From Sabellastarte sp. h YS-2021 (taxonomy: Eukaryota > Annelida > Polychaeta > Sabellida > Sabellidae), in NCBI GenBank assembly GCA_964017235.1, contig OZ024934.1, forward strand, positions 87,448,706-87,512,705: a DNA stretch of 64,000 nucleotides, written 5' to 3'. The notes under the pieces are model-generated. The model was not told the DNA's origin. It was given only the letters and a program-made list of their open reading frames with translations, and made no database searches. Below are positions 1 through 64,000 of the stretch, in pieces. Position 1 is the stretch's first letter. Each line of letters begins with the position of its first letter. Position numbers and translations under genes: made by a program.

Positions 1-1549
1 CGGACTGGTTACACACTACCGAGGCCTCTCTGGCCGACCTTTCCCAACGACGCAGGGCATCTTGAGAGATCCTACGGGAAGCAGGAGGGGTAGCTGCTAA
101 GACTGCCTTTCTTGATATCCGTCCAAAACTATTGTTTAATTTGGAAGGTCCTGTGTTCCAGCTAGTGACAGTCGCCGGATCCAGTTGTTGCTCTGAGTAC
201 AGGCCATACCACTTGGTCTGAGGCTTAGGTGGTCTGAGGAAATGATCTATAGGGAGGCTGCCTGCTTCTGTAGTTCTAGATGGATATCCCTCCGTCATGG
301 TGAGATTGAGTTTAGCTAGTTTGCGACAGAGATAATCTTCTGTAGGCATTTGCACTGAAATTTTGCTGGGGACCGGGGCTTTGGGCCCGGCAAAAGGGTT
401 GTCATCAGACGGATTTGTACTGTCTACGTCGGGAATATGTGACCACCCCATAAATGAGCGTATACCACTCATAGTTTCTCTATACGTCTGCTCTTCAGAT
501 GTTGGAAGTTCTTGTTCAAAATCTTGGTCGTCGGAGAATTCAACCTCCTCTGCAAAGAGTTCAACCGGAGGGGTATCAGAGATTTGACTGTCAGAGTCTG
601 AATCCAAGCTGGAAATACTATCCTTCCCGCTCTTCTGAAGGGCTGGAGAGGCAGAGTCGGCAGGAGGTCGGTCGGAGGTGTGAAGGCCGGTGACCGGCTG
701 CTTAGAACTTCCAGAAGTGACACTAGTCTGTCGGTGAACATTAGTACCAGGCTTACCGGTCGACTGATGCTTCTGAGAAGCGTTGTCTGGACCAGTGCGC
801 CCTTGAGAGGTACTCATAGATCTTAGCTTACCAGCCGACTTTTGCTGTGAAGCAACCTTGTCTGGGCCAGTGCGCTCAGAAGAAGAAGATCTATGGAGAG
901 AGGAGTCTTTAGTAAGCTTACCGGCCGAAGGCTGTGAGACAGCACCAGAGTCTGGGCCAGCTGAAGAGTTGGCTGGTTGAAAGAAGGGTTCAGAGTCCCG
1001 TGTCACCGTGGCAGGTGGAGAGTGAGAAGGAACTACTCTAACATCAGAAGAAAAGGAAGGTTCTATAGATTTTGCTACCAAAAGTGCTTCTAACCTATTA
1101 AAACGTTCTGCCCATTTGTCCTCTAAGGCCGTGAACTTTTCCTCCGTGGTAGATGAAGGTGTTGTAGATGATAACTTCTTAGATTTAGCAGGAAGCTTTT
1201 CCTTTTTAACCTTCTTCTCTGGGGGAGGAGGGGACTTGTCAGCACTAGGCCCACTCACAACCCCAATAACTGAGACGCTGGTGGGATCTACAAGCTCTTC
1301 AGAAGCTTGGGAACTTTCAGCACGTTTTGCGTCCCGTTTTTCCTTTTTGATTTTGTAAGAGGGTGTTGAGATCTGGGCACGTTGTTCCGGGGTGAAAGAA
1401 TTACACAGAGTACAATCTACAGAGTCTTTGTCTTTAACACAAGGCTCCTCGCCTTTACCTTTCTCCCTGCAACGTGCGCAGAAGGCATGTCCATCAAATA
1501 TGGCCATCGCGTGCCCACAACTTCCCCTCTTCTGGCCAGGTGAAGACAT
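1..1549 (-). CDS. DIRS ORF1, gag-like protein (partial)
   Basis: An open frame of about 516 codons begins at the ATG at 1549-1547 and runs off the left edge. The N-terminus has a cysteine/histidine cluster (C11, H21, C24, C27, C37, C46, C49) of the zinc-binding type found at the start of DIRS-family ORF1 proteins. A Lys-rich stretch, then a long Ser/Thr/Pro-rich linker with repeated RTGPD and SAGKL words, then an acidic patch and a C-terminal part containing YRETMSGIRSFMGW follow, as in DIRS gag-like proteins, where the linker is poorly conserved. The role is presumed to be nucleic-acid binding and particle-like assembly. Family assignment rests on the N-terminal pattern, the flanking terminal repeat and the tyrosine-recombinase fragment in the related element at 37-38 kb. 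Confidence 0.72.
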   Translation of the reverse strand, partial: MSSPGQKRGSCGHAMAIFDGHAFCARCREKGKGEEPCVKDKDSVDCTLCNSFTPEQRAQISTPSYKIKKEKRDAKRAESSQASEELVDPTSVSVIGVVSGPSADKSPPPPEKKVKKEKLPAKSKKLSSTTPSSTTEEKFTALEDKWAERFNRLEALLVAKSIEPSFSSDVRVVPSHSPPATVTRDSEPFFQPANSSAGPDSGAVSQPSAGKLTKDSSLHRSSSSERTGPDKVASQQKSAGKLRSMSTSQGRTGPDNASQKHQSTGKPGTNVHRQTSVTSGSSKQPVTGLHTSDRPPADSASPALQKSGKDSISSLDSDSDSQISDTPPVELFAEEVEFSDDQDFEQELPTSEEQTYRETMSGIRSFMGWSHIPDVDSTNPSDDNPFAGPKAPVPSKISVQMPTEDYLCRKLAKLNLTMTEGYPSRTTEAGSLPIDHFLRPPKPQTKWYGLYSEQQLDPATVTSWNTGPSKLNNSFGRISRKAVLAATPPASRRISQDALRRWERSAREASVVCNQS

Positions 1550-1875
1550 AATGTGATAGAAGCACTAAGAATGAAAATAAGGTGTAATCCAACCAAATAT
1601 TCACAATAAAAACACAAATTATTTCAAAAATCTGGCAGAGAAATTTTTCCACTGTGCACTGGTTCGCGCCAAACGAAAAAGATGCCATGACGTCACGCTG
1701 TCTAGACAAGAGGAAGTACAACACGCCATCTGGCGAGTGCACAGGTGCTACGGACTGACCTGCCGGTGGAGACACAGGACGTCTTTTTCTGACGTTTGGC
1801 GGGCCGGTCTGCGCCGACCGGATAAGCTATTGTCCATTGGATAGGATGTATTAACGCAATAAAAAATTTGTTTTC
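1..1875 (-). mobile_element. DIRS-like retrotransposon, 5' part, runs off the window
   Basis: A tyrosine-recombinase (DIRS-type) retrotransposon on the minus strand, cut by the window edge. Parts seen: a gag-like ORF1 and, to its right, a terminal block (about 1665-1870) clearly similar to the right terminal block of the DIRS-like element at 38575-38778. Both contain CCAAACGAAAAA, a GACGTC box, CTTTTTCTG(A/G)CGTTTG and GATGTATTAAC(G/A)CAATAAAA. The two elements therefore belong to one subfamily. The visible part looks whole, suggesting a fairly young copy. Reverse transcriptase and recombinase would lie left of the window and are not seen. Confidence 0.75.
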
Positions 1876-2199
1876 CCACAATTACACCTGATGACATACC
1901 AAGATACTCGACTGTTACCAACCCTGTTGTAATTCATATAACAGATTGAAAGTAACGGTCAAATTTTTCAAAACAAAGGTTCATACATCAACTAGAAATA
2001 GGACGCCCTGTAGATAGTAGCTGCGACATATGAATAGAAACAGGATAGCATAGAAGAACACATATTATCATGTGTAATGTCCACCCCATGAACCTTTTGC
2101 AAAAATTGTACAGTAGTCTTACAAGACCCTGTTTCAATTGTAAAATATATCAATGATGCTTAAATATTTATTAGTATACATGTAAATTATTTCAGCTTC
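1876..2199. other. No gene seen; possible left end of a hairpin-type element
   Basis: AT-rich sequence without coding signal. At 1989 the words AACTAGAAATAGGACG match the left terminus of the composite cassette at 59915, so this may be an orphan left end of the same superfamily. No matching body follows. Confidence 0.35.
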
Positions 2200-2520
2200 A
2201 TGCCTTTTTGCATTGGTTGGGTCAAAAATTTCGACGAAATCGCTCTATCTTGCATGGTTAAGGAGATAGAAGCAAATTTCTGTTTTTCGATTTTTGGCAA
2301 AAATTCGAAAATTCAAAATGGCCGCCATTTTTGGGAAGAGGAATTTTTTTTTGAAAATTGGCAAGAGTACATTGCTTAGATACCCTATGGGTCGAATTTC
2401 GACGAAATCGCTCTATCTCGCACGGTTAAGGAGATAGAAACAAATTTGTGTTTTGCCATTTTTGGCAAAAATTTGAAAATTCAAAATGGCCGCCATTTTT
2501 GGGGAATATTGAAAACTTTT
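2200..2520. repeat. Family I tandem repeat, about 168 bp, two copies
   Basis: Two copies share GGGTC(A/G)AA.TTTCGACGAAATCGCTCTATC, a GG(A/T)TAAGGAGATAGA run and TCAAAATGGCCGCCATTTTT. The last word recurs at 2321 and 2489, giving a period of 168. The same module appears at 55.1-55.4 kb and, more diverged, at 57.5-58.0 kb. Not coding. Confidence 0.6.
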
Positions 2521-3325
2521 CCTAAATCTAGAGAAATTATTAACTTTTACTTGATTTTTTACACATTTTAAGACTTTTGTTGTGATTTTTAGAAAAGCAA
2601 CTGCCATGTTTTGTTTTCATGAGTTTGACTTCCTGTAAGTGAGGCTAATCGATTTTTTTTTTCAAGGGGATACTAGAATTGGAATGATTGGCTGTATACC
2701 AAAACTAGATTGGGCCAACTCGGCGCCAACATATCCCCAGAGAGGTCATCACTCACGTAACATGTTTTCACTGGGTATTTTTCATGGGATCCCTCCTGTG
2801 AGACATAATTTTCAGGCAAAACATAATCAACCACTTATATAAGAACTTGAGTAATTGAATCTACAATATTTTTATTTTGCAAGCAAAATGGTATCCCCAG
2901 ACAACTAATGCAAATCCAGGAACTTTGTCCACAACAACTTTGCCCAATGCAAACTCTATCCACAGGCACTTTGCCCATAAGAAACTTTGCCCACAACAAT
3001 CTGACAGGGTAGGATGTTCACCCACAGTAGTATTTTTCTAACCACATAGACATTTTCATTTTTTATCAATCAAGCAATCAATACTCCATTTATATAACTA
3101 TTCAGGATATATACTGTTGAAAGAGATAAACATTAACTGAATTAAAGTTTCACTATATAAAGTATGCAAGTTGATTTCATTAGCATTTAATTCACTGTTG
3201 ATAGATTTACATAGTACTGCAAAATGGAAATAATAAAAACACCAAACACCAACCTTTCCAATGAAGAATGCATATATACAAAAAAGGTTTCAAGAATGTC
3301 CAACAGTCATTGAGAATATTATTAC
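2521..3325. other. No gene seen; G-type left terminus and short degenerate repeats
   Basis: At 2703 AACTAGATTGGGCCAACTC followed by GGCGCCAACATATCCCC matches the left end of element G at 35421, with the same small stem and the TATCCCC box. The homology continues only to about 2790, so this copy is truncated or diverged. From about 2915 to 3000 a degenerate repeat of roughly 20 bp (AACTTTGCCCACAACAA-like) occurs four times. The rest is AT-rich sequence with no recognised feature. Confidence 0.4.
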
Positions 3326-3329
3326 ATTG

Positions 3330-4315
3330 TGAACCGATGCAAATTTTTATCCACCGGAAAGCCAACTCACCAAAGCCAGTGAACCATCGTTTGACCTTAA
3401 AGGAGGGGCCAAAGGTCAAATCTAACATCAGAAGATTCCTAGCCCAAGATTTGGTATGAGTTGGTTTCACATTGTAAACCTATAGGATCAATAATAAGTG
3501 AGTTATAAGCACTTTTACCTTTGGCTATCCTCGTTTGACCTTGAAGGAGGGGCCCAAGGTCAAATCCAACCACACCGAAGGATTCCCTGCCCATGACTTC
3601 CTATAGGTTGGTTCACCATCCCAAACCTCTAGGACCAATAATAAGCAAGTTATGAACACTTTTAACTTTGGCTATCCTCGTTTGACCTTGAAGGAGGGCC
3701 CATAGTCAAATCTGACCACACCAAAAGATTATCAGCGCTTGATTTCCTATAGGTTGGTTTACCATCCCAAACCTCTAGGACCAATAACAAGCCCATTAGA
3801 AGCACTTTTAAGTTTGACCTTGAACAAGGGGCCCAAGGTTAAATCTGACCAAACCAAAAGTTTCCCAACCCATGATTTCCTATAGGTTGGTTTACCATCC
3901 CAAACCTCTAGGACCAATAATAAGTGAGTTATAAGCACTTTCAAGTTTGGCTATCCTCGTTTGACCTTGAAGGAGGGGCCAAATGTCAAATCCATCCACA
4001 CCAGAAGATTCCCAGCCCATGATTTTCTATATGTTGATTTACAATCCCAAACCTCCAGGACCGATAATAAGCGAGTTATAAGCACTTTTAACTTTGGCTA
4101 TCCTCGTTTGACCTTGAAGGAGGGGTCCAAAGTCAAATCTGACAACATCAGAAGATTCGCAGCACATGATTTCCTATAGGTTGGTTTCACATTGTAAACC
4201 TCTAGGACCAATAATAAGCGAGATCTAGGCACTTTTAAAGTCTGCTATGTGGGTTAGTTCGGCACTCCATGGATGACCTTGGATTAAGAGCTTCAAGGTC
4301 AAATGTCTGCAGGCT
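3330..4315. repeat. Family A 147-bp tandem array, six to seven copies
   Basis: Copies of the unit containing TTTGACCTTGAAGGAGGGG, CCAAGGTCAAAT, AAGATTCCCAGCCCATGATTTC, GGTTGGTTTACCATCCCAA and AATAATAAGCGAGTTATA start near 3393, 3540, 3684, 3820, 3963 and 4112, with a divergent last unit near 4263. A degenerate left end, ACCGATGCAAATT then TATCCACCGG, lies at about 3334. The right end is interrupted near 4318 by another interspersed repeat. Many copies carry small deletions, so this array is older than the one at 4.8-6.9 kb. Confidence 0.8.
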
Positions 4316-4317
4316 TG

Positions 4318-4470
4318 TAGATTTATTTATTTATTTGGGCTTTTACGTCGCTTTCAACACTGTACAGGTCATATCACGACGGGTAGTTGGAAGGGCAGAG
4401 GAAACCAGTACATACAGTTCGTTAGATATGGTATAAATCTGATTGATGTATGATGATCATCTAATTAAAC
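4318..4470. mobile_element. Short interspersed repeat fragment with ATTT run
   Basis: An (ATTT)n run is followed by GGGCTTTTACGTCGCTTTCAA, TATCACGACGGG and GAGGAAACC. The arrangement resembles the ATTT-run / TTTTACGCCG / ACGACGG / GGAAACC pattern I recall from short interspersed repeats common in molluscs. It interrupts the tail of the A array. Family name not certain. Confidence 0.4.
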
Positions 4471-4793
4471 ATCTAACACTATTACTGAAGATCTAACACT
4501 ATTACAGATCTGCAACCCCACTGACCAGCCTGGTTCTTTGCCTCTCATTTGATGTCATTTCAATACCTTTGTTAATTCAGTGTCACTCAATAGCTGGAGG
4601 TCCACAGAGGGGGGTGGGGGGCAGGGTACTACATTACCTAATATGACAAAGGAATGGAGTGATACTGCATAAATTGTAAGAGATAAACACTTTGATATAT
4701 ATAAAAGGGGTAATAAAATACTCAGAAATCATAATGGTTCAGTCTATCTATTTATAAACTTGCAATACAAAAAGCTCAATTAATCTTATGACT
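4471..4793. other. No gene seen
   Basis: Simple AT-rich sequence with a short direct repeat (ATCTAACACTATTAC twice near 4470-4506) and a G-rich run near 4608-4625. Nothing coding is visible. Confidence 0.5.
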
Positions 4794-6912
4794 AACTAGA
4801 CCTAGCGCATCGGAAAACCGATGCAAATTGTATCCACCGTAAAGACAATGCACCAAAACCTCTAGGACCAATAATAAGCAAGTTATAAGCACTTTTAAGT
4901 TTGGCTGTCCTCATCTGACCTTCAAGGAGGGGCCCAAGGTCAAATCCGACCACGCCAGAAGATTCCCAGCCCATGATTTCCTATATGTTGGTTTACCATC
5001 CCAAACCTCTACGACCAATAATAAGCGAGTTATAGGCACTTTTACCTTTGGCTATCCTCGTTTGACCTTGAAGGAGGGGCCCAAGGTCAAATCCGACCAC
5101 ACCAGAAGATTCCCAGCCCATGATTTCCTATATGCTGGTTTACCATCCCAAACCTCTAGGACCAATAATAAGCGAGTTATAAGCACTTTTAAGTTTGGCT
5201 GTCCTCATTTGACCTTGAAAGAGGGGCCCAAGGTCAAATCTGACCACACCAGAAGATTCCCAGCCCATGATTTCCTATAGGTTGGTTTATCATCCCAAAC
5301 CTCTAAGTCCAATAATAAGCAAGTTATAAGCATTTTTATGTTTGGCTGTCCTCACTTGACCTTGAAGGAGGGGCCCCAAGGTCAAATCCGACCATGCCAG
5401 AAGATTCCCTGCCCATGATTTCCTGTATGTTGGTTTACCATCGCAAACCACTGGGATCAATAATAAGCGAGTTATAAGCACTTTTAAGTTTGGCTATCCT
5501 CGTTTGACCTCGAAGGAGGGGCCCAAGGTCAAATCCGACCACGCCAGAAGATTCCCAGCCCATGATTTCCTATAGGTTGGTTTACCATCCCAAACCTCTA
5601 GGACCAATAATAAGTGAGTTATAAGCACTTTTAAGTTTGGCTGTCCTCATTTGACCTTGAATGAGGGGCCCAAGGTCAAATCCGACCACACCAGAAGATT
5701 CCCAGCCCATGATTTCCTATAGGTTGGTTTACCATCCCAAACCTCTAGGACCAATAATAAGTGAGTTATAAGCACTTTTACCTTTGTCTATCCTCATTTG
5801 ACCTTGAAGGAGGGGCCCAAGGTCAAATCCGACCACACCAGAAGATTCCCAGCCCATGATTTTCTATATGCTGGTTTACCATCCCAAACATCTAGGACCA
5901 ATAATAAGCGAGTTATAAGCACTTTTAAGTTTGGCTGTCCTCGTTTGACCTTGAATGAGGGGCCCAAGGTCAAATCCGACCACACCAGAAGATTCCCAGC
6001 CCATGATTTCCTATGTGTTGGTTTACCATCCCAAACCTCTAGGACCAATAATAAGCAAGTTATAAGCACTTTTAAGTTTGGCTGTCCTCATTTGACCTTG
6101 AAGGAGGGGTCCAAGGTCAAATCTGACCACATCAGAAGATTCGCAGCACATGATTTCCTATATGTTGGTTTACCATCCCAAACCTCTAGGATCGATAATA
6201 AGCGAGTTATAAGCACTTTTAAGTTTGGCTGCCCTCGTTTGACCTTGAAGGGGGGGTCTAAGGTCAAATCTGACCACATCAGAAGATTCGCAGCACATGA
6301 TTTCCTATATGTTGGTTTACCATCCCAAACCTCTAGGATCGATAATAAGCGAGTTATAAGCACTTTTAAGTTTGGCTATCCTCGTTTGACCTTGAAGGAG
6401 GGGTCCAAGGTCAAATCTAACCACATCAGAAGATTCGGAGCACATGATTTCCTATAGGTTGGCTTCACATTGCAAACCTCTAGGACCAATAATAAGGGAG
6501 ATATAGGCACTTTTAAAGTCCTCTATGTGGGTTACTTCGGCATTCCGTGGATGACCTTGAGTTAGGAGCTTCAAGGTCAAATGTGTGCAAGGTTGTAGAG
6601 GACATGTATATGTGTCATACATATCACCTATGAAGAGATTCAACCTTCTACCTATGAGGAACAGCCAGTAGAAAAATGTAGATTATTTTCAAAGAAATGC
6701 CCGTGGCGGCCATCTTGTTTTTCAGAATGAGGCTATTTTCCTTCCCAGAGAAGCTTAGCCCCCAATGAAGATATCCTGCAAATTTGGTGAACCTAGCTGC
6801 TGTTGTTTTCCTCTTAGAGCGTTAACGTCGAAAATCTCTCTACGCGCGCTGGCGGCGGCGTAGTGGACGCTAAACCAAAGTATCCACCGGATGCTTCCGG
6901 TGGATACAATAA
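4794..6912 (+). mobile_element. Hairpin-ended tandem-repeat element, family A, complete
   Basis: The left end is AACTAGACCTA, then a perfect stem GCATCGG/CCGATGC with an AAAA loop, then GTATCCACCG. The right end is a hairpin with stem TATCCACCGGA/TCCGGTGGATA followed by CAATAA. The left GTATCCACCG is complementary to the right CGGTGGATAC, so the ends carry short subterminal inverted repeats. The middle is the 147-bp array and the tail contains GTGGCGGCCATCTTG. No protein is encoded. The same plan recurs at 50413-52779. It resembles pearl/HINE-type non-autonomous Helitron relatives of bivalves; that class is inferred from structure only. Confidence 0.7.
4900..6480 (+). repeat. 147-bp satellite array of family A, about 11 copies
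   Basis: TTTGACCTTGAA-type starts recur at about 4916, 5061, 5208, 5355, 5503, 5649, 5797, 5944, 6091, 6238 and 6385, a strict 147-bp step. Each unit holds an inverted pair of nuclear-receptor-like half-sites, TGACCTTGA and CCAAGGTCA, separated by a GGAGGGGCC-type spacer. The last units share (T/A)TCGCAGCACATG variants, so neighbouring copies are most alike, as expected from local unequal exchange. Confidence 0.88.
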
Positions 6913-7585
6913 GAAAAATCAAATATATAAGTAATGAATGTCCAACAGGAAAATTATACCCGAAGATTTAAATATAAACTAGAAAAATGTTTTTGCTAAC
7001 AAAAACCAAGCGTCCCAAAAAGGTTCACTGCAATATAATATACAGTAGAAAAAGGTTTTTGAAAATAAAAACATGCAGTGCTGAGAGAAGAAGTGAAAGT
7101 TAAGCAGACAGTGTGAAAGTTCATGCATTAACATGAAAGAAAAATTTAAGCTTTATTTTGTTTTCTATGGTCATAAATTGCGAAAAGTTAATTGAATAAA
7201 TGCTCTGGCTAAGAATGCATAAAGCATCAATACTTATAATAGGTCAAAAGTTACACCATAAAACTACTTAATTAAAGAGTAACAGTGCTTTATAAATGCC
7301 ATATATCTATTTACATTTTAGAACAAGAGGAGAGTGTCAGCTGACTGAGTGTTTTTGATTTGTGAAGGTGATTAGAGGACAGAATAATTATCAGGAAAAG
7401 GGCTGTACAGAAATACAGTAAATGGTAACTGAACAGCAAGTTCGAAAGAAATTCCGAAGCTGACAGAAGAAAAGGATAAAAAAGTTGTGCCCTGTAAATG
7501 GTATTATGAAGGAAAATAACAAGGTAATTGTTTAAGTGTAAAAAATAGGTTAAAACATATTTAAAGAAATACTACAAATGCAATA
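6913..7585. other. No gene seen; F-type left terminus
   Basis: At 6977 AACTAGAAAAATG followed by TTTTTGCTAACAAAAA matches the left terminus of element F at 34883, with its stem GCTTTTG/CAAAAGC slightly degraded. The rest is AT-rich with no recognisable coding or repeat content. Confidence 0.4.
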
Positions 7586-8348
7586 TCCTCGTTTGACCTT
7601 GAAGAAGGGGTCCAAGGTCAAATCTAACCACACAAATACATTCCCAGCCCATGATTTCCTATGGTTTACCATTCCAAACCTCTAGGACCAATTATAAATG
7701 AGTTATAAGCACTTTTAAGCTTGGCTGTCCTCATTTGACCTTGAAGGAGGGGTCCAAAGGTCAAATCTGACCATACCAAAAGATTCCGAGCCAATGATTT
7801 CCTATGGGATGGTTTACCATCCCAAATCTCTGTCACCAATAATAAGCGAGTTGTAGGCACTTTCAATTTTCGCTATCCTCATTTGACCTTGAAGGAGGGT
7901 TCCAAGGTCAAATCGGACCATATCAACAGATTCACAGCCCATGATTTCCTGTCTGTTTACCATCCCAAACCTCTGGGACCAATAATAAGCGAGTTATAAG
8001 CACTTTTAAGTTTGGCTATCCTTGTTTGACCTTGAAGGAGGGGTCATTGAAGGTCAAATCTGACCACACCAAAAGATTCCCACCCCATGATTTCCTACAG
8101 GTTGGTTTATCATCCCAAACCTCTAGGATCAATAATAAGGGAGATATAAGCACTTTTCATGACTGACAAAAAACACCTGTGGCGGCCATCTTGTTTCTCA
8201 AAATGAGGCCAAAAATATTCCCAGACAACATTTTATGGTTATTAATATATACTGCAAACTTAAGAAAGCTAGCTATAATATTTTTTTTCATCAGAGCAGT
8301 AATGGTGAAATCTCTCTCTACACACTGCGGCTATCCAGTGGATACAAT
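7586..8348 (+). repeat. Family A array and right end, left end missing
   Basis: Four diverged 147-bp A units (starts near 7590, 7735, 7885, 8022) are followed by the A-type tail: GTGGCGGCCATCTTG, AAAATGAGGCCAAAAATATTCCCAG-like sequence and CTATCCAGTGGATACAAT ending at 8348. No left terminus is attached. The right end abuts the family B array without a gap, the same junction found inside all three composite cassettes. Confidence 0.7.
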
Positions 8349-9940
8349 GATTTACTCAACAGTGAGAACCTGAAAGTAGCTATTGCTCAGCTATGCCATG
8401 ACATAGAGGTCTGCAATTTCACTATGTTATAGCTGACCAAAAATTCTGTGAATAACATATTTAACAAATTACTCTAAATGTAATAGTTTTCAAGTTACAA
8501 CTGATTTACTCAACAGTGAGAACCTCAAAGGAACTATTACTCAGCTATGCAATGAGCTACATGTCTGAAATTTTACTATGTTATAGCTAACCCAAAAGTA
8601 GGTGAACAACATATTTAAGCAAACTACTGTAAATGCAATAGTTTTCAAGCTACAACTGATTTACTCAATAGTGAGAACCTGAAAATAGCTATTGCTCCGC
8701 TATGCCATGAGCTACAGGTCTGTAATTTCACTATGTTATAGCTGACCCAAAAGTAGGTGAACAATATATTTTAACAAAATACTCCAAATGCAATATTTTT
8801 CAAGTTATAGCTGATTTACTCAACAGTCAGTACCTGAGAATAGCTATTGCTCAGTTGTGCCATGAGCTATAGGTCTATAATTTCACTATGTTATAGCTGA
8901 CCCAAAAGTAGCTGAATAACATATTTGCACAAATTTCTGTAAATGCAATAGTTTTCCAATTATAACTGATTTACTCAACAGTGAGAACTTCAAAGTAGCT
9001 ATTACTCAGGTATGAAATGAGCCACAGGTCTGAAACTTCACTATGTTATAGCTGACCCCAAAATAGGTGAATAACATATTGAAACAAAATACTCTAAATG
9101 CAATAGTTTTCAAGTTATAAGTGATTTACTCAACAGTGATAACCTAAAAGTAGCTATTACTCAGCTATGCCATGAGCTACAGGTCTGAAATTTTACTATG
9201 TTATAGCTGGCCCAAAAATAGTTGAATAACATATTTATATGAAATTCTCTAAATGCAATAGTTTTTAAGTAATACAAGTGATTTTACTCATGATGGAAGT
9301 TACTGAAAAGCCCAAAAGTAGCTATTACTCACTTAGCTATTGAGACAGACACCCAACTTACTCACCATATTGTAGCTATGAAAAAAGTAGCTGAATAACA
9401 TATTTTAACAAAATGCTCTAAATGCAACACTTTTCAAGTTATAAGTGATTTACTCAACAGTGATAACCTAAAAGTACCTATTACTCAGCTATGCCATGAG
9501 CTACAGGTCTGAAATTTTACTATGTTATAGCTGACCCAAAAGTAGCTGAATAACATATTTATACGAAATTCTCTAAATGCAATAGTTTTCAAGTTATAAG
9601 TGATTTACTCAACAGTGATAACCTAAAAGTAGCTATTACTCAGCTATGCCATGAGCTACAGGTCTGAAATTTCACTATGTTATAGCTGGCCCCAAAGTAG
9701 CTGAATAACATATTTATACAAAATTCTCCAAATGCAATAGTTTTTAAGTTACAAGTGATTTTACTCATAATGGAAGTTACTGAAAGCCCAAAAGTAGCTA
9801 TTACTCACTTAGCTATTGAGACAGACACCCAACTTACTCAGCATATTGTAGCTATGAAAAAAGTAGCTGAACAACATATTTTCACAAAATGCTGTAAATG
9901 CAACACTTTTGAAGTTATAAGTGATTTAGTGCATGATTTC
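8349..9940 (+). repeat. Family B 155-bp tandem array, about ten copies
   Basis: The unit starts GATTTACTCAACAGTGA and holds AAAGTAGCTATTACTCAGC, GAGCTACAGGTCTG, CTATGTTATAGCTGACCC and AATGCAATAGTTTTCAAG. Starts at 8349, 8503, 8658, 8813 and 8967 give steps of 154-155 bp. Later units include a divergent form starting ATTTTACTCA(T/A)(A/G)ATGGAAG, seen twice (about 9280 and 9757), so this copy has a duplicated end segment. Not coding. Confidence 0.82.
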
Positions 9941-10518
9941 ATGAATTTTAATGCATTAAAAATTATTAAAAAAATTTATTAAAAAAAAAGTAAGACAGAT
10001 CCAGGTCTCATACTCACACAAGAGAATCTACCTCTGGCCTAGTACATATATGCAAGATATGAGAGAAATTCCTGCAATAGTCACTGAGAAAATTGTGATA
10101 AAAAGTTGAAATTTTCACACTTTTGGTGGGGGTACCCCCCTTGTAATGTCTCTAGCAAACAGACGAACAGACAGATTTGCATGCCTTGAACAATTTTTCA
10201 TCCTCGATAGATAAGGTATCTTTTAAAAAAAACAGCATGTCTCTAGGCCTTGTAGTTTTGGAGAAGAAGTTGTTCACGCGGACGCGTACGCCCACGCCGC
10301 AGAGTGATGACATAATGTCAGCTAACATAAAAAGGCAGAGTAAAATGTGAGCCTTTAGAAAGGCAAGAAGTTTACGACACAATGCTTTGAACACATCTAT
10401 CTGGTAAATCTGACCAGCTATCTAGACTCTTCACATAAGGTTTCCCAATACCTCTGAATACATTGTAAATCTCTAAAAGCAAGAATAAAATAGATATAAG
10501 GCAAAAACACAAAATTGG
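9941..10518 (+). repeat. Interspersed repeat module plus family F fragment
   Basis: From about 10085 to 10320 the sequence (TTGTGATAAAAAGTTGAAAT, TTTTCATCCT(C/T)GATAGAT, AATGTCAGCT) matches modules at 38367-38573 and 42297-42510, where it follows family E tails. From about 10400 it changes to a family F unit (CTTCACATAAGGTTTCCCAA, ATACCTCT, AATACATT), which is cut by the DIRS-like element at 10519 and resumes at 16612. Confidence 0.6.
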
Positions 10519-10730
10519 AAAATTTAATAGTAATTTAAATTTTTATTAGAAATACTTACCATTTCCTAACGGTAGCTATTTATTGGAACCATCCAACCCA
10601 ATGGCCAACGCAGAGATGCGATTTTTAAGGTTATATAACAACCTTAATCAAGCTATTGGGTTACAGTAGTCCGTCCTCCCGCCAAATAGGTCTCATGACC
10701 ACATTGTTTACTTCATTATTTTAGTTGCAA
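10519..10730 (+). repeat. Left inverted terminal repeat of the DIRS-like element
   Basis: From TACCATTTCCTAAC(G/A)GTAGCT onward to CATTGTTTACTTCATTATTTT this is the near-identical reverse complement of 16420-16590, over about 180 bp. The outermost part (AAAATTTAATAGTAATTTAA to TTTTTATTAGAAATACT) differs between the two ends, as is usual in DIRS elements. Confidence 0.88.
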
Positions 10731-10770
10731 GTAAAAGAATGACTTGCGGGGAGGCGGGAGGGAAATTTGA

Positions 10771-10868
10771 GTGTTAGGAAATGGTAAGTATTTCTAATAA
10801 AAATTTAAATTACAATTAAATTTTCCAATTTTATAGCGAAATACCCTTACCATTTCCTAACAGTAGCT
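10771..10868 (+). repeat. Internal complementary region of the DIRS-like element
   Basis: The left half (GTGTTAGGAAATGGTAAGTA to AATTAAATTTTCC) is the reverse complement of the left terminus. The right half (CCAATTTTATAGCGAAATAC to CCTAACAGTAGCT) is the reverse complement of the right terminus. The two halves are joined head to tail exactly as the circle junction of DIRS replication would require. Confidence 0.88.
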
Positions 10869-13800
10869 GAATGCAGCCTTGTAGGATGGAGGGAATTCTT
10901 TTAAGAAAACCACTACCTAACCTACAACTGAACATCATGAGAACTTCACAATGGAATTTACATGCAATAATGAACATATAAACTTACAACAATCACAACA
11001 TACAACTCCCCAAAAAATGACAGTATGTAGTTGTAGTTCTCACAATTGCTGACAATGTTGGTGTTGCAATAGATAGCCCATCTACATTGTGACATCCGAC
11101 CCCAAAACAAAGTCAAACCAACCTGAAACTGTCATCAGCATAATGCCTAACCCTTCCCAAGTCAGATTTAGGCAACATTGATATCAACTACAAATACATC
11201 CAGCATTGCAGACATACCAGCCACAAACTGCAAATGTACAAATATAAGCATGAAACACATACTTATAAAGTAACAAAACTGTAACTGCACTGTAGGACCC
11301 AATTTCAAATCTGACCCTATGCCAACAGAGATTTTTCAAACAGAAATTGGTATACATACAATGGAATTTCCAATAACATGCATCAAGAAACTCATGTAAG
11401 GAAATTACCTATACAAACTAAAGATGCAATCAAAACATACATCAATAGCTTCTGTGACTCAATCTTGACTCAATCAAGATGAAATAGGTGCCAAAGGAGA
11501 AGTCCTTTTAAGAAACTTTCTTAATGGCAGTAAAACAAAACCTTTTGATCACCAAACTCCTAACAGGAACAGACAGACCCATATTGAGTCAACTGTTGTC
11601 CAAAGAGGCTAAGAGCTGGCATGACTACAGGCTTAATTGCAGTAGGCCCATCCAAAGCCAACTGGTTCTGGCAATTGAAGGACCAGAGTTACTTGAGACC
11701 CATTCTCCTTATAGCTAAAGGAAGAATATGTCCAAGTATTAATGTCACTCCTTTAACATGAATCCTAATCCCCAGAGACAAAGACCCCTGGCTCAATTGC
11801 AGTAATTGCAGTAGGCCCATCTGAAGCCAACTGGTTCATGGCCAAAAAGGCAGTCAATGGGCCAAATTACCTGTGACCAATTCTCCCTACAACTAAGGGA
11901 AGGGTTCAAACATGAATGTCACTACTTTACCTGAAGCCAAACCCAAAAACTGTCTTGAAAGGTAATGACTTCAAGAAAGCCTTCCTCACAAGCTCAAAGG
12001 TTGTTTGATAAGAGCATGAAGGACCAATGACAAAATTCAAAACTATTGATTTGTCTCTTACTAAAAGTTGCTAATCTCTTATTTATCTCAACTTTTAGAT
12101 ACTTCTTGACCCTTCAAGCCCCAAACCATCCGCAATTGCTGTTCTATAGCCCACAATAATGGATGGTATTAGGATGTTTCCTTAAACTAGTATTACAGGA
12201 AATTTGCTCCATGTGGAATAGTGGGGTCTGAGATATAAACCTGGCTCTCTTCACACCACTTCCCAAAATAGAACAATTGATTCTCAGATTCTCCTTGAGG
12301 AGTGCTCCTTTATTGTTTCACCACTTCCTCTGGGAATCTTCCATAATATTCATGCCTGACTACAAATACCAATCATGAAGATTCAAGTAAACTAGATTGT
12401 TGTGAAGTCTATTGCAGAATGGTTAAGTCAACAGATTCACCCATTTAGAAGGAGTTTTGTGGACAGATCCACCAGACCCAAAAACCAAGACATCCCTGGC
12501 CACCCTGGTGCAATCATGATGATTCCACACCTGTAGATGGTCATTTGTTGAATCACCAGAGGGATGAGGGCCACTGGACAAAACACATAACTGACCAGAC
12601 CCTTCCACGAGACATTCCATGCCTCTGTTTCCCAAGCCTGACTGTCTGGGACATGAGACACATACATCTTTTGCATCACCTGCAGGATCAAGGTCCTGGG
12701 CAAAACATTTGTTTCCCAAGCCTGACAGGAGACCTACATAGGTCTTTGTTGCAACACATCAACCACTGATTGATGGGAGCAATGGCAAATTCAATTGAAA
12801 AGCTGATGATTCATAGCCCCTTTGGTTTGAAACACCTTATCTCTCTGGACAAGGAATGTGCTAGAACTCTCTGGATTGTAGATTCTCTGGGATGCACTTC
12901 CCCAGAATCTGAATCATCCTGGCATTCGTCCAACCCATGATTCTTCAGATTACCTGATAGTGGATGCCTCCCTGGTTGTTCAAATAGGCCACCACTAAAG
13001 AATTGTCTGTGAAAATCAACAGATTTCTATTCAGAAGCTGATTTCTGAATCATTTTTAAGCTAAACAACATTGCTTTTAGCTGTCAAATGTTATGTGGAG
13101 CCTTGACTCTTCCTGATTCCATAGACCACTGGCTGTGGATGCCTCAAGTGAGCATCCCAACCCTTAGGTAAGCATCTGTGAAAGGAAGGAGACTGTGCTC
13201 CTTCTGAAGGAGTGGTGTATACTCCTTTCAAATTAAACAATTGGTCCCCCACTGAAGATGATCCCTGTGAACCAGAGCAGTGGGATATCCAGAGACTAAA
13301 GATATCCGCAGTGTTCCCAGATACCATTGGAGAAACTTCATGTGCAGACCTCCCAATGGTGTAGTCTTCTCCATTGAAGCCATGCTTTCAAAGTGACATG
13401 AGCTTCCCTGGAAATGAGTGAGAAGTTTTCAACATGGTAACCGTCTTTTCAAGAAGACAATCGATTTCCTTTGAGTTGAGAAGACTAGCCCTACCCTGAG
13501 GTCGAATTGTAAACCAAAAATTCGATTACTGGAGTTGGAAATAAATCTGATTTTTAGAAATTTGTGATCCAACCCAGGCTTTCAACAAGATGCACCAACC
13601 AGTAGGTGTTTTCTTGGCACTGCTTTGAGTTGTTGTCATTAAGCCAACCGTCTAACTGGCGAATACTGATGCCTTCTGCGAGTGCCATCAGCTTCACCTC
13701 CTTTACTACCTTGGTGAACTTGTAACTGTAGCAATACTGAAGGGTAAGGCAGTGAACTGGTAGAATCTGTAGCCTCCAATAAAGCGAAGATACTTTTGTT

Positions 13801-14446
13801 AGCTGAGTCTACCAGTGATGAGTGTGTAGCCATAAAGGTCTAGTGACGTCATCCACTCGCCTTCTATAGACGAATTCCAAATATTAAACAATTTCATATC
13901 AAGTAAGGTACATGCAAGCTTGTTACCTGCCCTTAACTACTACTGGCTGCCATTAATCTTGCTTGCTTGTCACAAGAAATAAACTGTAAAACTCAAGCGA
14001 TGTGACACTTAACTGGTGTTATCGCCCTTTTGTCAATCATTTGATAAACAGCTTTTATCAAAACTGCTGTGTGTCTCATTTTTTTTTCTTTTTTTTTTCA
14101 CTTCTGCCAACCTCACTTCTGAAAGGTCTGGCTGAATATCACACAGGACGCCATCTACCATCCCTGCTTCCATGGGCCTGTATAAGTAAGATCCTCTCCC
14201 CTTTTAACTAGCTGAGGAGTAGGAGGCACTTGTAACTCTATTTAAAGGGAAACTGAAAGGGACAAAAAAGATCTTCTCTGAGGTCTGTGGTCCCTTTCCT
14301 AGTCCAGCCTAGGAGCATGTTCATTTCCAGACTTAATAATCATCCTTATTGTCCTGAAATCACTGGATAAAAATCCTCTGAACATCTGAAATATGTGCAG
14401 CAAGAGAACCTCTTAACTGCGAATAAATGCATTTTATTATCCACCA

Positions 14447-14960
14447 CGCGACGTATTTGCCCTAAATACGGGGAAATACAGACCGGGATGTATTTTTTTT
14501 GTATACACCGGCGCCCCGGTACTATGGATATTGAGTGTGATTAACTTCCGGTTTTTCAACAATATCTCGGAAAGTATGTAACTTAAAAATATGTATAATA
14601 TATCATTAGAAAGGTGTTATTCTAGCGCTTCTGCTCATGTATGTTGCATAAATATCCATGCAGAAATGACTGAGATATTGCAAGGTAAAGATTGAAGTTT
14701 TATATTCAGTGTTGCTCATCCTTTTTGACAGTCTGTTTCACGTTTTCTCATTAAATATTCATATTATTTGACCCATAAATCGCACAAAATGGTGGATAAT
14801 AAAAGTAAAACATCCCTCATCAGACATATACAGAAAAAATATATCACTCAAGAAGATTAACAATATAATACTCGTGCTTCGCACTGGTATAATATTGTTA
14901 TCTTCATTCGTGATATATTTTTTCTGTATACGTCATTCGGGACGTTTTCCTATTGTAGGT
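14447..14960. mobile_element. Palindromic insertion inside the DIRS-like element
   Basis: TTTATTATCCACCA at about 14455 and its exact inverse TGGTGGATAATAAA at about 14790 bracket AT-rich non-coding sequence. Next to it, about 14828-14937 forms a long imperfect hairpin: ATACAGAAAAAATATATCAC pairs with GTGATATATTTTTTCTGTAT around the loop CTCGTGCTTCGCACTGG. Neither part looks like DIRS coding sequence, so I read this as one or two small nested fold-back elements. Confidence 0.55.
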
Positions 14961-16419
14961 TTTCTAAACTTTAAGGCATTCTAAGTTACATCCCTTCTTT
15001 TGAGTCACATGTTCTTAGACATGGTCAAACTCCAACAAGAAGATTTGAACACAAACTAGATGACTGGACTGAAATGCAACACATTGCATCCGGTCCAAAG
15101 CGTTATTGAAGTCTATATCTTCTATGGTGATCCCTAAGATCCTTTAAATTAGACCTGAATTGACAAATCAATACACTTTTGGTCTCTGCAGAGTACGGTC
15201 TTCTACAAGGGAACTTGTTCCTAAAGTATCGGAAAGTGAACTTCCTGCAGACCTCCTGCAACTAAGGAGCTGTCCAGGAAAGTGATTCATGAAAGGAAGT
15301 CCAAGCAAAAACTTCTTCCTACATAAGTGCTATTTTTTAAAAAAAACATCAGAGGCTTCAAACTCCTTGAAACCCAACATAAAGGCCACATTCAATGCTG
15401 GCTGTTCACCCAAGGAATGTGGGAATTTCAAGATGTAGGTAAATGTGACAAAATGAGGGAGCATTCACAGTATCTGTGTCTGTTAAATCAATCCCTAGCC
15501 ACTCAATAACAGTGAGCCAAATCTCTGAAAAATAAGGAATAGATTTCTTGTATTCTTGAGATGAATCATAATCCCCATCACCTGACAACCTGATTCTAAA
15601 CCTTTTGAGAGGTATCGAAACCCGATTGTACTCAATTCTTGTCCAAAAACCATTTAATCAAAAGCCTCTCCTTGTAGATATGAATGACACTCCCCGACAT
15701 CTGACAACCCGAATCTAAACCTTTTGGGAGGAATAGAAAACTCGATTGTCCTTGAATGACGTCATGCAGGTATTTTCCTTTACTGAATGTTTTGACTGGA
15801 CCTCGACAGAAGAGTTTTCCGAAGAGGTAGTCTAATCAAGCATTCAAAACTCCTCCATGGTGCAGTGTCCACAGTAACTAAAAATGGCTGCCCCCAAGGG
15901 AGATTCCTTCTTCTGTAGCATCGACAATCTATTCAACTGGGATGCATACTGTGATAAAATTGCCTTCAACGCCTGGCTATTAGAACCCGACGTGAACAGC
16001 AAATAACGGCCATTCGAATTGTCATTCTCATCCAAGATGGCGTCGTCCAGATCGCTTCTGTTATTCAAGAGTACATTCTTTCTAAATATGTATGCTGCAA
16101 AATTATAGCTTCCAACGTCCAGCAAACTGAACCAAATGACTGGCAAACTATATAAATACTATTATTGTTGCATTATGACCTTCTTTATGTTGATTTATTT
16201 CCTAGAGGTTGACGACGATAGAACTTCAGATGTCCCCATCCAAAAGTCCTTCATTTGTATAATAATAATGACTTCCTTCGAGGATTTAAAATTTAATGTA
16301 TAAGTTCTGTAACATATACAAGAAAATATGAAGTGAAATTCACTCTAAAACCCCCAAATAAATAAAAATCCTGACAAAACTTCTACTAATTCCAAAAGAC
16401 ATCCATACTGTTGATGGCC

Positions 16420-16611
16420 AACAAAAATAATGAAGTAAACAATGTGGTCATGTGACCTAATTGGCGGGAGGACAGACTACTATAACCCAATGGCTTGATT
16501 AAGGTTGTTACATAACCTTAAAAATCGCATCTCTGCATTGGCCATTGGGTTGGATGGCTCCAACAAATAGCTACTGTTAGGAAATGGTAAGGGTATTTCG
16601 CTATAAAATTG
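16420..16611 (-). repeat. Right inverted terminal repeat of the DIRS-like element
   Basis: The reverse complement matches the left terminal repeat for about 180 bp (AGTAGCTATTTGTTGG, CCATCCAACCCAATGGCCAA, GCAGAGATGCGATTTTTAAG) with roughly a dozen differences. It ends GGTAAGGGTATTTCGCTATA before the flanking AAATTGGCTATTTTATG of the interrupted family F unit. Confidence 0.88.
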
Positions 16612-17310
16612 GCTATTTTATGACCCCAGTTTGACCCATAAGGGCGGGTCTGGGGGTAAATATGACCGGCTATCTTGACTCTTCACATATGGTTTCCCAA
16701 TACCTCTTAATACATTCTCAAGCTCTAGAAGCAAGAATAAAGGAGATATAAGGGGAAAAGATGAAATTGGCTATTTTATGACCCCAGTTTGACCCCAGGG
16801 GGAAATTTGACTTGGTTTCTAGACTCTCCACATATGGTTTCCTACTACCTTCCAATACATTTTATGGCTCTAGATGCAATACTAAAGAAGATAATAGGGG
16901 GGTTCACATGAATTTTAAGCTTTCTGATTGGTACCTGTGAGAAAATCACTCGTAAATGGGTCAATTTTCATCGGATTGCTCCCAAAATCTAATCAGCTCA
17001 CGTTTTTGATAGTATAAACATGTGTATGAAGTTACAAGCCTCTGCGGTCAGTAGATTTTCCTGAACTGCGATGACGGGCGGGTGTACCCGAAAAAACTAT
17101 TTTTTGATCATGTGACCTTGATAAAGATCAAAGGTCAAATTTAAGCATGTGGAAAAATTTTCCCACGCCTAAGGTATATATAACTGCCAAATATGGTTAA
17201 AAAGCTTGCAATAATAAGGGAGATATTCAAGGGAGACCATAATGCTGCGGCGGCGAGGAAACTGAGGTGAAACCAAATAAGCGCCCTTTCAGGGACGCTT
17301 AATTATTAAA
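16612..17310 (+). mobile_element. Family F element, right part with terminal hairpin
   Basis: Two units of about 148 bp (AAATTGGCTATTTTATGACC to AGATATAAGG) are followed by a unique tail with CTGAACTGCGATGACGGGCG, CCCACGCCTAAGGTATATA and AAGGGAGACCATAATGC. The end is a hairpin with stem TAAGCG...CGCTTA, closing at about 17305. The left part lies beyond the DIRS insertion (about 10400-10518), so the DIRS element split an older family F element. A second F element is at 34883-37012. Confidence 0.65.
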
Positions 17311-17745
17311 CCACAAGAACAGATTTATAATAATAACTCAGAATTGAGAATTAAATGTGTGATCATCAACTGAAATAAGTTCATAACTAATCGTGTCAAA
17401 ATGAACTGAAGCAAGTTGAACTAGACTAAGGACGCATCTGTGGCCAGATGCTGGATGTATCCACCGACAAAGGCCAACTAACATAGTTTAGAAGATAAAC
17501 AGCATATTTCGTTAATAAGCAAGCTGAAAGCACTTTTAAGTTTGGTTACCCTTATTTGACCCTGTAGCAGGGGCCCAAGGTGAAGTCTGACCTGATCAAA
17601 AGATTCACAGCCCATGATTTCCTATAAGTCGTTTTCACATTGCAAACCTCTAGGACCAATAATAAGCAGGAGGGGCCCAAGGTCAAATCTGACCACATGA
17701 AAAGATTTGCAGCCCATGACTTCCTATAAGTTGTTTTTATATTAA

Positions 17746-18890
17746 TGAGTTATTTGAGAAATACTGGCTATCTGCAATACTTCTAGAGATAATTCGCATT
17801 TACTCATTTTGAGTAGGTGAATAATTAGCTACGGGTCTGAAACTTCACCAAGTGAAAGCTCTCTCAAAAGTAGGCGAATGAGTTATTTGAGAAAAATTGG
17901 CTATCTACAATACTTTTAGAGATAATTCGAATTTACTCATTTTCAGTAGGTGAGTAATTACCTACGGGTCTGGAACTTCACCATGTGAAAGCTGTCCCAA
18001 AAGTAGATGAATGAGTTATTTGATAAAAATTGGATATCTGCAATACTTTTAGAGATAATTAGTATTTACTCATTTTGAGTAGGTGAATAATTAGCTACAG
18101 GTCTGAAACTTCACCAAGTGAAAGGTCTCCCAAAAGTAGGTGAAGGAGTTATTTGACAAAAATTGGCTATCTGGAATACTTTTAGAGATAATTTGCATTT
18201 ACTCATTTTCAGTAGGTGAGTAATTACCTACGGGTCTGAAACTTCACCAAGTGAAAGCTCTCCCAAAAGTAGGTGAATGAGTTATTTGAGAAAAATTGGC
18301 TATCTACAATACTTTTAGAGATAATTCGAATTTACTCATTTTGAGTAGGTGAATAATTAGCTACAGGTCTGAAACTTCACCAAGTGAAAGGTCTCCCCAA
18401 AGTAGGTGAAGGAGTTATTTGACAAAAATTGGCTATCTGGAATACTTTTAGAGATAATTTGCATTTACTCATTTTGAGTAGGTGAATAATTAGCTATGGG
18501 TCTAAAACTTCACCATGTGAAAGCTCTCCCAAAAGTAGATGAATGAGATAATTGATAAAAATTGGATATCTGCAATACTTTTAGAGATAATTAGCATTTA
18601 CTCATTTTGAGTAGGTGAATAATTAGCTACAGGTCTGAAACTTCACCAAGTGAAAGGTCTCCCAAAAGTAGGTGAAGGAGTTATTTGACAAAAATTGGCT
18701 ATCTGGAATACTTTTAGAGATAATTTGCATTTACTCATTTTCAGTAGGTGAGTAATTACCTACAGGTCTGAAACTTCACCAAGTAAAAGCTCTCCCAAAA
18801 GTAGGTGAATGAGTTATTTGAGAAAAATTGGCTATCTGCAATACTTTTAGAGATAATGCAGAATTACTCATTTTTAGTAGGCAAGTAATT
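17746..18890 (+). repeat. Family C 133-bp tandem array
   Basis: Units start GAGTTATTTGA(G/C)AAAAATTGG and contain CAATACTTTTAGAGATAAT, TTTACTCATTTT(G/C)AGTAGG, AGCTAC(A/G)GGTCTGAAACTTC and CTC(T/C)CCCAAAAGTAGGTGAA. Starts at 17746, 17880 and 18013 give steps of 133-134. Units with GAATAATTAGCTAC and GAGTAATTACCTAC alternate, hinting at a two-unit higher-order pattern. Family B has the same motifs in the same order, so B and C share an ancestor. Confidence 0.82.
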
Positions 18891-19649
18891 TAGCCACAGG
18901 CCTAATTTAGACATAAAGCCTACCAATAGAATACTGTGGTGCACCCTCTAATATACCTTGCAAACTTGAGAAGGCTAGCTATAATATTTTTTTCGTTAGA
19001 GCGGTAATGGTGAAATCTCTCTACACACTGCGGCTATCCAGTGGATACAATGATTTACTCAACAGTGAGAACCTGAAAGTAGATATTGGTAAGCTATGCC
19101 ATGACACAGAGGTCTGCAATTTCACTCTGTTATAGCTGACCAAAAATTATATGAATAACATATTTAAACAAAATACTGTAAATGTAATAGTTTTCACGTT
19201 ATAACTGATTTACTCAACAGTGATAACCTCAAAGTAGCTATTACTGAGCTATGCAATGAGCTACATGTCTGAATTTTTTCTATGTTATAGCTGACCCAAA
19301 ATTAGGTGAACAACATATTTAAGCAAAATACTGTAAATGCAATAGTTTTCAAGTTACAACTGATTTACTCAATAGTGAGAACCTGAAAATAGCTATTGCT
19401 CAGCTATGCCATGAGCTATAAGTCTGTAATTTCACGATGTTATAGCTGACCCAAAAGTAGGTGAACAACATATTTTAACAAAATACTCCAAATGCAATAT
19501 TTTTCAAGTTACAAGTCATTTACTCAACAGTCAGTACCTGAAAATAGCTATTGCTCAGTTGTGCCATGAGCTACAGGTCTGTAATTTCACTATGTTATAG
19601 CTGACCCAAAAGTAGCTGAATAACATATTTACACAAATTTCTGTAAATG

Positions 19650-20700
19650 CATTAGTTTTCCAATTACAACTGATTTACTCAACAGTGTGAACTTCAAAGT
19701 AGCTATTACTCAGCTATGCAATGAGCCACAGGTCTGGAACTTCACTATGTTATAGCTGACTCCGAAATAGGTGAATAACATATTGAAACAAAATACTCTA
19801 AATGTAATACTTTTGAAGTTATAAGCAATTTACTCAACAGTGATAACCTAAAAGTAGCTATTACTCAGCTATGCCATGAGCTACAGGTCTGAAATTTTAC
19901 TATGTTATAGCTGACCCCAAAGTAGCTGAATAACATATTTACACAAATTTCTGTAAATGCAATAGTTTTCCAATTACAACTGATTTACTCAACAGTGTGA
20001 ACTTCAAAGTAGCTATTACTCAGCTATGCAATGAGCCACAGGTCTGGAACTTCACTATGTTATAGCTGACTCCGAAATAGGTAAATAACATATTGAAACA
20101 AAATACTCTAAATGTAATACTTTTGAAGTTATAAGCAATTTACTCAACAGTGATAACCTAAAAGTAGCTATTACTCAGCTATGCCATGAGCTACAGGTCT
20201 GAAATTTTACTATGTTATAGCTGACCCAAAAATAGCTGAATAACATATTTACACAAATTTCTGTAAATGCAATAGTTTTCCAATTACAACTGATTTACTC
20301 AACAGTGTGAACTTCAAAGTAGCTATTACTCAGCTATGCAATGAGCCACAGGTCTGGAACTTCACTATGTTATAGCTGACTCCGAAATAGGTAAATAACA
20401 TATTGAAACAAAATACTCTAAATGTAATACTTTTGAAGTTATAAGCAATTTACTCAACAGTGATAACCTAAAAGTAGCTATTACTCAGCTATGCCATGAG
20501 CTACAGGTCTGAAATTTTACTATGTTATAGCTGACTCCGAAATAGGTGAATAACATATTGAAACAAAATACTCTAAATGTAATACTTTTGAAGTTATAAG
20601 CAATTTACTCAACAGTGATAACCTAAAAGTAGCTATTACTCAGCTATGCCATGAGCTACAGGTCTGAAATTTTACTATGTTATAGCTGACCCAAAAATAG
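19650..20700 (+). repeat. Two-unit higher-order repeat of about 310 bp in the B array
   Basis: A pair of distinct B units (one with GCAATGAGCCACAGGTCTGG and GACTCCGAAATAGGT, one with AAGCAATTTACTCAACAG and ATGCCATGAGCTACAGG) repeats nearly without change at about 310-bp steps (AAGCAATTTACTCAAC near 19823, 20133, 20443 and again near 20598). Composite copies 2 and 3 carry this pair only once, so the amplification happened at this locus after the copies separated. Confidence 0.8.
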
Positions 20701-21329
20701 CTGAATAACATATTGAAACAAAATACTCTAAATGCAATAGTTTTCAAGTTACAAGTGATTTTACTCACGATGGAAGTTACCGAAAAGCCCAAAAGTAGCT
20801 ATTACTCACTTAGCTATTGAGACAGACACCCAAGTTACTCACCATGTTGTAGCTATGAAAAAAGTATCTGAATAACATATTTTAACAAAATGCTCTAAAT
20901 GCAACACTTTTCAAGTTACAAGTGATTTAGTGCATGATTTCATGAATTTTAATGCATTTTAGACATTTTTGTCTACCAGAGGCCTAATTTAGACATAAAG
21001 CTTACCAAAAAGATAGGGTGGCGAGTCCTCTAGCATACCAAGCCACCTGCCAAATATGAAAGAAATCTGGAAAGAAATGTGGACTGTAGGTCGCTAGCAA
21101 GCAATATTCCACATTTTAGACATTTTTGTCTACCACAGGCCTAATTTAGACATAAAGCCTACCAAAAAGATAGGGTGGCGAGTCCTCTACCATATCAAGC
21201 CACCTGCCAAATATGAAAGAAATCCGGAAAGAAATGTGGACTGTAGGTCGCTAACAAGAAATCTCTGCGGACGCGGACGAGGACGATGATGAATCCATAG
21301 TATCCCCGCTTCGCGTCGGGGATACAATA

Positions 21330-22531
21330 ATACTGGGCTAGTTAAGGGTTTAAAATCCCCTATTTTTACTACATAAGGCTATAATTTCATTAATATTGGG
21401 ACTTAAAGCTCACTAGAAAATAACAGTGTCCATTTTGCCTACTTTAATATGTGTAACCAGTTTCATTTTAAAAAGTTAAAAACTCAGCAAGCAGAGGGAT
21501 AAAAACACAAAAATAAGTTCTTAAAAGTCTAAGATAGCCATAACATCATTAATATTCAAAATTTAAATAGACAGGCACTTCCTTTGAAAAATATAAAGAT
21601 TTCAGCTCTATGAGCCACATAGTTCAACAGTTACAGGGCTTTAAAGTGGCACAATGTCCATCAATTGGGTCTCTGTGGGCATTTTAGAATTGTTAAAGTG
21701 ACCTTAGCAATTAAACTACAGATCTGAAACTTGTTTAGGAACATAGATAACAAACAAAAATTATAGACTTGTGGCAAAAAGTCAAAATATTGTGTCTCTG
21801 TGCGCCTTTTAGAGACCTCAATGTGACCTTCAAATTAAAGTTTCAGACTTAAAATCTGTCACATACAAATATTACACATAGAATTTATATCTAATACAGT
21901 TTGAAACTTCTCAGACTTACCATTACCAAGTTACAGAGTAAAATATGTGAAAAATGTCTTAAAAGGGTCACTCGGGTGGGTGTTTATGGTCCTCATACAC
22001 AGGTTAAATGTCTATTAAAGACCTAAATTTTGGGGCACATACAAAAAAAAACAACATATTGATATATTCCCAGATGATATTTCACTTCCATGAGACATAG
22101 TTTGAAAGCTACAGTGCTTGAAAGTAGCAAAAAGTGCATAAAAAAAATCCTTAAGTGGGGTCTATATGGGCCTCAAACACAATTTTCTCCTCAACTTAAA
22201 GTCTTGATTTTCGGCACATGCACTAAGAATATATTAATGTGTTCTCAGGTAAAATTTTAGCCAGATGAGCCTTATACTTTGTGACCTAGAGGGCTCTAGG
22301 TGGCCAAAAGTCAAATTTCTGACCTTAAGGTGGGAATAAGTTCTTTATTATTGGGAGTTTAAGATCACCTTAAAATAGGGATCTTTCTTTGGGCACCCTT
22401 AACATGTGTACAAAGTTTGAAAAAAAAATACAGATTCGTTTCTGAGTTATCATTGACAGAAGGAAATTTCTGAGGGCGGTGGTGCGACGGACCTGAATCA
22501 AATATATCCCCGACTTTCATCTGGGGATATA
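21330..22531 (+). mobile_element. Decayed hairpin-ended element with G-like tail
   Basis: From about 21400 to 22350 a diverged repeat of roughly 150-170 bp can be followed by recurring words (GTCTCTGTG(G/C)GC, GTG(A/G)CCTTA, CAGATCTGAAACTTG, GAGCC..ATA). The tail, TCTTTGGGCACCCTTAACAT, AAGTTTGAAAAAAAAATAC and GGTGCGACGGACCTGAATC, closely matches element G (36780-36926), and it ends in the hairpin TATCCCC...GGGGATATAATAA at 22531. The left end is not recognised. Confidence 0.55.
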
Positions 22532-22779
22532 ATAAAATATACAGCACTGTCACACCCCTCAATACACCAAATTCATCTGTAGAAGCGCACACGCTCAGTG
22601 CTCGTACTATCACCCATCCCCAAAACACATAAAACTGTGTAAAGTTCTAAATGCCCACCCTTTCCAACAAAATATGAAGTCCAGATTCTTTTACAAATGT
22701 TTTACTTAATTTTCAACTGCTTAACTTTACAAAAAGTGTATAATTTTAAGCATTGCAAAGCATAAATATAGCTTTGTAA

Positions 22780-23435
22780 TAGTGCTGTCGCGACACTCGC
22801 TACGTCCGATACTATTGTTTGCTAGGTCTATTATGAGCGACAATCGGATGAGTTTTTTTAAAATCCAATTGCAAAGATATTAGCATATCTATATTATAAA
22901 GATAGAATAGCTTTTAAAAGTGAAGGATTATTTAGCACTTTAATATATATTTTCGGCCTTTTGACAACACAGTCTGTACAAATCTAGTCACATGACCTAT
23001 AAGGAAAGCATTTAACCATTGCTGGAATGTAGATTTGGAAATTACATCTTTATTTTTTTTGCACTTGGTAAGTCAATTTAATTGACGTAAAGCTTTCAAA
23101 TAATATTTTAAAACACTGTAGTTCTATTTATTTGAGGTGTACATGATATTATATAGCCATTATGCAGCACTTTATAAAGTCAGAATTAGATCATTCTTTT
23201 AATATACTGACGGTTTTGAAAGTGTTCCTACATTTGACAATGCATAAACAACCAAAATAAATGGACAAATTTGACTCTAAAATGATGTATTCAGGTGAGA
23301 AACAATATATTATTTTACATTTTAATTAAATAGTTTTGTGTTGAGGTGAGTTTATGAAGTCGACATACGTCAGTACTCGGTCGGCCAACGTGGGCGATAT
23401 TTGATGTTGATTTGCAGCAGTGAGTAACAGCACTA
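22780..23435. mobile_element. hAT-type non-autonomous element with perfect 8-bp TSD
   Basis: Bounded by a perfect 8-bp direct repeat CTTTGTAA (22772-22779 and 23436-23443). Termini are TAGTGCTGTCGCGACACTCG at the left and a right end whose reverse complement begins TAGTGCTGTTACTCACTGC. The 8-bp TSD and TAGTGCTG-type ends indicate the hAT superfamily. About 656 bp, no transposase. Confidence 0.85.
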
Positions 23436-23667
23436 CTTTGTAACTAGAGATTGGGTCTCGACGCAGTGTATCCCTGGACGGGACATAGTTAAGGCGTGAA
23501 TGTGTCGGGCTTGAGCCTGTTTCCTGGAGCACCAGGTCAGGATTCTCCATAGTACCAGATTACTTCCAAAAGCTAATCACTAGTTGTTTCACTTATATCT
23601 GTCTTTAAAAATTACATTTCATGGATCCAGAAGATCCATATAGTGATCCGGATCGCTTCCAAAACTC

Positions 23668-26411
23668 AACTAGACCAAGGACACATCTGTGGCGGGATGC
23701 TGGATGTATCCTCCGACAAAGGCCAACTAACATAGTTTGGAAGATAAACAACATTTTTCGTTAATAAGCAAGGTGAAAGCACTTTTAAGTTTGGCTAACC
23801 TTATTTGACCCTGTAGCAGGGGCCCAAGGTGAAGTCTGACCATATCGAAAGATTCGCAGCCCATGATTTCCTATAAGTCGTTTTCACATTGTAAACCTCT
23901 AGGACCAATAATAAGCAGGAGGGGCCCAAGGTCAAATCTGACCACATGAAAAGATTTGCAGCCCATGACTTCCTATAAGTTGTTTTCATATTAATGAGTT
24001 ATTTGAGAAATACTGGCTATCTGCAATACTTCTAGAGATAATTTGCATTTACTCATTTTGAGTAGGTGAATAATTAGCTACGGGTCTGAAACTTCACCAA
24101 GTGAAAGCTCTCCCCAAATTAGGCGAATGAGTTATTTGAGAAAAATTGGCTATCTACAATACTTTTAGAGATAATTCGAATTTACTCATTTTGAGTAGGT
24201 GAGTAATTACCTATGGGTCTGAAAATTCACCGAGTGAAAGCTCTCCCAAAAGTAGATGAATGAGTTATTTGATAAGAATTGGATATCTGCAATACTTTTA
24301 GAGATAATTAGCATTTACTCATTTTGAGTAGGTGAATAATTAGCTACAGGTCTGAAACTTCACCAAGTGAAAGGTCTCCCAAAAGTAGGCGAAGGAGTTA
24401 TTTGACAAAAATTGGCTATCGGGAATACTTTTAGAGATAATTTGCATTTACTCATTTTCAGTAGGTGAGTAATTACCTACAGGTCTGAAACTTCACCAAG
24501 TGAAAGCTCTCCCAAAAGTAGGTGAAGGAGTTATTGAGAAAAATTGGCTATCTGCAATACTTTTAGAGATAATTCGCATTTACTCATTTTGAGTAGGTGA
24601 GTAATTACCTACAGGTCTGGAACTTCAGCATGTGAAAGCTCTCCCAAAAGTAGGTGAATGAGTTATTTAAGAAAAATTTGCTATCTGCAATACTTTTAGA
24701 GAAAATGCAGAATTACTCATTTTTAGTAGGCAAGTAATTTAGCCACAGGCCTAATTTAGACATAAAGCCTACCAATAGAATACTGTGGTGCACCCTCTAA
24801 TATACCTTGCAAACTTGAGAAGGCTAGCTATAATATTTTTTTTCGTTAGAGCGGTAATGGTAAAATCTCTCTACACACTGCGGCTATCCAGTGGATACAA
24901 TGATTTACTCAACAGTGAGAACCTGAAAGTAGATATTGGTAAACTATGCCATGACATAGAGGTTTGCAATTTCACTCTGTTATAGCTGACCAAAAATTAT
25001 GTGAATAACATATTTAAACAAAATACTGTAAATGTAATAGTTTTCACGTTATAACTGATTTACTCAACAGTGATAACCTCAAAGTAGCTATTACTCAGCT
25101 ATACAATGAGCTACATGTCTGGATTTTTTTCTATGTTATAGCTGACCCAAAATTAGGTGAACAACATATTTAAGCAAAATACTGTAAATGCAATAGTTTT
25201 CAAGTTACAACTGATCTACTCAATAGTGAGAACCTCAAAATAGCTATTGCTCAGCTATGCCATGAGCTATAAGTCTGTAATTTCTCGATGTTATAGCTGA
25301 CCCAAAAGTAGGTGAACAACATATTTTAACAAAATACTCCAAATGCAATATTTTTCAAGTTACAAGTCATTTACTCAACAGTCAGTACCTGAAAATAGCT
25401 ATTGCTCGGTTGTGCCATGAGCTACAGGTCTGTAATTTCACTATGTTATAGCTGACCCAAAAGTAGCTGAATAACATATTTACACAAATTTCTGTAAATG
25501 CAATAGTTTTCCAATTACAACTGATTTACTCAACAGTGTGAACTTCAAAGTAGCTATTACTCAGCTATGCAATGAGCCACAGGTCTGGAACTTCACTATG
25601 TTATAGCTGACTCCGAAATAGGTGAATAACATATTGAAACAAAATACTCTAAATGTAATACTTTTGAAGTTATAAGTAATTTACTCAATAGTGATAACCT
25701 AAAAGTAGCTATTACTCAGCTATGCCATGAGCTACAGGTCTGAAATTTTACTATGTTATAGCTGACCCAAAAGTAGCTGAATAACATATTTATACAAAAT
25801 TGTGTAAATGCAATAGTTTTCAAGTTACAAGTGATTTTACTCATGATCGAAGTTACTGAAAAGCCCAAAAGTAGCTATTACTCACTTAGCTATTGAGACA
25901 GACACCCAACTTACTCACCATGTTGTAGCTATGAAAAAAGTAGCTGAATAACATATTTTAACAAAATGCTCTAAATGCAACACTTTTCAAGTTATAAGTG
26001 ATTTAGTGCATGATTTCATGACTTAATGCATTTTAGACATTTTTGTCTACCACAGGCCTAATTTAGACATAAAGCCTACCAAAAAGATAGGGTGGCGAGT
26101 CCTCTAGCATACCAAGCCACCTGCCAAATATGAAAGAAATCTGGAAAGAAATGTGGACTATAGGTCGCTAACAAGCAATATTCCACATTTTAGACATTTT
26201 TGTCTACCACAGGCCTAATTTAGACACAAAAGCCTACCAAAAAGATAGGGTGGCGAGTCCTCTACCATATCAAGCCACCTGCCAAATATGAAAGAAATCC
26301 AGAAAGAAATGTGGACTGTAGGTCGCTAACAAGAAATCTCTGCGGACGAGGGCGCGGACGACAACGATGATGAATCCATAGTATCCCCGCTTCGCGTCGG
26401 GGATACAATAA
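23668..26411 (+). mobile_element. Composite hairpin-ended cassette C+B, copy 2
   Basis: Same order as copy 1: AACTAGACCAAGG head with a slightly degraded stem, C array (about 23997-24730, about six units), linker with the internal GTGGATACAAT end at 24901, B array (24902-26000, about seven units), duplicated TTTGTCTACCACAGGCC tail and hairpin TATCCCCG/CGGGGATACAAT. It lies inside family D: the left flank ends CTTCCAAAACTCAA and the right flank resumes ATTTCATCCTTTTACC, matching the uninterrupted D unit. No target-site duplication is visible. Confidence 0.8.
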
Positions 26412-26459
26412 TTTCATCCTTTTACCTTTTCAGACATATTCTAAAAATTTCATCGAAAT

Positions 26460-28480
26460 CCATCAATAAGTTTTTGAGTTATCTTGTACACAGACACATC
26501 TGGCAGCCTGGATCCACATGATCCAGACAGTGATCCAGATTACTCCCAAAATCTAATCACTTGTTCTTTGTCCCATTTAAGACATTTCCTGAAAATTTCA
26601 TAAAAATCCATTCATGACTTTCTGAGCTATTTGTCTTTAAAAATTACATTCACGGATCCAGAAGATCCAGACAGTGGTCCAGATCACTCGCAAAATTGAA
26701 CCATTTCTTCCTTTTACCACTTCTTCCTTTTACCATTTGTAACATATCCTGAAAATAGTAAAATCCATTCCAAGATTATGTGCAAGCCTGGATCCAGATG
26801 ATCCAGATCACTCCAAAAATGTAATCACTTGTTCCTTGTACCATTTAGGCCATTTGCTGAAACAATCCATCCATAACTTTTTGAGGTATCTGTCTTAAAA
26901 AGTTACATTTCATGGATCCAGAAGATCCATATAGTGATCCGGATCACTTCCAAAATTCAATCATTTCATCCTTTTACCACTTCTTCCTTTTACTATTTGT
27001 AACATAGCCTAAAAATATCATCAAAATTCATCGTAAAATCATGTTGCAGGCTTGATCCAGATGATCCAGACAGTGATCCAGATCATTCCAAAAGTATAAT
27101 CACTTGTTCCTTGTACCATTTAGGTCATTTGCTGAAAATGTCATCACAATCCATCCATAACTTTTTGAGGTATGTCTTATTACATTTCACGGATCCAGAA
27201 GATCCATACAGTGATCCGGATCACTTCCAAAATTCAGCTATTTCATCCTTTTACCTTTTCAGACATATCCTGAAAATTTCATCAAAATCCGTCCATAAGT
27301 TTTTTTGCTACAATGTACACAAACACATCTGGCAACCTGGATCCAGATGATCCAGACAGTGATCCAGATCACTCCCCAAATCTAATCACTTGTTCCTCGC
27401 ACCATTTAGGTCATTTGCTGAAAATGTCATCACAATCCATCCATAACTTTTTGAGGTATCTGTCTTATTACATTTCATGGATCCAGAAGATCCATATAGT
27501 GATCCGGATCACTTCCAAAATTCAACCATTTCATCCTTTTACCTTTTCAGACATATCCTGAAAATTTCATCAAAATCCATCCATAAGTTTTTTAGCTACA
27601 ATGTACACAAACACATCTGGCAACCTGGATTCAGATGATCCAGACAGTGATCCAGATCACTCCCCAAATCTAATCACTTGTTCCTCGCACCATTTAGGTC
27701 ATTTGCTGAAAATGTCATCACAATCCATCCATAACTTTTTGAGGTATCTGTCTTATTACATTTCATGGATCCAGAAGATCCATATAGTGATCCGGATCAC
27801 TTCCAAAATTCAGCCATTTCATCCTTTTACCTTTTCAGACATATCCTGAAAATTTCATCAAAATCCGTCCATAAGTTTTTTAGCTACAATGTACACAAAC
27901 ACATCTGGCAACCTGGATCCAGATGATTCAGACAGTGATCCAGATCACTCCCCAAATCTAATCACCTGTTCCTCGCACCATTTAGGTCATTTGCTGAAAA
28001 TGTCATCACAATCCATCCATAACTTTTTGAGGTATCTGTCTTATTACATTTCATGGATCCAGAAGATCCATATAGTGATCCGGATCACTTCCAAAATTCA
28101 GCCATTTCATCCTTTTACCTTTTCAGACATATCCTGAAAATTTCATCAAAATCCGTCCATAAGTTTTTTAGCTACAATGTACACAAACACATCTGCAACC
28201 TGGATCCAGATGATCCAGACAGTGATCCAAATCACTCCCCAAATCTAATCACTTGTTCCTCGCACCATTTGCTGAAAATGTCATCACAATCCATCCATAA
28301 CTTTTTGAGGTATCTGTTTTTAAAAATTACATTTCATGGATCCAGAAGATCCATATAGTGATCCGGATCACTTCTAAAATTCAACCATTTCATCTTTTTA
28401 CCTTTTCAGACATATCCTGAAAATTTCATCAAAATCTGTTCATAAGTTTTTGAGCTATATTGTACACAAACACATCTGGC
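26460..28480 (+). repeat. Family D array, 288-bp higher-order dimer
   Basis: A 288-bp period is exact between 27313, 27601 and 27889. Each period holds two related units of about 144 bp, one with CAGATGATCCAGACAGTGATCC and one with AGAAGATCCATATAGTGATCC, each followed by a CATTT..TGAAAATTTCATC-type segment. The three central copies are nearly identical, while the outer ones are more diverged, as expected from recent unequal exchange. Confidence 0.85.
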
Positions 28481-28783
28481 ATATATATGTATTATATATA
28501 CCAGCCATAGGATGATCTAACTTTCTGTCTTGGAGAACTGGGCCAAAATGTGCAAAAATGGCCAAAATCTGACCTTTAAGTGGCCACCAGTGACCTTGAG
28601 ATTGAAGGTCAAGGTCACAAAACAATAGCGTTCGTGGCATTGCCCATATATACCCACATACCAAATTTGAAAGTTCTAACTAAAATATTTTTAAAGTTAT
28701 CGCGTCCAAAAGGAAATCTCTGCGGCGGCGGCGTGACCGTACTGAATCCTAAGTATCCCCGACTTTCGTCCGGGGATACAATA

Positions 28784-30017
28784 AAAGTGGGAATTCCCTA
28801 CACAGAGAAATTTCAGGGGTATTACTGATTGGCTGAGCCATACCAATTACCATGTATTTCATTGGTTGTTCATACCGGAGATCATGTACTAAGTATTTAT
28901 TTTATAAAGACAAATAGTTGGATGTCATAAGTGGGTTATATAATTAAAAGACAATATTTTGTAACTTTGTGAGGTATGTTGTTTGTTTTTATATATTTAC
29001 CTCACTTATAGCCTATCTCACCATATAGCCCATGCTCCCATAATACTCATAATGTCCGTATTATCGCCCATCCCCAACTTTTTCTGTCTAAATTCCAGGG
29101 CAAGGGCCCATGGGCAATACCGCAGATGATTTTGATAATATTCAGACCAAAGCAGTAACACTGCTGTAAATATCAAGATTTACAGAGGATATTACTGTCA
29201 ATAGATATGTTATAACTTAGTAACAGTTCAATTTGTTTACACTTCCAATACTACTTATACATGTATCAAAAGCAATATTTAACCTGTCAGGATTTATCAC
29301 CAGCAACAACTTTTGGCTTTGACCAAACACTCTTTGACAAACTAATATTTTTACCCTAATTCAAAGTCTATTTTTATATATCTGAGTTCTTTCTTATTTG
29401 GGTTTGAGGGTTTTAGTTGTAGATGTGTGGTTCAAAATAGCACCTTTATCTAGTATTGTTGAAATTTTGCCATCAAAATGACTTAAGTGTGGTTTGAAAT
29501 AACAAAAAAACGTCAACCGAAAATCATGCTTTGTAGAGGAATCAGATGATTTTTAAAGCTTTGATTTGAAATTGTCTGACTTGCTGTAATTCCTCACTTC
29601 ATATGAATAGTTCGGAAATAACAAACCCTGTTTGAATACAATTTAAATACCTAGATCTTACTTTAGACAAAATATGGTGGACTTGAATACCACCTGCACG
29701 GTTATGTGAAAATTACAAAAACAGATCTCCAATCTAAATCCACTTTACGTCATTTTCATAGGCACACTCAAAAGCAAAACAATGGTGTTTGTAAAGCAAT
29801 ATGAACAACACACTTCTCTAATTACTCTCACAATACCAATGAAACCACACACAAGCTGGAATTTGATAGCTCAAAACCCTTGATCTGAAGAGAAAGTATT
29901 AAATGTATGGTTTCATCCTCACAATCTGTGACCTATGAGGGTGACCTATTCTCTCTCCTCCAAAACTTTGAGTGAAGGTCCCACTATACAGATGGAATCA
30001 GTATGCTCATAACTTGT
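28784..30017. other. No gene or repeat recognised
   Basis: About 1.2 kb of AT-rich, apparently single-copy sequence. No convincing reading frame, splice-site pair with coding similarity, or match to other repeats of the window was seen. Confidence 0.45.
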
Positions 30018-30025
30018 CTTAATAC

Positions 30026-30429
30026 TAGTGGTGTGGCAATTAGACTTATTGTCGATTAATCGCCGGTGACAGTGTAGAATTGCGGTTGGTCACAGACGTT
30101 TTCTAATGATCGATTATTAAGCTTATATCTTCCCTTTCCTGATTTATATCAATATCCACATATTTTAAAAATATTTTAGGTATTTTTACTTAATAAACTG
30201 ACAGTTTTGTCTTGAATTTCAAGTTTGTTTATGTCTTCCGCCATATTTACCGGAAGTGGGTGATTTCGGAACACCGTTATTCTTACCGGATTGACCTATA
30301 CTTTATCCTGGAAGGTGTTTCTTAAATAATAAACAATAATGGAGTAAAATAATCGATTATGGGTCGATCATCACTCGGAAAAATGGACGAATAATCGACC
30401 ATGAAAATTGGAGGCGATTCCCAGCACTA
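30026..30429. mobile_element. hAT-type non-autonomous element
   Basis: Flanked by 8-bp repeats CTTAATAC (30018-30025) and CTGAATAC (30430-30437), one mismatch. Ends TAGTGGTGTGGCAATTAG and, reverse-complemented from the right, TAGTGCTGGGAATCGCC. Inside are GTCGATTAATCG and AATCGATTATGGGTCGATCA. It belongs to the same family as 54604-55021 and the fragments at 38779 and 46897. No transposase. Confidence 0.82.
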
Positions 30430-30437
30430 CTGAATAC

Positions 30438-31984
30438 ACCAAAACCTATGCGATAAAATCCAATACAAAACTATTTTTATTTTGCAGAATTATCAAACTT
30501 GATATAGCATCGATCACCAGTAAAGAAGACCAGAGCTCAGTTATTTCTGGTCCTATTTTATAAAAGATTTTTCTACCATTTTGTTGAATGTAACAAAGTC
30601 TTCTATTCAAGTGTGTTGTATCAGATAATGTTGATTTGGTACAAATACACCTTTACTGTTTTCATCCAAACAAATGTGACCTCAAGGAAGTGTGAGTTTA
30701 CCCAGGTCTGGACATTTATTTCCTTTCATAAATCATTTAATTAACCCTTTCAAAAGTCAAAACTAGTAAAAGTACAAGAACCTACCATATTCACAAATCA
30801 CAGGTACAAAACGATGAACATAAATTGTAATGATGGCAACATAGATTATGTCTTGCATTTTAATCATAACATTCCTTTTCTCTCCTGTTTGGTGCAGGAT
30901 ACTGACACATAAATGTCTGATGTCTGCCTGATATATAGTATGAGACATGTACATGTAGCAATACATCTCCATAAAGAGTGTCTTGGTTTTGTTAGACAAT
31001 GAAATCAAACTATAAGACCAGTATAATTATCATCAGTTAAGTACATGCTGTAAACTAGTGATAGGGTTCTGTTAAAACTCTGGTGTTACTCTTTTACTAT
31101 GGTTTCAATATACCACTGAAAATTAAAAAGTCAAAAACTCAAGATCCAACATAATATGTATGTAGATTTTGTGAATACCTGCATTGGACAATAAGATCTT
31201 TATTAATACTGAAATAATAGTTTATATGCTGGTAGCACCCTGTTCCATTTTTACGCTTCTTATATTGCACAAAACAACAGTTTATTTCGGGAGAAAAAAC
31301 CTAATCTTGCCATGGGAAGGGCAGATTCTGTGAAAGTTACAACCCATACCTGTTGAAAAGGACCTAAACTAACTCTGACCTCTGATATTCCAGGAAAATT
31401 GCCTAAAAAACTTCCAAAACCAGGAACAAGTAAATATATTTGTAAGATGTACAGGGATAAATTTCTTTTTTAAGAATTCAAACCAATGCAAAGCATTTCA
31501 TGACAAGGAACTAACCATTTATAACTCTCACCAATATAAAATGAAAAATAGCATCAGAGATGCCCGTACCCCACAGCCCAGGGAAATATTTTCAACACCA
31601 TGAGATACAGAAGCACTGTACCAGTGCAAAGTTCAGGATACTTTCAGAGCACTGTCAGTTATATAAAGTTCCAAAAAATGTTTAAATGCAGAAAATAATG
31701 TTTAAAAGAAAGATAATGCATGTAAAGATGAAGTATTAAAACAAGTCAATTCAATAACAAGATGACAGCATTAATCAGCAAACTAAAATTCAACCCTCTT
31801 TATCTACATCTGCAAGGCCCGAATTATGGTTTAGATGGTTTGAATATTACCATGCATACAGAAGTGGTAATACATTTAATGAATGCTTATGTGTGGTGTT
31901 GGAGCAAAATCTGTGGCTCACTTGATGAAATTCTATCTCTTACAATGGGAAGTTATGAAAGTAAAATTCTTAATAAATTCTAAT
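30438..31984. other. No gene or repeat recognised
   Basis: AT-rich sequence with only short chance frames. An 81-codon minus-strand frame (30763-31008) has no recognisable domain. Could be intron of SHOC2 or intergenic. Confidence 0.45.
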
Positions 31985-33891
31985 ATGACTTTAATAGTGC
32001 TTAATCTGCATCAAAAGAGAGACCCAAAGGTGCAACAAGATTTTATAGGTCAAGGTCACTACGACAAGGTCAAAGGTCAAATTAAGGTGACACTATGATA
32101 ATACACACCTATAGCCCCTAACCAATGTCCCTAGCAAGTATCAACTTCCTCAACCTTACGGTTTCCAAGATATAGCCCGGACAAGATTTTATAGGTCAAG
32201 GTCACTACGGCAAGGTCAAAGGTCAAATCAAGGTCAGATCATGACGTTGCACAACTACATCCCCTAACCAATGTCCCTACCAAGTATCAACTTCCTACAC
32301 CTTACGGTTTCCGAGATATAGCCCGGACAAGATTTTTGAACTCAAGGTCACTACGGCAAGTTCAAAGGTCAAATCCTGGTCAGACCATGACGTTGCAAAC
32401 CTACACATCCTAACCAATGTTCCTACCAAGTACCAACTTCCTACACCTTACGGTTTCCGAGATATAGCCCGGACAACATTTTATAGGTCAAGGTCACTAC
32501 GGCAAGGTCAAAGGTCAAATCAAGGTCACACCATGACATTGCACACCTACACCCCCTAACCAATATCCCTACCAAGTATCAACTTTCTACACCTTACGGT
32601 TTACGAGATATAGCCCGGACAAGATTTTATAGGTTAAGGCCACTACGACAAGGTCAAAGGTCAAATCAAGGTCAGACCATAACACTGCACACCTACACCC
32701 CCTAGCAAATGTCCCTACCAAATATCAACTTCCTACACCATACGGTTTCCGAGATATAGCCCGGACAACATTTTATAGGTCAAGGTCACTACGGCAAGGT
32801 CAAAGGTCAAATCAAGGTCAGACCATGACATTGCACACCTACACCCCCTAACCAATATCCCTACCAAGTATCAACTTTCTACACCTTACGGTTTACGAGA
32901 TATAGCCCGGAAAAGATTTTATAGGTTAAGGCCACTACGACAAGGTCAAAGGTCAAATCAAGGTCAGACCATAACACTGCACACCTACACCCCCTAGCAA
33001 ATGTCCCTACCAAATATCAACTTCCTACACCATACGGTTTCCGAGATATAGCCCGGACAAGATTTTATAGGTCAAGGTCACTACGGCAAGGTCAAAGGTC
33101 AAATCAAGGTCAGACCATGACGTTGCAGACCTACACCCCCTAACCAATATCCCTACCAAGTATCAACTTCCTACACCTTACGGTTTCCGAGATATAGCCT
33201 GGACAAGATTTTATAGGTCAAGGTCACTACAGCAAGGTCAAAGGTCAAATCAAGGTCACACCATGACGTTGCACACCTACACCCCCTAACCAATGTCCCT
33301 GCCAAATATCAACTTCCTACACATTACAGTTTCCGATATATAGCCTGGACAAGATTTTATAGGTCAAGGTCACTAAGGCAAGGTCAAAGGTCAAATCAAG
33401 GTCAGACCATGACGTTGCACACCTACACCCCCTAACCAATATCCCTACCAAGTATCAACTTCCTACACCTTACGGTTTCCGAGATATAGCCCGGACAAGA
33501 TTTTATAGGTCAAGGTCACTACAGCAAGGTCAAAGGTCAAATCAAGGTCACACCATGACATTGCACAACTACACCCCCTAACCAATGTCCCTACCAAGTA
33601 TCAACTTCCTACACCTTACGGTTTCTGAGATATAACCCGGAGATTTTCAAACTCAAGGTCACTACGGCAAGGTCAAAGGTCAAATCAAGGTCAGACCATG
33701 ACGTTGCACACCTACACCCCCAACCAATGTCCCTACCAAGTATCAACTTCCTACACCTTACGGTTTCTGAGATACAGCCCGGACAAACTATTTCCCGCCG
33801 CCCGCCCGCCCGCCCGCCCGGACGCCCGCCCGCCCATCCGGACACCATGGGTGAAAACAATACCCCGACAGCCCTTAAGGGCTGTGGGGTA
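31985..33891 (+). repeat. Family E 146-bp tandem array with palindromic tail
   Basis: About twelve or thirteen units at 146-bp steps (TTTTATAGGT at 32041, 32187, 32479, 32625). Each holds AGGTCAAGGTCACTACGGCA, AAGGTCAAAGGTCAAATCAAGG, GACCATGACGTTGCACACC, CCTACCAAGTATCAACTTCC and GTTTCCGAGATATAGCCCGG. The tail has a (CCCG)n-type run (33792-33835), CATCCGGACACCATGGGTG and ends in a near-perfect palindrome ACAGCCC/GGGCTGT flanked by TACCCC and GGGGTA. Shorter copies are at 37940 and 41660. No left terminus was recognised. Confidence 0.85.
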
Positions 33892-34577
33892 AAAAGGAAT
33901 ACTTTTTCTGAGGAAGGGCCTCTGCATTATCCTTATTGTACACCATTCTCTTGTCTTTTTATATGTACGTTGACAGTGTATGTGCGTCCGTCCTGTGAAA
34001 CATGGAACTTTAAGGCATTATTGACTTAAAAAGGCTGAAGGTTATTATTTTCAGAAAATGGTACTATCAAGCACTTAGATCAGGTTTTGTCATTTTATCC
34101 CAGGGGCCCCATACATTTAACACTCCAGGCTTACATTCTGATGATTAAATTGACATCTATATCTGTTTCTTCTTCTCCCCAACATTGGCTATTTCCAAAT
34201 ATCATTAATCCAGGCACTCTTAATGATTCACCATATTTTCATTTGAAATACAAAAACTGTTCAATGTGTTGTAATATTAAAATGGCTTTGTTCTAGGCAA
34301 TTAATTATAACTAGAATTAGAGTGAAATTTTATGTATTTACTGCTATACAGAAGCCACAAACATGTGACCTTACATATAAGAGACTACCACTTTCAACCC
34401 CCTTCTTCAATGCATATTTCATTTATTAGATTTAAAATTTATTGCAATCTTTGGTGTCTATTTATAATAATTCATATTATGGCCCGATGCATGATCGTAT
34501 AGTTAACTAATATCTCTGTAGCATATCTCAAAACAACCAAATGAAACAGTGGCTGTTATCTGTATTCTAATTTGTAA
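33892..34577. other. No gene or repeat recognised
   Basis: AT-rich sequence of mixed composition, without long frames or matches to the other repeats here. Confidence 0.45.
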
Positions 34578-34790
34578 TGGGCCCACAGTGGCTAAGTCAT
34601 TACATACTCATCTCCAACCTCACAGATGGAAGTTCAAATCCCAGCCCAACCCCAAGTGGGAAAGTTGGTAGTTGTTTGCCATAAGCCAGCAGCAAAACCT
34701 TGAACAACTGTATATACAGCAACTTATAGTGGGTGGACGTTTGATTAATCATGGGTGTTATGGTATAATCATGTTCGGTCACAACAACTT
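34578..34790 (+). mobile_element. tRNA-derived SINE (degenerate)
   Basis: CACAGTGGCTAAGTCATTAC at 34585 resembles an RNA polymerase III A box, and AGTTCAAATCCC at 34631 matches the B box, about 40 bp apart as in a tRNA. The cloverleaf is not conserved enough to be a functional tRNA gene. The tRNA-unrelated body follows; the exact right end is unclear. Confidence 0.6.
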
Positions 34791-35654
34791 CTAGAAATTG
34801 ATTAAATCTTACCCTTCTTTACGTGTCTTAATATCCATATATTTTTTTGTAATTTTAGGCAGTTTCCTAAATTGCAAATTTTAACTAGAGGAATGCTTTT
34901 GCTAACAAAAGCGAAGCATCCCTGAAAGTTTAAAATGCTTTGTGGTTTTAATAAGCATGCTGTAAAGCTAAGAATGCACAAAGCTGCACCGTATGCTTTC
35001 CCAATACCTCTTAATACATTCTAAAGCTATAAAAGCAACGATAAAGGAGACATAAGGCAAAAACTCCAAAGCAGCTATTTATGACCCCAGTTTGGCCCAT
35101 AAGGGGGGGGTGGGGTCGGGGGGTAAAACTGACCAGGTATTTAGACTCTCCACATATGCTTTCCCAATACCTCTTAATACATTCTGAAGGTATAAAAGCA
35201 ACAATAAAGGAGATATAAGGCAAAACTCCAAAGCAATATTTTTTTCCTGAACTGCGATGACGGGGGGTGGGGGGGGTGGGGGGGGGTGTGTGTGTACTTC
35301 AAAACAATTGTTTTTGATCACGTGATCTTCATAAAGGTCAAAGGTCAAATTTAGGCATGCAGAAAAATTTTCCCACGCCTAAGGTATATAACTGCCAAAT
35401 ATGGTTTGAAACCTTCTAATAACTAGATTGGGCCAACTCGGCGCCAACATATCCCCAGACAGGTCATCACTCACGCCACAGGTTTTGATCGGGAATTTTT
35501 TATTTAATCCATTTGTTGTATGCCATAAATATTGGGAAAAGTTATATGAACTTCAGCACATCAATCTACTAAGTTTATATCTTCCCAAGGAAGATGGTGT
35601 ATCCCCAGACGTCGAATACATAACTCAACAGATCATATTTTCAATCTTCCTGCA

Positions 35655-36100
35655 ATGATAACTCTGAACCTATTTTCAAAGTATTTAAATGATTGATGAT
35701 TGAATGTCCATTCTAAATTAATAATCTCAAAAGAGCATATCTGTTTCTATATTTGTTGACAAATAAAATATTATTTTTAACTCAACTCATCATACTTTTC
35801 AATCTTCCTGCAAAGGGTAACTCTGAACCTATTTTCAAAGTATTTAAATGATTGATGATTGAATGTCCATTCTAAATTAATAATCTCAAAAGAGCATATC
35901 TGTTTCTATATTTGTTGACAAATAAAATATTATTTTTAACTCAACTCATCATACTTTTCAATCTTCCTGCAAAGGGTAACTCTGAACCTATTTTCAAAGT
36001 ATTTAAATGATTGATGATTGAATGTCCATTCTAAATTCATAATTCCAAAAGCGTATATCTGTTTCTATATTTGTTCACAAATAAAATATTATTTAAAAAT
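35655..36100 (+). repeat. 159-bp tandem repeat, about 2.8 near-identical copies
   Basis: ACTCTGAACCTATTTTCAAA recurs at 35661, 35820 and 35979, exactly 159 bp apart. The first two copies are almost identical and the third diverges near its end. Low divergence implies recent duplication or gene conversion inside element G. Confidence 0.88.
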
Positions 36101-36214
36101 CATATATTATTTATATTATTATTTTATTATACTATTTTTAGAATTTGCATTGTTTTCCAGTTATTCATTTCCTCAATTCCAAAATATGTGGTCCATATAT
36201 ATGCAACCTAAATA

Positions 36215-36270
36215 CAGTAGAACCTCGCTTATCCGGCCTTCTATTATCCGAATCTCCGGATTAACCGAAC
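36215..36270 (+). mobile_element. pogo/Tigger-like terminal sequence, single end
   Basis: CAGTAGAACCTCGCTTATCC followed by ATTATCCGAATCTCCGGATTA and AACCGAA is preceded by TA. This is the usual look of pogo/Tigger terminal repeats (CAGT.GAACCTCG.TTATCCG). No matching inverted end was found before 36780, so only one end or a truncated copy is present. Confidence 0.55.
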
Positions 36271-37659
36271 CAAAATGATGTCTCCCTACATATAATGCAC
36301 AGTCAAGCGTGAGCGATAATACAAGATTTTACACAGTCTCGTAAACGATGAATTGTAGTGCTTTGTCAAACGTACCATTCACAGAGATGCCTAACTTCTT
36401 TCATCTTTATCACCATTGTTACAATAGGGGAGGGATGAATTCAATTACACAACCCCGCTACACAACTTCTTTGATAATGTGCCAATCAATGAAAGTGTGT
36501 TCGATTGCGTTTCGCAAATTTATAATCTCCCGGAGTAGGTTCAAAGACTGACAACGTTTAGAAAAGAAAAGACTTCAACAATGCATTACCAATCAAACAC
36601 GCATGTCACTGAAGGCGTGTTCGCTTGGGGTTTTACAATAAATAATCTCCCTGATTTTTTCACTTGGCAAAATGCGGGACGATGTTAATCTAAAATTAAA
36701 ATGTTAACAATGCAAGTACCAACCGAACACAACCAACTCAAGTCCGCGTAATATTTTAAATAAAAATAATAATAATATTCCTTTGGGCATCCTTAACATG
36801 TGTACCAAGTTTGAAAAAAAAAATACTAATCCGTTTTTGAGTTATCGTGTACACAAGGAAATTTCTACGGCGGCGCGACGGACCTGAATCCAATATATCC
36901 CCGACTTTCGTCTGGGGATATAATAAGGGACATATTCAAGGGAGACCATAATGCGGCGGCAGCGAGGAAACTGAGGCGAAAACAAATAAGCGCCCTTTCA
37001 GGGACGCTTAATTAGTAAATTAAATTTTCATTAGTTAATACCTTACCTAACAGACGATAGCTATAGCCCGGCACTAGCCGCCAGAAAAAGACGTCCCGAG
37101 TTTCACCTCCAGCAGGACCAGTACACTACTATCCAGGTGACGTCGTAGCATCTTTTTCGTCCTCCAGCATTGAAACCATTAAGCTGAAAGCGGGGAAGGC
37201 TGGGAGGGAAGGTATTAACTAATAAAAATTTAATTCACTAATTAAAATTTGCAATTTTATTGCATTAATACATCTTACCTAACAGACGATAGCTAGAATA
37301 ACTACCCAGTGGATGGAGGGCAGCTTAATTAGGATTCATTAGAACTCTATGTATAGGCAACAACTTCTGGCCTACTTATAAAGGCGCCACGGAAGGCTCC
37401 TAAGGCACGAAAATCCCCCCCCCCCTTTTCTACTCTAAGGGAAGGAAGAGAGGAAGAGTTCAGTCTTTAGAGATTCCCAGTATATTCTAGCAGAGTGGAA
37501 TAAGGTCCCATACCCTGTGCACCTGGCACCTAGGTAAAAAACCTGAACTATAGAATAGGTCATAACCAAACTAGACCTATACTAAACAAAAACCCTAACC
37601 ATCAAATACACTATATACAGAATAGGAGCAAAGGAGGTTCAGTGGTGGATCTGCTGGGC

Positions 37660-37930
37660 AGCCACCACGGGACCTACATGAAAAAGCTCCGAGTCCGCCC
37701 AAGCAACATCTTTAAGATAGAATTGGGTAAAGGTGTTGTGGGACTTTCAGTGGCATGCTGCTAGGATTTGGTCCAAAGAGATGCCACGCTGAAAAGCTTT
37801 AGAAGCCGCAAAGGCTCTAACATCATGTGCTTTAACCTGGTGCAAGGTAAGAGCCTCCTAATCTGACAACTCATAATCCAAGACAAGATCGTACCAGGAG
37901 AAATATCCTTAGAGAATCCCTTCTTGAAGG
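37660..37930 (-). pseudogene. DIRS tyrosine recombinase, C-terminal remnant
   Basis: The minus strand carries the words HDVRAFAASKAFQRGISLDQ and, further on, SHNTFTQFYLKDVAW, which match the second half of DIRS-family tyrosine recombinases (the H-x-x-R catalytic box followed by the W-x-S...TF..FY segment). The N-terminal half is missing, replaced by family E repeat. A fossil, part of the element at 37013-38778. Confidence 0.75.
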
Positions 37931-37939
37931 AGACAAAGA

Positions 37940-38573
37940 CCAAGTATCAACTTCCTACACCTTACAGTTTCCGAGATATAGCCTGGACAAGATTTTATAG
38001 GTCAAGGTCACTACTGCAAGGTCAAAGGTCAAATCAAGGTCACGCCATGACATTGCACACCTACACCCCCTAACCAATGTCCCTATCAAGTATCAACGTC
38101 CTACACCTTACGGTTTCCCAGATACAGCCCAGACAAGATTTTCAAACTATAGGTCACTACGGCAAGGTCAAAGGTCAAATCAAGGTTAGACCATGACGTT
38201 GCACACCTACACCTCCTAACCAATGTCCCTACCAAGTGTCAACTTCCTATACCTTACAGTTTCTGAGATACAGCCCGGACAAATTTTTCCCGCCGCCCGC
38301 CTGCCCATCCGGACACCATGGGTGAAAACAATACCCCGACAGCCCTTAAGGGCTGTGGGGTAAAAATTATGATAAAGAGTTGAAATTTTCACATTTTGGG
38401 TGGGGATACGTCACTGATCTACACTGTAACCTTGAACCATTTTTTCATCCTTGATAGATGAGGTATCTTCTAAAAGTAACAGTATGTCTCTGGGGCTTAT
38501 ACTTTTGGAGGAGAGGCTGTTTATGTGGACGCTGATAGCACAGAGTGATGCCATAATGTCAGCTGACTGACAG
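37940..38573 (+). repeat. Family E segment and downstream module inside a DIRS element
   Basis: Nearly three 146-bp E units (starting ACCAAGTATCAACTTCC), the E tail with CATCCGGACACCATGGGTG and the ACAGCCC/GGGCTGT palindrome (ending about 38365) are followed by the TTATGATAAAGAGTTGAAAT to CAGCTGACTGACA module. The same pair of modules stands at 41660-42510. It joins the recombinase remnant to the right terminus of the DIRS-like element. Confidence 0.75.
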
Positions 38574-38778
38574 GCCAAACGAAAAAAATGCTATGACGTC
38601 AAGTCCCTCTGGCGAATGAAGCAGGAACTAGGCCACCTGGCGAGTAGATAGTAGTGTACCGGTCCTACTGGAGGTGAAATTCGGGACATCTTTTTCTGGC
38701 GTTTGACGGGACCGGCTGGCGCCGGGCTATAGCATCATCTGTTAGGTAAGATGTATTAACACAATAAAACTTTCTTTT

Positions 38779-39034
38779 AATAAATCACTAGATTTGTCAC
38801 GAATTTTGGGTTTGTTTATAACTACCACCATATTTACCGAAAGTGAGTGCTTTTGGTAGATTATAAATGTCGGAAGCACTGTTATCCTTACTGGATTGGC
38901 ATATAGTTCAGCCCAGAAAGTGTTTCATGATATATTGCCCAACAGTGCAGTAAAAAAGTCGATTATGGGTCGATCATCGGTCCGAAAAATGGACGAAAAA
39001 CCATCCTTGAAAATTGAGGCGATTCCACTCACTA
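38779..39034. mobile_element. hAT-type element fragment, right part
   Basis: Matches the right two thirds of 30026-30429: TTTGTTTATAACTACC, CCATATTTACCG, TTACTGGATTGG, GTCGATTATGGGTCGATCAT and GGCGATTCCACTCACTA. The left part is missing; the DIRS-like element ends right at the break. Confidence 0.65.
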
Positions 39035-39642
39035 GTAACTACTAGCAACTGTAGTAATATCAGTTAATAGCACCCCTTTTTTCCGTTTAGAAGTTAAAGA
39101 CCGAAAAGTATTTAAAATGTTGATATGGAAATAGCTGCTGCCAGATACAATCCAAAACCTAATCAGCTCTAGATCCTCTTTCGGTTAACATATCCTGAAA
39201 ATTTAGTGAAAATCCATGCACTAGTTAAGGTTGTGAAACATCCACAAACTTTAAGACTTAAAAATCCTAAAGTGTTGCCAACGAAACAATTTTTGCCATA
39301 TTCCCCCCAAAACCTAATCACCTCTAGATCCACTAGTGGTAAAATATCCTGAAAATTTTGTGTGAATCTGTGCAGAGGTTTAGGCTGTGGAACAACCACA
39401 AGCTTTATGTCCACCACCACCACTTGTACGGTGCAGGGGACAACTTTTAAACCAATCTATATGGGCTGGGGTTAAAAAATTGAAACTCATGTAGGATTGG
39501 CCTGTTCGATCGCTGTTTGAAACATGGTGAATACAAATGAAAACGTTAAATAAATGCCACTTTCTCAGTTTACTTTGTGCCTACACCTGGGCAGGCTGGT
39601 ATATTTTTTGCATGGTACTATAAAAATCCCTTTTTAAGATTT
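39035..39642. repeat. Diverged repeat related to family D
   Basis: Two poorly conserved units of about 150 bp share CCAAAACCTAATCA.CTCTAGATCC, ATATCCTGAAAATTT and CAC.A(C/A)(A/G)(A/C)..TTTA(A/T)G, resembling the TATCCTGAAAATTTCATC segment of family D. The rest, to 39642, holds nothing recognised. Confidence 0.4.
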
Positions 39643-39650
39643 CCAAATAC

Positions 39651-40040
39651 TAGGGCTGCGAACGAGTACTCGAGCCTCGGTGTACGAGGCGATCTTGGCT
39701 TGTACTCGAGTCCATTTTAAGTACTCGGTTACTCGCGACATATTATATTATCGCCCACGTAATGAAACGTTTGTATAAAATATGCTGCATTTCAGCATTT
39801 CCGTCACATAACATCAATTAAAGTTGTTGTTTTCGCTTGAAAACCTATAATTTACTCCATAATCTATAATATCTGCTTCAATAGAAGACGTTTTTCTTCA
39901 AAAGTTTCATTTCCGGAATCGACTATTTGTTTGCAGAAGACTTCTAATGGTGGGAACTAAATCTCGCGGTTACTCGAATTCGGGCCGGTTTTCAGAGGGT
40001 GAGTACTCGATGCCGTTTTTTTGTACCCGTCACAGCCCTA
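39651..40040. mobile_element. hAT-type non-autonomous element, CG-rich ends
   Basis: Flanked by CCAAATAC (39643-39650) and CCAGATAC (40041-40048), one mismatch. Ends TAGGGCTGCGAACGAGTACT and, from the right, TAGGGCTGTGACGGGTAC. Several GTACTCG(A/G) words lie near both ends as subterminal repeats. No transposase. Confidence 0.82.
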
Positions 40041-40048
40041 CCAGATAC

Positions 40049-40760
40049 CATGACTTTTTATGACAATTTCCATTTACCAGGTTTTCTTAATTTGTATTTC
40101 CGTACTGTCTGACACTAAAAATAACTGTTGTATTTTACAAACATTTTATGATCCAGACAAAAGCTTACTCTCCCGAGGTGGCCGGGTAATATAGGCTCCA
40201 CTGTATTGAGAACTTCAGGCCACTAAATTCAAGTTAATTGCATATTTTCTCCAATTATTGATATGAGAAAATAATAAATGAAATGACATCAACTGTAAAC
40301 TGCTGGGCATGAGACTTTTCAACAAAGAAAGATGTGGCATTTCAAGAGCTTTTTTTATTCCTTTTTTATTCTCAATCACAAGTTTTGCTACTTTTCAATA
40401 AAACTCACAAGCACCGGCTGAGAATAATGTTTTATAGAACAGGAGACTATGTTTGACACAAAATATCTGTTCTCAAACGAAAATTCTTCGAAAGTGGCAT
40501 GAGGTTCAGAAAATTAAATTCCTGACTTCATACGTGGTGTTCAATACAAATAAATCATCCAAATGCATACTTCTAGTTATGACTGCACTGAAAAAATACA
40601 TGTAAAAAGTGAATACTCAGCCATAGGTTTTTTGGCATATTTAAATGTAAAACTCAATGACTTGATCAGATGAAGAGTATTAATACACTGCCTCATACAT
40701 ATCCAGTGGAAATCTGAGAAATTTTTCAATAACCAAATATATATCCAAAGGCTTACTCAC
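40049..40760. other. Probable SHOC2 intron, no other feature
   Basis: Follows the donor site of the SHOC2 exon at 40761 (minus strand GTGAGT). At 40185-40215 a sequence whose complement starts TACAGTGGAGCC, with CACCTCGGGAG, faintly resembles a pogo-type end, but no partner was seen. Confidence 0.5.
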
Positions 40761-40881
40761 CTTTTGGTAAATGTTCTAAGTGGTTATGTGACACATCCAG
40801 TGTGTTCAGGTGGACCAGCTCTCCCAAACCCACTGGAAGCTCTTTTATTTTATTTTCTCGTAAACTAAGATTTGTTAAATT
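40761..40881 (-). CDS. SHOC2: SHOC2 exon (leucine-rich repeats)
   Basis: Read on the minus strand, this 121-bp exon follows an acceptor GTGTTTCAG and ends at a donor GTGAGT. It encodes 40 residues plus one base, including [32 protein letters not shown] and LPK. These match human SHOC2 ([33 protein letters not shown]) at most positions, with the same LRR register. SHOC2 is a cytosolic all-LRR scaffold that joins MRAS-GTP and PP1C in the phosphatase that removes the inhibitory phosphate from RAF. The next downstream exon, which should begin with the second base of the codon for the residue after LPK, was not found to the left. Family call is strong; orthology is from remembered sequence. Confidence 0.88.
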
Positions 40882-41418
40882 CTGAAACACATGGTGAGAA
40901 AACAATTTTGTACAAGTTTACTCAAAACTCCTCAATAGTCTATTTCCGTGAAAATAACATTTTGAAAAATAAAGTGAGAGACATTCAATAAACTGTAGCA
41001 ATCAGTTTCCAATCACTTGAATATACACAACACTATTTAGTTCAAACTCTAATGTATAGACCTATTTCAGACTGAATATTGATACTGTTGAAAAAGCAAC
41101 CCAGAGGCCTCGGTAGTCAACAAAGTGGGTATTTACTTGGTTGGTTCTCTGTGATAATAAGTTCAAGTTTAACACAGCAATTTGTTGAGCTGACCAAATG
41201 CCTGTTTTAATATGACCTTAGCAGTTGACAGATGTAAAACCTCACCTTTGACTTTGGCAGGCAACTGTAAGCGCTGATAACTGGTAGGAAAGTTAATTTG
41301 TTTTACAAATAAATCATAAACATCGGAAAATAAACAATATATATATACATATTTATATATGTGAAATTTTACTCCAAGACTTTTAGAAACTAAAATAACT
41401 TGAGAATATCAGACTCAC
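40882..41418 (-). other. SHOC2 intron between the two seen exons
   Basis: 537 bp, GT-AG on the minus strand (donor GTGAGTCTGA, acceptor GTGTTTCAG), phase 0. AT-rich with a TA-rich stretch at about 41339-41358. No repeats of the other families, which makes it the cleanest segment of the window. Confidence 0.8.
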
Positions 41419-41514
41419 CTTTAAATGCCTAATATGCTCATCTACAACTCGAATTCTGTTAAATCTAAGGAAGAGATGGGTCAATGACTTCAACTGATAC
41501 ACAACAGGTGGGAT
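41419..41514 (-). CDS. SHOC2: SHOC2 exon (leucine-rich repeats)
   Basis: Minus-strand exon of exactly 96 bp (32 codons, phase 0 at both ends), between acceptor TTTTCTTTCAG and donor GTGAGT. It encodes IPPVVYQLKSLTHLFLRFNR then IRVVDEHIRHLK, matching human SHOC2 [20 protein letters not shown] and ITTVEKDIKNL. Spliced to the exon at 40881-40761 it gives a continuous LRR reading frame with correct spacing. The upstream exon (which should end with an LRR such as LDLRHNKLRE) was searched for between 41530 and 64000 without success, so the upstream intron is probably over 22 kb or the exon is beyond the window. Confidence 0.88.
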
Positions 41515-41659
41515 CTGAAAGAAAACATAAACCACCATAAATTAGTGCTGAAGACGGTAAACCGGAAACCTATTTGCTATCCGAAAGACAGTGATCTAGT
41601 TACATTTTGTTTTCTTCTGACCAAACCGGTCTTGTCACCAATTTCATTATTTTAATGCA

Positions 41660-42510
41660 AGTACACAAGACAAGATTTTATACGTCAAGGTCACTACAGA
41701 AAGGTCAAATCAAGGTCATACCATGTCGTTGTACACCTACAACCTCCAACCAATGTCCCTACCAAGTATCAACTTCCTACACCTTAAGTTACAGTTTCCG
41801 AGATATAGCCTAGACAAGATTTTATAGGTCAAGGTCACAACAGCAAGGTCAAAGGTCAAATGAAGGTCACATCATGACACTGCACACCTACACCCCCTAA
41901 CCAATGTCCCTACCAAGTAAAAACTTCCTACACCTTACAATTTCTGAGATTTAACCCGGCCAAGATTTTATAGGTCAAGGTCACTGCGGCAAGGGCAAAG
42001 GCCAAATCAAGGTCACACAATGACGTTGCATATCTTCCTACATGTTATGGTTGCCGAGATATAGCCCAGACAAGATTTTCAAACTATAGGTCGCTGCGGC
42101 AAGGTCAAATCAAGGTCACACCATGACGTTGCACATCTACACCCCCTAACCAATGTCCCTACCAAGTATCAACTTCCTACAACTTACGGTTTCTGAGATA
42201 CAGCTCGGACAAACTTTTTCCCGCCGCCCACCTGCCCATCTGGACACCATGGGTGAAAACAATACCCCGACAGCCCTTAAGGGCTGTGGGGTAAAAATTG
42301 TGATAAAGAGTTGAAATTTTCACATTTTGGGTGGGGGTACGTCACTGATCTACACTGTAACCTTGAACATTTTTTCATCCTTGATAGATGAGGTATCTTT
42401 TAAAAGTAACGGTATGTCTCTGGGGCTTGTACTTTTGGAGGAGAGGTTGTTCATGTGGACGCTGATAGCACGGAGTGATGCCATAATGTCAGCTGACTGA
42501 CAAGTTGGCC
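41660..42510 (+). repeat. Family E array (four or more units) with tail and downstream module
   Basis: Diverged 146-bp E units (CAAGATTTTATA(C/G)GTCAAGG, CCAATGTCCCTACCAAGTA) are followed by the E tail CATCTGGACACCATGGGTG, the ACAGCCC/GGGCTGT palindrome near 42270-42290, and the TTGTGATAAAGAGTTGAAAT to CAGCTGACTGACA module. It lies upstream of the SHOC2 exon at 41419 in gene orientation, so likely within its intron. Confidence 0.75.
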
Positions 42511-43553
42511 GACATAAAAAAGTATGGAAACAGACCCTCTCTTGAAGTGATACTACTACATGAAAGGGAATGCTAATAACTTTGTAGCACAACCTTGTTA
42601 TATGAGGTTGTACTACTTGTTCTAGTACAACCTAATGTTATGTTGAATCTCAAATCTCTTATATCAATACTCCTTCTCAACTAGGATTTCTAGAGAACTG
42701 GGTAAAGGTCCAGGTTAGATTGCATGTTTGGCAGTTCTAGGTAACTTTTTGTTATATAGCCCAACCCAGTTAACAAAATAACTCATTGTATCTCTGCACA
42801 ATCCTGAAACTGTTGCCTTCACTCATATCACACTTCATTAATGGAGAGCTTGCATTTGCTTCAATAATTTGGATATATGTACTAATATGAAAGGACTAGT
42901 GAGGACCAGGAAAGCTATAAAATCAACCGTTTCATACTTTCAAACTATCAGACTCTGATATCCACACAGTATGACTCATTACTCCTGTCAGTCAAGCATT
43001 TATTCACCCACACATCCAAACTCATAACCACATGACTGTAAACTTCTTATTTATCACCCTGGTTACATTTTACACCTAATTCAAATTAACACATCGGTTA
43101 CAATTTTTATCAATATATTCAATGACACTTACTTTGATTACTAATACATGTACGGTCCAATAAACATCAAAACTATTCAAGACACTAAAACTAAGCTAAA
43201 AGGTGAAACACGAGGCTTCATGCATCCTTTCAACAGCTAGGGTCACACACCTACTTATTCTGACCTTCTTTTAAGCCCTATGATGACTGGTGGTGGCCAC
43301 TGGTTTCAAGTAGAAATTGTATTACGCCAATTACAGCAAGGGGTTAGACTGGGTAGCCCAGATGCACTGTCTGGCGGGTCTTGGCTGATACACTGGTCTG
43401 TTAAGAACATTCAGGTGCCAGTTTGGTGATTTTATATGGCTTTTCAATGGCTTTCATATATTTTTCAATGAGATTTCTTTAAGTAATAGTTATCTGCACA
43501 AAATAAAAGTTGCCTACAGGGCACATTTAGTAGCAGACTTTCAATTACAATAT
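42511..43553. other. No gene or repeat recognised
   Basis: AT-rich sequence, likely intronic. No LRR-coding segment or splice-site pair with SHOC2 similarity was found. Confidence 0.45.
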
Positions 43554-43561
43554 CCTGCCAG

Positions 43562-44814
43562 TAGTGCTGGGACAATGTTTGCAAAATTCGGCATTATCGC
43601 TCCATGGCTCATTGCCGAGCAATGATCGGTAAAATTTAAATACAACCGACAGTTTCTGAACTCATTTCTTTAAATTCTTTGTAGCCTTTTTGTTACATTA
43701 AAAATCTTAGATTCACCAATTAACAAGAGGGCAGAGATGCCCCAAAAGCGGGTTGTGCAGGCAGCAATAAGGTTAGCAACTGCTGTAATTAAATTTAGAA
43801 ACAAGGAAAGAAATGTTAGGTCACCCAGTTAAGGTGAATGTGTTAGGCGTGCTAAGAAATGTAAAACTTGTTATCTAGGTTACATAATTGTATCTATGCT
43901 ATAAACGGACAAACGAAAGGACAATTTCAAAAGCAACTTAGCTATGATGGTGATCTATGTCCCTGTCAAATATGAATTCGACTGGACAAACCATTTTCGA
44001 GATAGAGTCCTGAAACGGACAAACAGACCAAAAACGGACAAACGAACAGACGGAATTACACCAATTTCGAAAGGAACCTAGCTATGATGGTGACCTATCT
44101 CCCTGTCAAGTTTGAATTCGATTGGACAAACAGTTTTTGAGTTAGACACCGGAGACGGAAATTTTGACAGATTTCGAGTTAGAGTCTGGAAACAGAAATG
44201 TTGATGGACAAACGGACAAAAAATGAACAAACAGACGGAATTACACTAATTTCGAAAGGAACCTTGCTATGATGGTGATCTATCTCCCTGTCGAGTTTGA
44301 ATTTGATTAGACAAACCGTTTTCGAGTTAGAGTCCAGAAACGGAAATTTTGACAGACAAACGGACAAAGAATAGACAAAGAACGGACGGAATTACACCAA
44401 TTTCGAAAGGATCCTAGCTATGATGGTGATCTATCTCCCTGTCAAGTTTGAATTAGATTGGATAAACCATTTTCGAGTTAGAGTCCGGAAACGAAAATGT
44501 GGACGGACAGACGGACGTCGGACAATACCTCCAGGTTTTCCCACTGTAGTCAAGGTGATAATAAAAATAAGCCATCCACATGTGAGGATACATAAAGCAC
44601 GGCAGGGAGTGAGGTTGACATTCATAAATAGCTTTTAGGTTATGTATTGGTTATATTCATTGTAATTTGTGTCCATTTTCCTTGATTATGTTTAACATTT
44701 GATTTTTATTATTTGGTTCACACTTTCGATTTTATGATCGGCAATGATCGATCTCTGTTTATATAATTCCAATTCAAGCATCGAGAGGTAAACCTTGGTG
44801 ATCTCCCAGCACTA
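43562..44814. mobile_element. hAT-type element with internal tandem repeat
   Basis: Bounded by perfect 8-bp repeats CCTGCCAG (43554-43561 and 44815-44822). Ends TAGTGCTGGGACAATGTTTG and, from the right, TAGTGCTGGGAGATCACCAA. The terminal parts share GCAATGATCG (43619 and near 44740). The 1253-bp length is explained by a central insert of about 0.85 kb holding a tandem repeat. No transposase frame. Confidence 0.85.
43915..44525 (+). repeat. Irregular tandem repeat of about 140-185 bp, four copies
   Basis: GCTATGATGGTGA recurs at 43941, 44081, 44266 and 44417. Each unit has ATTACACCAATTTCGAAAGG, CTCCCTGTCAAGTTTGAATT, TTTTCGAGTTAGAGTCCGGA and a variable run of ACGGACAAACGGAC-like words that accounts for the length differences. 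Probably its own element nested in the hAT-type element. Confidence 0.75.
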
Positions 44815-44958
44815 CCTGCCAGTATGAACCATGCCGATACTGGGATACCTAAATTAACTGTGATCTATCATATCCCCAATTGCACAGAACCACTAACAGG
44901 AAGTGAAGTTCATGTAAACAAAATATGGCAGTTCCTTCCAAAGAAACTGTTACAGAAG

Positions 44959-45446
44959 TAGGGATGGGTCGGTAGGTCCGGTATCTCGGTATCGAGAGCA
45001 TTTTACTGAAATACCGTGACGAGATTTTAAAACCGCCACTTCGCTTGTCAATATATATAATGGAAGAAAGTGTTAAAATATTAGAAACATACCCAAAATC
45101 AGAAGAAATTATAAGCTTTTATCCCCATATTTTCGTCCATTTGCAGACTTTTATACACGTTGAGCAGAACTGCCATGTATTGGTTACGACACTTTATAAC
45201 CTAAATTTCGCTTGACAACACATAAAATGGAAGGAAAACTTAAAATATTGGGAACAAACAAGAAATCTGAAGAAATTATACAGGTTTCTCTCATATTTCG
45301 GCCATTTGGGGACTTTAATTGCGATGTCGTTAAGAGGAAACGTCCATGTTTGATTGGGGTGTACTAAAACACGGAGTCCCGGAATCGGTACGGTTTTGCA
45401 TTGGCGACCTCCCGATGTACACATTTTTGATACCGACCCATCCCTA
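44959..45446. mobile_element. hAT-type non-autonomous element with perfect TSD
   Basis: Perfect 8-bp TSD TACAGAAG (44951-44958 and 45447-45454). Terminal inverted repeats TAGGGATGGGTCGGTA are identical at both ends for 16 bp. Inside, two related segments (near 45060-45150 and 45225-45310: AAAATATT.G.AACA.AC, TCTGAAGAAATTATA) form an imperfect direct repeat of about 165 bp. No coding capacity. Confidence 0.9.
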
Positions 45447-45454
45447 TACAGAAG

Positions 45455-46189
45455 TGATGTTTCTAATACTTAAATTTTCCTGCAATTATATGTGCTAATA
45501 TTTGAGATGTTCACTGATATGTGTCATCACAGTATTCAAACAAAATTGTTTCAGTACCGAGATACTGGCGTTAATGACCAAGTGTGCAATAGTTGAAAAT
45601 AATGGACTGTTTACGAGGTCCCAAAGGGACAGTCAACACTCCAATATTTTCAAATGCTGGACACTTACGAGACTATTAACCTATTTACCATAAGTTACAC
45701 TCTAATTTGTAATTTTAAAATGTTAACATCCTTACTTTTCATTCCTACATTTCTGCTGTGTACTTTGGGGGTTTTACGATCATTTTAACTGAAATAAATG
45801 TGAAAGGGTTTCTTTGGAAATGTGTAAAAAAAAGCTTCTATACATGGTCAAAATCACAGAGCGGAACAACTGCCCATTAGTGAAAAATATTGGACTCTTA
45901 ACAAAAGAAAAACTTTAAGCTGGATTTATTGGTTTCCTTTGACTCTTTTGTTCTTGTAAGTTTCAAAGTTGATAACCATATCATGTTTGGATTTTCAGTG
46001 CTTTATACAGTAATTTTCAGATTCCAATCAAACAGATCACTAAGGCCCGATTTGCAGATTTGTCTCTCCCCTATTTACAACAATTTTAAAAGGCTAATTG
46101 GTATGAATTCTTGGGAAAAGCACTTGTATAATTTGTAGTCTCGCGCTTCAATGAATCACTTTTTTTTTGTCTCCGGACTTTGATGAATT
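45455..46189. other. No gene or repeat recognised
   Basis: AT-rich, single-copy-looking sequence without coding similarity. Confidence 0.45.
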
Positions 46190-46350
46190 GTGGCACAGTG
46201 TGATGAGAGTCTGTCTGTTCACTGAAGTTAAGCGACAATGACCTATGTTAGTACTGGGATGGGTGACCGATTCGGTGTACAAGTTGTGTCTCTGGCTTTC
46301 TGGCTTGTGCTAGTAGACCAAAATCCCTTTTGGCCTTGTTATGAAAAGAA
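46190..46350 (+). mobile_element. 5S rRNA-derived SINE (SINE3 type)
   Basis: GTCTGTTCACTGAAGTTAAGC followed by TTAGTACTGGGATGGGTGAC reproduces the internal promoter half of animal 5S rRNA (GTCTGATC..GGAAGCTAAGC and TTAGTACTTGGATGGGAGAC). After the 5S part come TCTCTGGCTTTCTGG and TAGACCAAAATCCCTTTTGG, shared in form with the copy at 48799. It is too diverged and lacks the 5' part needed for a working 5S gene. Confidence 0.8.
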
Positions 46351-46896
46351 ATCAAACCAAGTTTATATTAACAAGCTAAAATAAGGATTTTGTGTTAAGT
46401 TTTGTTAAGTGTCAAAGAAACACTTTATATGAGGCAAATTTTATATTCTTTACAACAAATGTGGGCAGAAATTGTGCTGTCTGTAGGATACACCACCTAG
46501 GATTTCTCTCAAATCAATTAAACTTTAGCCTACTTTAAATAATTTGAGTTTACCACCCCCACCTGTGGTCACACACAATCATATACATACAACCTGACAT
46601 GGCCATGTACACAGAATATTTGATGGAAAAAGGTTCTTTAAGACTTTTATCCCTGTTTCAGTTACCTGGAATTTATGACTAATATCACTTTCTTATGTAA
46701 CACCTGACGAGTTGGATGCTACGGCCTTGTCTTGTAATTAGTAGTCCTTATTTTGTACATTTCTTACAGTTTGAAAAGTTGCAAATAGTTTGGATAGTTG
46801 TGAAACACAAAGAATTATGACTCATTCAGCATTTTCAGATTTATGCCATATGCCTTTTGATTACTTTGAATTTTTCATTACATTATCAGCAGTTCG
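46351..46896. other. No gene or repeat recognised
   Basis: AT-rich sequence, nothing supported. Confidence 0.45.
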
Positions 46897-47037
46897 CAGT
46901 GGTGGGACATTTAGATGTGTGCTCGGTGTTAATCATTGGTGACTGTGTACAACTGCGGTTGGTCACTGACATTTTCTAAAATTCATTATTCATCTTAAAT
47001 CTTACCTTTTCTAATGTACCTCAAAATCTGCATATTT
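46897..47037. mobile_element. hAT-type element fragment, left part
   Basis: CAGTGGTGGGACATTTAG, then GGTGACTGTGTACAACTGCG, GGTTGGTCACTGAC, ATTTTCTAAAATTCATTATT and CATATTTTTA align with the left third of 30026-30429. It stops where element H begins, so H may have split it; the right part does not resume after 48112. Confidence 0.6.
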
Positions 47038-48112
47038 TTATATCCCGCCTGCGGCCAAAGGCTGTGGTCGGGAGATTATAAAACGCCTACCGTACGTGTA
47101 TGCGTCCATCCGTCCGTTCGTCACGTTTTTGCATAAACCTTAATATCTCTTTCATTTATGAAGATATCTTCACCAAATTTGCAGGGAATGTTTGTGGCTA
47201 TGAAAACATGTCTCTGAAAAATTTTAGCCTCATGTTGAAAAACAAAATGGCCACCATAGCTAATTGTTTGAAAATCATAAAGGTGCTCTAAATCTTGAAA
47301 TATTCCAGCTAGCTTCATCAAATTTGCACGAAAGCTATGTGCCTAGAAAAGCTAGCCTGATAGTAATTTTGGCCTAGTTCAAAAAACAAAATGGCCGCCA
47401 TATCACATGTTAAATGTCAAACGGGTTATCCTATTAAAAAGGCCTTATATCTCCTCAAATATTGCTCCTAGAGGTTCGGAATGTGAAAACAACTTGTAGG
47501 AAGTCATGGCCTGGGGATCTTTTCCAGGTCTTGAATTTGACCTTTGACCCCAGCTTCAAGGTTAAATGAGGTCATCACATTAAAACATCCTTATTTCTCC
47601 TTTATTATTGGTGCTATGGCTTCAGAATATAAAGACAGACCATCAAAAGTCCTGGCTTCAAATGTTTTGCCGGAGAAAAATTTTGGCCTTATTTTAAAAA
47701 ACAAAATGGCCGCCATAGCCAATTATTTACAAATCATTAAGTTGCTCTAAAACTTGAAATATTGCAGGTAGGCTCATCAAATATGCGCAAAATATATATG
47801 GCTAGGAAAGTTAGCCTGATAGTAATTTAGCCTAGTTTCAAAACCAAAATGGCCGTCATATCACATGTTAAATGGGATTATCCTATTAAAAAAGGTCTTA
47901 TATCTCCATTATTATTGCGACTAGGGGTTCCAAATGTGAAAACAACTTATACAAAGTCAAGGCCTAAGACTATTTTCCAATTGCTGACATTTGCCTTTGA
48001 CCCCTTCTTCAATGTCAAGTGGGGTTATCTTACTACAAAGGCCTTGTATCTCCTTTAGTTCTCCATTATTACTGATTCTAAGGCAGGAGATAACCGCTGC
48101 AGCAGTGGCCTT
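47038..48112. mobile_element. Element H, hairpin ends, about 457-bp repeat
   Basis: The left end is TATCCCGCCTGCGGCC with an imperfect hairpin (GGCC...GGTCGGGAGATTATA). The right end is AGGAGATAACCGCTGCAGC...GTGGCCTTGTTATCTC, a hairpin with stem GAGATAAC/GTTATCTC. Inside, a segment of about 457 bp occurs just over twice (AAAATGGCC(A/G)CCATAG at 47247 and 47703, AAAATGGCCG(C/T)CATATCAC at 47389 and 47847); 457 is close to three units of 152. Clauses such as TTTGACCTTTGACCCC and CTTCAAGGTTAAATGAGG recall families A and E. Confidence 0.55.
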
Positions 48113-48749
48113 GTTATCTCAACTTTTATGAACAGAGCTTGCAATTTTATGAGCACAATTTTACCTTGTCAACTTAATGATTCCCACTCTTTTACACTTA
48201 AATACCTCATCTAATTGATAAATATTCTCTCACTTTGTGAACTTAATTTCACTCTCCTAACATGTTTAAACAACAGGTTCTACTCTAAAATTACTATTTT
48301 AAATGTTTTATGAAATGATATAACATACCAAGGCCATCAACTAAAAAACCTTTGTATTCATTAACTTCCAATTCTCTCACCAGTGAACTCAGTGACAAGT
48401 ACATTTATGCCATATACATCTACAAACTTTTAATAACCTTCTCACTGTACCCAAGTCAACCAACAGAGTAATTAATTTTTAGATAAATTTATGTCACCTC
48501 AATACCCACCCACCTGCTTGCTTGATCTTGAGTTGCGAAAACTGGTCTACATTCAACAATCATTTTTGGTGCTCACTTTATATTCACTATTCTTTTCAAA
48601 CAGAAGAATTATGCTAAATAGAAGAGTTCTAATTAATAGTTGTCAAACTGCAGTGGACTGAAAACTGAAAAGATATCTCAACTGTGTTCAATATACAATG
48701 CTTAAAAATTTCAAGGAACAGTTTCATGAGATCACTTTTTTTAAATTTT

Positions 48750-48787
<38 letters not shown>

Positions 48788-48798
48788 CTTTCAGGAGA
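48113..48798. other. No gene; (TG)n microsatellite at 48753-48781
   Basis: AT-rich sequence with a pure TG dinucleotide run of about 13-14 repeats just before a 5S-derived SINE. Nothing else recognised. Confidence 0.6.
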
Positions 48799-49100
48799 AT
48801 TGCAGTGGCGTGAGGAGTACCTGTCTCATCACTGAAGTTAAGCGACAATAGGCCATATCATTAGCACTTGGATGGGTGTCCGTCTGGGTTCTGGTGCACT
48901 ATTCATGTCTCTGATGGCTTTGCAACTCTCACATGTAGACCGAAAGAACGTTTTTCGGCCTTGATTAGTGGAATTCAGGAAGACATTTTACCACAAAGTT
49001 GGACTGCATCTAATATTGCCACAAGTCTAGAACAACCACATTCAATGAATTTCTACTGTATTGGCCTGGGTTAATATGATGCAGCAATAAAATAAAATCC
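48799..49100 (+). mobile_element. 5S rRNA-derived SINE (SINE3 type), second copy
   Basis: CTGTCTCATCACTGAAGTTA followed by AGCG and TTAGCACTTGGATGGGTGTC, CGTCTGGG matches the 3' half of 5S rRNA better than the copy at 46190. The tail has TCTCTGATGGCTTTGC and GTAGACCGAAAGAACGTTTT, parallel to the first copy, and ends near 49095 in an A-rich CAATAAAATAAAATCC. Possibly full length. Confidence 0.8.
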
Positions 49101-49199
49101 AATGCAAAACACCAAGAATGTACCTTTTAAGCTCTCTCGTCATTATACATGCTGGCAAGCAAGATGAAGGCTGTATGTGTCCAATATCGCCCATTGCCA

Positions 49200-49670
49200 C
49201 TGGACTCAAAAGAGTTGATTTTTTTTAAATGTTTTGCCGCCGGGGCGTTTATACAAATAAATATGGTATTTCAAAGATCTCCGCTATGAATGGACAGAAA
49301 ACGGTTTTTGAAAAAATCTGATAGAGGAATATGTATACCCTACAGGCCAATAAATTCTTTGAAATTGCTCTATATGATAAAGTCAAACACTTCGTCGAAA
49401 TCGCTCCATCTTGTACCATTTCTGAGATATTAAAGATTTTACATTTTCATTGTTAAGAAAAAATGTAATGGGTAGTTAAGCGTGAATAAGTTAGCCATTT
49501 TGTATTGGATCACTACCAAAACTAAATGAAATTTTTGCCAGGGCTACTGCATACATGTGCCAAATTTGAAGGGAATTCGCCCAGTGGTTGCTGAGCTATA
49601 GCCCCCAGAAAGTGTGGGAGACAGCAGAAGGTTCATTCCAATTAATGTGTAGTACACTGGAAAAGATAAT
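49200..49670. repeat. Family I-like repeat, right part without hairpin
   Basis: Contains TTCGTCGAAATCGCTCCATC, TCTGAGATATTAAAGATTTT, ATTGGATCACTACCAAAACT and GGCTACTGCATACATGTGCC, AAATTTGAAGGGAATTCGCCC. These align with 2.2-2.5 kb and with 55.3-55.8 kb. No terminal hairpin follows. No other feature. Confidence 0.5.
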
Positions 49671-49716
49671 ACTCACAAAAATATAGAACATTTGTTGCAT
49701 AGATTATTATTTTTAT

Positions 49717-50167
49717 TAGTGCAGTAACGACGCGGCTCGACTTGGTCATAGTCGGTCGTGAGTGTTAAAATTACGACACGTCGGTTCATATATTATAAAG
49801 ATCGATTTTTCATCAAAATCTTTATAGTACACAAAATACTACCTACCTTATAAAATCTTATGATAATTTGCATTTTTAAAGAAAGCAATAACATTTTTAA
49901 GTTGTCACGGATTTCAAGTGGAAACAACAATGACTTCTTCCCTCAATTTTTTAACCGCAAATATAAATTCTCGCGAGATTCAGTACTTTATTGCCTAGGG
50001 TCAAAGATCAAACGACAGAAATTCGTTTTTTATTTAAAACCGGCTAATTAATAAAGTATATTTCTTCTGAAGTCCTTTATCAACACTAGTACGACTTTCG
50101 TCGGTTCACCGTCGTCTATTAGTTCCGACGCGTCGACTCTAGTATTTCTTCACGACTTACAGCACTA
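49717..50167. mobile_element. hAT-type non-autonomous element with perfect TSD
   Basis: Perfect 8-bp TSD ATTTTTAT (49709-49716 and 50168-50175). Ends TAGTGCAGTAACGACGCGG and, from the right, TAGTGCTGTAAGTCGTGAAG. CG-rich subterminal words (GTCGGT, ACGACG, GACGCGTCGAC) sit near both ends, while the middle is AT-rich. No transposase. Confidence 0.87.
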
Positions 50168-50412
50168 ATTTTTATTATCATTATTAGGATGTGTATTGTT
50201 TGAGAAAAAAAAATTACATTTTTAAAATAGGATTGTTTATAATATATCACAATTTAAAACTTATGATGTTCCAGTGTTAAGTAAGGCTATAGAATAATCA
50301 TTTTGGGACATTTGGGCCCAAAAATAAACAATAGCATCATTATATAAAGTGTATTTGAGCCATGGTCAACTTTAGCCAAACAGAGATTTCAGAAATTATC
50401 ATCAACAAAATA

Positions 50413-52779
50413 AACTAGACCTATCGCATCGGAGAACCGATGCAAATTGTATCCACCAGAAGAAAACTCACCAAAGCCATTCTAACATCGCTTAACCTTG
50501 AAGGAGAAGTCCAAGGTGAAATCTGACCATATCAAAAGATTCTTAGCCCATGATTTCCTATAGGTTGGTGTGACACTGCAAACCTCTAGGAATTCGAATA
50601 AGCAAGATATAAACACTAATTTTGGCAATCCTCATTTGACCTTGAAAGAAGGGCCAAAGGTCAAATCCGATCACACCAAAAGATTCCCAGCCCATGATTT
50701 CCTAGATTTTGGTTTCCATTCCAAAGCTCTAGGACCAATAATAAGCGAGTTATAAGCACTTTTAAGTTTGGCTATCCTCGTTTGACCTTGATGAAGGGTA
50801 CAAGGTCAAATCCGACCACAGCAATAGATTCCCAGCACATGATTTTGTGTACTATCCTCGTTTGACGTTGAAGGAGGGGTCTAAGGTCAAATCCGACCAC
50901 AGCAATAGATTCCCAGCCCATGATTTTCTATATGTTGGTTTACCATCCCAAACCTCTAGGACCGATAATAAGCGAGTTATAAGCACTTTTAAGTTTGGCT
51001 ATCCTCATTTGACCTTGAAGGAGGGGTCCAAGGTCAAATCCGACCGCAGCAATAGATTCCCAGCCCATGATTTCCTATAGTTTGGTTTACCATGCCAAAC
51101 CTCTAGGACCGATAATAAGCGAGTTATAAGCACTTTTAAGTTTGGCTATCCTTGAAGGAGGGTCCAAGGTCAAATCCGACCACACAAAAAGATTCCCAGC
51201 CCATGATTTTCTATAGGTTGGTTTACCATCCTAAACCATCCTAAACCTCTAGGACCAATAATAAGCGCGCTATAAGCACATTTAAGTTTGGCTGTGCTCG
51301 TTTGACCTTGAAGGAGGGGTCCAAGGTCAAATCCAACCACACCAAAAGACTCCCAGCCCATGATTTCCTATAGGTTGGTTTACCATCTCAAACCTCTAGG
51401 ACCAATAATAAGTGAGTTATAAGCACTTTTAAGTTTGGCTATCCTCATTTGACCTTGAAGGAGGGGTCCAAGGTGAAATCCGACCACACCAAAAGATTCC
51501 CGGCCCATGATTTCCTACAGGTTGGTTTACCATCCCAAACCTCTGACCGTGAAGGAGGGGTCCAAGGTCAAATCTGACCACACCAAAAGATTCCCAGCCC
51601 ATGATTTCCTATAGGTTGGTTTACCATCCCAAACCTCTAGGACCAATAATAAGCGAGTTATAAGCACTTTTAACTTTGGCTATCCCCGTTTGACCTTGAA
51701 GGAGGGGTCCAAGGTCAAATCCAACCACACCAAAAGATTCCCAGCCCATGATTTCCAATAGGTTGGTTTACCATCCTAAACCTCTACGACCAATAATAAG
51801 CGAGTTATGAGCACTTTTAAGTTTGGCTATCCTCCTTTGACCTTGAAGGAGGGGTCCAAGGTCAAATCCGACCACACCAAAAGATTCCCAGCCCATGATT
51901 TCCTATAGGTTGGTTTACCATCCTAAACCTCTACGACCAATAATAAGCGAGTTATGAGCACTTTTAAGTTTGGCTATCCTCCTTTGACCTTGAAGGAGGG
52001 GTCCAAGGTCAAATCCGACCACACCAAAAGATTCCCAGCCCATGATTTCCTATAGGTTGGTTTACCATCCGAAACCTCTAGGACCAATAATAAGCGAGTT
52101 ATAAGCACTTTTAAGTTTGGCTATGCTCGTTTGACCTTGAAGGAGGGGTCCAGGGTCGAATCCGACCACACCAAAAGATTCCCAGCCCATGATTTCCAAT
52201 AGGTTGGTTTACCATCCCAAACCTCTAGGACCAATAATAAGCGACTTATAAGCACTTTTAAGTTTGGCTATCCTCGTTTGACCTTGAAGGAGGGGTCCAA
52301 GGTCAAATCAGACCACACTAAAAGACTCCCAGCCCATGATTTCCTAAAGGTTGGTTTACCATCCCAAACCTCTAGGACCAATAATAAGCGAGTTATAAGC
52401 ACTTTTCATGACTGCAAAGAAATGCCTGTGGCGGCCATCTTGCTTTTCAAAATGAGGCCAAAAATATTCCCAGTCAAGATTTTATAATGAGGAACATATC
52501 CTGCGAATTTGAGATCTCTACTTATAATACCCTTTGCTCTAGAGGGCCACCAAAAGTCCTTGTTTAAAGTCGAAAAACACCCGTGGCCGCCATCTTGTTT
52601 TTCAAAATGAGGCCAAAAACATTCCCAGGCAAGATTTTATGGTTATGAATATATCCTGCAAATTTGAGAAGGCTAGCTATAATATTTTTTTCGTTAGAGC
52701 GGTAACGGTGAAATGTCTCTACACACTGCGGTGGCGGCGGCGTAACGAAGTCAAATCCATAGTATCCACCGGATACAAT
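50413..52779 (+). mobile_element. Hairpin-ended tandem-repeat element, family A, second complete copy
   Basis: The left end AACTAGACCTATCGCATCGG with stem GCATCGG/CCGATGC and GTATCCACC matches 4794. The 147-bp array (about 50490-52410) has roughly 13 units, several with internal deletions. The tail carries two successive GTGGC(G/C)GCCATCTTG blocks (52430 and 52584), then TGGCGGCGGCGTAACGAAGT and the right end TATCCACCGGATACAAT. Compared with 4794-6912 the array has a different unit number and GGGGTCC- instead of GGGGCCC-type units, so the two copies amplified separately. Confidence 0.75.
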
Positions 52780-53825
52780 GAACAAGATAACATGATGCAT
52801 AATGTAATATTCATGTACAGTGCAATTCAGTGTATGTTTCATTTGGTCAAAGAAATTTATTATAAATAGAAAATAAAAACATTTTACATAATCGGTATTT
52901 TCACACTTTATAACTTCAGAACATATTTCAGACAAATACATAATGCCCTCTTTATATTGATATTGCTGACACTATTAGCCAACAATGCAGACATGTTTCA
53001 TCATTCCTTATGCCATCAATAATCTTTGACAATTATATATATATTTCAATCAGAAACCTAAAATGCCTTTCAACCTAAATGACATATTAATTCTGAATCA
53101 TGCAGTTATCCTTTTTTTTTTTTTTTTATTCTCCACCACCAGATATATCCATCATTCAAATTACCACATAGAAAACTGCCAGAAAGTTCTCAAGACTCAT
53201 ACTTAATCTATTTCAGTGAGTCACATCATAATAGCTTTCCACTAGTTCATAGAGCACTGTAAGAATTCCATCAGCACATGTGCAAACCCTATCACAAGAA
53301 CCATACACTCTGTGGCTGATAAATAAGGGAGTTCTTCAAATGTTTCTCTTTAACTAAGTTCATGCAGGTTAAATAGGATTTTTTTTCATTCCTATATGCA
53401 TTAGGGGAGAAGCAGCCATCCCCTAATCTAAAATAAATACAGTTGACTCTGTATCAGAGTAACTAAGTAAAATATACAAAAATAAAATAATGATTGTTGG
53501 ACTGCCAAATTATCAAAAGCCAATAACGCCAAACATTTCCTTTTATCAAAAGTGAAAATGGGCTCACACTTTATGCCAAGTCACATTGTTTTTACCATTT
53601 TTCCATAATCATCAGAAGTGCATGCTTTGTGGGTTTTTTTCAGTAAGTTACTTTATGAGGTTGGATTCCATTTCATTGTATTACCATAAAGACGGTTTAG
53701 TCCTGGATAAAGCCTAAAGGAAAGCAAGTGAACCAATAAGGTACACTGATCCTTCAACATTAAAGTTTACAGAACAAGCAATCAGTGCCTGTGAACGGGC
53801 TCTGTGTCAGGTGACTGCGTGTTTT
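52780..53825. other. No gene or repeat recognised
   Basis: AT-rich sequence with a poly-T run at about 53109-53127. No coding similarity found. Confidence 0.5.
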
Positions 53826-53829
53826 GAGT

Positions 53830-55060
53830 TTCCGATTAGAAATGAAAGAACTTTTCGAGCTACAAGTGATTTACTGAACAGAGAGAATCTCAAAGTAGAT
53901 TTTGTTCAGCTATGCAATGAGTTAAAGGGCTGCAATTTTACTGTGGTATAGCTGACTCAAAAGTAGGTTAATAACACATTTAAAGAAAATACTGTAAATG
54001 CAATAGTTATCAAGTTACAATTGATTTACTCAACAGTGATAACCTCAAAGTAGCTATTACACAGCTATGTAATGAGCTACAGGTCTGAAATTGTACTATG
54101 TTATAGCTTACCCAAAAGTAGGTGAACGATATATTTAAACAAAATACTGTAAATGCAATAGTTTTCAAGTTACAACTGATTTACTCAACAGTGAGAACCT
54201 AAAAATAGCTATTGCTCAACTATGCCATGAGCTGTAGGTCTGTAATTTCACTATGTTATAGCTGACCAAAAATTAGGTGAATAACATATTTACACAAAAT
54301 GCTCCAAATGCAATAGTTTTCAAGTTACAACTGATTTACTCAATAGTGATAACCTCAAAGTAGCTATTACTCAGCTATGCAATGAGCTACAGGTCTGAAA
54401 TTTTACTATGTTGTAGCTGACCCAAAAGTAACTGAAGAACATATTTACACAAATTTCTGTATATGCAATAGTTTTCAAGTTATAGGTGATTTTACTCATT
54501 ACGGGAGGTACTGAAAAATCAGAAAGTAGCTATTACTCACTTGGCTATTGGGATAGACACTCAATTTATTCACCATGTTGTAGCTATGGAAAAAAGTACC
54601 TGATAGTGTTGGGACTCGCCTCCAACTTTCAGGGTCAATTATTTGTCCATTTTACCGACCAATGATCGACCCCCAATCGATTATTTTACTCCACTGTTGA
54701 TCATTAATTAAGAAACACTTTCCGGGATAAAGTATCGGTCAATCCGGTCAAAATAACGGTGTTCCGACATTTAGAATCTACCAAAAGTACCCACTTCCTG
54801 TAAATTTGGCGGTAGATATAAACAAACTCAAAATTCAAGATTAAACTGACAGTTTTTTAAGTAAAAATACCTAAAATATGTTAAAAATATGTGGATATTG
54901 AGGCACAGTAGGAAAGGTAAGATTTAAGCTGAAAATTCGATTATTAGAAAACGACAATGACAAGTCTTTGTACACTGTCACCGACGAATAATCTACCATT
55001 CGTTTAATCATCCCAACACTAGTAGCTGAATAACATATTTTAGTGGTGGGACCGTTTGCA
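53830..55060 (+). repeat. Family B 155-bp array, diverged, split by a hAT-type element
   Basis: About five B units (GATTTACTGAACAG near 53868, GATTTACTCAACAGTGA near 54023 and 54178, GATTTACTCAATAGTGA near 54332) end with the divergent ATTTTACTCATTACGGGAG unit. At 54604 a hAT-type element interrupts the word GTAGCTGAATAACATATTTT, which resumes at 55022. After about 55041 another hAT-like start, TAGTGGTGGGACCG, appears without a partner. Confidence 0.75.
54604..55021. mobile_element. hAT-type non-autonomous element in a B repeat
   Basis: Flanked by GTACCTGA (54596-54603) and GTAGCTGA (55022-55029); intact B units read AAAAAAGTAGCTGAATAAC, confirming the empty site. Ends TAGTGTTGGGACTCGCCTCC and, from the right, TAGTGTTGGGATGATTAAACG. 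It is the inverted-orientation relative of 30026-30429 (shared GGTCGATCATTGG-like, CCGGTCAAAATAACGGTGTT-like and ACTGACAGTTTT words). No transposase. Confidence 0.88.
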
Positions 55061-55104
55061 GAAATCAAAACCGGTTACCGGGGCTTTGGAACCAACAAAA
55101 TCCG

Positions 55105-55792
55105 GTAAAGTAGCCAATGAGAAAATTGGGATAAGTGTTGAAATTTTCAAACTATGAAAATAGGGATGGCTACTCTGCAGAGATACCCTCCAGGTCAAAA
55201 ATTTCATTGAAATTACTCTATCTAGCACAGTTTTGCGAGATGTTAGCATTTCTGTGTTTTGCAATATTTGCGAAAAATTCGAAAATTCAAAATGGCCGCC
55301 ATTTTTTGAAAATTGGCATGGCTACTCTGCAGAGATACCCTGTGGGTCAAAAATTTCATCGAAATCGCTCTATCTCGCATGGTTTTCGAGATATAAGCAT
55401 TTTTGTGTTTTCCTTATTTGGAAAATTCGTAATGATTAATTAATCATTAATTACCCGGCCATTTCTTAACCAATCACTGCCAAAATCTAATGATTTCCAG
55501 ATTTTAATAGAATGAATGTATTTGCCAAGTTTGAGGTGAATTGATAAAATTCCTTTCAAGTTATCATCCTGATAAATTTACCCTTCGAAAAAAACACATT
55601 TTTGGTCATGTGACCTCTCTGATTGGTCGAAATGTCACTGCAGCCTATTCAAAAAAATTCCCAACGGCTACTGCAAACACCTGCCAAATTTGAAAAGAAT
55701 CCGCCCAACGGTCACACAGTTATAAGGAAAACGAAATGCGGAGCCTAATTCTCTCCCATACTCAAATAAGCGTCCCACAAGGGACGCTTAAT
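55105..55792 (+). mobile_element. Family I element with terminal hairpin
   Basis: Two units of 152 bp (TGGCTACTCTGCAGAGATACC at 55167 and 55319) with AATCGCTCTATCTCGCATGG and AAAATGGCCGCCATTTTTTG, then TGGTCATGTGACCTCTCTGA, GGCTACTGCAAACACCTGCC and a perfect terminal hairpin TAAGCGTCCC/GGGACGCTTA ending near 55792. The hairpin is nearly that of family F, so the two share a right terminus. Confidence 0.65.
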
Positions 55793-56975
55793 GAAAGACA
55801 CATATAAGGGGGTTTACTGTATATTAGTTAAATATTATAGAAGATTACCAAGATATTTTACTTGGAAATGACATTGAATTTGACATTTAAATATTGACAC
55901 TGAAACTCTGAACCAGGTATGAATAATATTGAAATATCCATGACACAGACACTATCTGAATTGCACCTAAATATTTCTAACATTTTATCGTGAGACCGTA
56001 GTTATTAATCATCCTCTGAAAAGAGACACCAGAGTGTGCCTTGGTCTGATGACAAAGACACAGAGGTCACCTCAGGATGAACTACAGTGAAGGTGTGGGT
56101 GGCTCATTTCTTAGTGCATTTCTGCAGTAAAGAAACCACAGATTCTATTTTTGTCATCATTCATAGGGTTTCTGTGGTTCTCCTAGCTGATGATTCTTCC
56201 AGCCCCCCCCCCCCCCCCCCTCGCCTCCAATTATCATTTTTGAGACAAAAGTAGGTTAATTTATTTCTTCAGATGGTAAGAGGGTATTATAAGAATGTCT
56301 GCCCACCATCACATAATTTAGCTTTGCAAGAAATAGTAATATTTTGAGAGTCTTAATAATGAAAAATCTATTGCCCACAATATTTAATTCCACAAAACCA
56401 CAACACAAGGTCAAATACATTTTTCAGCAACAAGGTTTCAACATGACAAAACATAAACAAAATTCTTTCTGACCTAATTAAAATTCTGATCTTGTGACAT
56501 GACGAATAGTTAATTAAATGAATAAAAGAGCTGGAAAAAGTGATAATATTGGCACCCAAATAAATGCTTACCATCACTTAATTCTCTTTCACTGGTACTA
56601 TGTAACTGTTAGTATAAAATTGTCAGATTTTATAGAAAAATCTCATTGATTCTAAACTGGTTTTGACATTGGATTTATGTGTTAAAATTCAGCTTTGTAT
56701 TTCAAAAAACAAGTGTCGAATTTTTGTGATCATCCAGTTTACCTTCTTGAAGCTTTAAAGGTCACAGTTGCAATTTTAAGTCCCTTGGTTTGATGAAATA
56801 TTGACCCAATAAAGGGTCAAAAGGGATAAAAAAATGTCCTTTATAATATTATACAAAGCAGTGTTTGTCTTTTTCTAAAAGCAAATATGGAAAACTACCG
56901 GGATCGCTCATTGTTACCTCTAGAAGATAAAGGTAGATTTTGCGAAAGTGGGGACAGGTGTTTAAATGATCATCT
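55793..56975. other. No gene; poly-C run at 56203-56220
   Basis: AT-rich sequence. A C18 run lies at 56203. A short candidate exon on the minus strand around 56564-56600, with AG and GTAAGC borders, shows no similarity to SHOC2. Otherwise nothing recognised. Confidence 0.5.
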
Positions 56976-58020
56976 ACTAGACCAAGGATAGCAAAGGCCA
57001 CGTAATATGGTTTTGAAGATAAACAGCATTTTTCGAGATGGCGGCCGAAAGTAAAAAAATTCTAAATTATTTACAGACATTAAAGTCCTCATTATCTAGT
57101 GGGGCCAACATTTACCAGAAATCAATCTATCTGTTACAATTTTCGAGATTATTATTATGTATTTATACTCAGCGCAATATCTCCATATACTACAGGACTC
57201 AAAGCGCTATTTAACCAATATGACTGTACAGGTACAACCCCAACTCACAAGTAACTGACATTCCCCTAACTGGAAGATAGAGGCTCAAGGATGACCATTT
57301 ATCAACGTCCTTGAGGTTCTTTAACCTGCCACTGGGGATAGGACCCAATGACAGAGGACCGCCATTTTAAGTGGTCATCCGAGCCACTATGTATCTGCCT
57401 GTACCTGGGATTCTGAGTTCCTCTGAGTTCCTAGACAAGTGTGTTACCCGCTAGGCCACAGTGGCAGATGAGATACATGACCTTTCCGTTTCCGTTCCAA
57501 ACTTTGGAAAAGTCTTAATTTGTCAGAGGTCCTAGAGGATTACTCCTCAGTTCTCCTGTGCATCCAAAAATTCCCTAAAATCGCTCTATCTCTTTGGTTT
57601 TTTCAAGACAACTGACATTTTCGATTTGGTAAAATTCAAGATGGTGGAGAAAATTCCGAAAAGTCTATAAATTTTTCAGAGGTGCTAGAGGAGTAGTCTT
57701 TGGTACCCTAATGGGTACAAAATTTGCCTGAAATCGCTCTATCTCTTATGGTTTTCAAGAAAAATTACATTTTCCTTTTCCGCCAAAATTCAAGATGGCA
57801 GCCAAAATTTGGAAAAGTCTAAATTTTTCAGAGGTCCTTGACAAGTAGTCCTTAGTACCCTGGAGGGGTCTAAAATTTGCCTGAAATTGCTCCATCTCTT
57901 ACTGTTTCCATTTCAGCCAAAATTCAAGATGGCAGCCAAAATTCGAAAAATTCTACTTTTTTCACAAGCCACAAAGGAATAACTCTAAGTACCCAGGGGG
58001 CTTCAAAATTTGCCCAAAAT
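56976..58020 (+). repeat. Family I-like array with left terminus, holding a SINE
   Basis: The left end ACTAGACCAAGGATAGC, then AAAGGCCACGTAATATGG and AAGATAAACAGCATTTTTCG, echoes the head of the composite cassettes. The body has units of about 140-150 bp with TCTAAATTTTTCAGAGGTCC, AATCGCTCTATCTCT and CAAGATGG(C/T)(A/G)G (57620s, 57790s, 57930s). A SINE is inserted at about 57148-57470. Confidence 0.6.
57148..57470 (-). mobile_element. tRNA-derived SINE with GCGCT tail
   Basis: On the minus strand it begins TGCCACTGTGGCCTAGCGGG, TAACACACTTGTCTAGG (A-box-like) with a degenerate B box (GAACTCAGAATCCC). A body of about 200 bp follows, ending in the common tail AATAGCGCTTTGAGTCCTG, TATTGCGCTGAGTATAAATA and a short ATAATAAT run. 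The standard anatomy of an old tRNA SINE, inserted in a family I repeat. Confidence 0.75.
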
Positions 58021-58880
58021 CACTCATTTGCCAAATGTCAAAGTAGCTCTTACTCCGAGTGAGTTTTTACTACTGGAGCTACAGCTCTGAAAATTTGCCA
58101 AGACATAGATCATCAAAAAGTAGGGGTGAGACGGGACCAGATTTGTGGAGTCGAAATACCCGATACGGTAGACCCGATCCGTTTCGCGGGTCGACCCGAT
58201 AAGTACAATGTATATACATGACAAAGGCAGTTAAAAATCTTTTTTTTTTGTACCTTTTTATTCTTTTGAAGCAAATAACAGTCAGATATTAAACATTTCT
58301 AGAGGTTTCTCCAGTTTATTGGTTGTTTACAGTAAAGAACACCTTGATTTCAAAACGAGGCTGATGTTTGCTATGTTAGCAAAAAGGTTTTTGTAAGACA
58401 AAATAAAACACAAGGAAAGGTGAGTTGGTCATTTATTACATTTGTACTTGTAAGAATTGAAACTTTGTCATGAACATGCATTGCAAAACCTACAAATTAC
58501 GGGTATTCCGTTTGTAGATTTGTTTCGTCGGGTATTACGTCAGCACCACTCGATAGCGGGTACCCGGGGACCCTATCTCACCCTTATAACAAAAAGTAAC
58601 TAAAACATATTTGATAAAAAAGCTCTAAATTGAATACTTCTGAAGTTACAAGTGATTCACTCACTGGCAAAATCAAGTGGCTGTTACGCAGTAGAATTAT
58701 GGCTACAGATCTCAAAATTTGCCATGACACAGAACATCAAAAAGTAACTGAACAATATATTTGATAACAAATCTCAATTGAATACCTTTGAAGTTACAAG
58801 TGACATACTTATTGGCAAAAATGTCAAAGTAGCACTTAATCAGCATACAAACTACAGCTCTAAAGCTTTGGACCATTTTT
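58021..58880 (+). repeat. Diverged B/C-type units, split by a hAT-type element
   Basis: AAAGTAGCTCTTACTC, GAGCTACAGCTCTGAAAATTT, CATCAAAAAGTAACTGAACA and AAATTGAATAC(T/C)(T/C)(T/C)TGAAGTTACA recur three times at about 155 bp (after removing the insertion at 58121-58588). They keep the order of motifs of families B and C and represent an older branch. Confidence 0.6.
58121..58588. mobile_element. hAT-type non-autonomous element
   Basis: Left flank TCAAAAAG, right flank ACAAAAAG (7 of 8 bases). Ends TAGGGGTGAGACGGGACC and, from the right, TATAAGGGTGAGATAGGGTC. Subterminal CCCGATACGG, GGGTCGACCCGA and CGGGTACCCGGGG are CG-rich, while the middle is AT-rich. Borders uncertain by two bases on the right. 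Confidence 0.75.
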
Positions 58881-59914
58881 CTCTTTTTTTCACACATTTT
58901 ACAAAAGTTGGGGAGGGGTGTTTACTTGAGTGAGGGCATAATGAAGAGCAATCCCAGTATCATTCTGTTAACAACCCTATCTGTAAACCGGTGAAATGCT
59001 TGGGTCTGGCCTGCAAACAATGCTGATACAAGGCATGTTTACAAAGAAGGTGTACCTTACATATACATGAAGTAATAAGAGTGACTTCTTATATAAACAT
59101 TAAGGTATTAGGGACATATAATACAGGGATCACATAGGCTATGCTTGGAATGTCAAGTACACAAGCTGAACTCAACCTCCAGTGTTGTCTTATCTACCAT
59201 AAATCTAAATATGAAAGCTCACATTCTTCATATAAACTTCACCAAGAATACAGTTTATATGTCAGTATTAAAATGTTGTACAACATTTTACCCTTTCATT
59301 TTTGGTTTGTGCACATTTTGACAGACTAAGTGCATTTCAATGAAATTTCAGAAAAAGTAAAGTGTCTTTGCCTATCCCCTTTCAACTTAAAAGGTTGAAT
59401 AAATTTTACAGCAGAGTCAAACTAGTTTAACCTTTACACATTAAGGGAGTCAAATCCCTTAAAGACAAGTTAAATTCTGTCCGACCTTAATTCCATTTTA
59501 AAAAGAAATTTTAATGGTTATAAAAAACTTTTAAGTGGAGTAGTAATTAACAGTATATTTTGGTCTAAGCTCCATATTCAATAACATTTAGAGTCTAAGA
59601 ATAGGAATTTTCTGGATTTCATGGTTTAGTAAAAACCTTTTCTTTTTTTTCTGCCTTGACATTCAACTTCAGAAAGTTTAACTGTAAAGTGAGGTGTTAT
59701 GACCCATTTCCCAATTGGTACTATTTACTTGGCACTTTATGTTACTTGTATGACATATAAAGTACATTAACTGATAGACAAAATTGCTTTGCAAAATGTA
59801 TGCTTACATATTTCAATCTTTTATCATGTATGTGATTTTACACAGGTGAACAAATTAATTAAATTCTGATTTTTTTTTTTTTTTTTTGTCCACACAGTAA
59901 CACTAACATAATGT
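58881..59914. other. No gene or repeat recognised; poly-T at 59869-59887
   Basis: AT-rich, single-copy-looking sequence between repeats. No coding similarity found. Confidence 0.5.
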
Positions 59915-62872
59915 AACTAGAAATAGGACGCATCTGTGGCCAGATGCTGGATGTATCCACCGACAAAGGCCAACTAACATAGTTTAGAAGATAAAAAGCA
60001 TTTTTCGTTAATAAGCAAGCTGAAAGCACTTTTAAGTTTGGCTACCTTTATTTGACCCTGTAGCAGGGGCCCAAGGTGAAGTCTGACCACTTCAAAAGAT
60101 TCGCAGTCCATGATTTCCTATAAGTCGTTTTCACATTGCAAACCTCTAGGACCAATAATAAGCAGGAGGGGCCCAAGGTGAAATCTGACCACATGAAAAG
60201 ATTTGCAGCCCATGACTTCCTCTAAGTTGTTTTCATATTAATGAGTTATTTGTGAAATACTGGCTATCTGCAATACTTGTAGAGATAATTCGCATTTACT
60301 CATTTTGAGTAGGTGAATAATTAGCTACGGGTCTGAAACTTCACCAAGTGAAAGCTCTCTCAAAAGTAGGCGAATGAGTTATTTGAGAAAAATTGGCTAT
60401 CTACAATACTTTTAGAGATAATTAGAATTTACTCATTTTCAGTAGGCGAGTAATTACCTACGGGTCTGGAACTTCACCATGTGAAAGCTCTCCCAAAAGT
60501 AGATGAATGAGTTATTTGATAAAAAATTGGATATCTGCAATACTTTTATAGATAATTAGCATTTACTCATTTTGGGTAGGTGAATAATTAGCTACAGGTC
60601 TGAAACTTCACCAAGTGAAAGGTCTCCCAAAAGTAGGTGAAGGAGTTATTTGACAAAAATTGGCTATCTGGAATACTTTTAGAGATAATTTGCATTAACT
60701 CATTTTCAGTAGGTGAGTAATTACCTACGGGTCTGAAACTTCACCAAGTGAAAGCTCTCCCAAAAGTAGGTGAAGGAGTTATTCGACAAAAATTGGCTAT
60801 CTGCAATACTTTTAGAGATAATTTCCATTTACTCATTTTGAGTAGGTGAGTAATTACCTACAGGTCTGAAACTTCACCAAGTGAAAGCTCTCCCAAAAGT
60901 AGGTGAAGGAGTTATTTGACAAAAATTGGCTATCTGCAATACTTTTAGAGATAATTTGCATTTACTCATTTTGAGTAGGTGAGTAATTACCTACGGGTCT
61001 GAAACTTCACCAAGTGAAAGCTCTCCCAAAAGTAGGTGAAGGAGTTATTTGACAAAAATTGGCTATCTGCAACACTTTTAGAGATAATTCGCATTTACTC
61101 ATTTTGAGTAGGTGAGTAATTACCTACAGGTCTGGAACTTCAGCATGTGAAAGCTCTCCCAAAAGTAGGTGAATGAGTTATTTAAGAAAAATTTGCTATC
61201 TGCAATACTTTTAGAGAAAATGCAGAATTACTCATTTTTAGTAGGTAAGTAATTTAGCCACAGGCCTAATTTAGACATAAAGCCTACCAATAGAGTACTG
61301 TGGTGCACCCTGTAATATACTTTGCAAACTTGAGAAGGCTAATTTTTTTTTTGTTAGAGCGGTAATGGTGAAATCTCTCTACACACTACGGCTATCCAGT
61401 GGATACAATGATTTACTCAACAGTGAGAACCTGAAAGTAGATATTGGTAAGCTATGCCATGACATAGAGGTCTGCAATTTCACTCTGTTATAGCTGACCA
61501 AAGATTATGTGAATAACATATTTAAACAAAATACTGTAAATGTAATAGTTTTCACGTTATAACTGATTTACTCAACAGTGATAACGTCAAAGTAGCTATT
61601 ACTCAGCTATGCAATGAGCTACATGTCTGAATTTTTTCTATGTTATAGCTGACCCAAAATTAGGTGAACAACATATTTAAGCAAAATACTGTAAATGCAA
61701 TAGTTTTCAAGTTACAACTGATTTACTCAATAGTGACAACCTGAAAATAGCTATTGCTCAGCTATGCCATGAGCTATAAGTCTGTAATTTCACGACGTTA
61801 TAGCTGACCCAAAAGTAGGCGAACAACATATTTTAACAAAATACTCCAAATGCACTATTTTTCAAGTTACAAGTCATTTACTCAACAGTCAGTACCTGAA
61901 AATAGCTATTGCTCAGTTGTGCCATGAGCTACAGGTCTGTAATTTCACTATGTTATAGCTGACCCAAAAGTAGCTGAATAACATATTTACACAAATTTCT
62001 GTAAATGCAATACTTTTCCAATTACAACTGATTTACTCAACAGTGTGAACTTCAAAGTAGCTATTACTCAGCTATGCAATGAGCCACAGGTCTGGAACTT
62101 CACTATGTTATAGCTGACTCCGAAATAGGTCAATAACATATTGAAACAAAATACTCTAAATGTAATACTTTTGAAGTTATAAGTAATTTACTCAACAGTG
62201 ATAACCTAAAAGTAGCTATTACTCAGCTATGCCATGAGCTACAGGTCTGAAATTTTACTATGTTATAGCTGACATAAAAGTAGCTGAATCACATATTTAT
62301 ACAAAATTCTGTAAATGCAATAGTTTTCAAGTTACAATTGATTTTACTCATGATGGAAGTTACTGAAAAGCCCAAAAGTAGCTATTACTCACTTAGCTAT
62401 TGAGACAGACACCCAAGTTACTCACCATGTTGTAGCTATGAAAAAAGTATCTGAATAACATATTTTAACAAAATGCTCTAAATGCAACACTTTTCAAGTT
62501 ATAAGTGATTTAGTGCATGATTTCATGACTTTTAATTCATTTTAGACATTTTTGTCTACCACAGGCCTAATTTAGACATAAAGCCTACCAAAAAGATAGG
62601 GTGGCGAGTCCTCTAGCATACCAAGCCACCTGCCAAATATGAAAGAAATCTGGAAAGAAATGTGGACTGTAGGTCGCTAACAAGCAATATTCCACATTTT
62701 AGACATTTTTGTCTACCACAGGCCTAATTTAGACATAAAGCCTACCAAAAAGATAGGGTGGCGAGTCCTCTACCATATCAAGTCACCTGCCAAATATGAA
62801 AGAAATCCGGAAAGAAATGTGGACTGTAGGTCGCTAACAAGAAATCTCTGCGGACGCGGACGCGGACGAGGG

Positions 62873-62903
<31 letters not shown>

Positions 62904-62947
62904 GATGATGAATCCATAGTATCCCCGCTTCGCGTCGGGGATACAAT
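59915..62947 (+). mobile_element. Composite hairpin-ended cassette C+B, copy 3
   Basis: Same architecture as copies 1 and 2: AACTAGAAATAGGAC, perfect stem GCATCTG/CAGATGC, GTATCCACCGAC; C array 60240-61250 (about eight units); linker with internal right end GTGGATACAAT at 61409; B array 61410-62510 (about seven units); duplicated TTTGTCTACCACAGGCC module; hairpin TATCCCCG/CGGGGATACAAT. The linker has lost the GCTATAATA part found in copies 1 and 2. Confidence 0.78.
62849..62904 (+). repeat. GCGGAC hexanucleotide run
   Basis: Eight or so GCGGAC/GAGGGC-type words in the tail of composite copy 3. The same place in copies 1 and 2 has only two or three, so the run expands and contracts among copies. 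Confidence 0.85.
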
Positions 62948-63275
62948 GATAACGCCAAACTGATACACTATATTCTTTCCATTTCATACATCAGGGACTG
63001 CTCAAAACGTATATAGTCAAAACCTTTTAAGTAAAAGCTAGTGAAGTGGAATCTCCTTTTAAGAAGAAGTAAATATCATGTCCTTAGAGGTCCTTAGGGT
63101 TCCAGCCTTTGAAATCTAGTTATCTTGAACATTTGGGAAAAGAGGCGTTTTTGTGGTCCCTGTAATATTATAGGGTTAAACTGTATCATATAGCCATCAG
63201 GGACTATTTATCATTAAAAACAGTGCATACAATTAAAGATAATAACAGTAGAAGCAATTACTACACCACATCACA
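62948..63275. other. No gene or repeat recognised
   Basis: AT-rich spacer between composite copy 3 and a hAT-type element. Confidence 0.5.
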
Positions 63276-63283
63276 CACTTGAC

Positions 63284-63653
63284 TAGGGCAGGGTCGGTAG
63301 CAGATTTTTCATTTCAGTATCCCGCCAGTGTGAAACCGTACCGATTCCGGGAAACCGAAAGAAATTGCATTCTAGTATATCCCCACTCGAATAGGCCCAC
63401 CAACCGGAAGTAAGATTTGCGAAAAGAAAACATTGCAGTTCTTCTGAAAGAAATCACTATAAAAATGCTAAAATATATAAAAATATAGGATAAAAGTTTG
63501 TAATTTCTTCAGATTTGAGGTTTATTTCTAATACTTTACGTTTTCTCCCAATATTATATACTAACCTTCGATATACCGTCTGTAAAGTGTCTCCACGGTG
63601 TTGAAGTGAATCGGTCTCGATACCGAGATACCGGTGTTACCGACCCTGCCCTA
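63284..63653. mobile_element. hAT-type non-autonomous element
   Basis: Flanked by CACTTGAC (63276-63283) and CATTTGAC (63654-63661), one mismatch. Terminal inverted repeats TAGGGCAGGGTCGGTA at both ends (16 bp). It shares CGGTA..GATACCGAGATACCG-like subterminal sequence with the element at 44959, so the two are relatives. No coding capacity. Confidence 0.87.
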
Positions 63654-63726
63654 CATTTGACGCCATCTAAATTCATTTTCAACTAATAAAATAGAAACTC
63701 ACACTTCAGAAAGTGGATTGTACAAA

Positions 63727-63990
63727 AGCCTGGGGCTGCCATTCAAATTCAAAATTTGAAATAGAGTATTTAAACTTCAGAATTTCAAAAACACATCCAG
63801 AATTCGAAATAAGTATTTGGTTTTGCAAATGGGCATTTGGTAGTAATGCTGGAATTCTAAATTATGCACTTAGAATGTTTTATAGTGTATTCTGAATTCC
63901 AAATAGCATATTTGGAATTATGATTATGTTTTTGGAATTCCAAATCAATACCATATTTCAGATATTGAATTTGAATGGTGGGTTCAGGCT
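63727..63990. mobile_element. Small inverted-repeat element near the window end
   Basis: AGCCTGGGGCTGCCATTCAA at the left and the inverse AGCCTGAACCCACCATTCAA at the right form an imperfect inverted repeat of about 28 bp continuing into ATTCAA. The interior is built of GGAATTC and ATTTGGAA-like words. No clear target duplication, so the class is open. Confidence 0.5.
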
Positions 63991-64000
63991 CTCACAGGAC

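Follow-up and report, generated by a model that had tools for sequence, protein, structure and literature searches.

Elements that share their ends while carrying different satellites have been described as Cg_HINE in the oyster Crassostrea gigas (PMC7492417), with terminal Boxes 1-5 (PMC8268682), and the idea that one machinery serves many satellites is in print in the oyster literature (PMC7492417, PMC8268682, PMC11136912). The pearl elements of bivalves (CvA, CvE and CvG) have modular ends around repeats of ~160 bp (PMC7492417, PMC11136912). The Helitron-like elements of C. gigas, in which subTIRs were found in 257 of 751 intact elements, have been called possible evolutionary intermediates (PMC7992393). 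Proto-Helentron-Pi of Phytophthora infestans is described as having a 5' TT and a 3' CTAG and as inserting between A and T with no duplication (PMC4067079). For FoHeli1/2, a Helitron2 variant of Fusarium oxysporum, a model that leads from nested to chimeric elements has been published (PMC5148889).

The window analysed here, the whole stretch of 64,000 nucleotides, is dense in non-coding mobile elements of the rolling-circle (Helitron/Helentron) kind, which have a common end design, carry differing satellites and are partly nested. They are clearly a fresh case of the design already published for oysters. As in Cg_HINE, a subTIR, an IR, a microsatellite, a central satellite array, a second subTIR and a palindrome are combined, with related ends around unrelated arrays, double arrays and no duplication. 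The published Cg_HINE target is TT, whereas TT…CTAG termini lie here at TYA|TT, the two sets of ends being compared by description only; nesting and chimeric end pairs are visible here in a single window. The pearl elements, also set beside these by description only, are alike in their modular ends around repeats. Proto-Helentron-Pi has the same TT…CTAG ends and A|T target without duplication but is about 14 kb long and codes for Rep/helicase, and its structure is described as Helitron-like rather than Helentron-like. The C. gigas Helitron-like elements share the CTAG end, the A|T insertion (86% there), the subTIR and, in a third of those, the IR, but start with 5' TC and have a microsatellite in only one case. 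Hairpins at both ends and asymmetric inverted repeats are found in FoHeli1/2 as well, with a target that starts TNAT; unlike the elements here, these start with TCAG, end with ATTTT, include coding and non-autonomous copies, and are fungal.

The original prediction had placed AACTAGA left ends at 4794, 17419, 23668, 34883, 35421, 50413 and 59915, and all seven are exact. The direction in which it read the elements has to be reversed: AACTAGA…TATCC is the 3' end of minus-strand elements (…GGATACAA, palindrome, CTAG|TT), and the supposed right hairpin is the 5' subTIR/IR. The elements, proposed elements and isolated ends are as follows.

4796..6909, minus strand: element A1, with the 5' hairpin TTGTATCCACCGG, a CG-rich microsatellite, a 147-bp array, a subTIR, a 7-bp palindrome and a CTAG 3' end.
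50415..52778, minus strand: element A2, of A1's family, with a shortened 5' hairpin and an 8-bp subTIR match.
3332..4321, minus strand: truncated A copy without the CTAG terminus.
23444..28781, minus strand: element E, made of 288-bp repeats and split by composite 2, with its own subTIR TGTATCCC[C/T]GGACG (14 bp, 1 mismatch).
34885..37011, minus strand: element F1, which holds G1, with the 5' hairpin AAGCGTCCCTGAAAGGGCGCTT, the 3' stem GCTTTTG/CAAAAGC, CTAG and a subTIR of 15 bp (1 mismatch).
35423..36923, minus strand: element G1, within F1, with a 159-bp x 3 array and the subTIR ATATCCCCAGAC (12/12).
17421..21327, minus strand: composite 1, with a B-type 5' end, a 157-bp doublet, a B array (155 bp), an internal degenerate A-type 5' end, a C array (133 bp), about 1.5 A units and an A-type 3' end.
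23670..26408, minus strand: composite 2, in a 288-bp repeat of element E.
59917..62946, minus strand: composite 3, with 94.9% identity to composite 2 (2,453 aligned columns).
6979..17302, minus strand: proposed element F3, with an F-type 3' end at 6979, an F-type 5' end at 17302 and other insertions inside.
2705..22532, minus strand: proposed old G element, with a G-type 3' end at 2705 and a G-type 5' end at 22532.
2703..2785, minus strand: G-type 3' end, 89% identical to 35421-35503.
22503..22532, minus strand: G-type 5' hairpin TTATATCCCCAGATGAAAGTCGGGGATATA.
55768..55791, minus strand: extra F-type 5' end, TCA|TTAAGCGTCCCTTGTGGGACGCTT, found by a box-free scan, with no partner end found in the window.
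1990..2060, minus strand: stub like a C/A-type 3' end, its box lost, without partner.

The order on the minus strand is thus 5' subTIR/IR hairpin, short microsatellite, tandem array, 3' subTIR, palindrome and CTAG, with the palindrome weak or missing in two families (weak in G, none in E). Since this order fits the published HINE plan, as do the subTIRs, IR hairpins and arrays, the predicted Helentron/HINE-type anatomy is borne out, and the elements are very probably non-autonomous rolling-circle transposons of this kind. The predicted families D and E, presumably the hairpins at 28782 and 22533, had been left without a left end; the first pairs with the left end at 23442 to give element E and the second perhaps with 2703. 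In the F family the start at 34883 stood, but the box is different and the other end at ~37011 had been missed. The proposal of F3 is based on collinear F pieces at 10403-10514, 16612-16893 and 17056-17302, and no empty site was found for it. The old G element, a tentative proposal that would enclose A1, F3 and composite 1, likewise has no empty site, and all that it has in common with G1 are its ends and a stretch of 71 bases (75%).

The common terminal design itself is well supported by motif counts, which lie far above simulation (60 first-order Markov runs, single strand). AACTAGA is found 15 times on the plus strand and three times on the minus strand, and exact AACTAGA with TATCC no more than 48 bases away eight times and never, respectively (simulated mean 0.18, maximum 1); tolerating one mismatch in AACTAGA reduces the excess (9 and 3; mean 3.75, maximum 8). 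The hairpin TATCC-N3-24-GGATANAAN, which follows the pattern TATCC…GGATA[CT]AAT on the plus strand, occurs there 12 times and not on the minus strand (mean 0.12, maximum 1). Four of the 12 (8348, 19051, 24901 and 61409) are internal and degenerate. A second scan dispensed with the TATCC box and sought T.ATT plus a perfect arm of at least 8 for five-prime-type sites. It returned 12 such sites on the minus strand (seven known ends, one new F-type end and four others) and eight on the plus strand, six of them inside A arrays by position; stems of at least 7 near CTAGTT were present at six minus-strand sites and no plus-strand site. The simulated means were 0.55 and 0.1, respectively (20 simulations). 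The search for five-prime-type sites overlooked A2, F1 and F3, their arms being shorter or imperfect. In a separate stem search, three stem-plus-CTAGTT sites, two on the minus strand (59422 and 15056) and one on the plus strand (21341), matched no element border and were dropped.

The 5' flank reads T-Y-A|TT in all eight terminal TATCC-type 5' ends against a background of 0.084 per TT, which has a chance of 2.5e-9 if the ends are independent, for a rule noticed on the same data. A 5' TT, a 3' CTAG and A|T insertion characterise all eight listed end pairs, AACTAG being itself the 3' search motif, and element boundaries are ambiguous owing to the repeated TT. Ten left and ten right ends form balanced, family-matched nested brackets, an order reached in 0 of 200,000 label shuffles in a post hoc comparison.

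The 5' hairpins of A1, composite 1, E, G1 and F1 fold at -8.5 to -14.2 kcal/mol, the latter value in A1, with 0/200 shuffles each; that of A2 reaches -3.5 kcal/mol (7/200). Covariation was dropped as proof of the 5' hairpin, since it involves one pair only and is no better than in shuffles (54/500). The small stem predicted at the left end, here the 3' end, holds in A1, composite 1 and F1 (0, 0 and 1 of 200 shuffles as stable), but G1 has a weak stem (17/200), E has none (92/200), and that of composite 2 is broken, not being among the detected stems. The 3' palindrome lies 11 nt from the 3' end in A (2/2), 13 nt in the composites (2/3) and 10 nt in F (2/2), and the stem search found none in G (0/2) or E (0/1), folding giving a weak one in G1 and none in E. 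SubTIRs of at least about 11 bp are present in A1 (15 bp, 1 mismatch, first 12 identical) and, as listed, in E, G1 and F1, with own-family scores of 12, 11, 12 and 12; those of the three composites (9 bp, 1 mismatch) and A2 (8 bp) fall short of this length. In A1, G1 and F1, 26-32 nt separate the 3' subTIR from the 3' end, less than the 38-60 given for mite HINEs. Short CGCCGCC- or GTCCGC-like microsatellite runs, some degenerate, lie near the 5' end in the 10 ends examined.

The bodies had been predicted to be unrelated or distantly related. Of 28 repeat-unit pairs compared, 26 are indeed unrelated, but B155 and C133 are clearly related (score 55 vs 24, the maximum of 60 shuffles); A147 and the 146-bp unit are marginally so (24 vs 22 in shuffles). 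Arrays of this 146-bp family stand at 32035-33895, 37939-38366 and 41668-42290 with a HINE-like 5' hairpin of other sequence; the family was left out of the superfamily, its 3' end not being recognised. As predicted, no protein appears to be encoded: a six-frame search for Rep and PIF1 motifs found no Rep, helicase or endonuclease in the window, and a Pfam comparison of eight of the 11 stop-to-stop ORFs of at least 110 aa, with 10 smaller ones, gave no match or only matches below curated cut-offs, so that coding capacity was rejected. A 230-aa frame in A merely results from the length of the 147-base unit (49 codons). Rfam gave no match at gathering thresholds, and in viral contigs the A unit, the B unit and the hairpin of the 146-bp family, searched as exact patterns, had 0 matches each. 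As no such enzyme was found in the window, its class is one that we infer from the element ends.

Two nestings are seen, G1 in F1 and composite 2 in E, and for the first an uninterrupted site was recovered.

17082..17310, minus strand: uninterrupted G1 insertion site, CCCTTA|TTATTGCAAG, inside proposed F3, its two flanks being 84% and 94% identical.

This empty site places the insertion at A|TT with no clear duplication. For composite 2, other 288-bp units of E serve as approximate empty sites; the joined flanks differ from unit 26948 at two positions, and this is the one of six comparable units in which A precedes TT, the others having GG|TT, GG|CT or AG|CT. Fixed-length target duplications, named in the original prediction as speaking against it, were not seen at these two sites, a TT duplication not being separable from the TT borne by the element. 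Two hAT-like inserts in the window have 8-bp duplications, of which 7/8 positions match when read the same way (GTACCTGA/GTAGCTGA; GTATTCAG/GTATTAAG).

The C+B composites had been taken for ordinary elements, but in each of them a B-type 5' end is paired with an A-type 3' end, and a degenerate A-type 5' end lies between the two. Against their own 5' end their subTIR score is 6, whereas the A1 5' end scores 11, 8 and 11 with the 3' ends of composites 1, 2 and 3, and 13 with that of A2. The three copies have differing flanks. The internal ends and a related locus are the following.

8332..8348, also 19035-19051, 24885-24901 and 61393-61409, minus strand: internal degenerate 5' ends.
7541..9957, minus strand: B array, internal A-type 5' end, A array and a B-unit fragment (7541-7585, 83% identity).

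The latter locus is an A element nested in a B array, its A 3' end lost. Its junction GAGTAAATCA|TTGTATCC matches that of the composites, so that the B|A junction is identical at four loci with two different arrays behind it. All four internal 5' ends are without ~31 bases of the A2 5' end, and folding at 19050 does not predict the terminal hairpin. Terminator bypass from a weak right hairpin was rejected as the origin of the composites, the internal hairpin being a 5' end on the minus strand and not a terminator.

As in the model published for Fusarium, this structure is what a nested pair would be expected to give if its rolling-circle transposition began at the outer 5' end and stopped at whichever 3' end came first. 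The rival origin, which we rate somewhat below even, is that two arrays recombined or fused at a microhomology, or that elements exchanged arrays. The base after AGTAAATCA in the 21 listed B units is G (16), C (4) or A (1) and never T; the B|A junction is therefore not a clean A|TT fit and could be a fusion at TTGTA, common to both sides, and recombination or junction fragments have been proposed for double arrays (PMC7492417). Against this, the A array at 7541-9957 is flanked by B sequence on both sides, as nesting predicts, and nesting is seen directly in F1 and E; fusion and nesting are not mutually exclusive and can both hold.

That the elements are canonical Helitrons (5' TC, 3' CTRR) is improbable. 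The CTAG 3' end, which was part of the search, the A|T insertion and the stem 10-13 nt from CTAG in A, two composites and F, though not in G or E, would suit them, but a 5' TC is found in 0/8 ends and TT in 8/8, with a terminal hairpin, and A1, E, G1 and F1 have subTIRs of 12-15 bp. It is also improbable that they are DNA transposons of the cut-and-paste type, or foldback/MITE elements, whose ends form hairpins and which always duplicate a TT target. TT does stand at both borders of the eight listed end pairs, and pearl elements are classed as MITEs in PMC5139131, but the ends are asymmetric (a hairpin at the 5' terminus against subTIR, palindrome and CTAG at the other), both empty sites can be explained without a duplication, and the hAT-like inserts (n=2) do carry one.

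The Helentron/HINE reading accounts for the observed anatomy, the own-family subTIR matches, the two nestings, the three chimeric copies at different sites and the empty sites, one clear and one approximate, by rolling-circle chemistry, a common enzyme and an order of events that would run as follows. The enzyme, an autonomous Rep/helicase located elsewhere in the genome, would introduce a nick at the 5' end (TT with the subTIR/IR hairpin), unwind through the satellite array and stop at the 3' palindrome plus CTAG, and the copy would be inserted at A|TT. Elements could land inside one another in the same orientation, and when a nested pair moved, the copy would begin at the outer 5' end and stop at the inner 3' end, the first to be reached. 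It would be chimeric, with a single 3' end but two 5' ends and two arrays, here a B 5' end, B array, disabled A 5' end, A/C array and A 3' end. The chimeric elements have moved, which favours the idea that one machinery may distribute many satellites.

The derived profile, TYA|TT-subTIR-IR … subTIR-palindrome-CTAG|TT, is a precise query for the missing autonomous partner. The spread of satellites through euchromatin and the origin of double-array elements are left open in the oyster papers, and for both questions the window supplies exact ends, target and empty sites, together with apparent stages in the making of composites: an A element by itself, A nested in B, and a mobile B-A/C chimera. 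A more tentative proposal, which as a whole we hold to be rather unlikely, is a satellite-stacking ratchet, in which members of this end superfamily would favour one another's satellite arrays as targets, inserting in the same orientation, and outer 5' to inner 3' transposition would then join two satellites in a new mobile unit, the internal 5' end decaying once it had lost its use. If this were true, multi-satellite elements would be built repeatedly, and families with mismatched subTIRs could share one enzyme.

On the minus strand, the elements follow the order that the text of PMC4067079 and PMC7492417 gives for HINEs, the non-autonomous Helentrons: 5' subterminal inverted repeat (subTIR), short spacer, inverted repeat, microsatellite, tandem repeats, 3' subTIR, palindrome and 3' end. 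In reverse complement, A1, which carries an array of 147-bp A units, has TTGTATCCACCGGAAGCATCCGGTGGATAC in its 5' part, then a short CG-rich microsatellite and the array, followed by GGTGGATACAA, GCATCGG-TTTT-CCGATGC and CTAG. The remaining elements have their parts in the same order as A1, with the 3' stem weak in G and absent in E. Because this reverse-complement order matches the HINE plan, the direction given in the original prediction is reversed: the supposed left end, AACTAGA, is the 3' terminus, and the "right hairpin" marks the 5' one. The motifs themselves stand, as the starts with AACTAGA (seven) and the hairpins with GGATA[CT]AAT lie where they had been placed, with exact matches far above chance and all confined to one strand within the 64-kb window; with one mismatch, AACTAGA shows a weaker excess (nine on the plus strand and three on the minus, against a simulated mean of 3.75). 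The recognised 5' ends are all on the minus strand (11/11: A1, A2, composites 1-3, E, G1, 22532, F1, F3 and 55791), for which the coin-toss chance is about 0.001 if insertions are independent. The opposite strand holds a fragment at 47174-47976 that resembles A and has no ends.

Among the 5' ends, those of B, E and G are mutually alike (77-80% over 67-94 bases). In alignment, that of A resembles them through its hairpin and a short block like GAAATCTCT; F has in common with the other families no more than the plan and its termini, TT…CTAG. Two further features were recorded in the window:

32035-33895, 37939-38366 and 41668-42290: 146-bp repeat family, minus-strand 5' side ACCCCACAGCCC-TTAA-GGGCTGTCGGGGT plus a GGGC microsatellite
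2-1564, minus strand: 521-aa open frame extending past the window edge, cysteine-rich near its start

The 146-bp family presents a HINE-like plan in unrelated sequence, and its 3' end was not found in the window. The 521-aa frame had no Pfam match.

When 5' and 3' subTIRs were compared, scores against the element's own 3' end were 12 for A1, 11 for E, 12 for G1 and 12 for F1, the own end being the row maximum for E, G1 and F1. The A1 5' end scored 13 against the 3' end of A2 and 11, 8 and 11 against those of composites 1, 2 and 3. A2 itself, which has a shortened hairpin, scored 8. Since the B-type 5' end of the composites scores 6 against their own 3' end and no more than 7 against any of those compared, each composite couples a 5' end of B type with a 3' end of A type. 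The 3' subTIR lies 26-32 nt from the 3' end in A1, G1 and F1, closer than in mite HINEs (38-60).

With regard to insertion sites, G1 (35423-36923) splits a sequence found whole at 17082-17310, the empty site reading CCCTTA|TTATTGCAAG and the filled one CCCTTA|TTATATCCCC…CTAG|TTATTAGAAG. Composite 2 splits a 288-bp repeat, and its joined flanks, GGATGAAATTA+TTGAGTTTTGG, are two positions off unit 26948 of E (GGATGAAATGATTGAATTTTGG); because five other comparable units lack A|TT at that position, this site backs A|TT on condition that the target was similar to unit 26948. All eight terminal TATCC-type ends have a 5' flank of TTA (6) or TCA (2), a rule spotted on the same data, with a background, given TT, of 624/7,418 for T at -3 plus A at -1. 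The three F-type 5' ends are flanked by TAA, TAA and TCA, the two TAA perhaps being homologous flanks. At these borders a duplicated TT and an element-borne TT look the same. Two hAT-like inserts, one of them within a B array, served as a control:

54604-55021: hAT-like miniature element, 8-bp duplications agreeing at 7/8
30026-30429: hAT-like miniature element, 8-bp duplications agreeing at 7/8

The elements are also nested:

23444-28781: E, with composite 2 inside
34885-37011: F1, with G1 inside

Paired up, ten left ends and ten right ends give brackets that are all balanced and match by family, an arrangement that arose in none of 200,000 all-label shuffles and none of 20,000 right-end-family shuffles. 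This test was post hoc, placed the composites under a single label and covered ends other than a stub at 1990, a truncated A copy at 3332, the four internal 5' ends and a partnerless F-type 5' end at 55791, recognised later. The two longest brackets, for which no empty site was found, are proposals as elements: F3 (6979-17302) contains pieces of F in collinear order, and the pair of G ends at 2705-22532 shares with G1 these ends and one 71-base stretch (75%). At 10549-16599, some 6 kb flanked by 181-bp inverted repeats (93%) stand between F repeat units and divide the proposed F3; this may be a DIRS-like element, and eight ORFs within it had no Pfam match.

The composites run, on the minus strand, from the B 5' end through a 157-bp doublet and the B array (155-bp units) to GAGTAAATCA|TTGTATCCACTGGATAGCC, and beyond it through the C array (133-bp units) and about 1.5 A units to the A-type 3' end. 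The TTGTATCCACTGGATAGCC side is an A-type 5' end without some 31 bases that A2 has. At 7541-9957 the junction seen in the composites leads into an A array in place of C and then into a same-orientation B-unit fragment. Thus an identical B|A junction fronts two different arrays at four loci, with A between B on both sides at one. Compared with the A2 end (52779), the internal A-type 5' ends at 8348, 19051, 24901 and 61409 lack the approximately 31 bases, microsatellite included, and in alignment eight terminal TATCC-type ends carry bases in these columns; by copy relationship, the gap may be a single deletion. An A element would have inserted into a B array, its internal 5' end then decaying; copying from the B 5' end through to the A 3' end would produce the composite, and the C array, which is related to B (score 55 against a shuffle maximum of 24), would later replace most of the A array. 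The text of PMC5148889 models nicking at an outer 5' end with unwinding to the first 3' end, and that of PMC3288121 derives multi-terminus helitrons from nested ones. Fusion by microhomology, in place of clean insertion, is a possible origin of the junction, because 21 listed B units continue with G (16), C (4) or A (1) and never with T, which speaks against clean insertion, and because TTGTA is shared there.

Taken together, the elements are very probably non-autonomous rolling-circle elements of the Helentron/HINE kind, with an enzyme and chemistry that we infer from their anatomy; the approximate second empty site, that of composite 2, slightly lowers this confidence. The central idea of the original prediction, shared ends distributing different satellites, is already in print for oysters, as the following papers describe in their text. 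Cg_HINE elements include a group 2 with related flanks and unrelated arrays, and they show double arrays, a TT preference and no duplication, with no match to an autonomous partner (PMC7492417), and satellite-carrying oyster Helitron groups share terminal boxes (PMC8268682). Helitron-linked dispersal, with single elements carrying different arrays, is described in other oysters (PMC11136912, PMC12628747). The text of PMC7992393 reports that 257/751 intact C. gigas Helitrons have subTIRs, end in CTAG and lie for the most part at A|T sites, and terms these possible intermediates. Proto-Helentron-Pi is described with 5' TT, 3' CTAG and A|T (PMC4067079), and the 3' hairpin of Helraiser as a terminator (PMC4778049). 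Against the text of this literature, the apparent additions of the window are the chimeric pairs of ends and the combination of TT…CTAG termini, which may be new, with the anatomy of a HINE.
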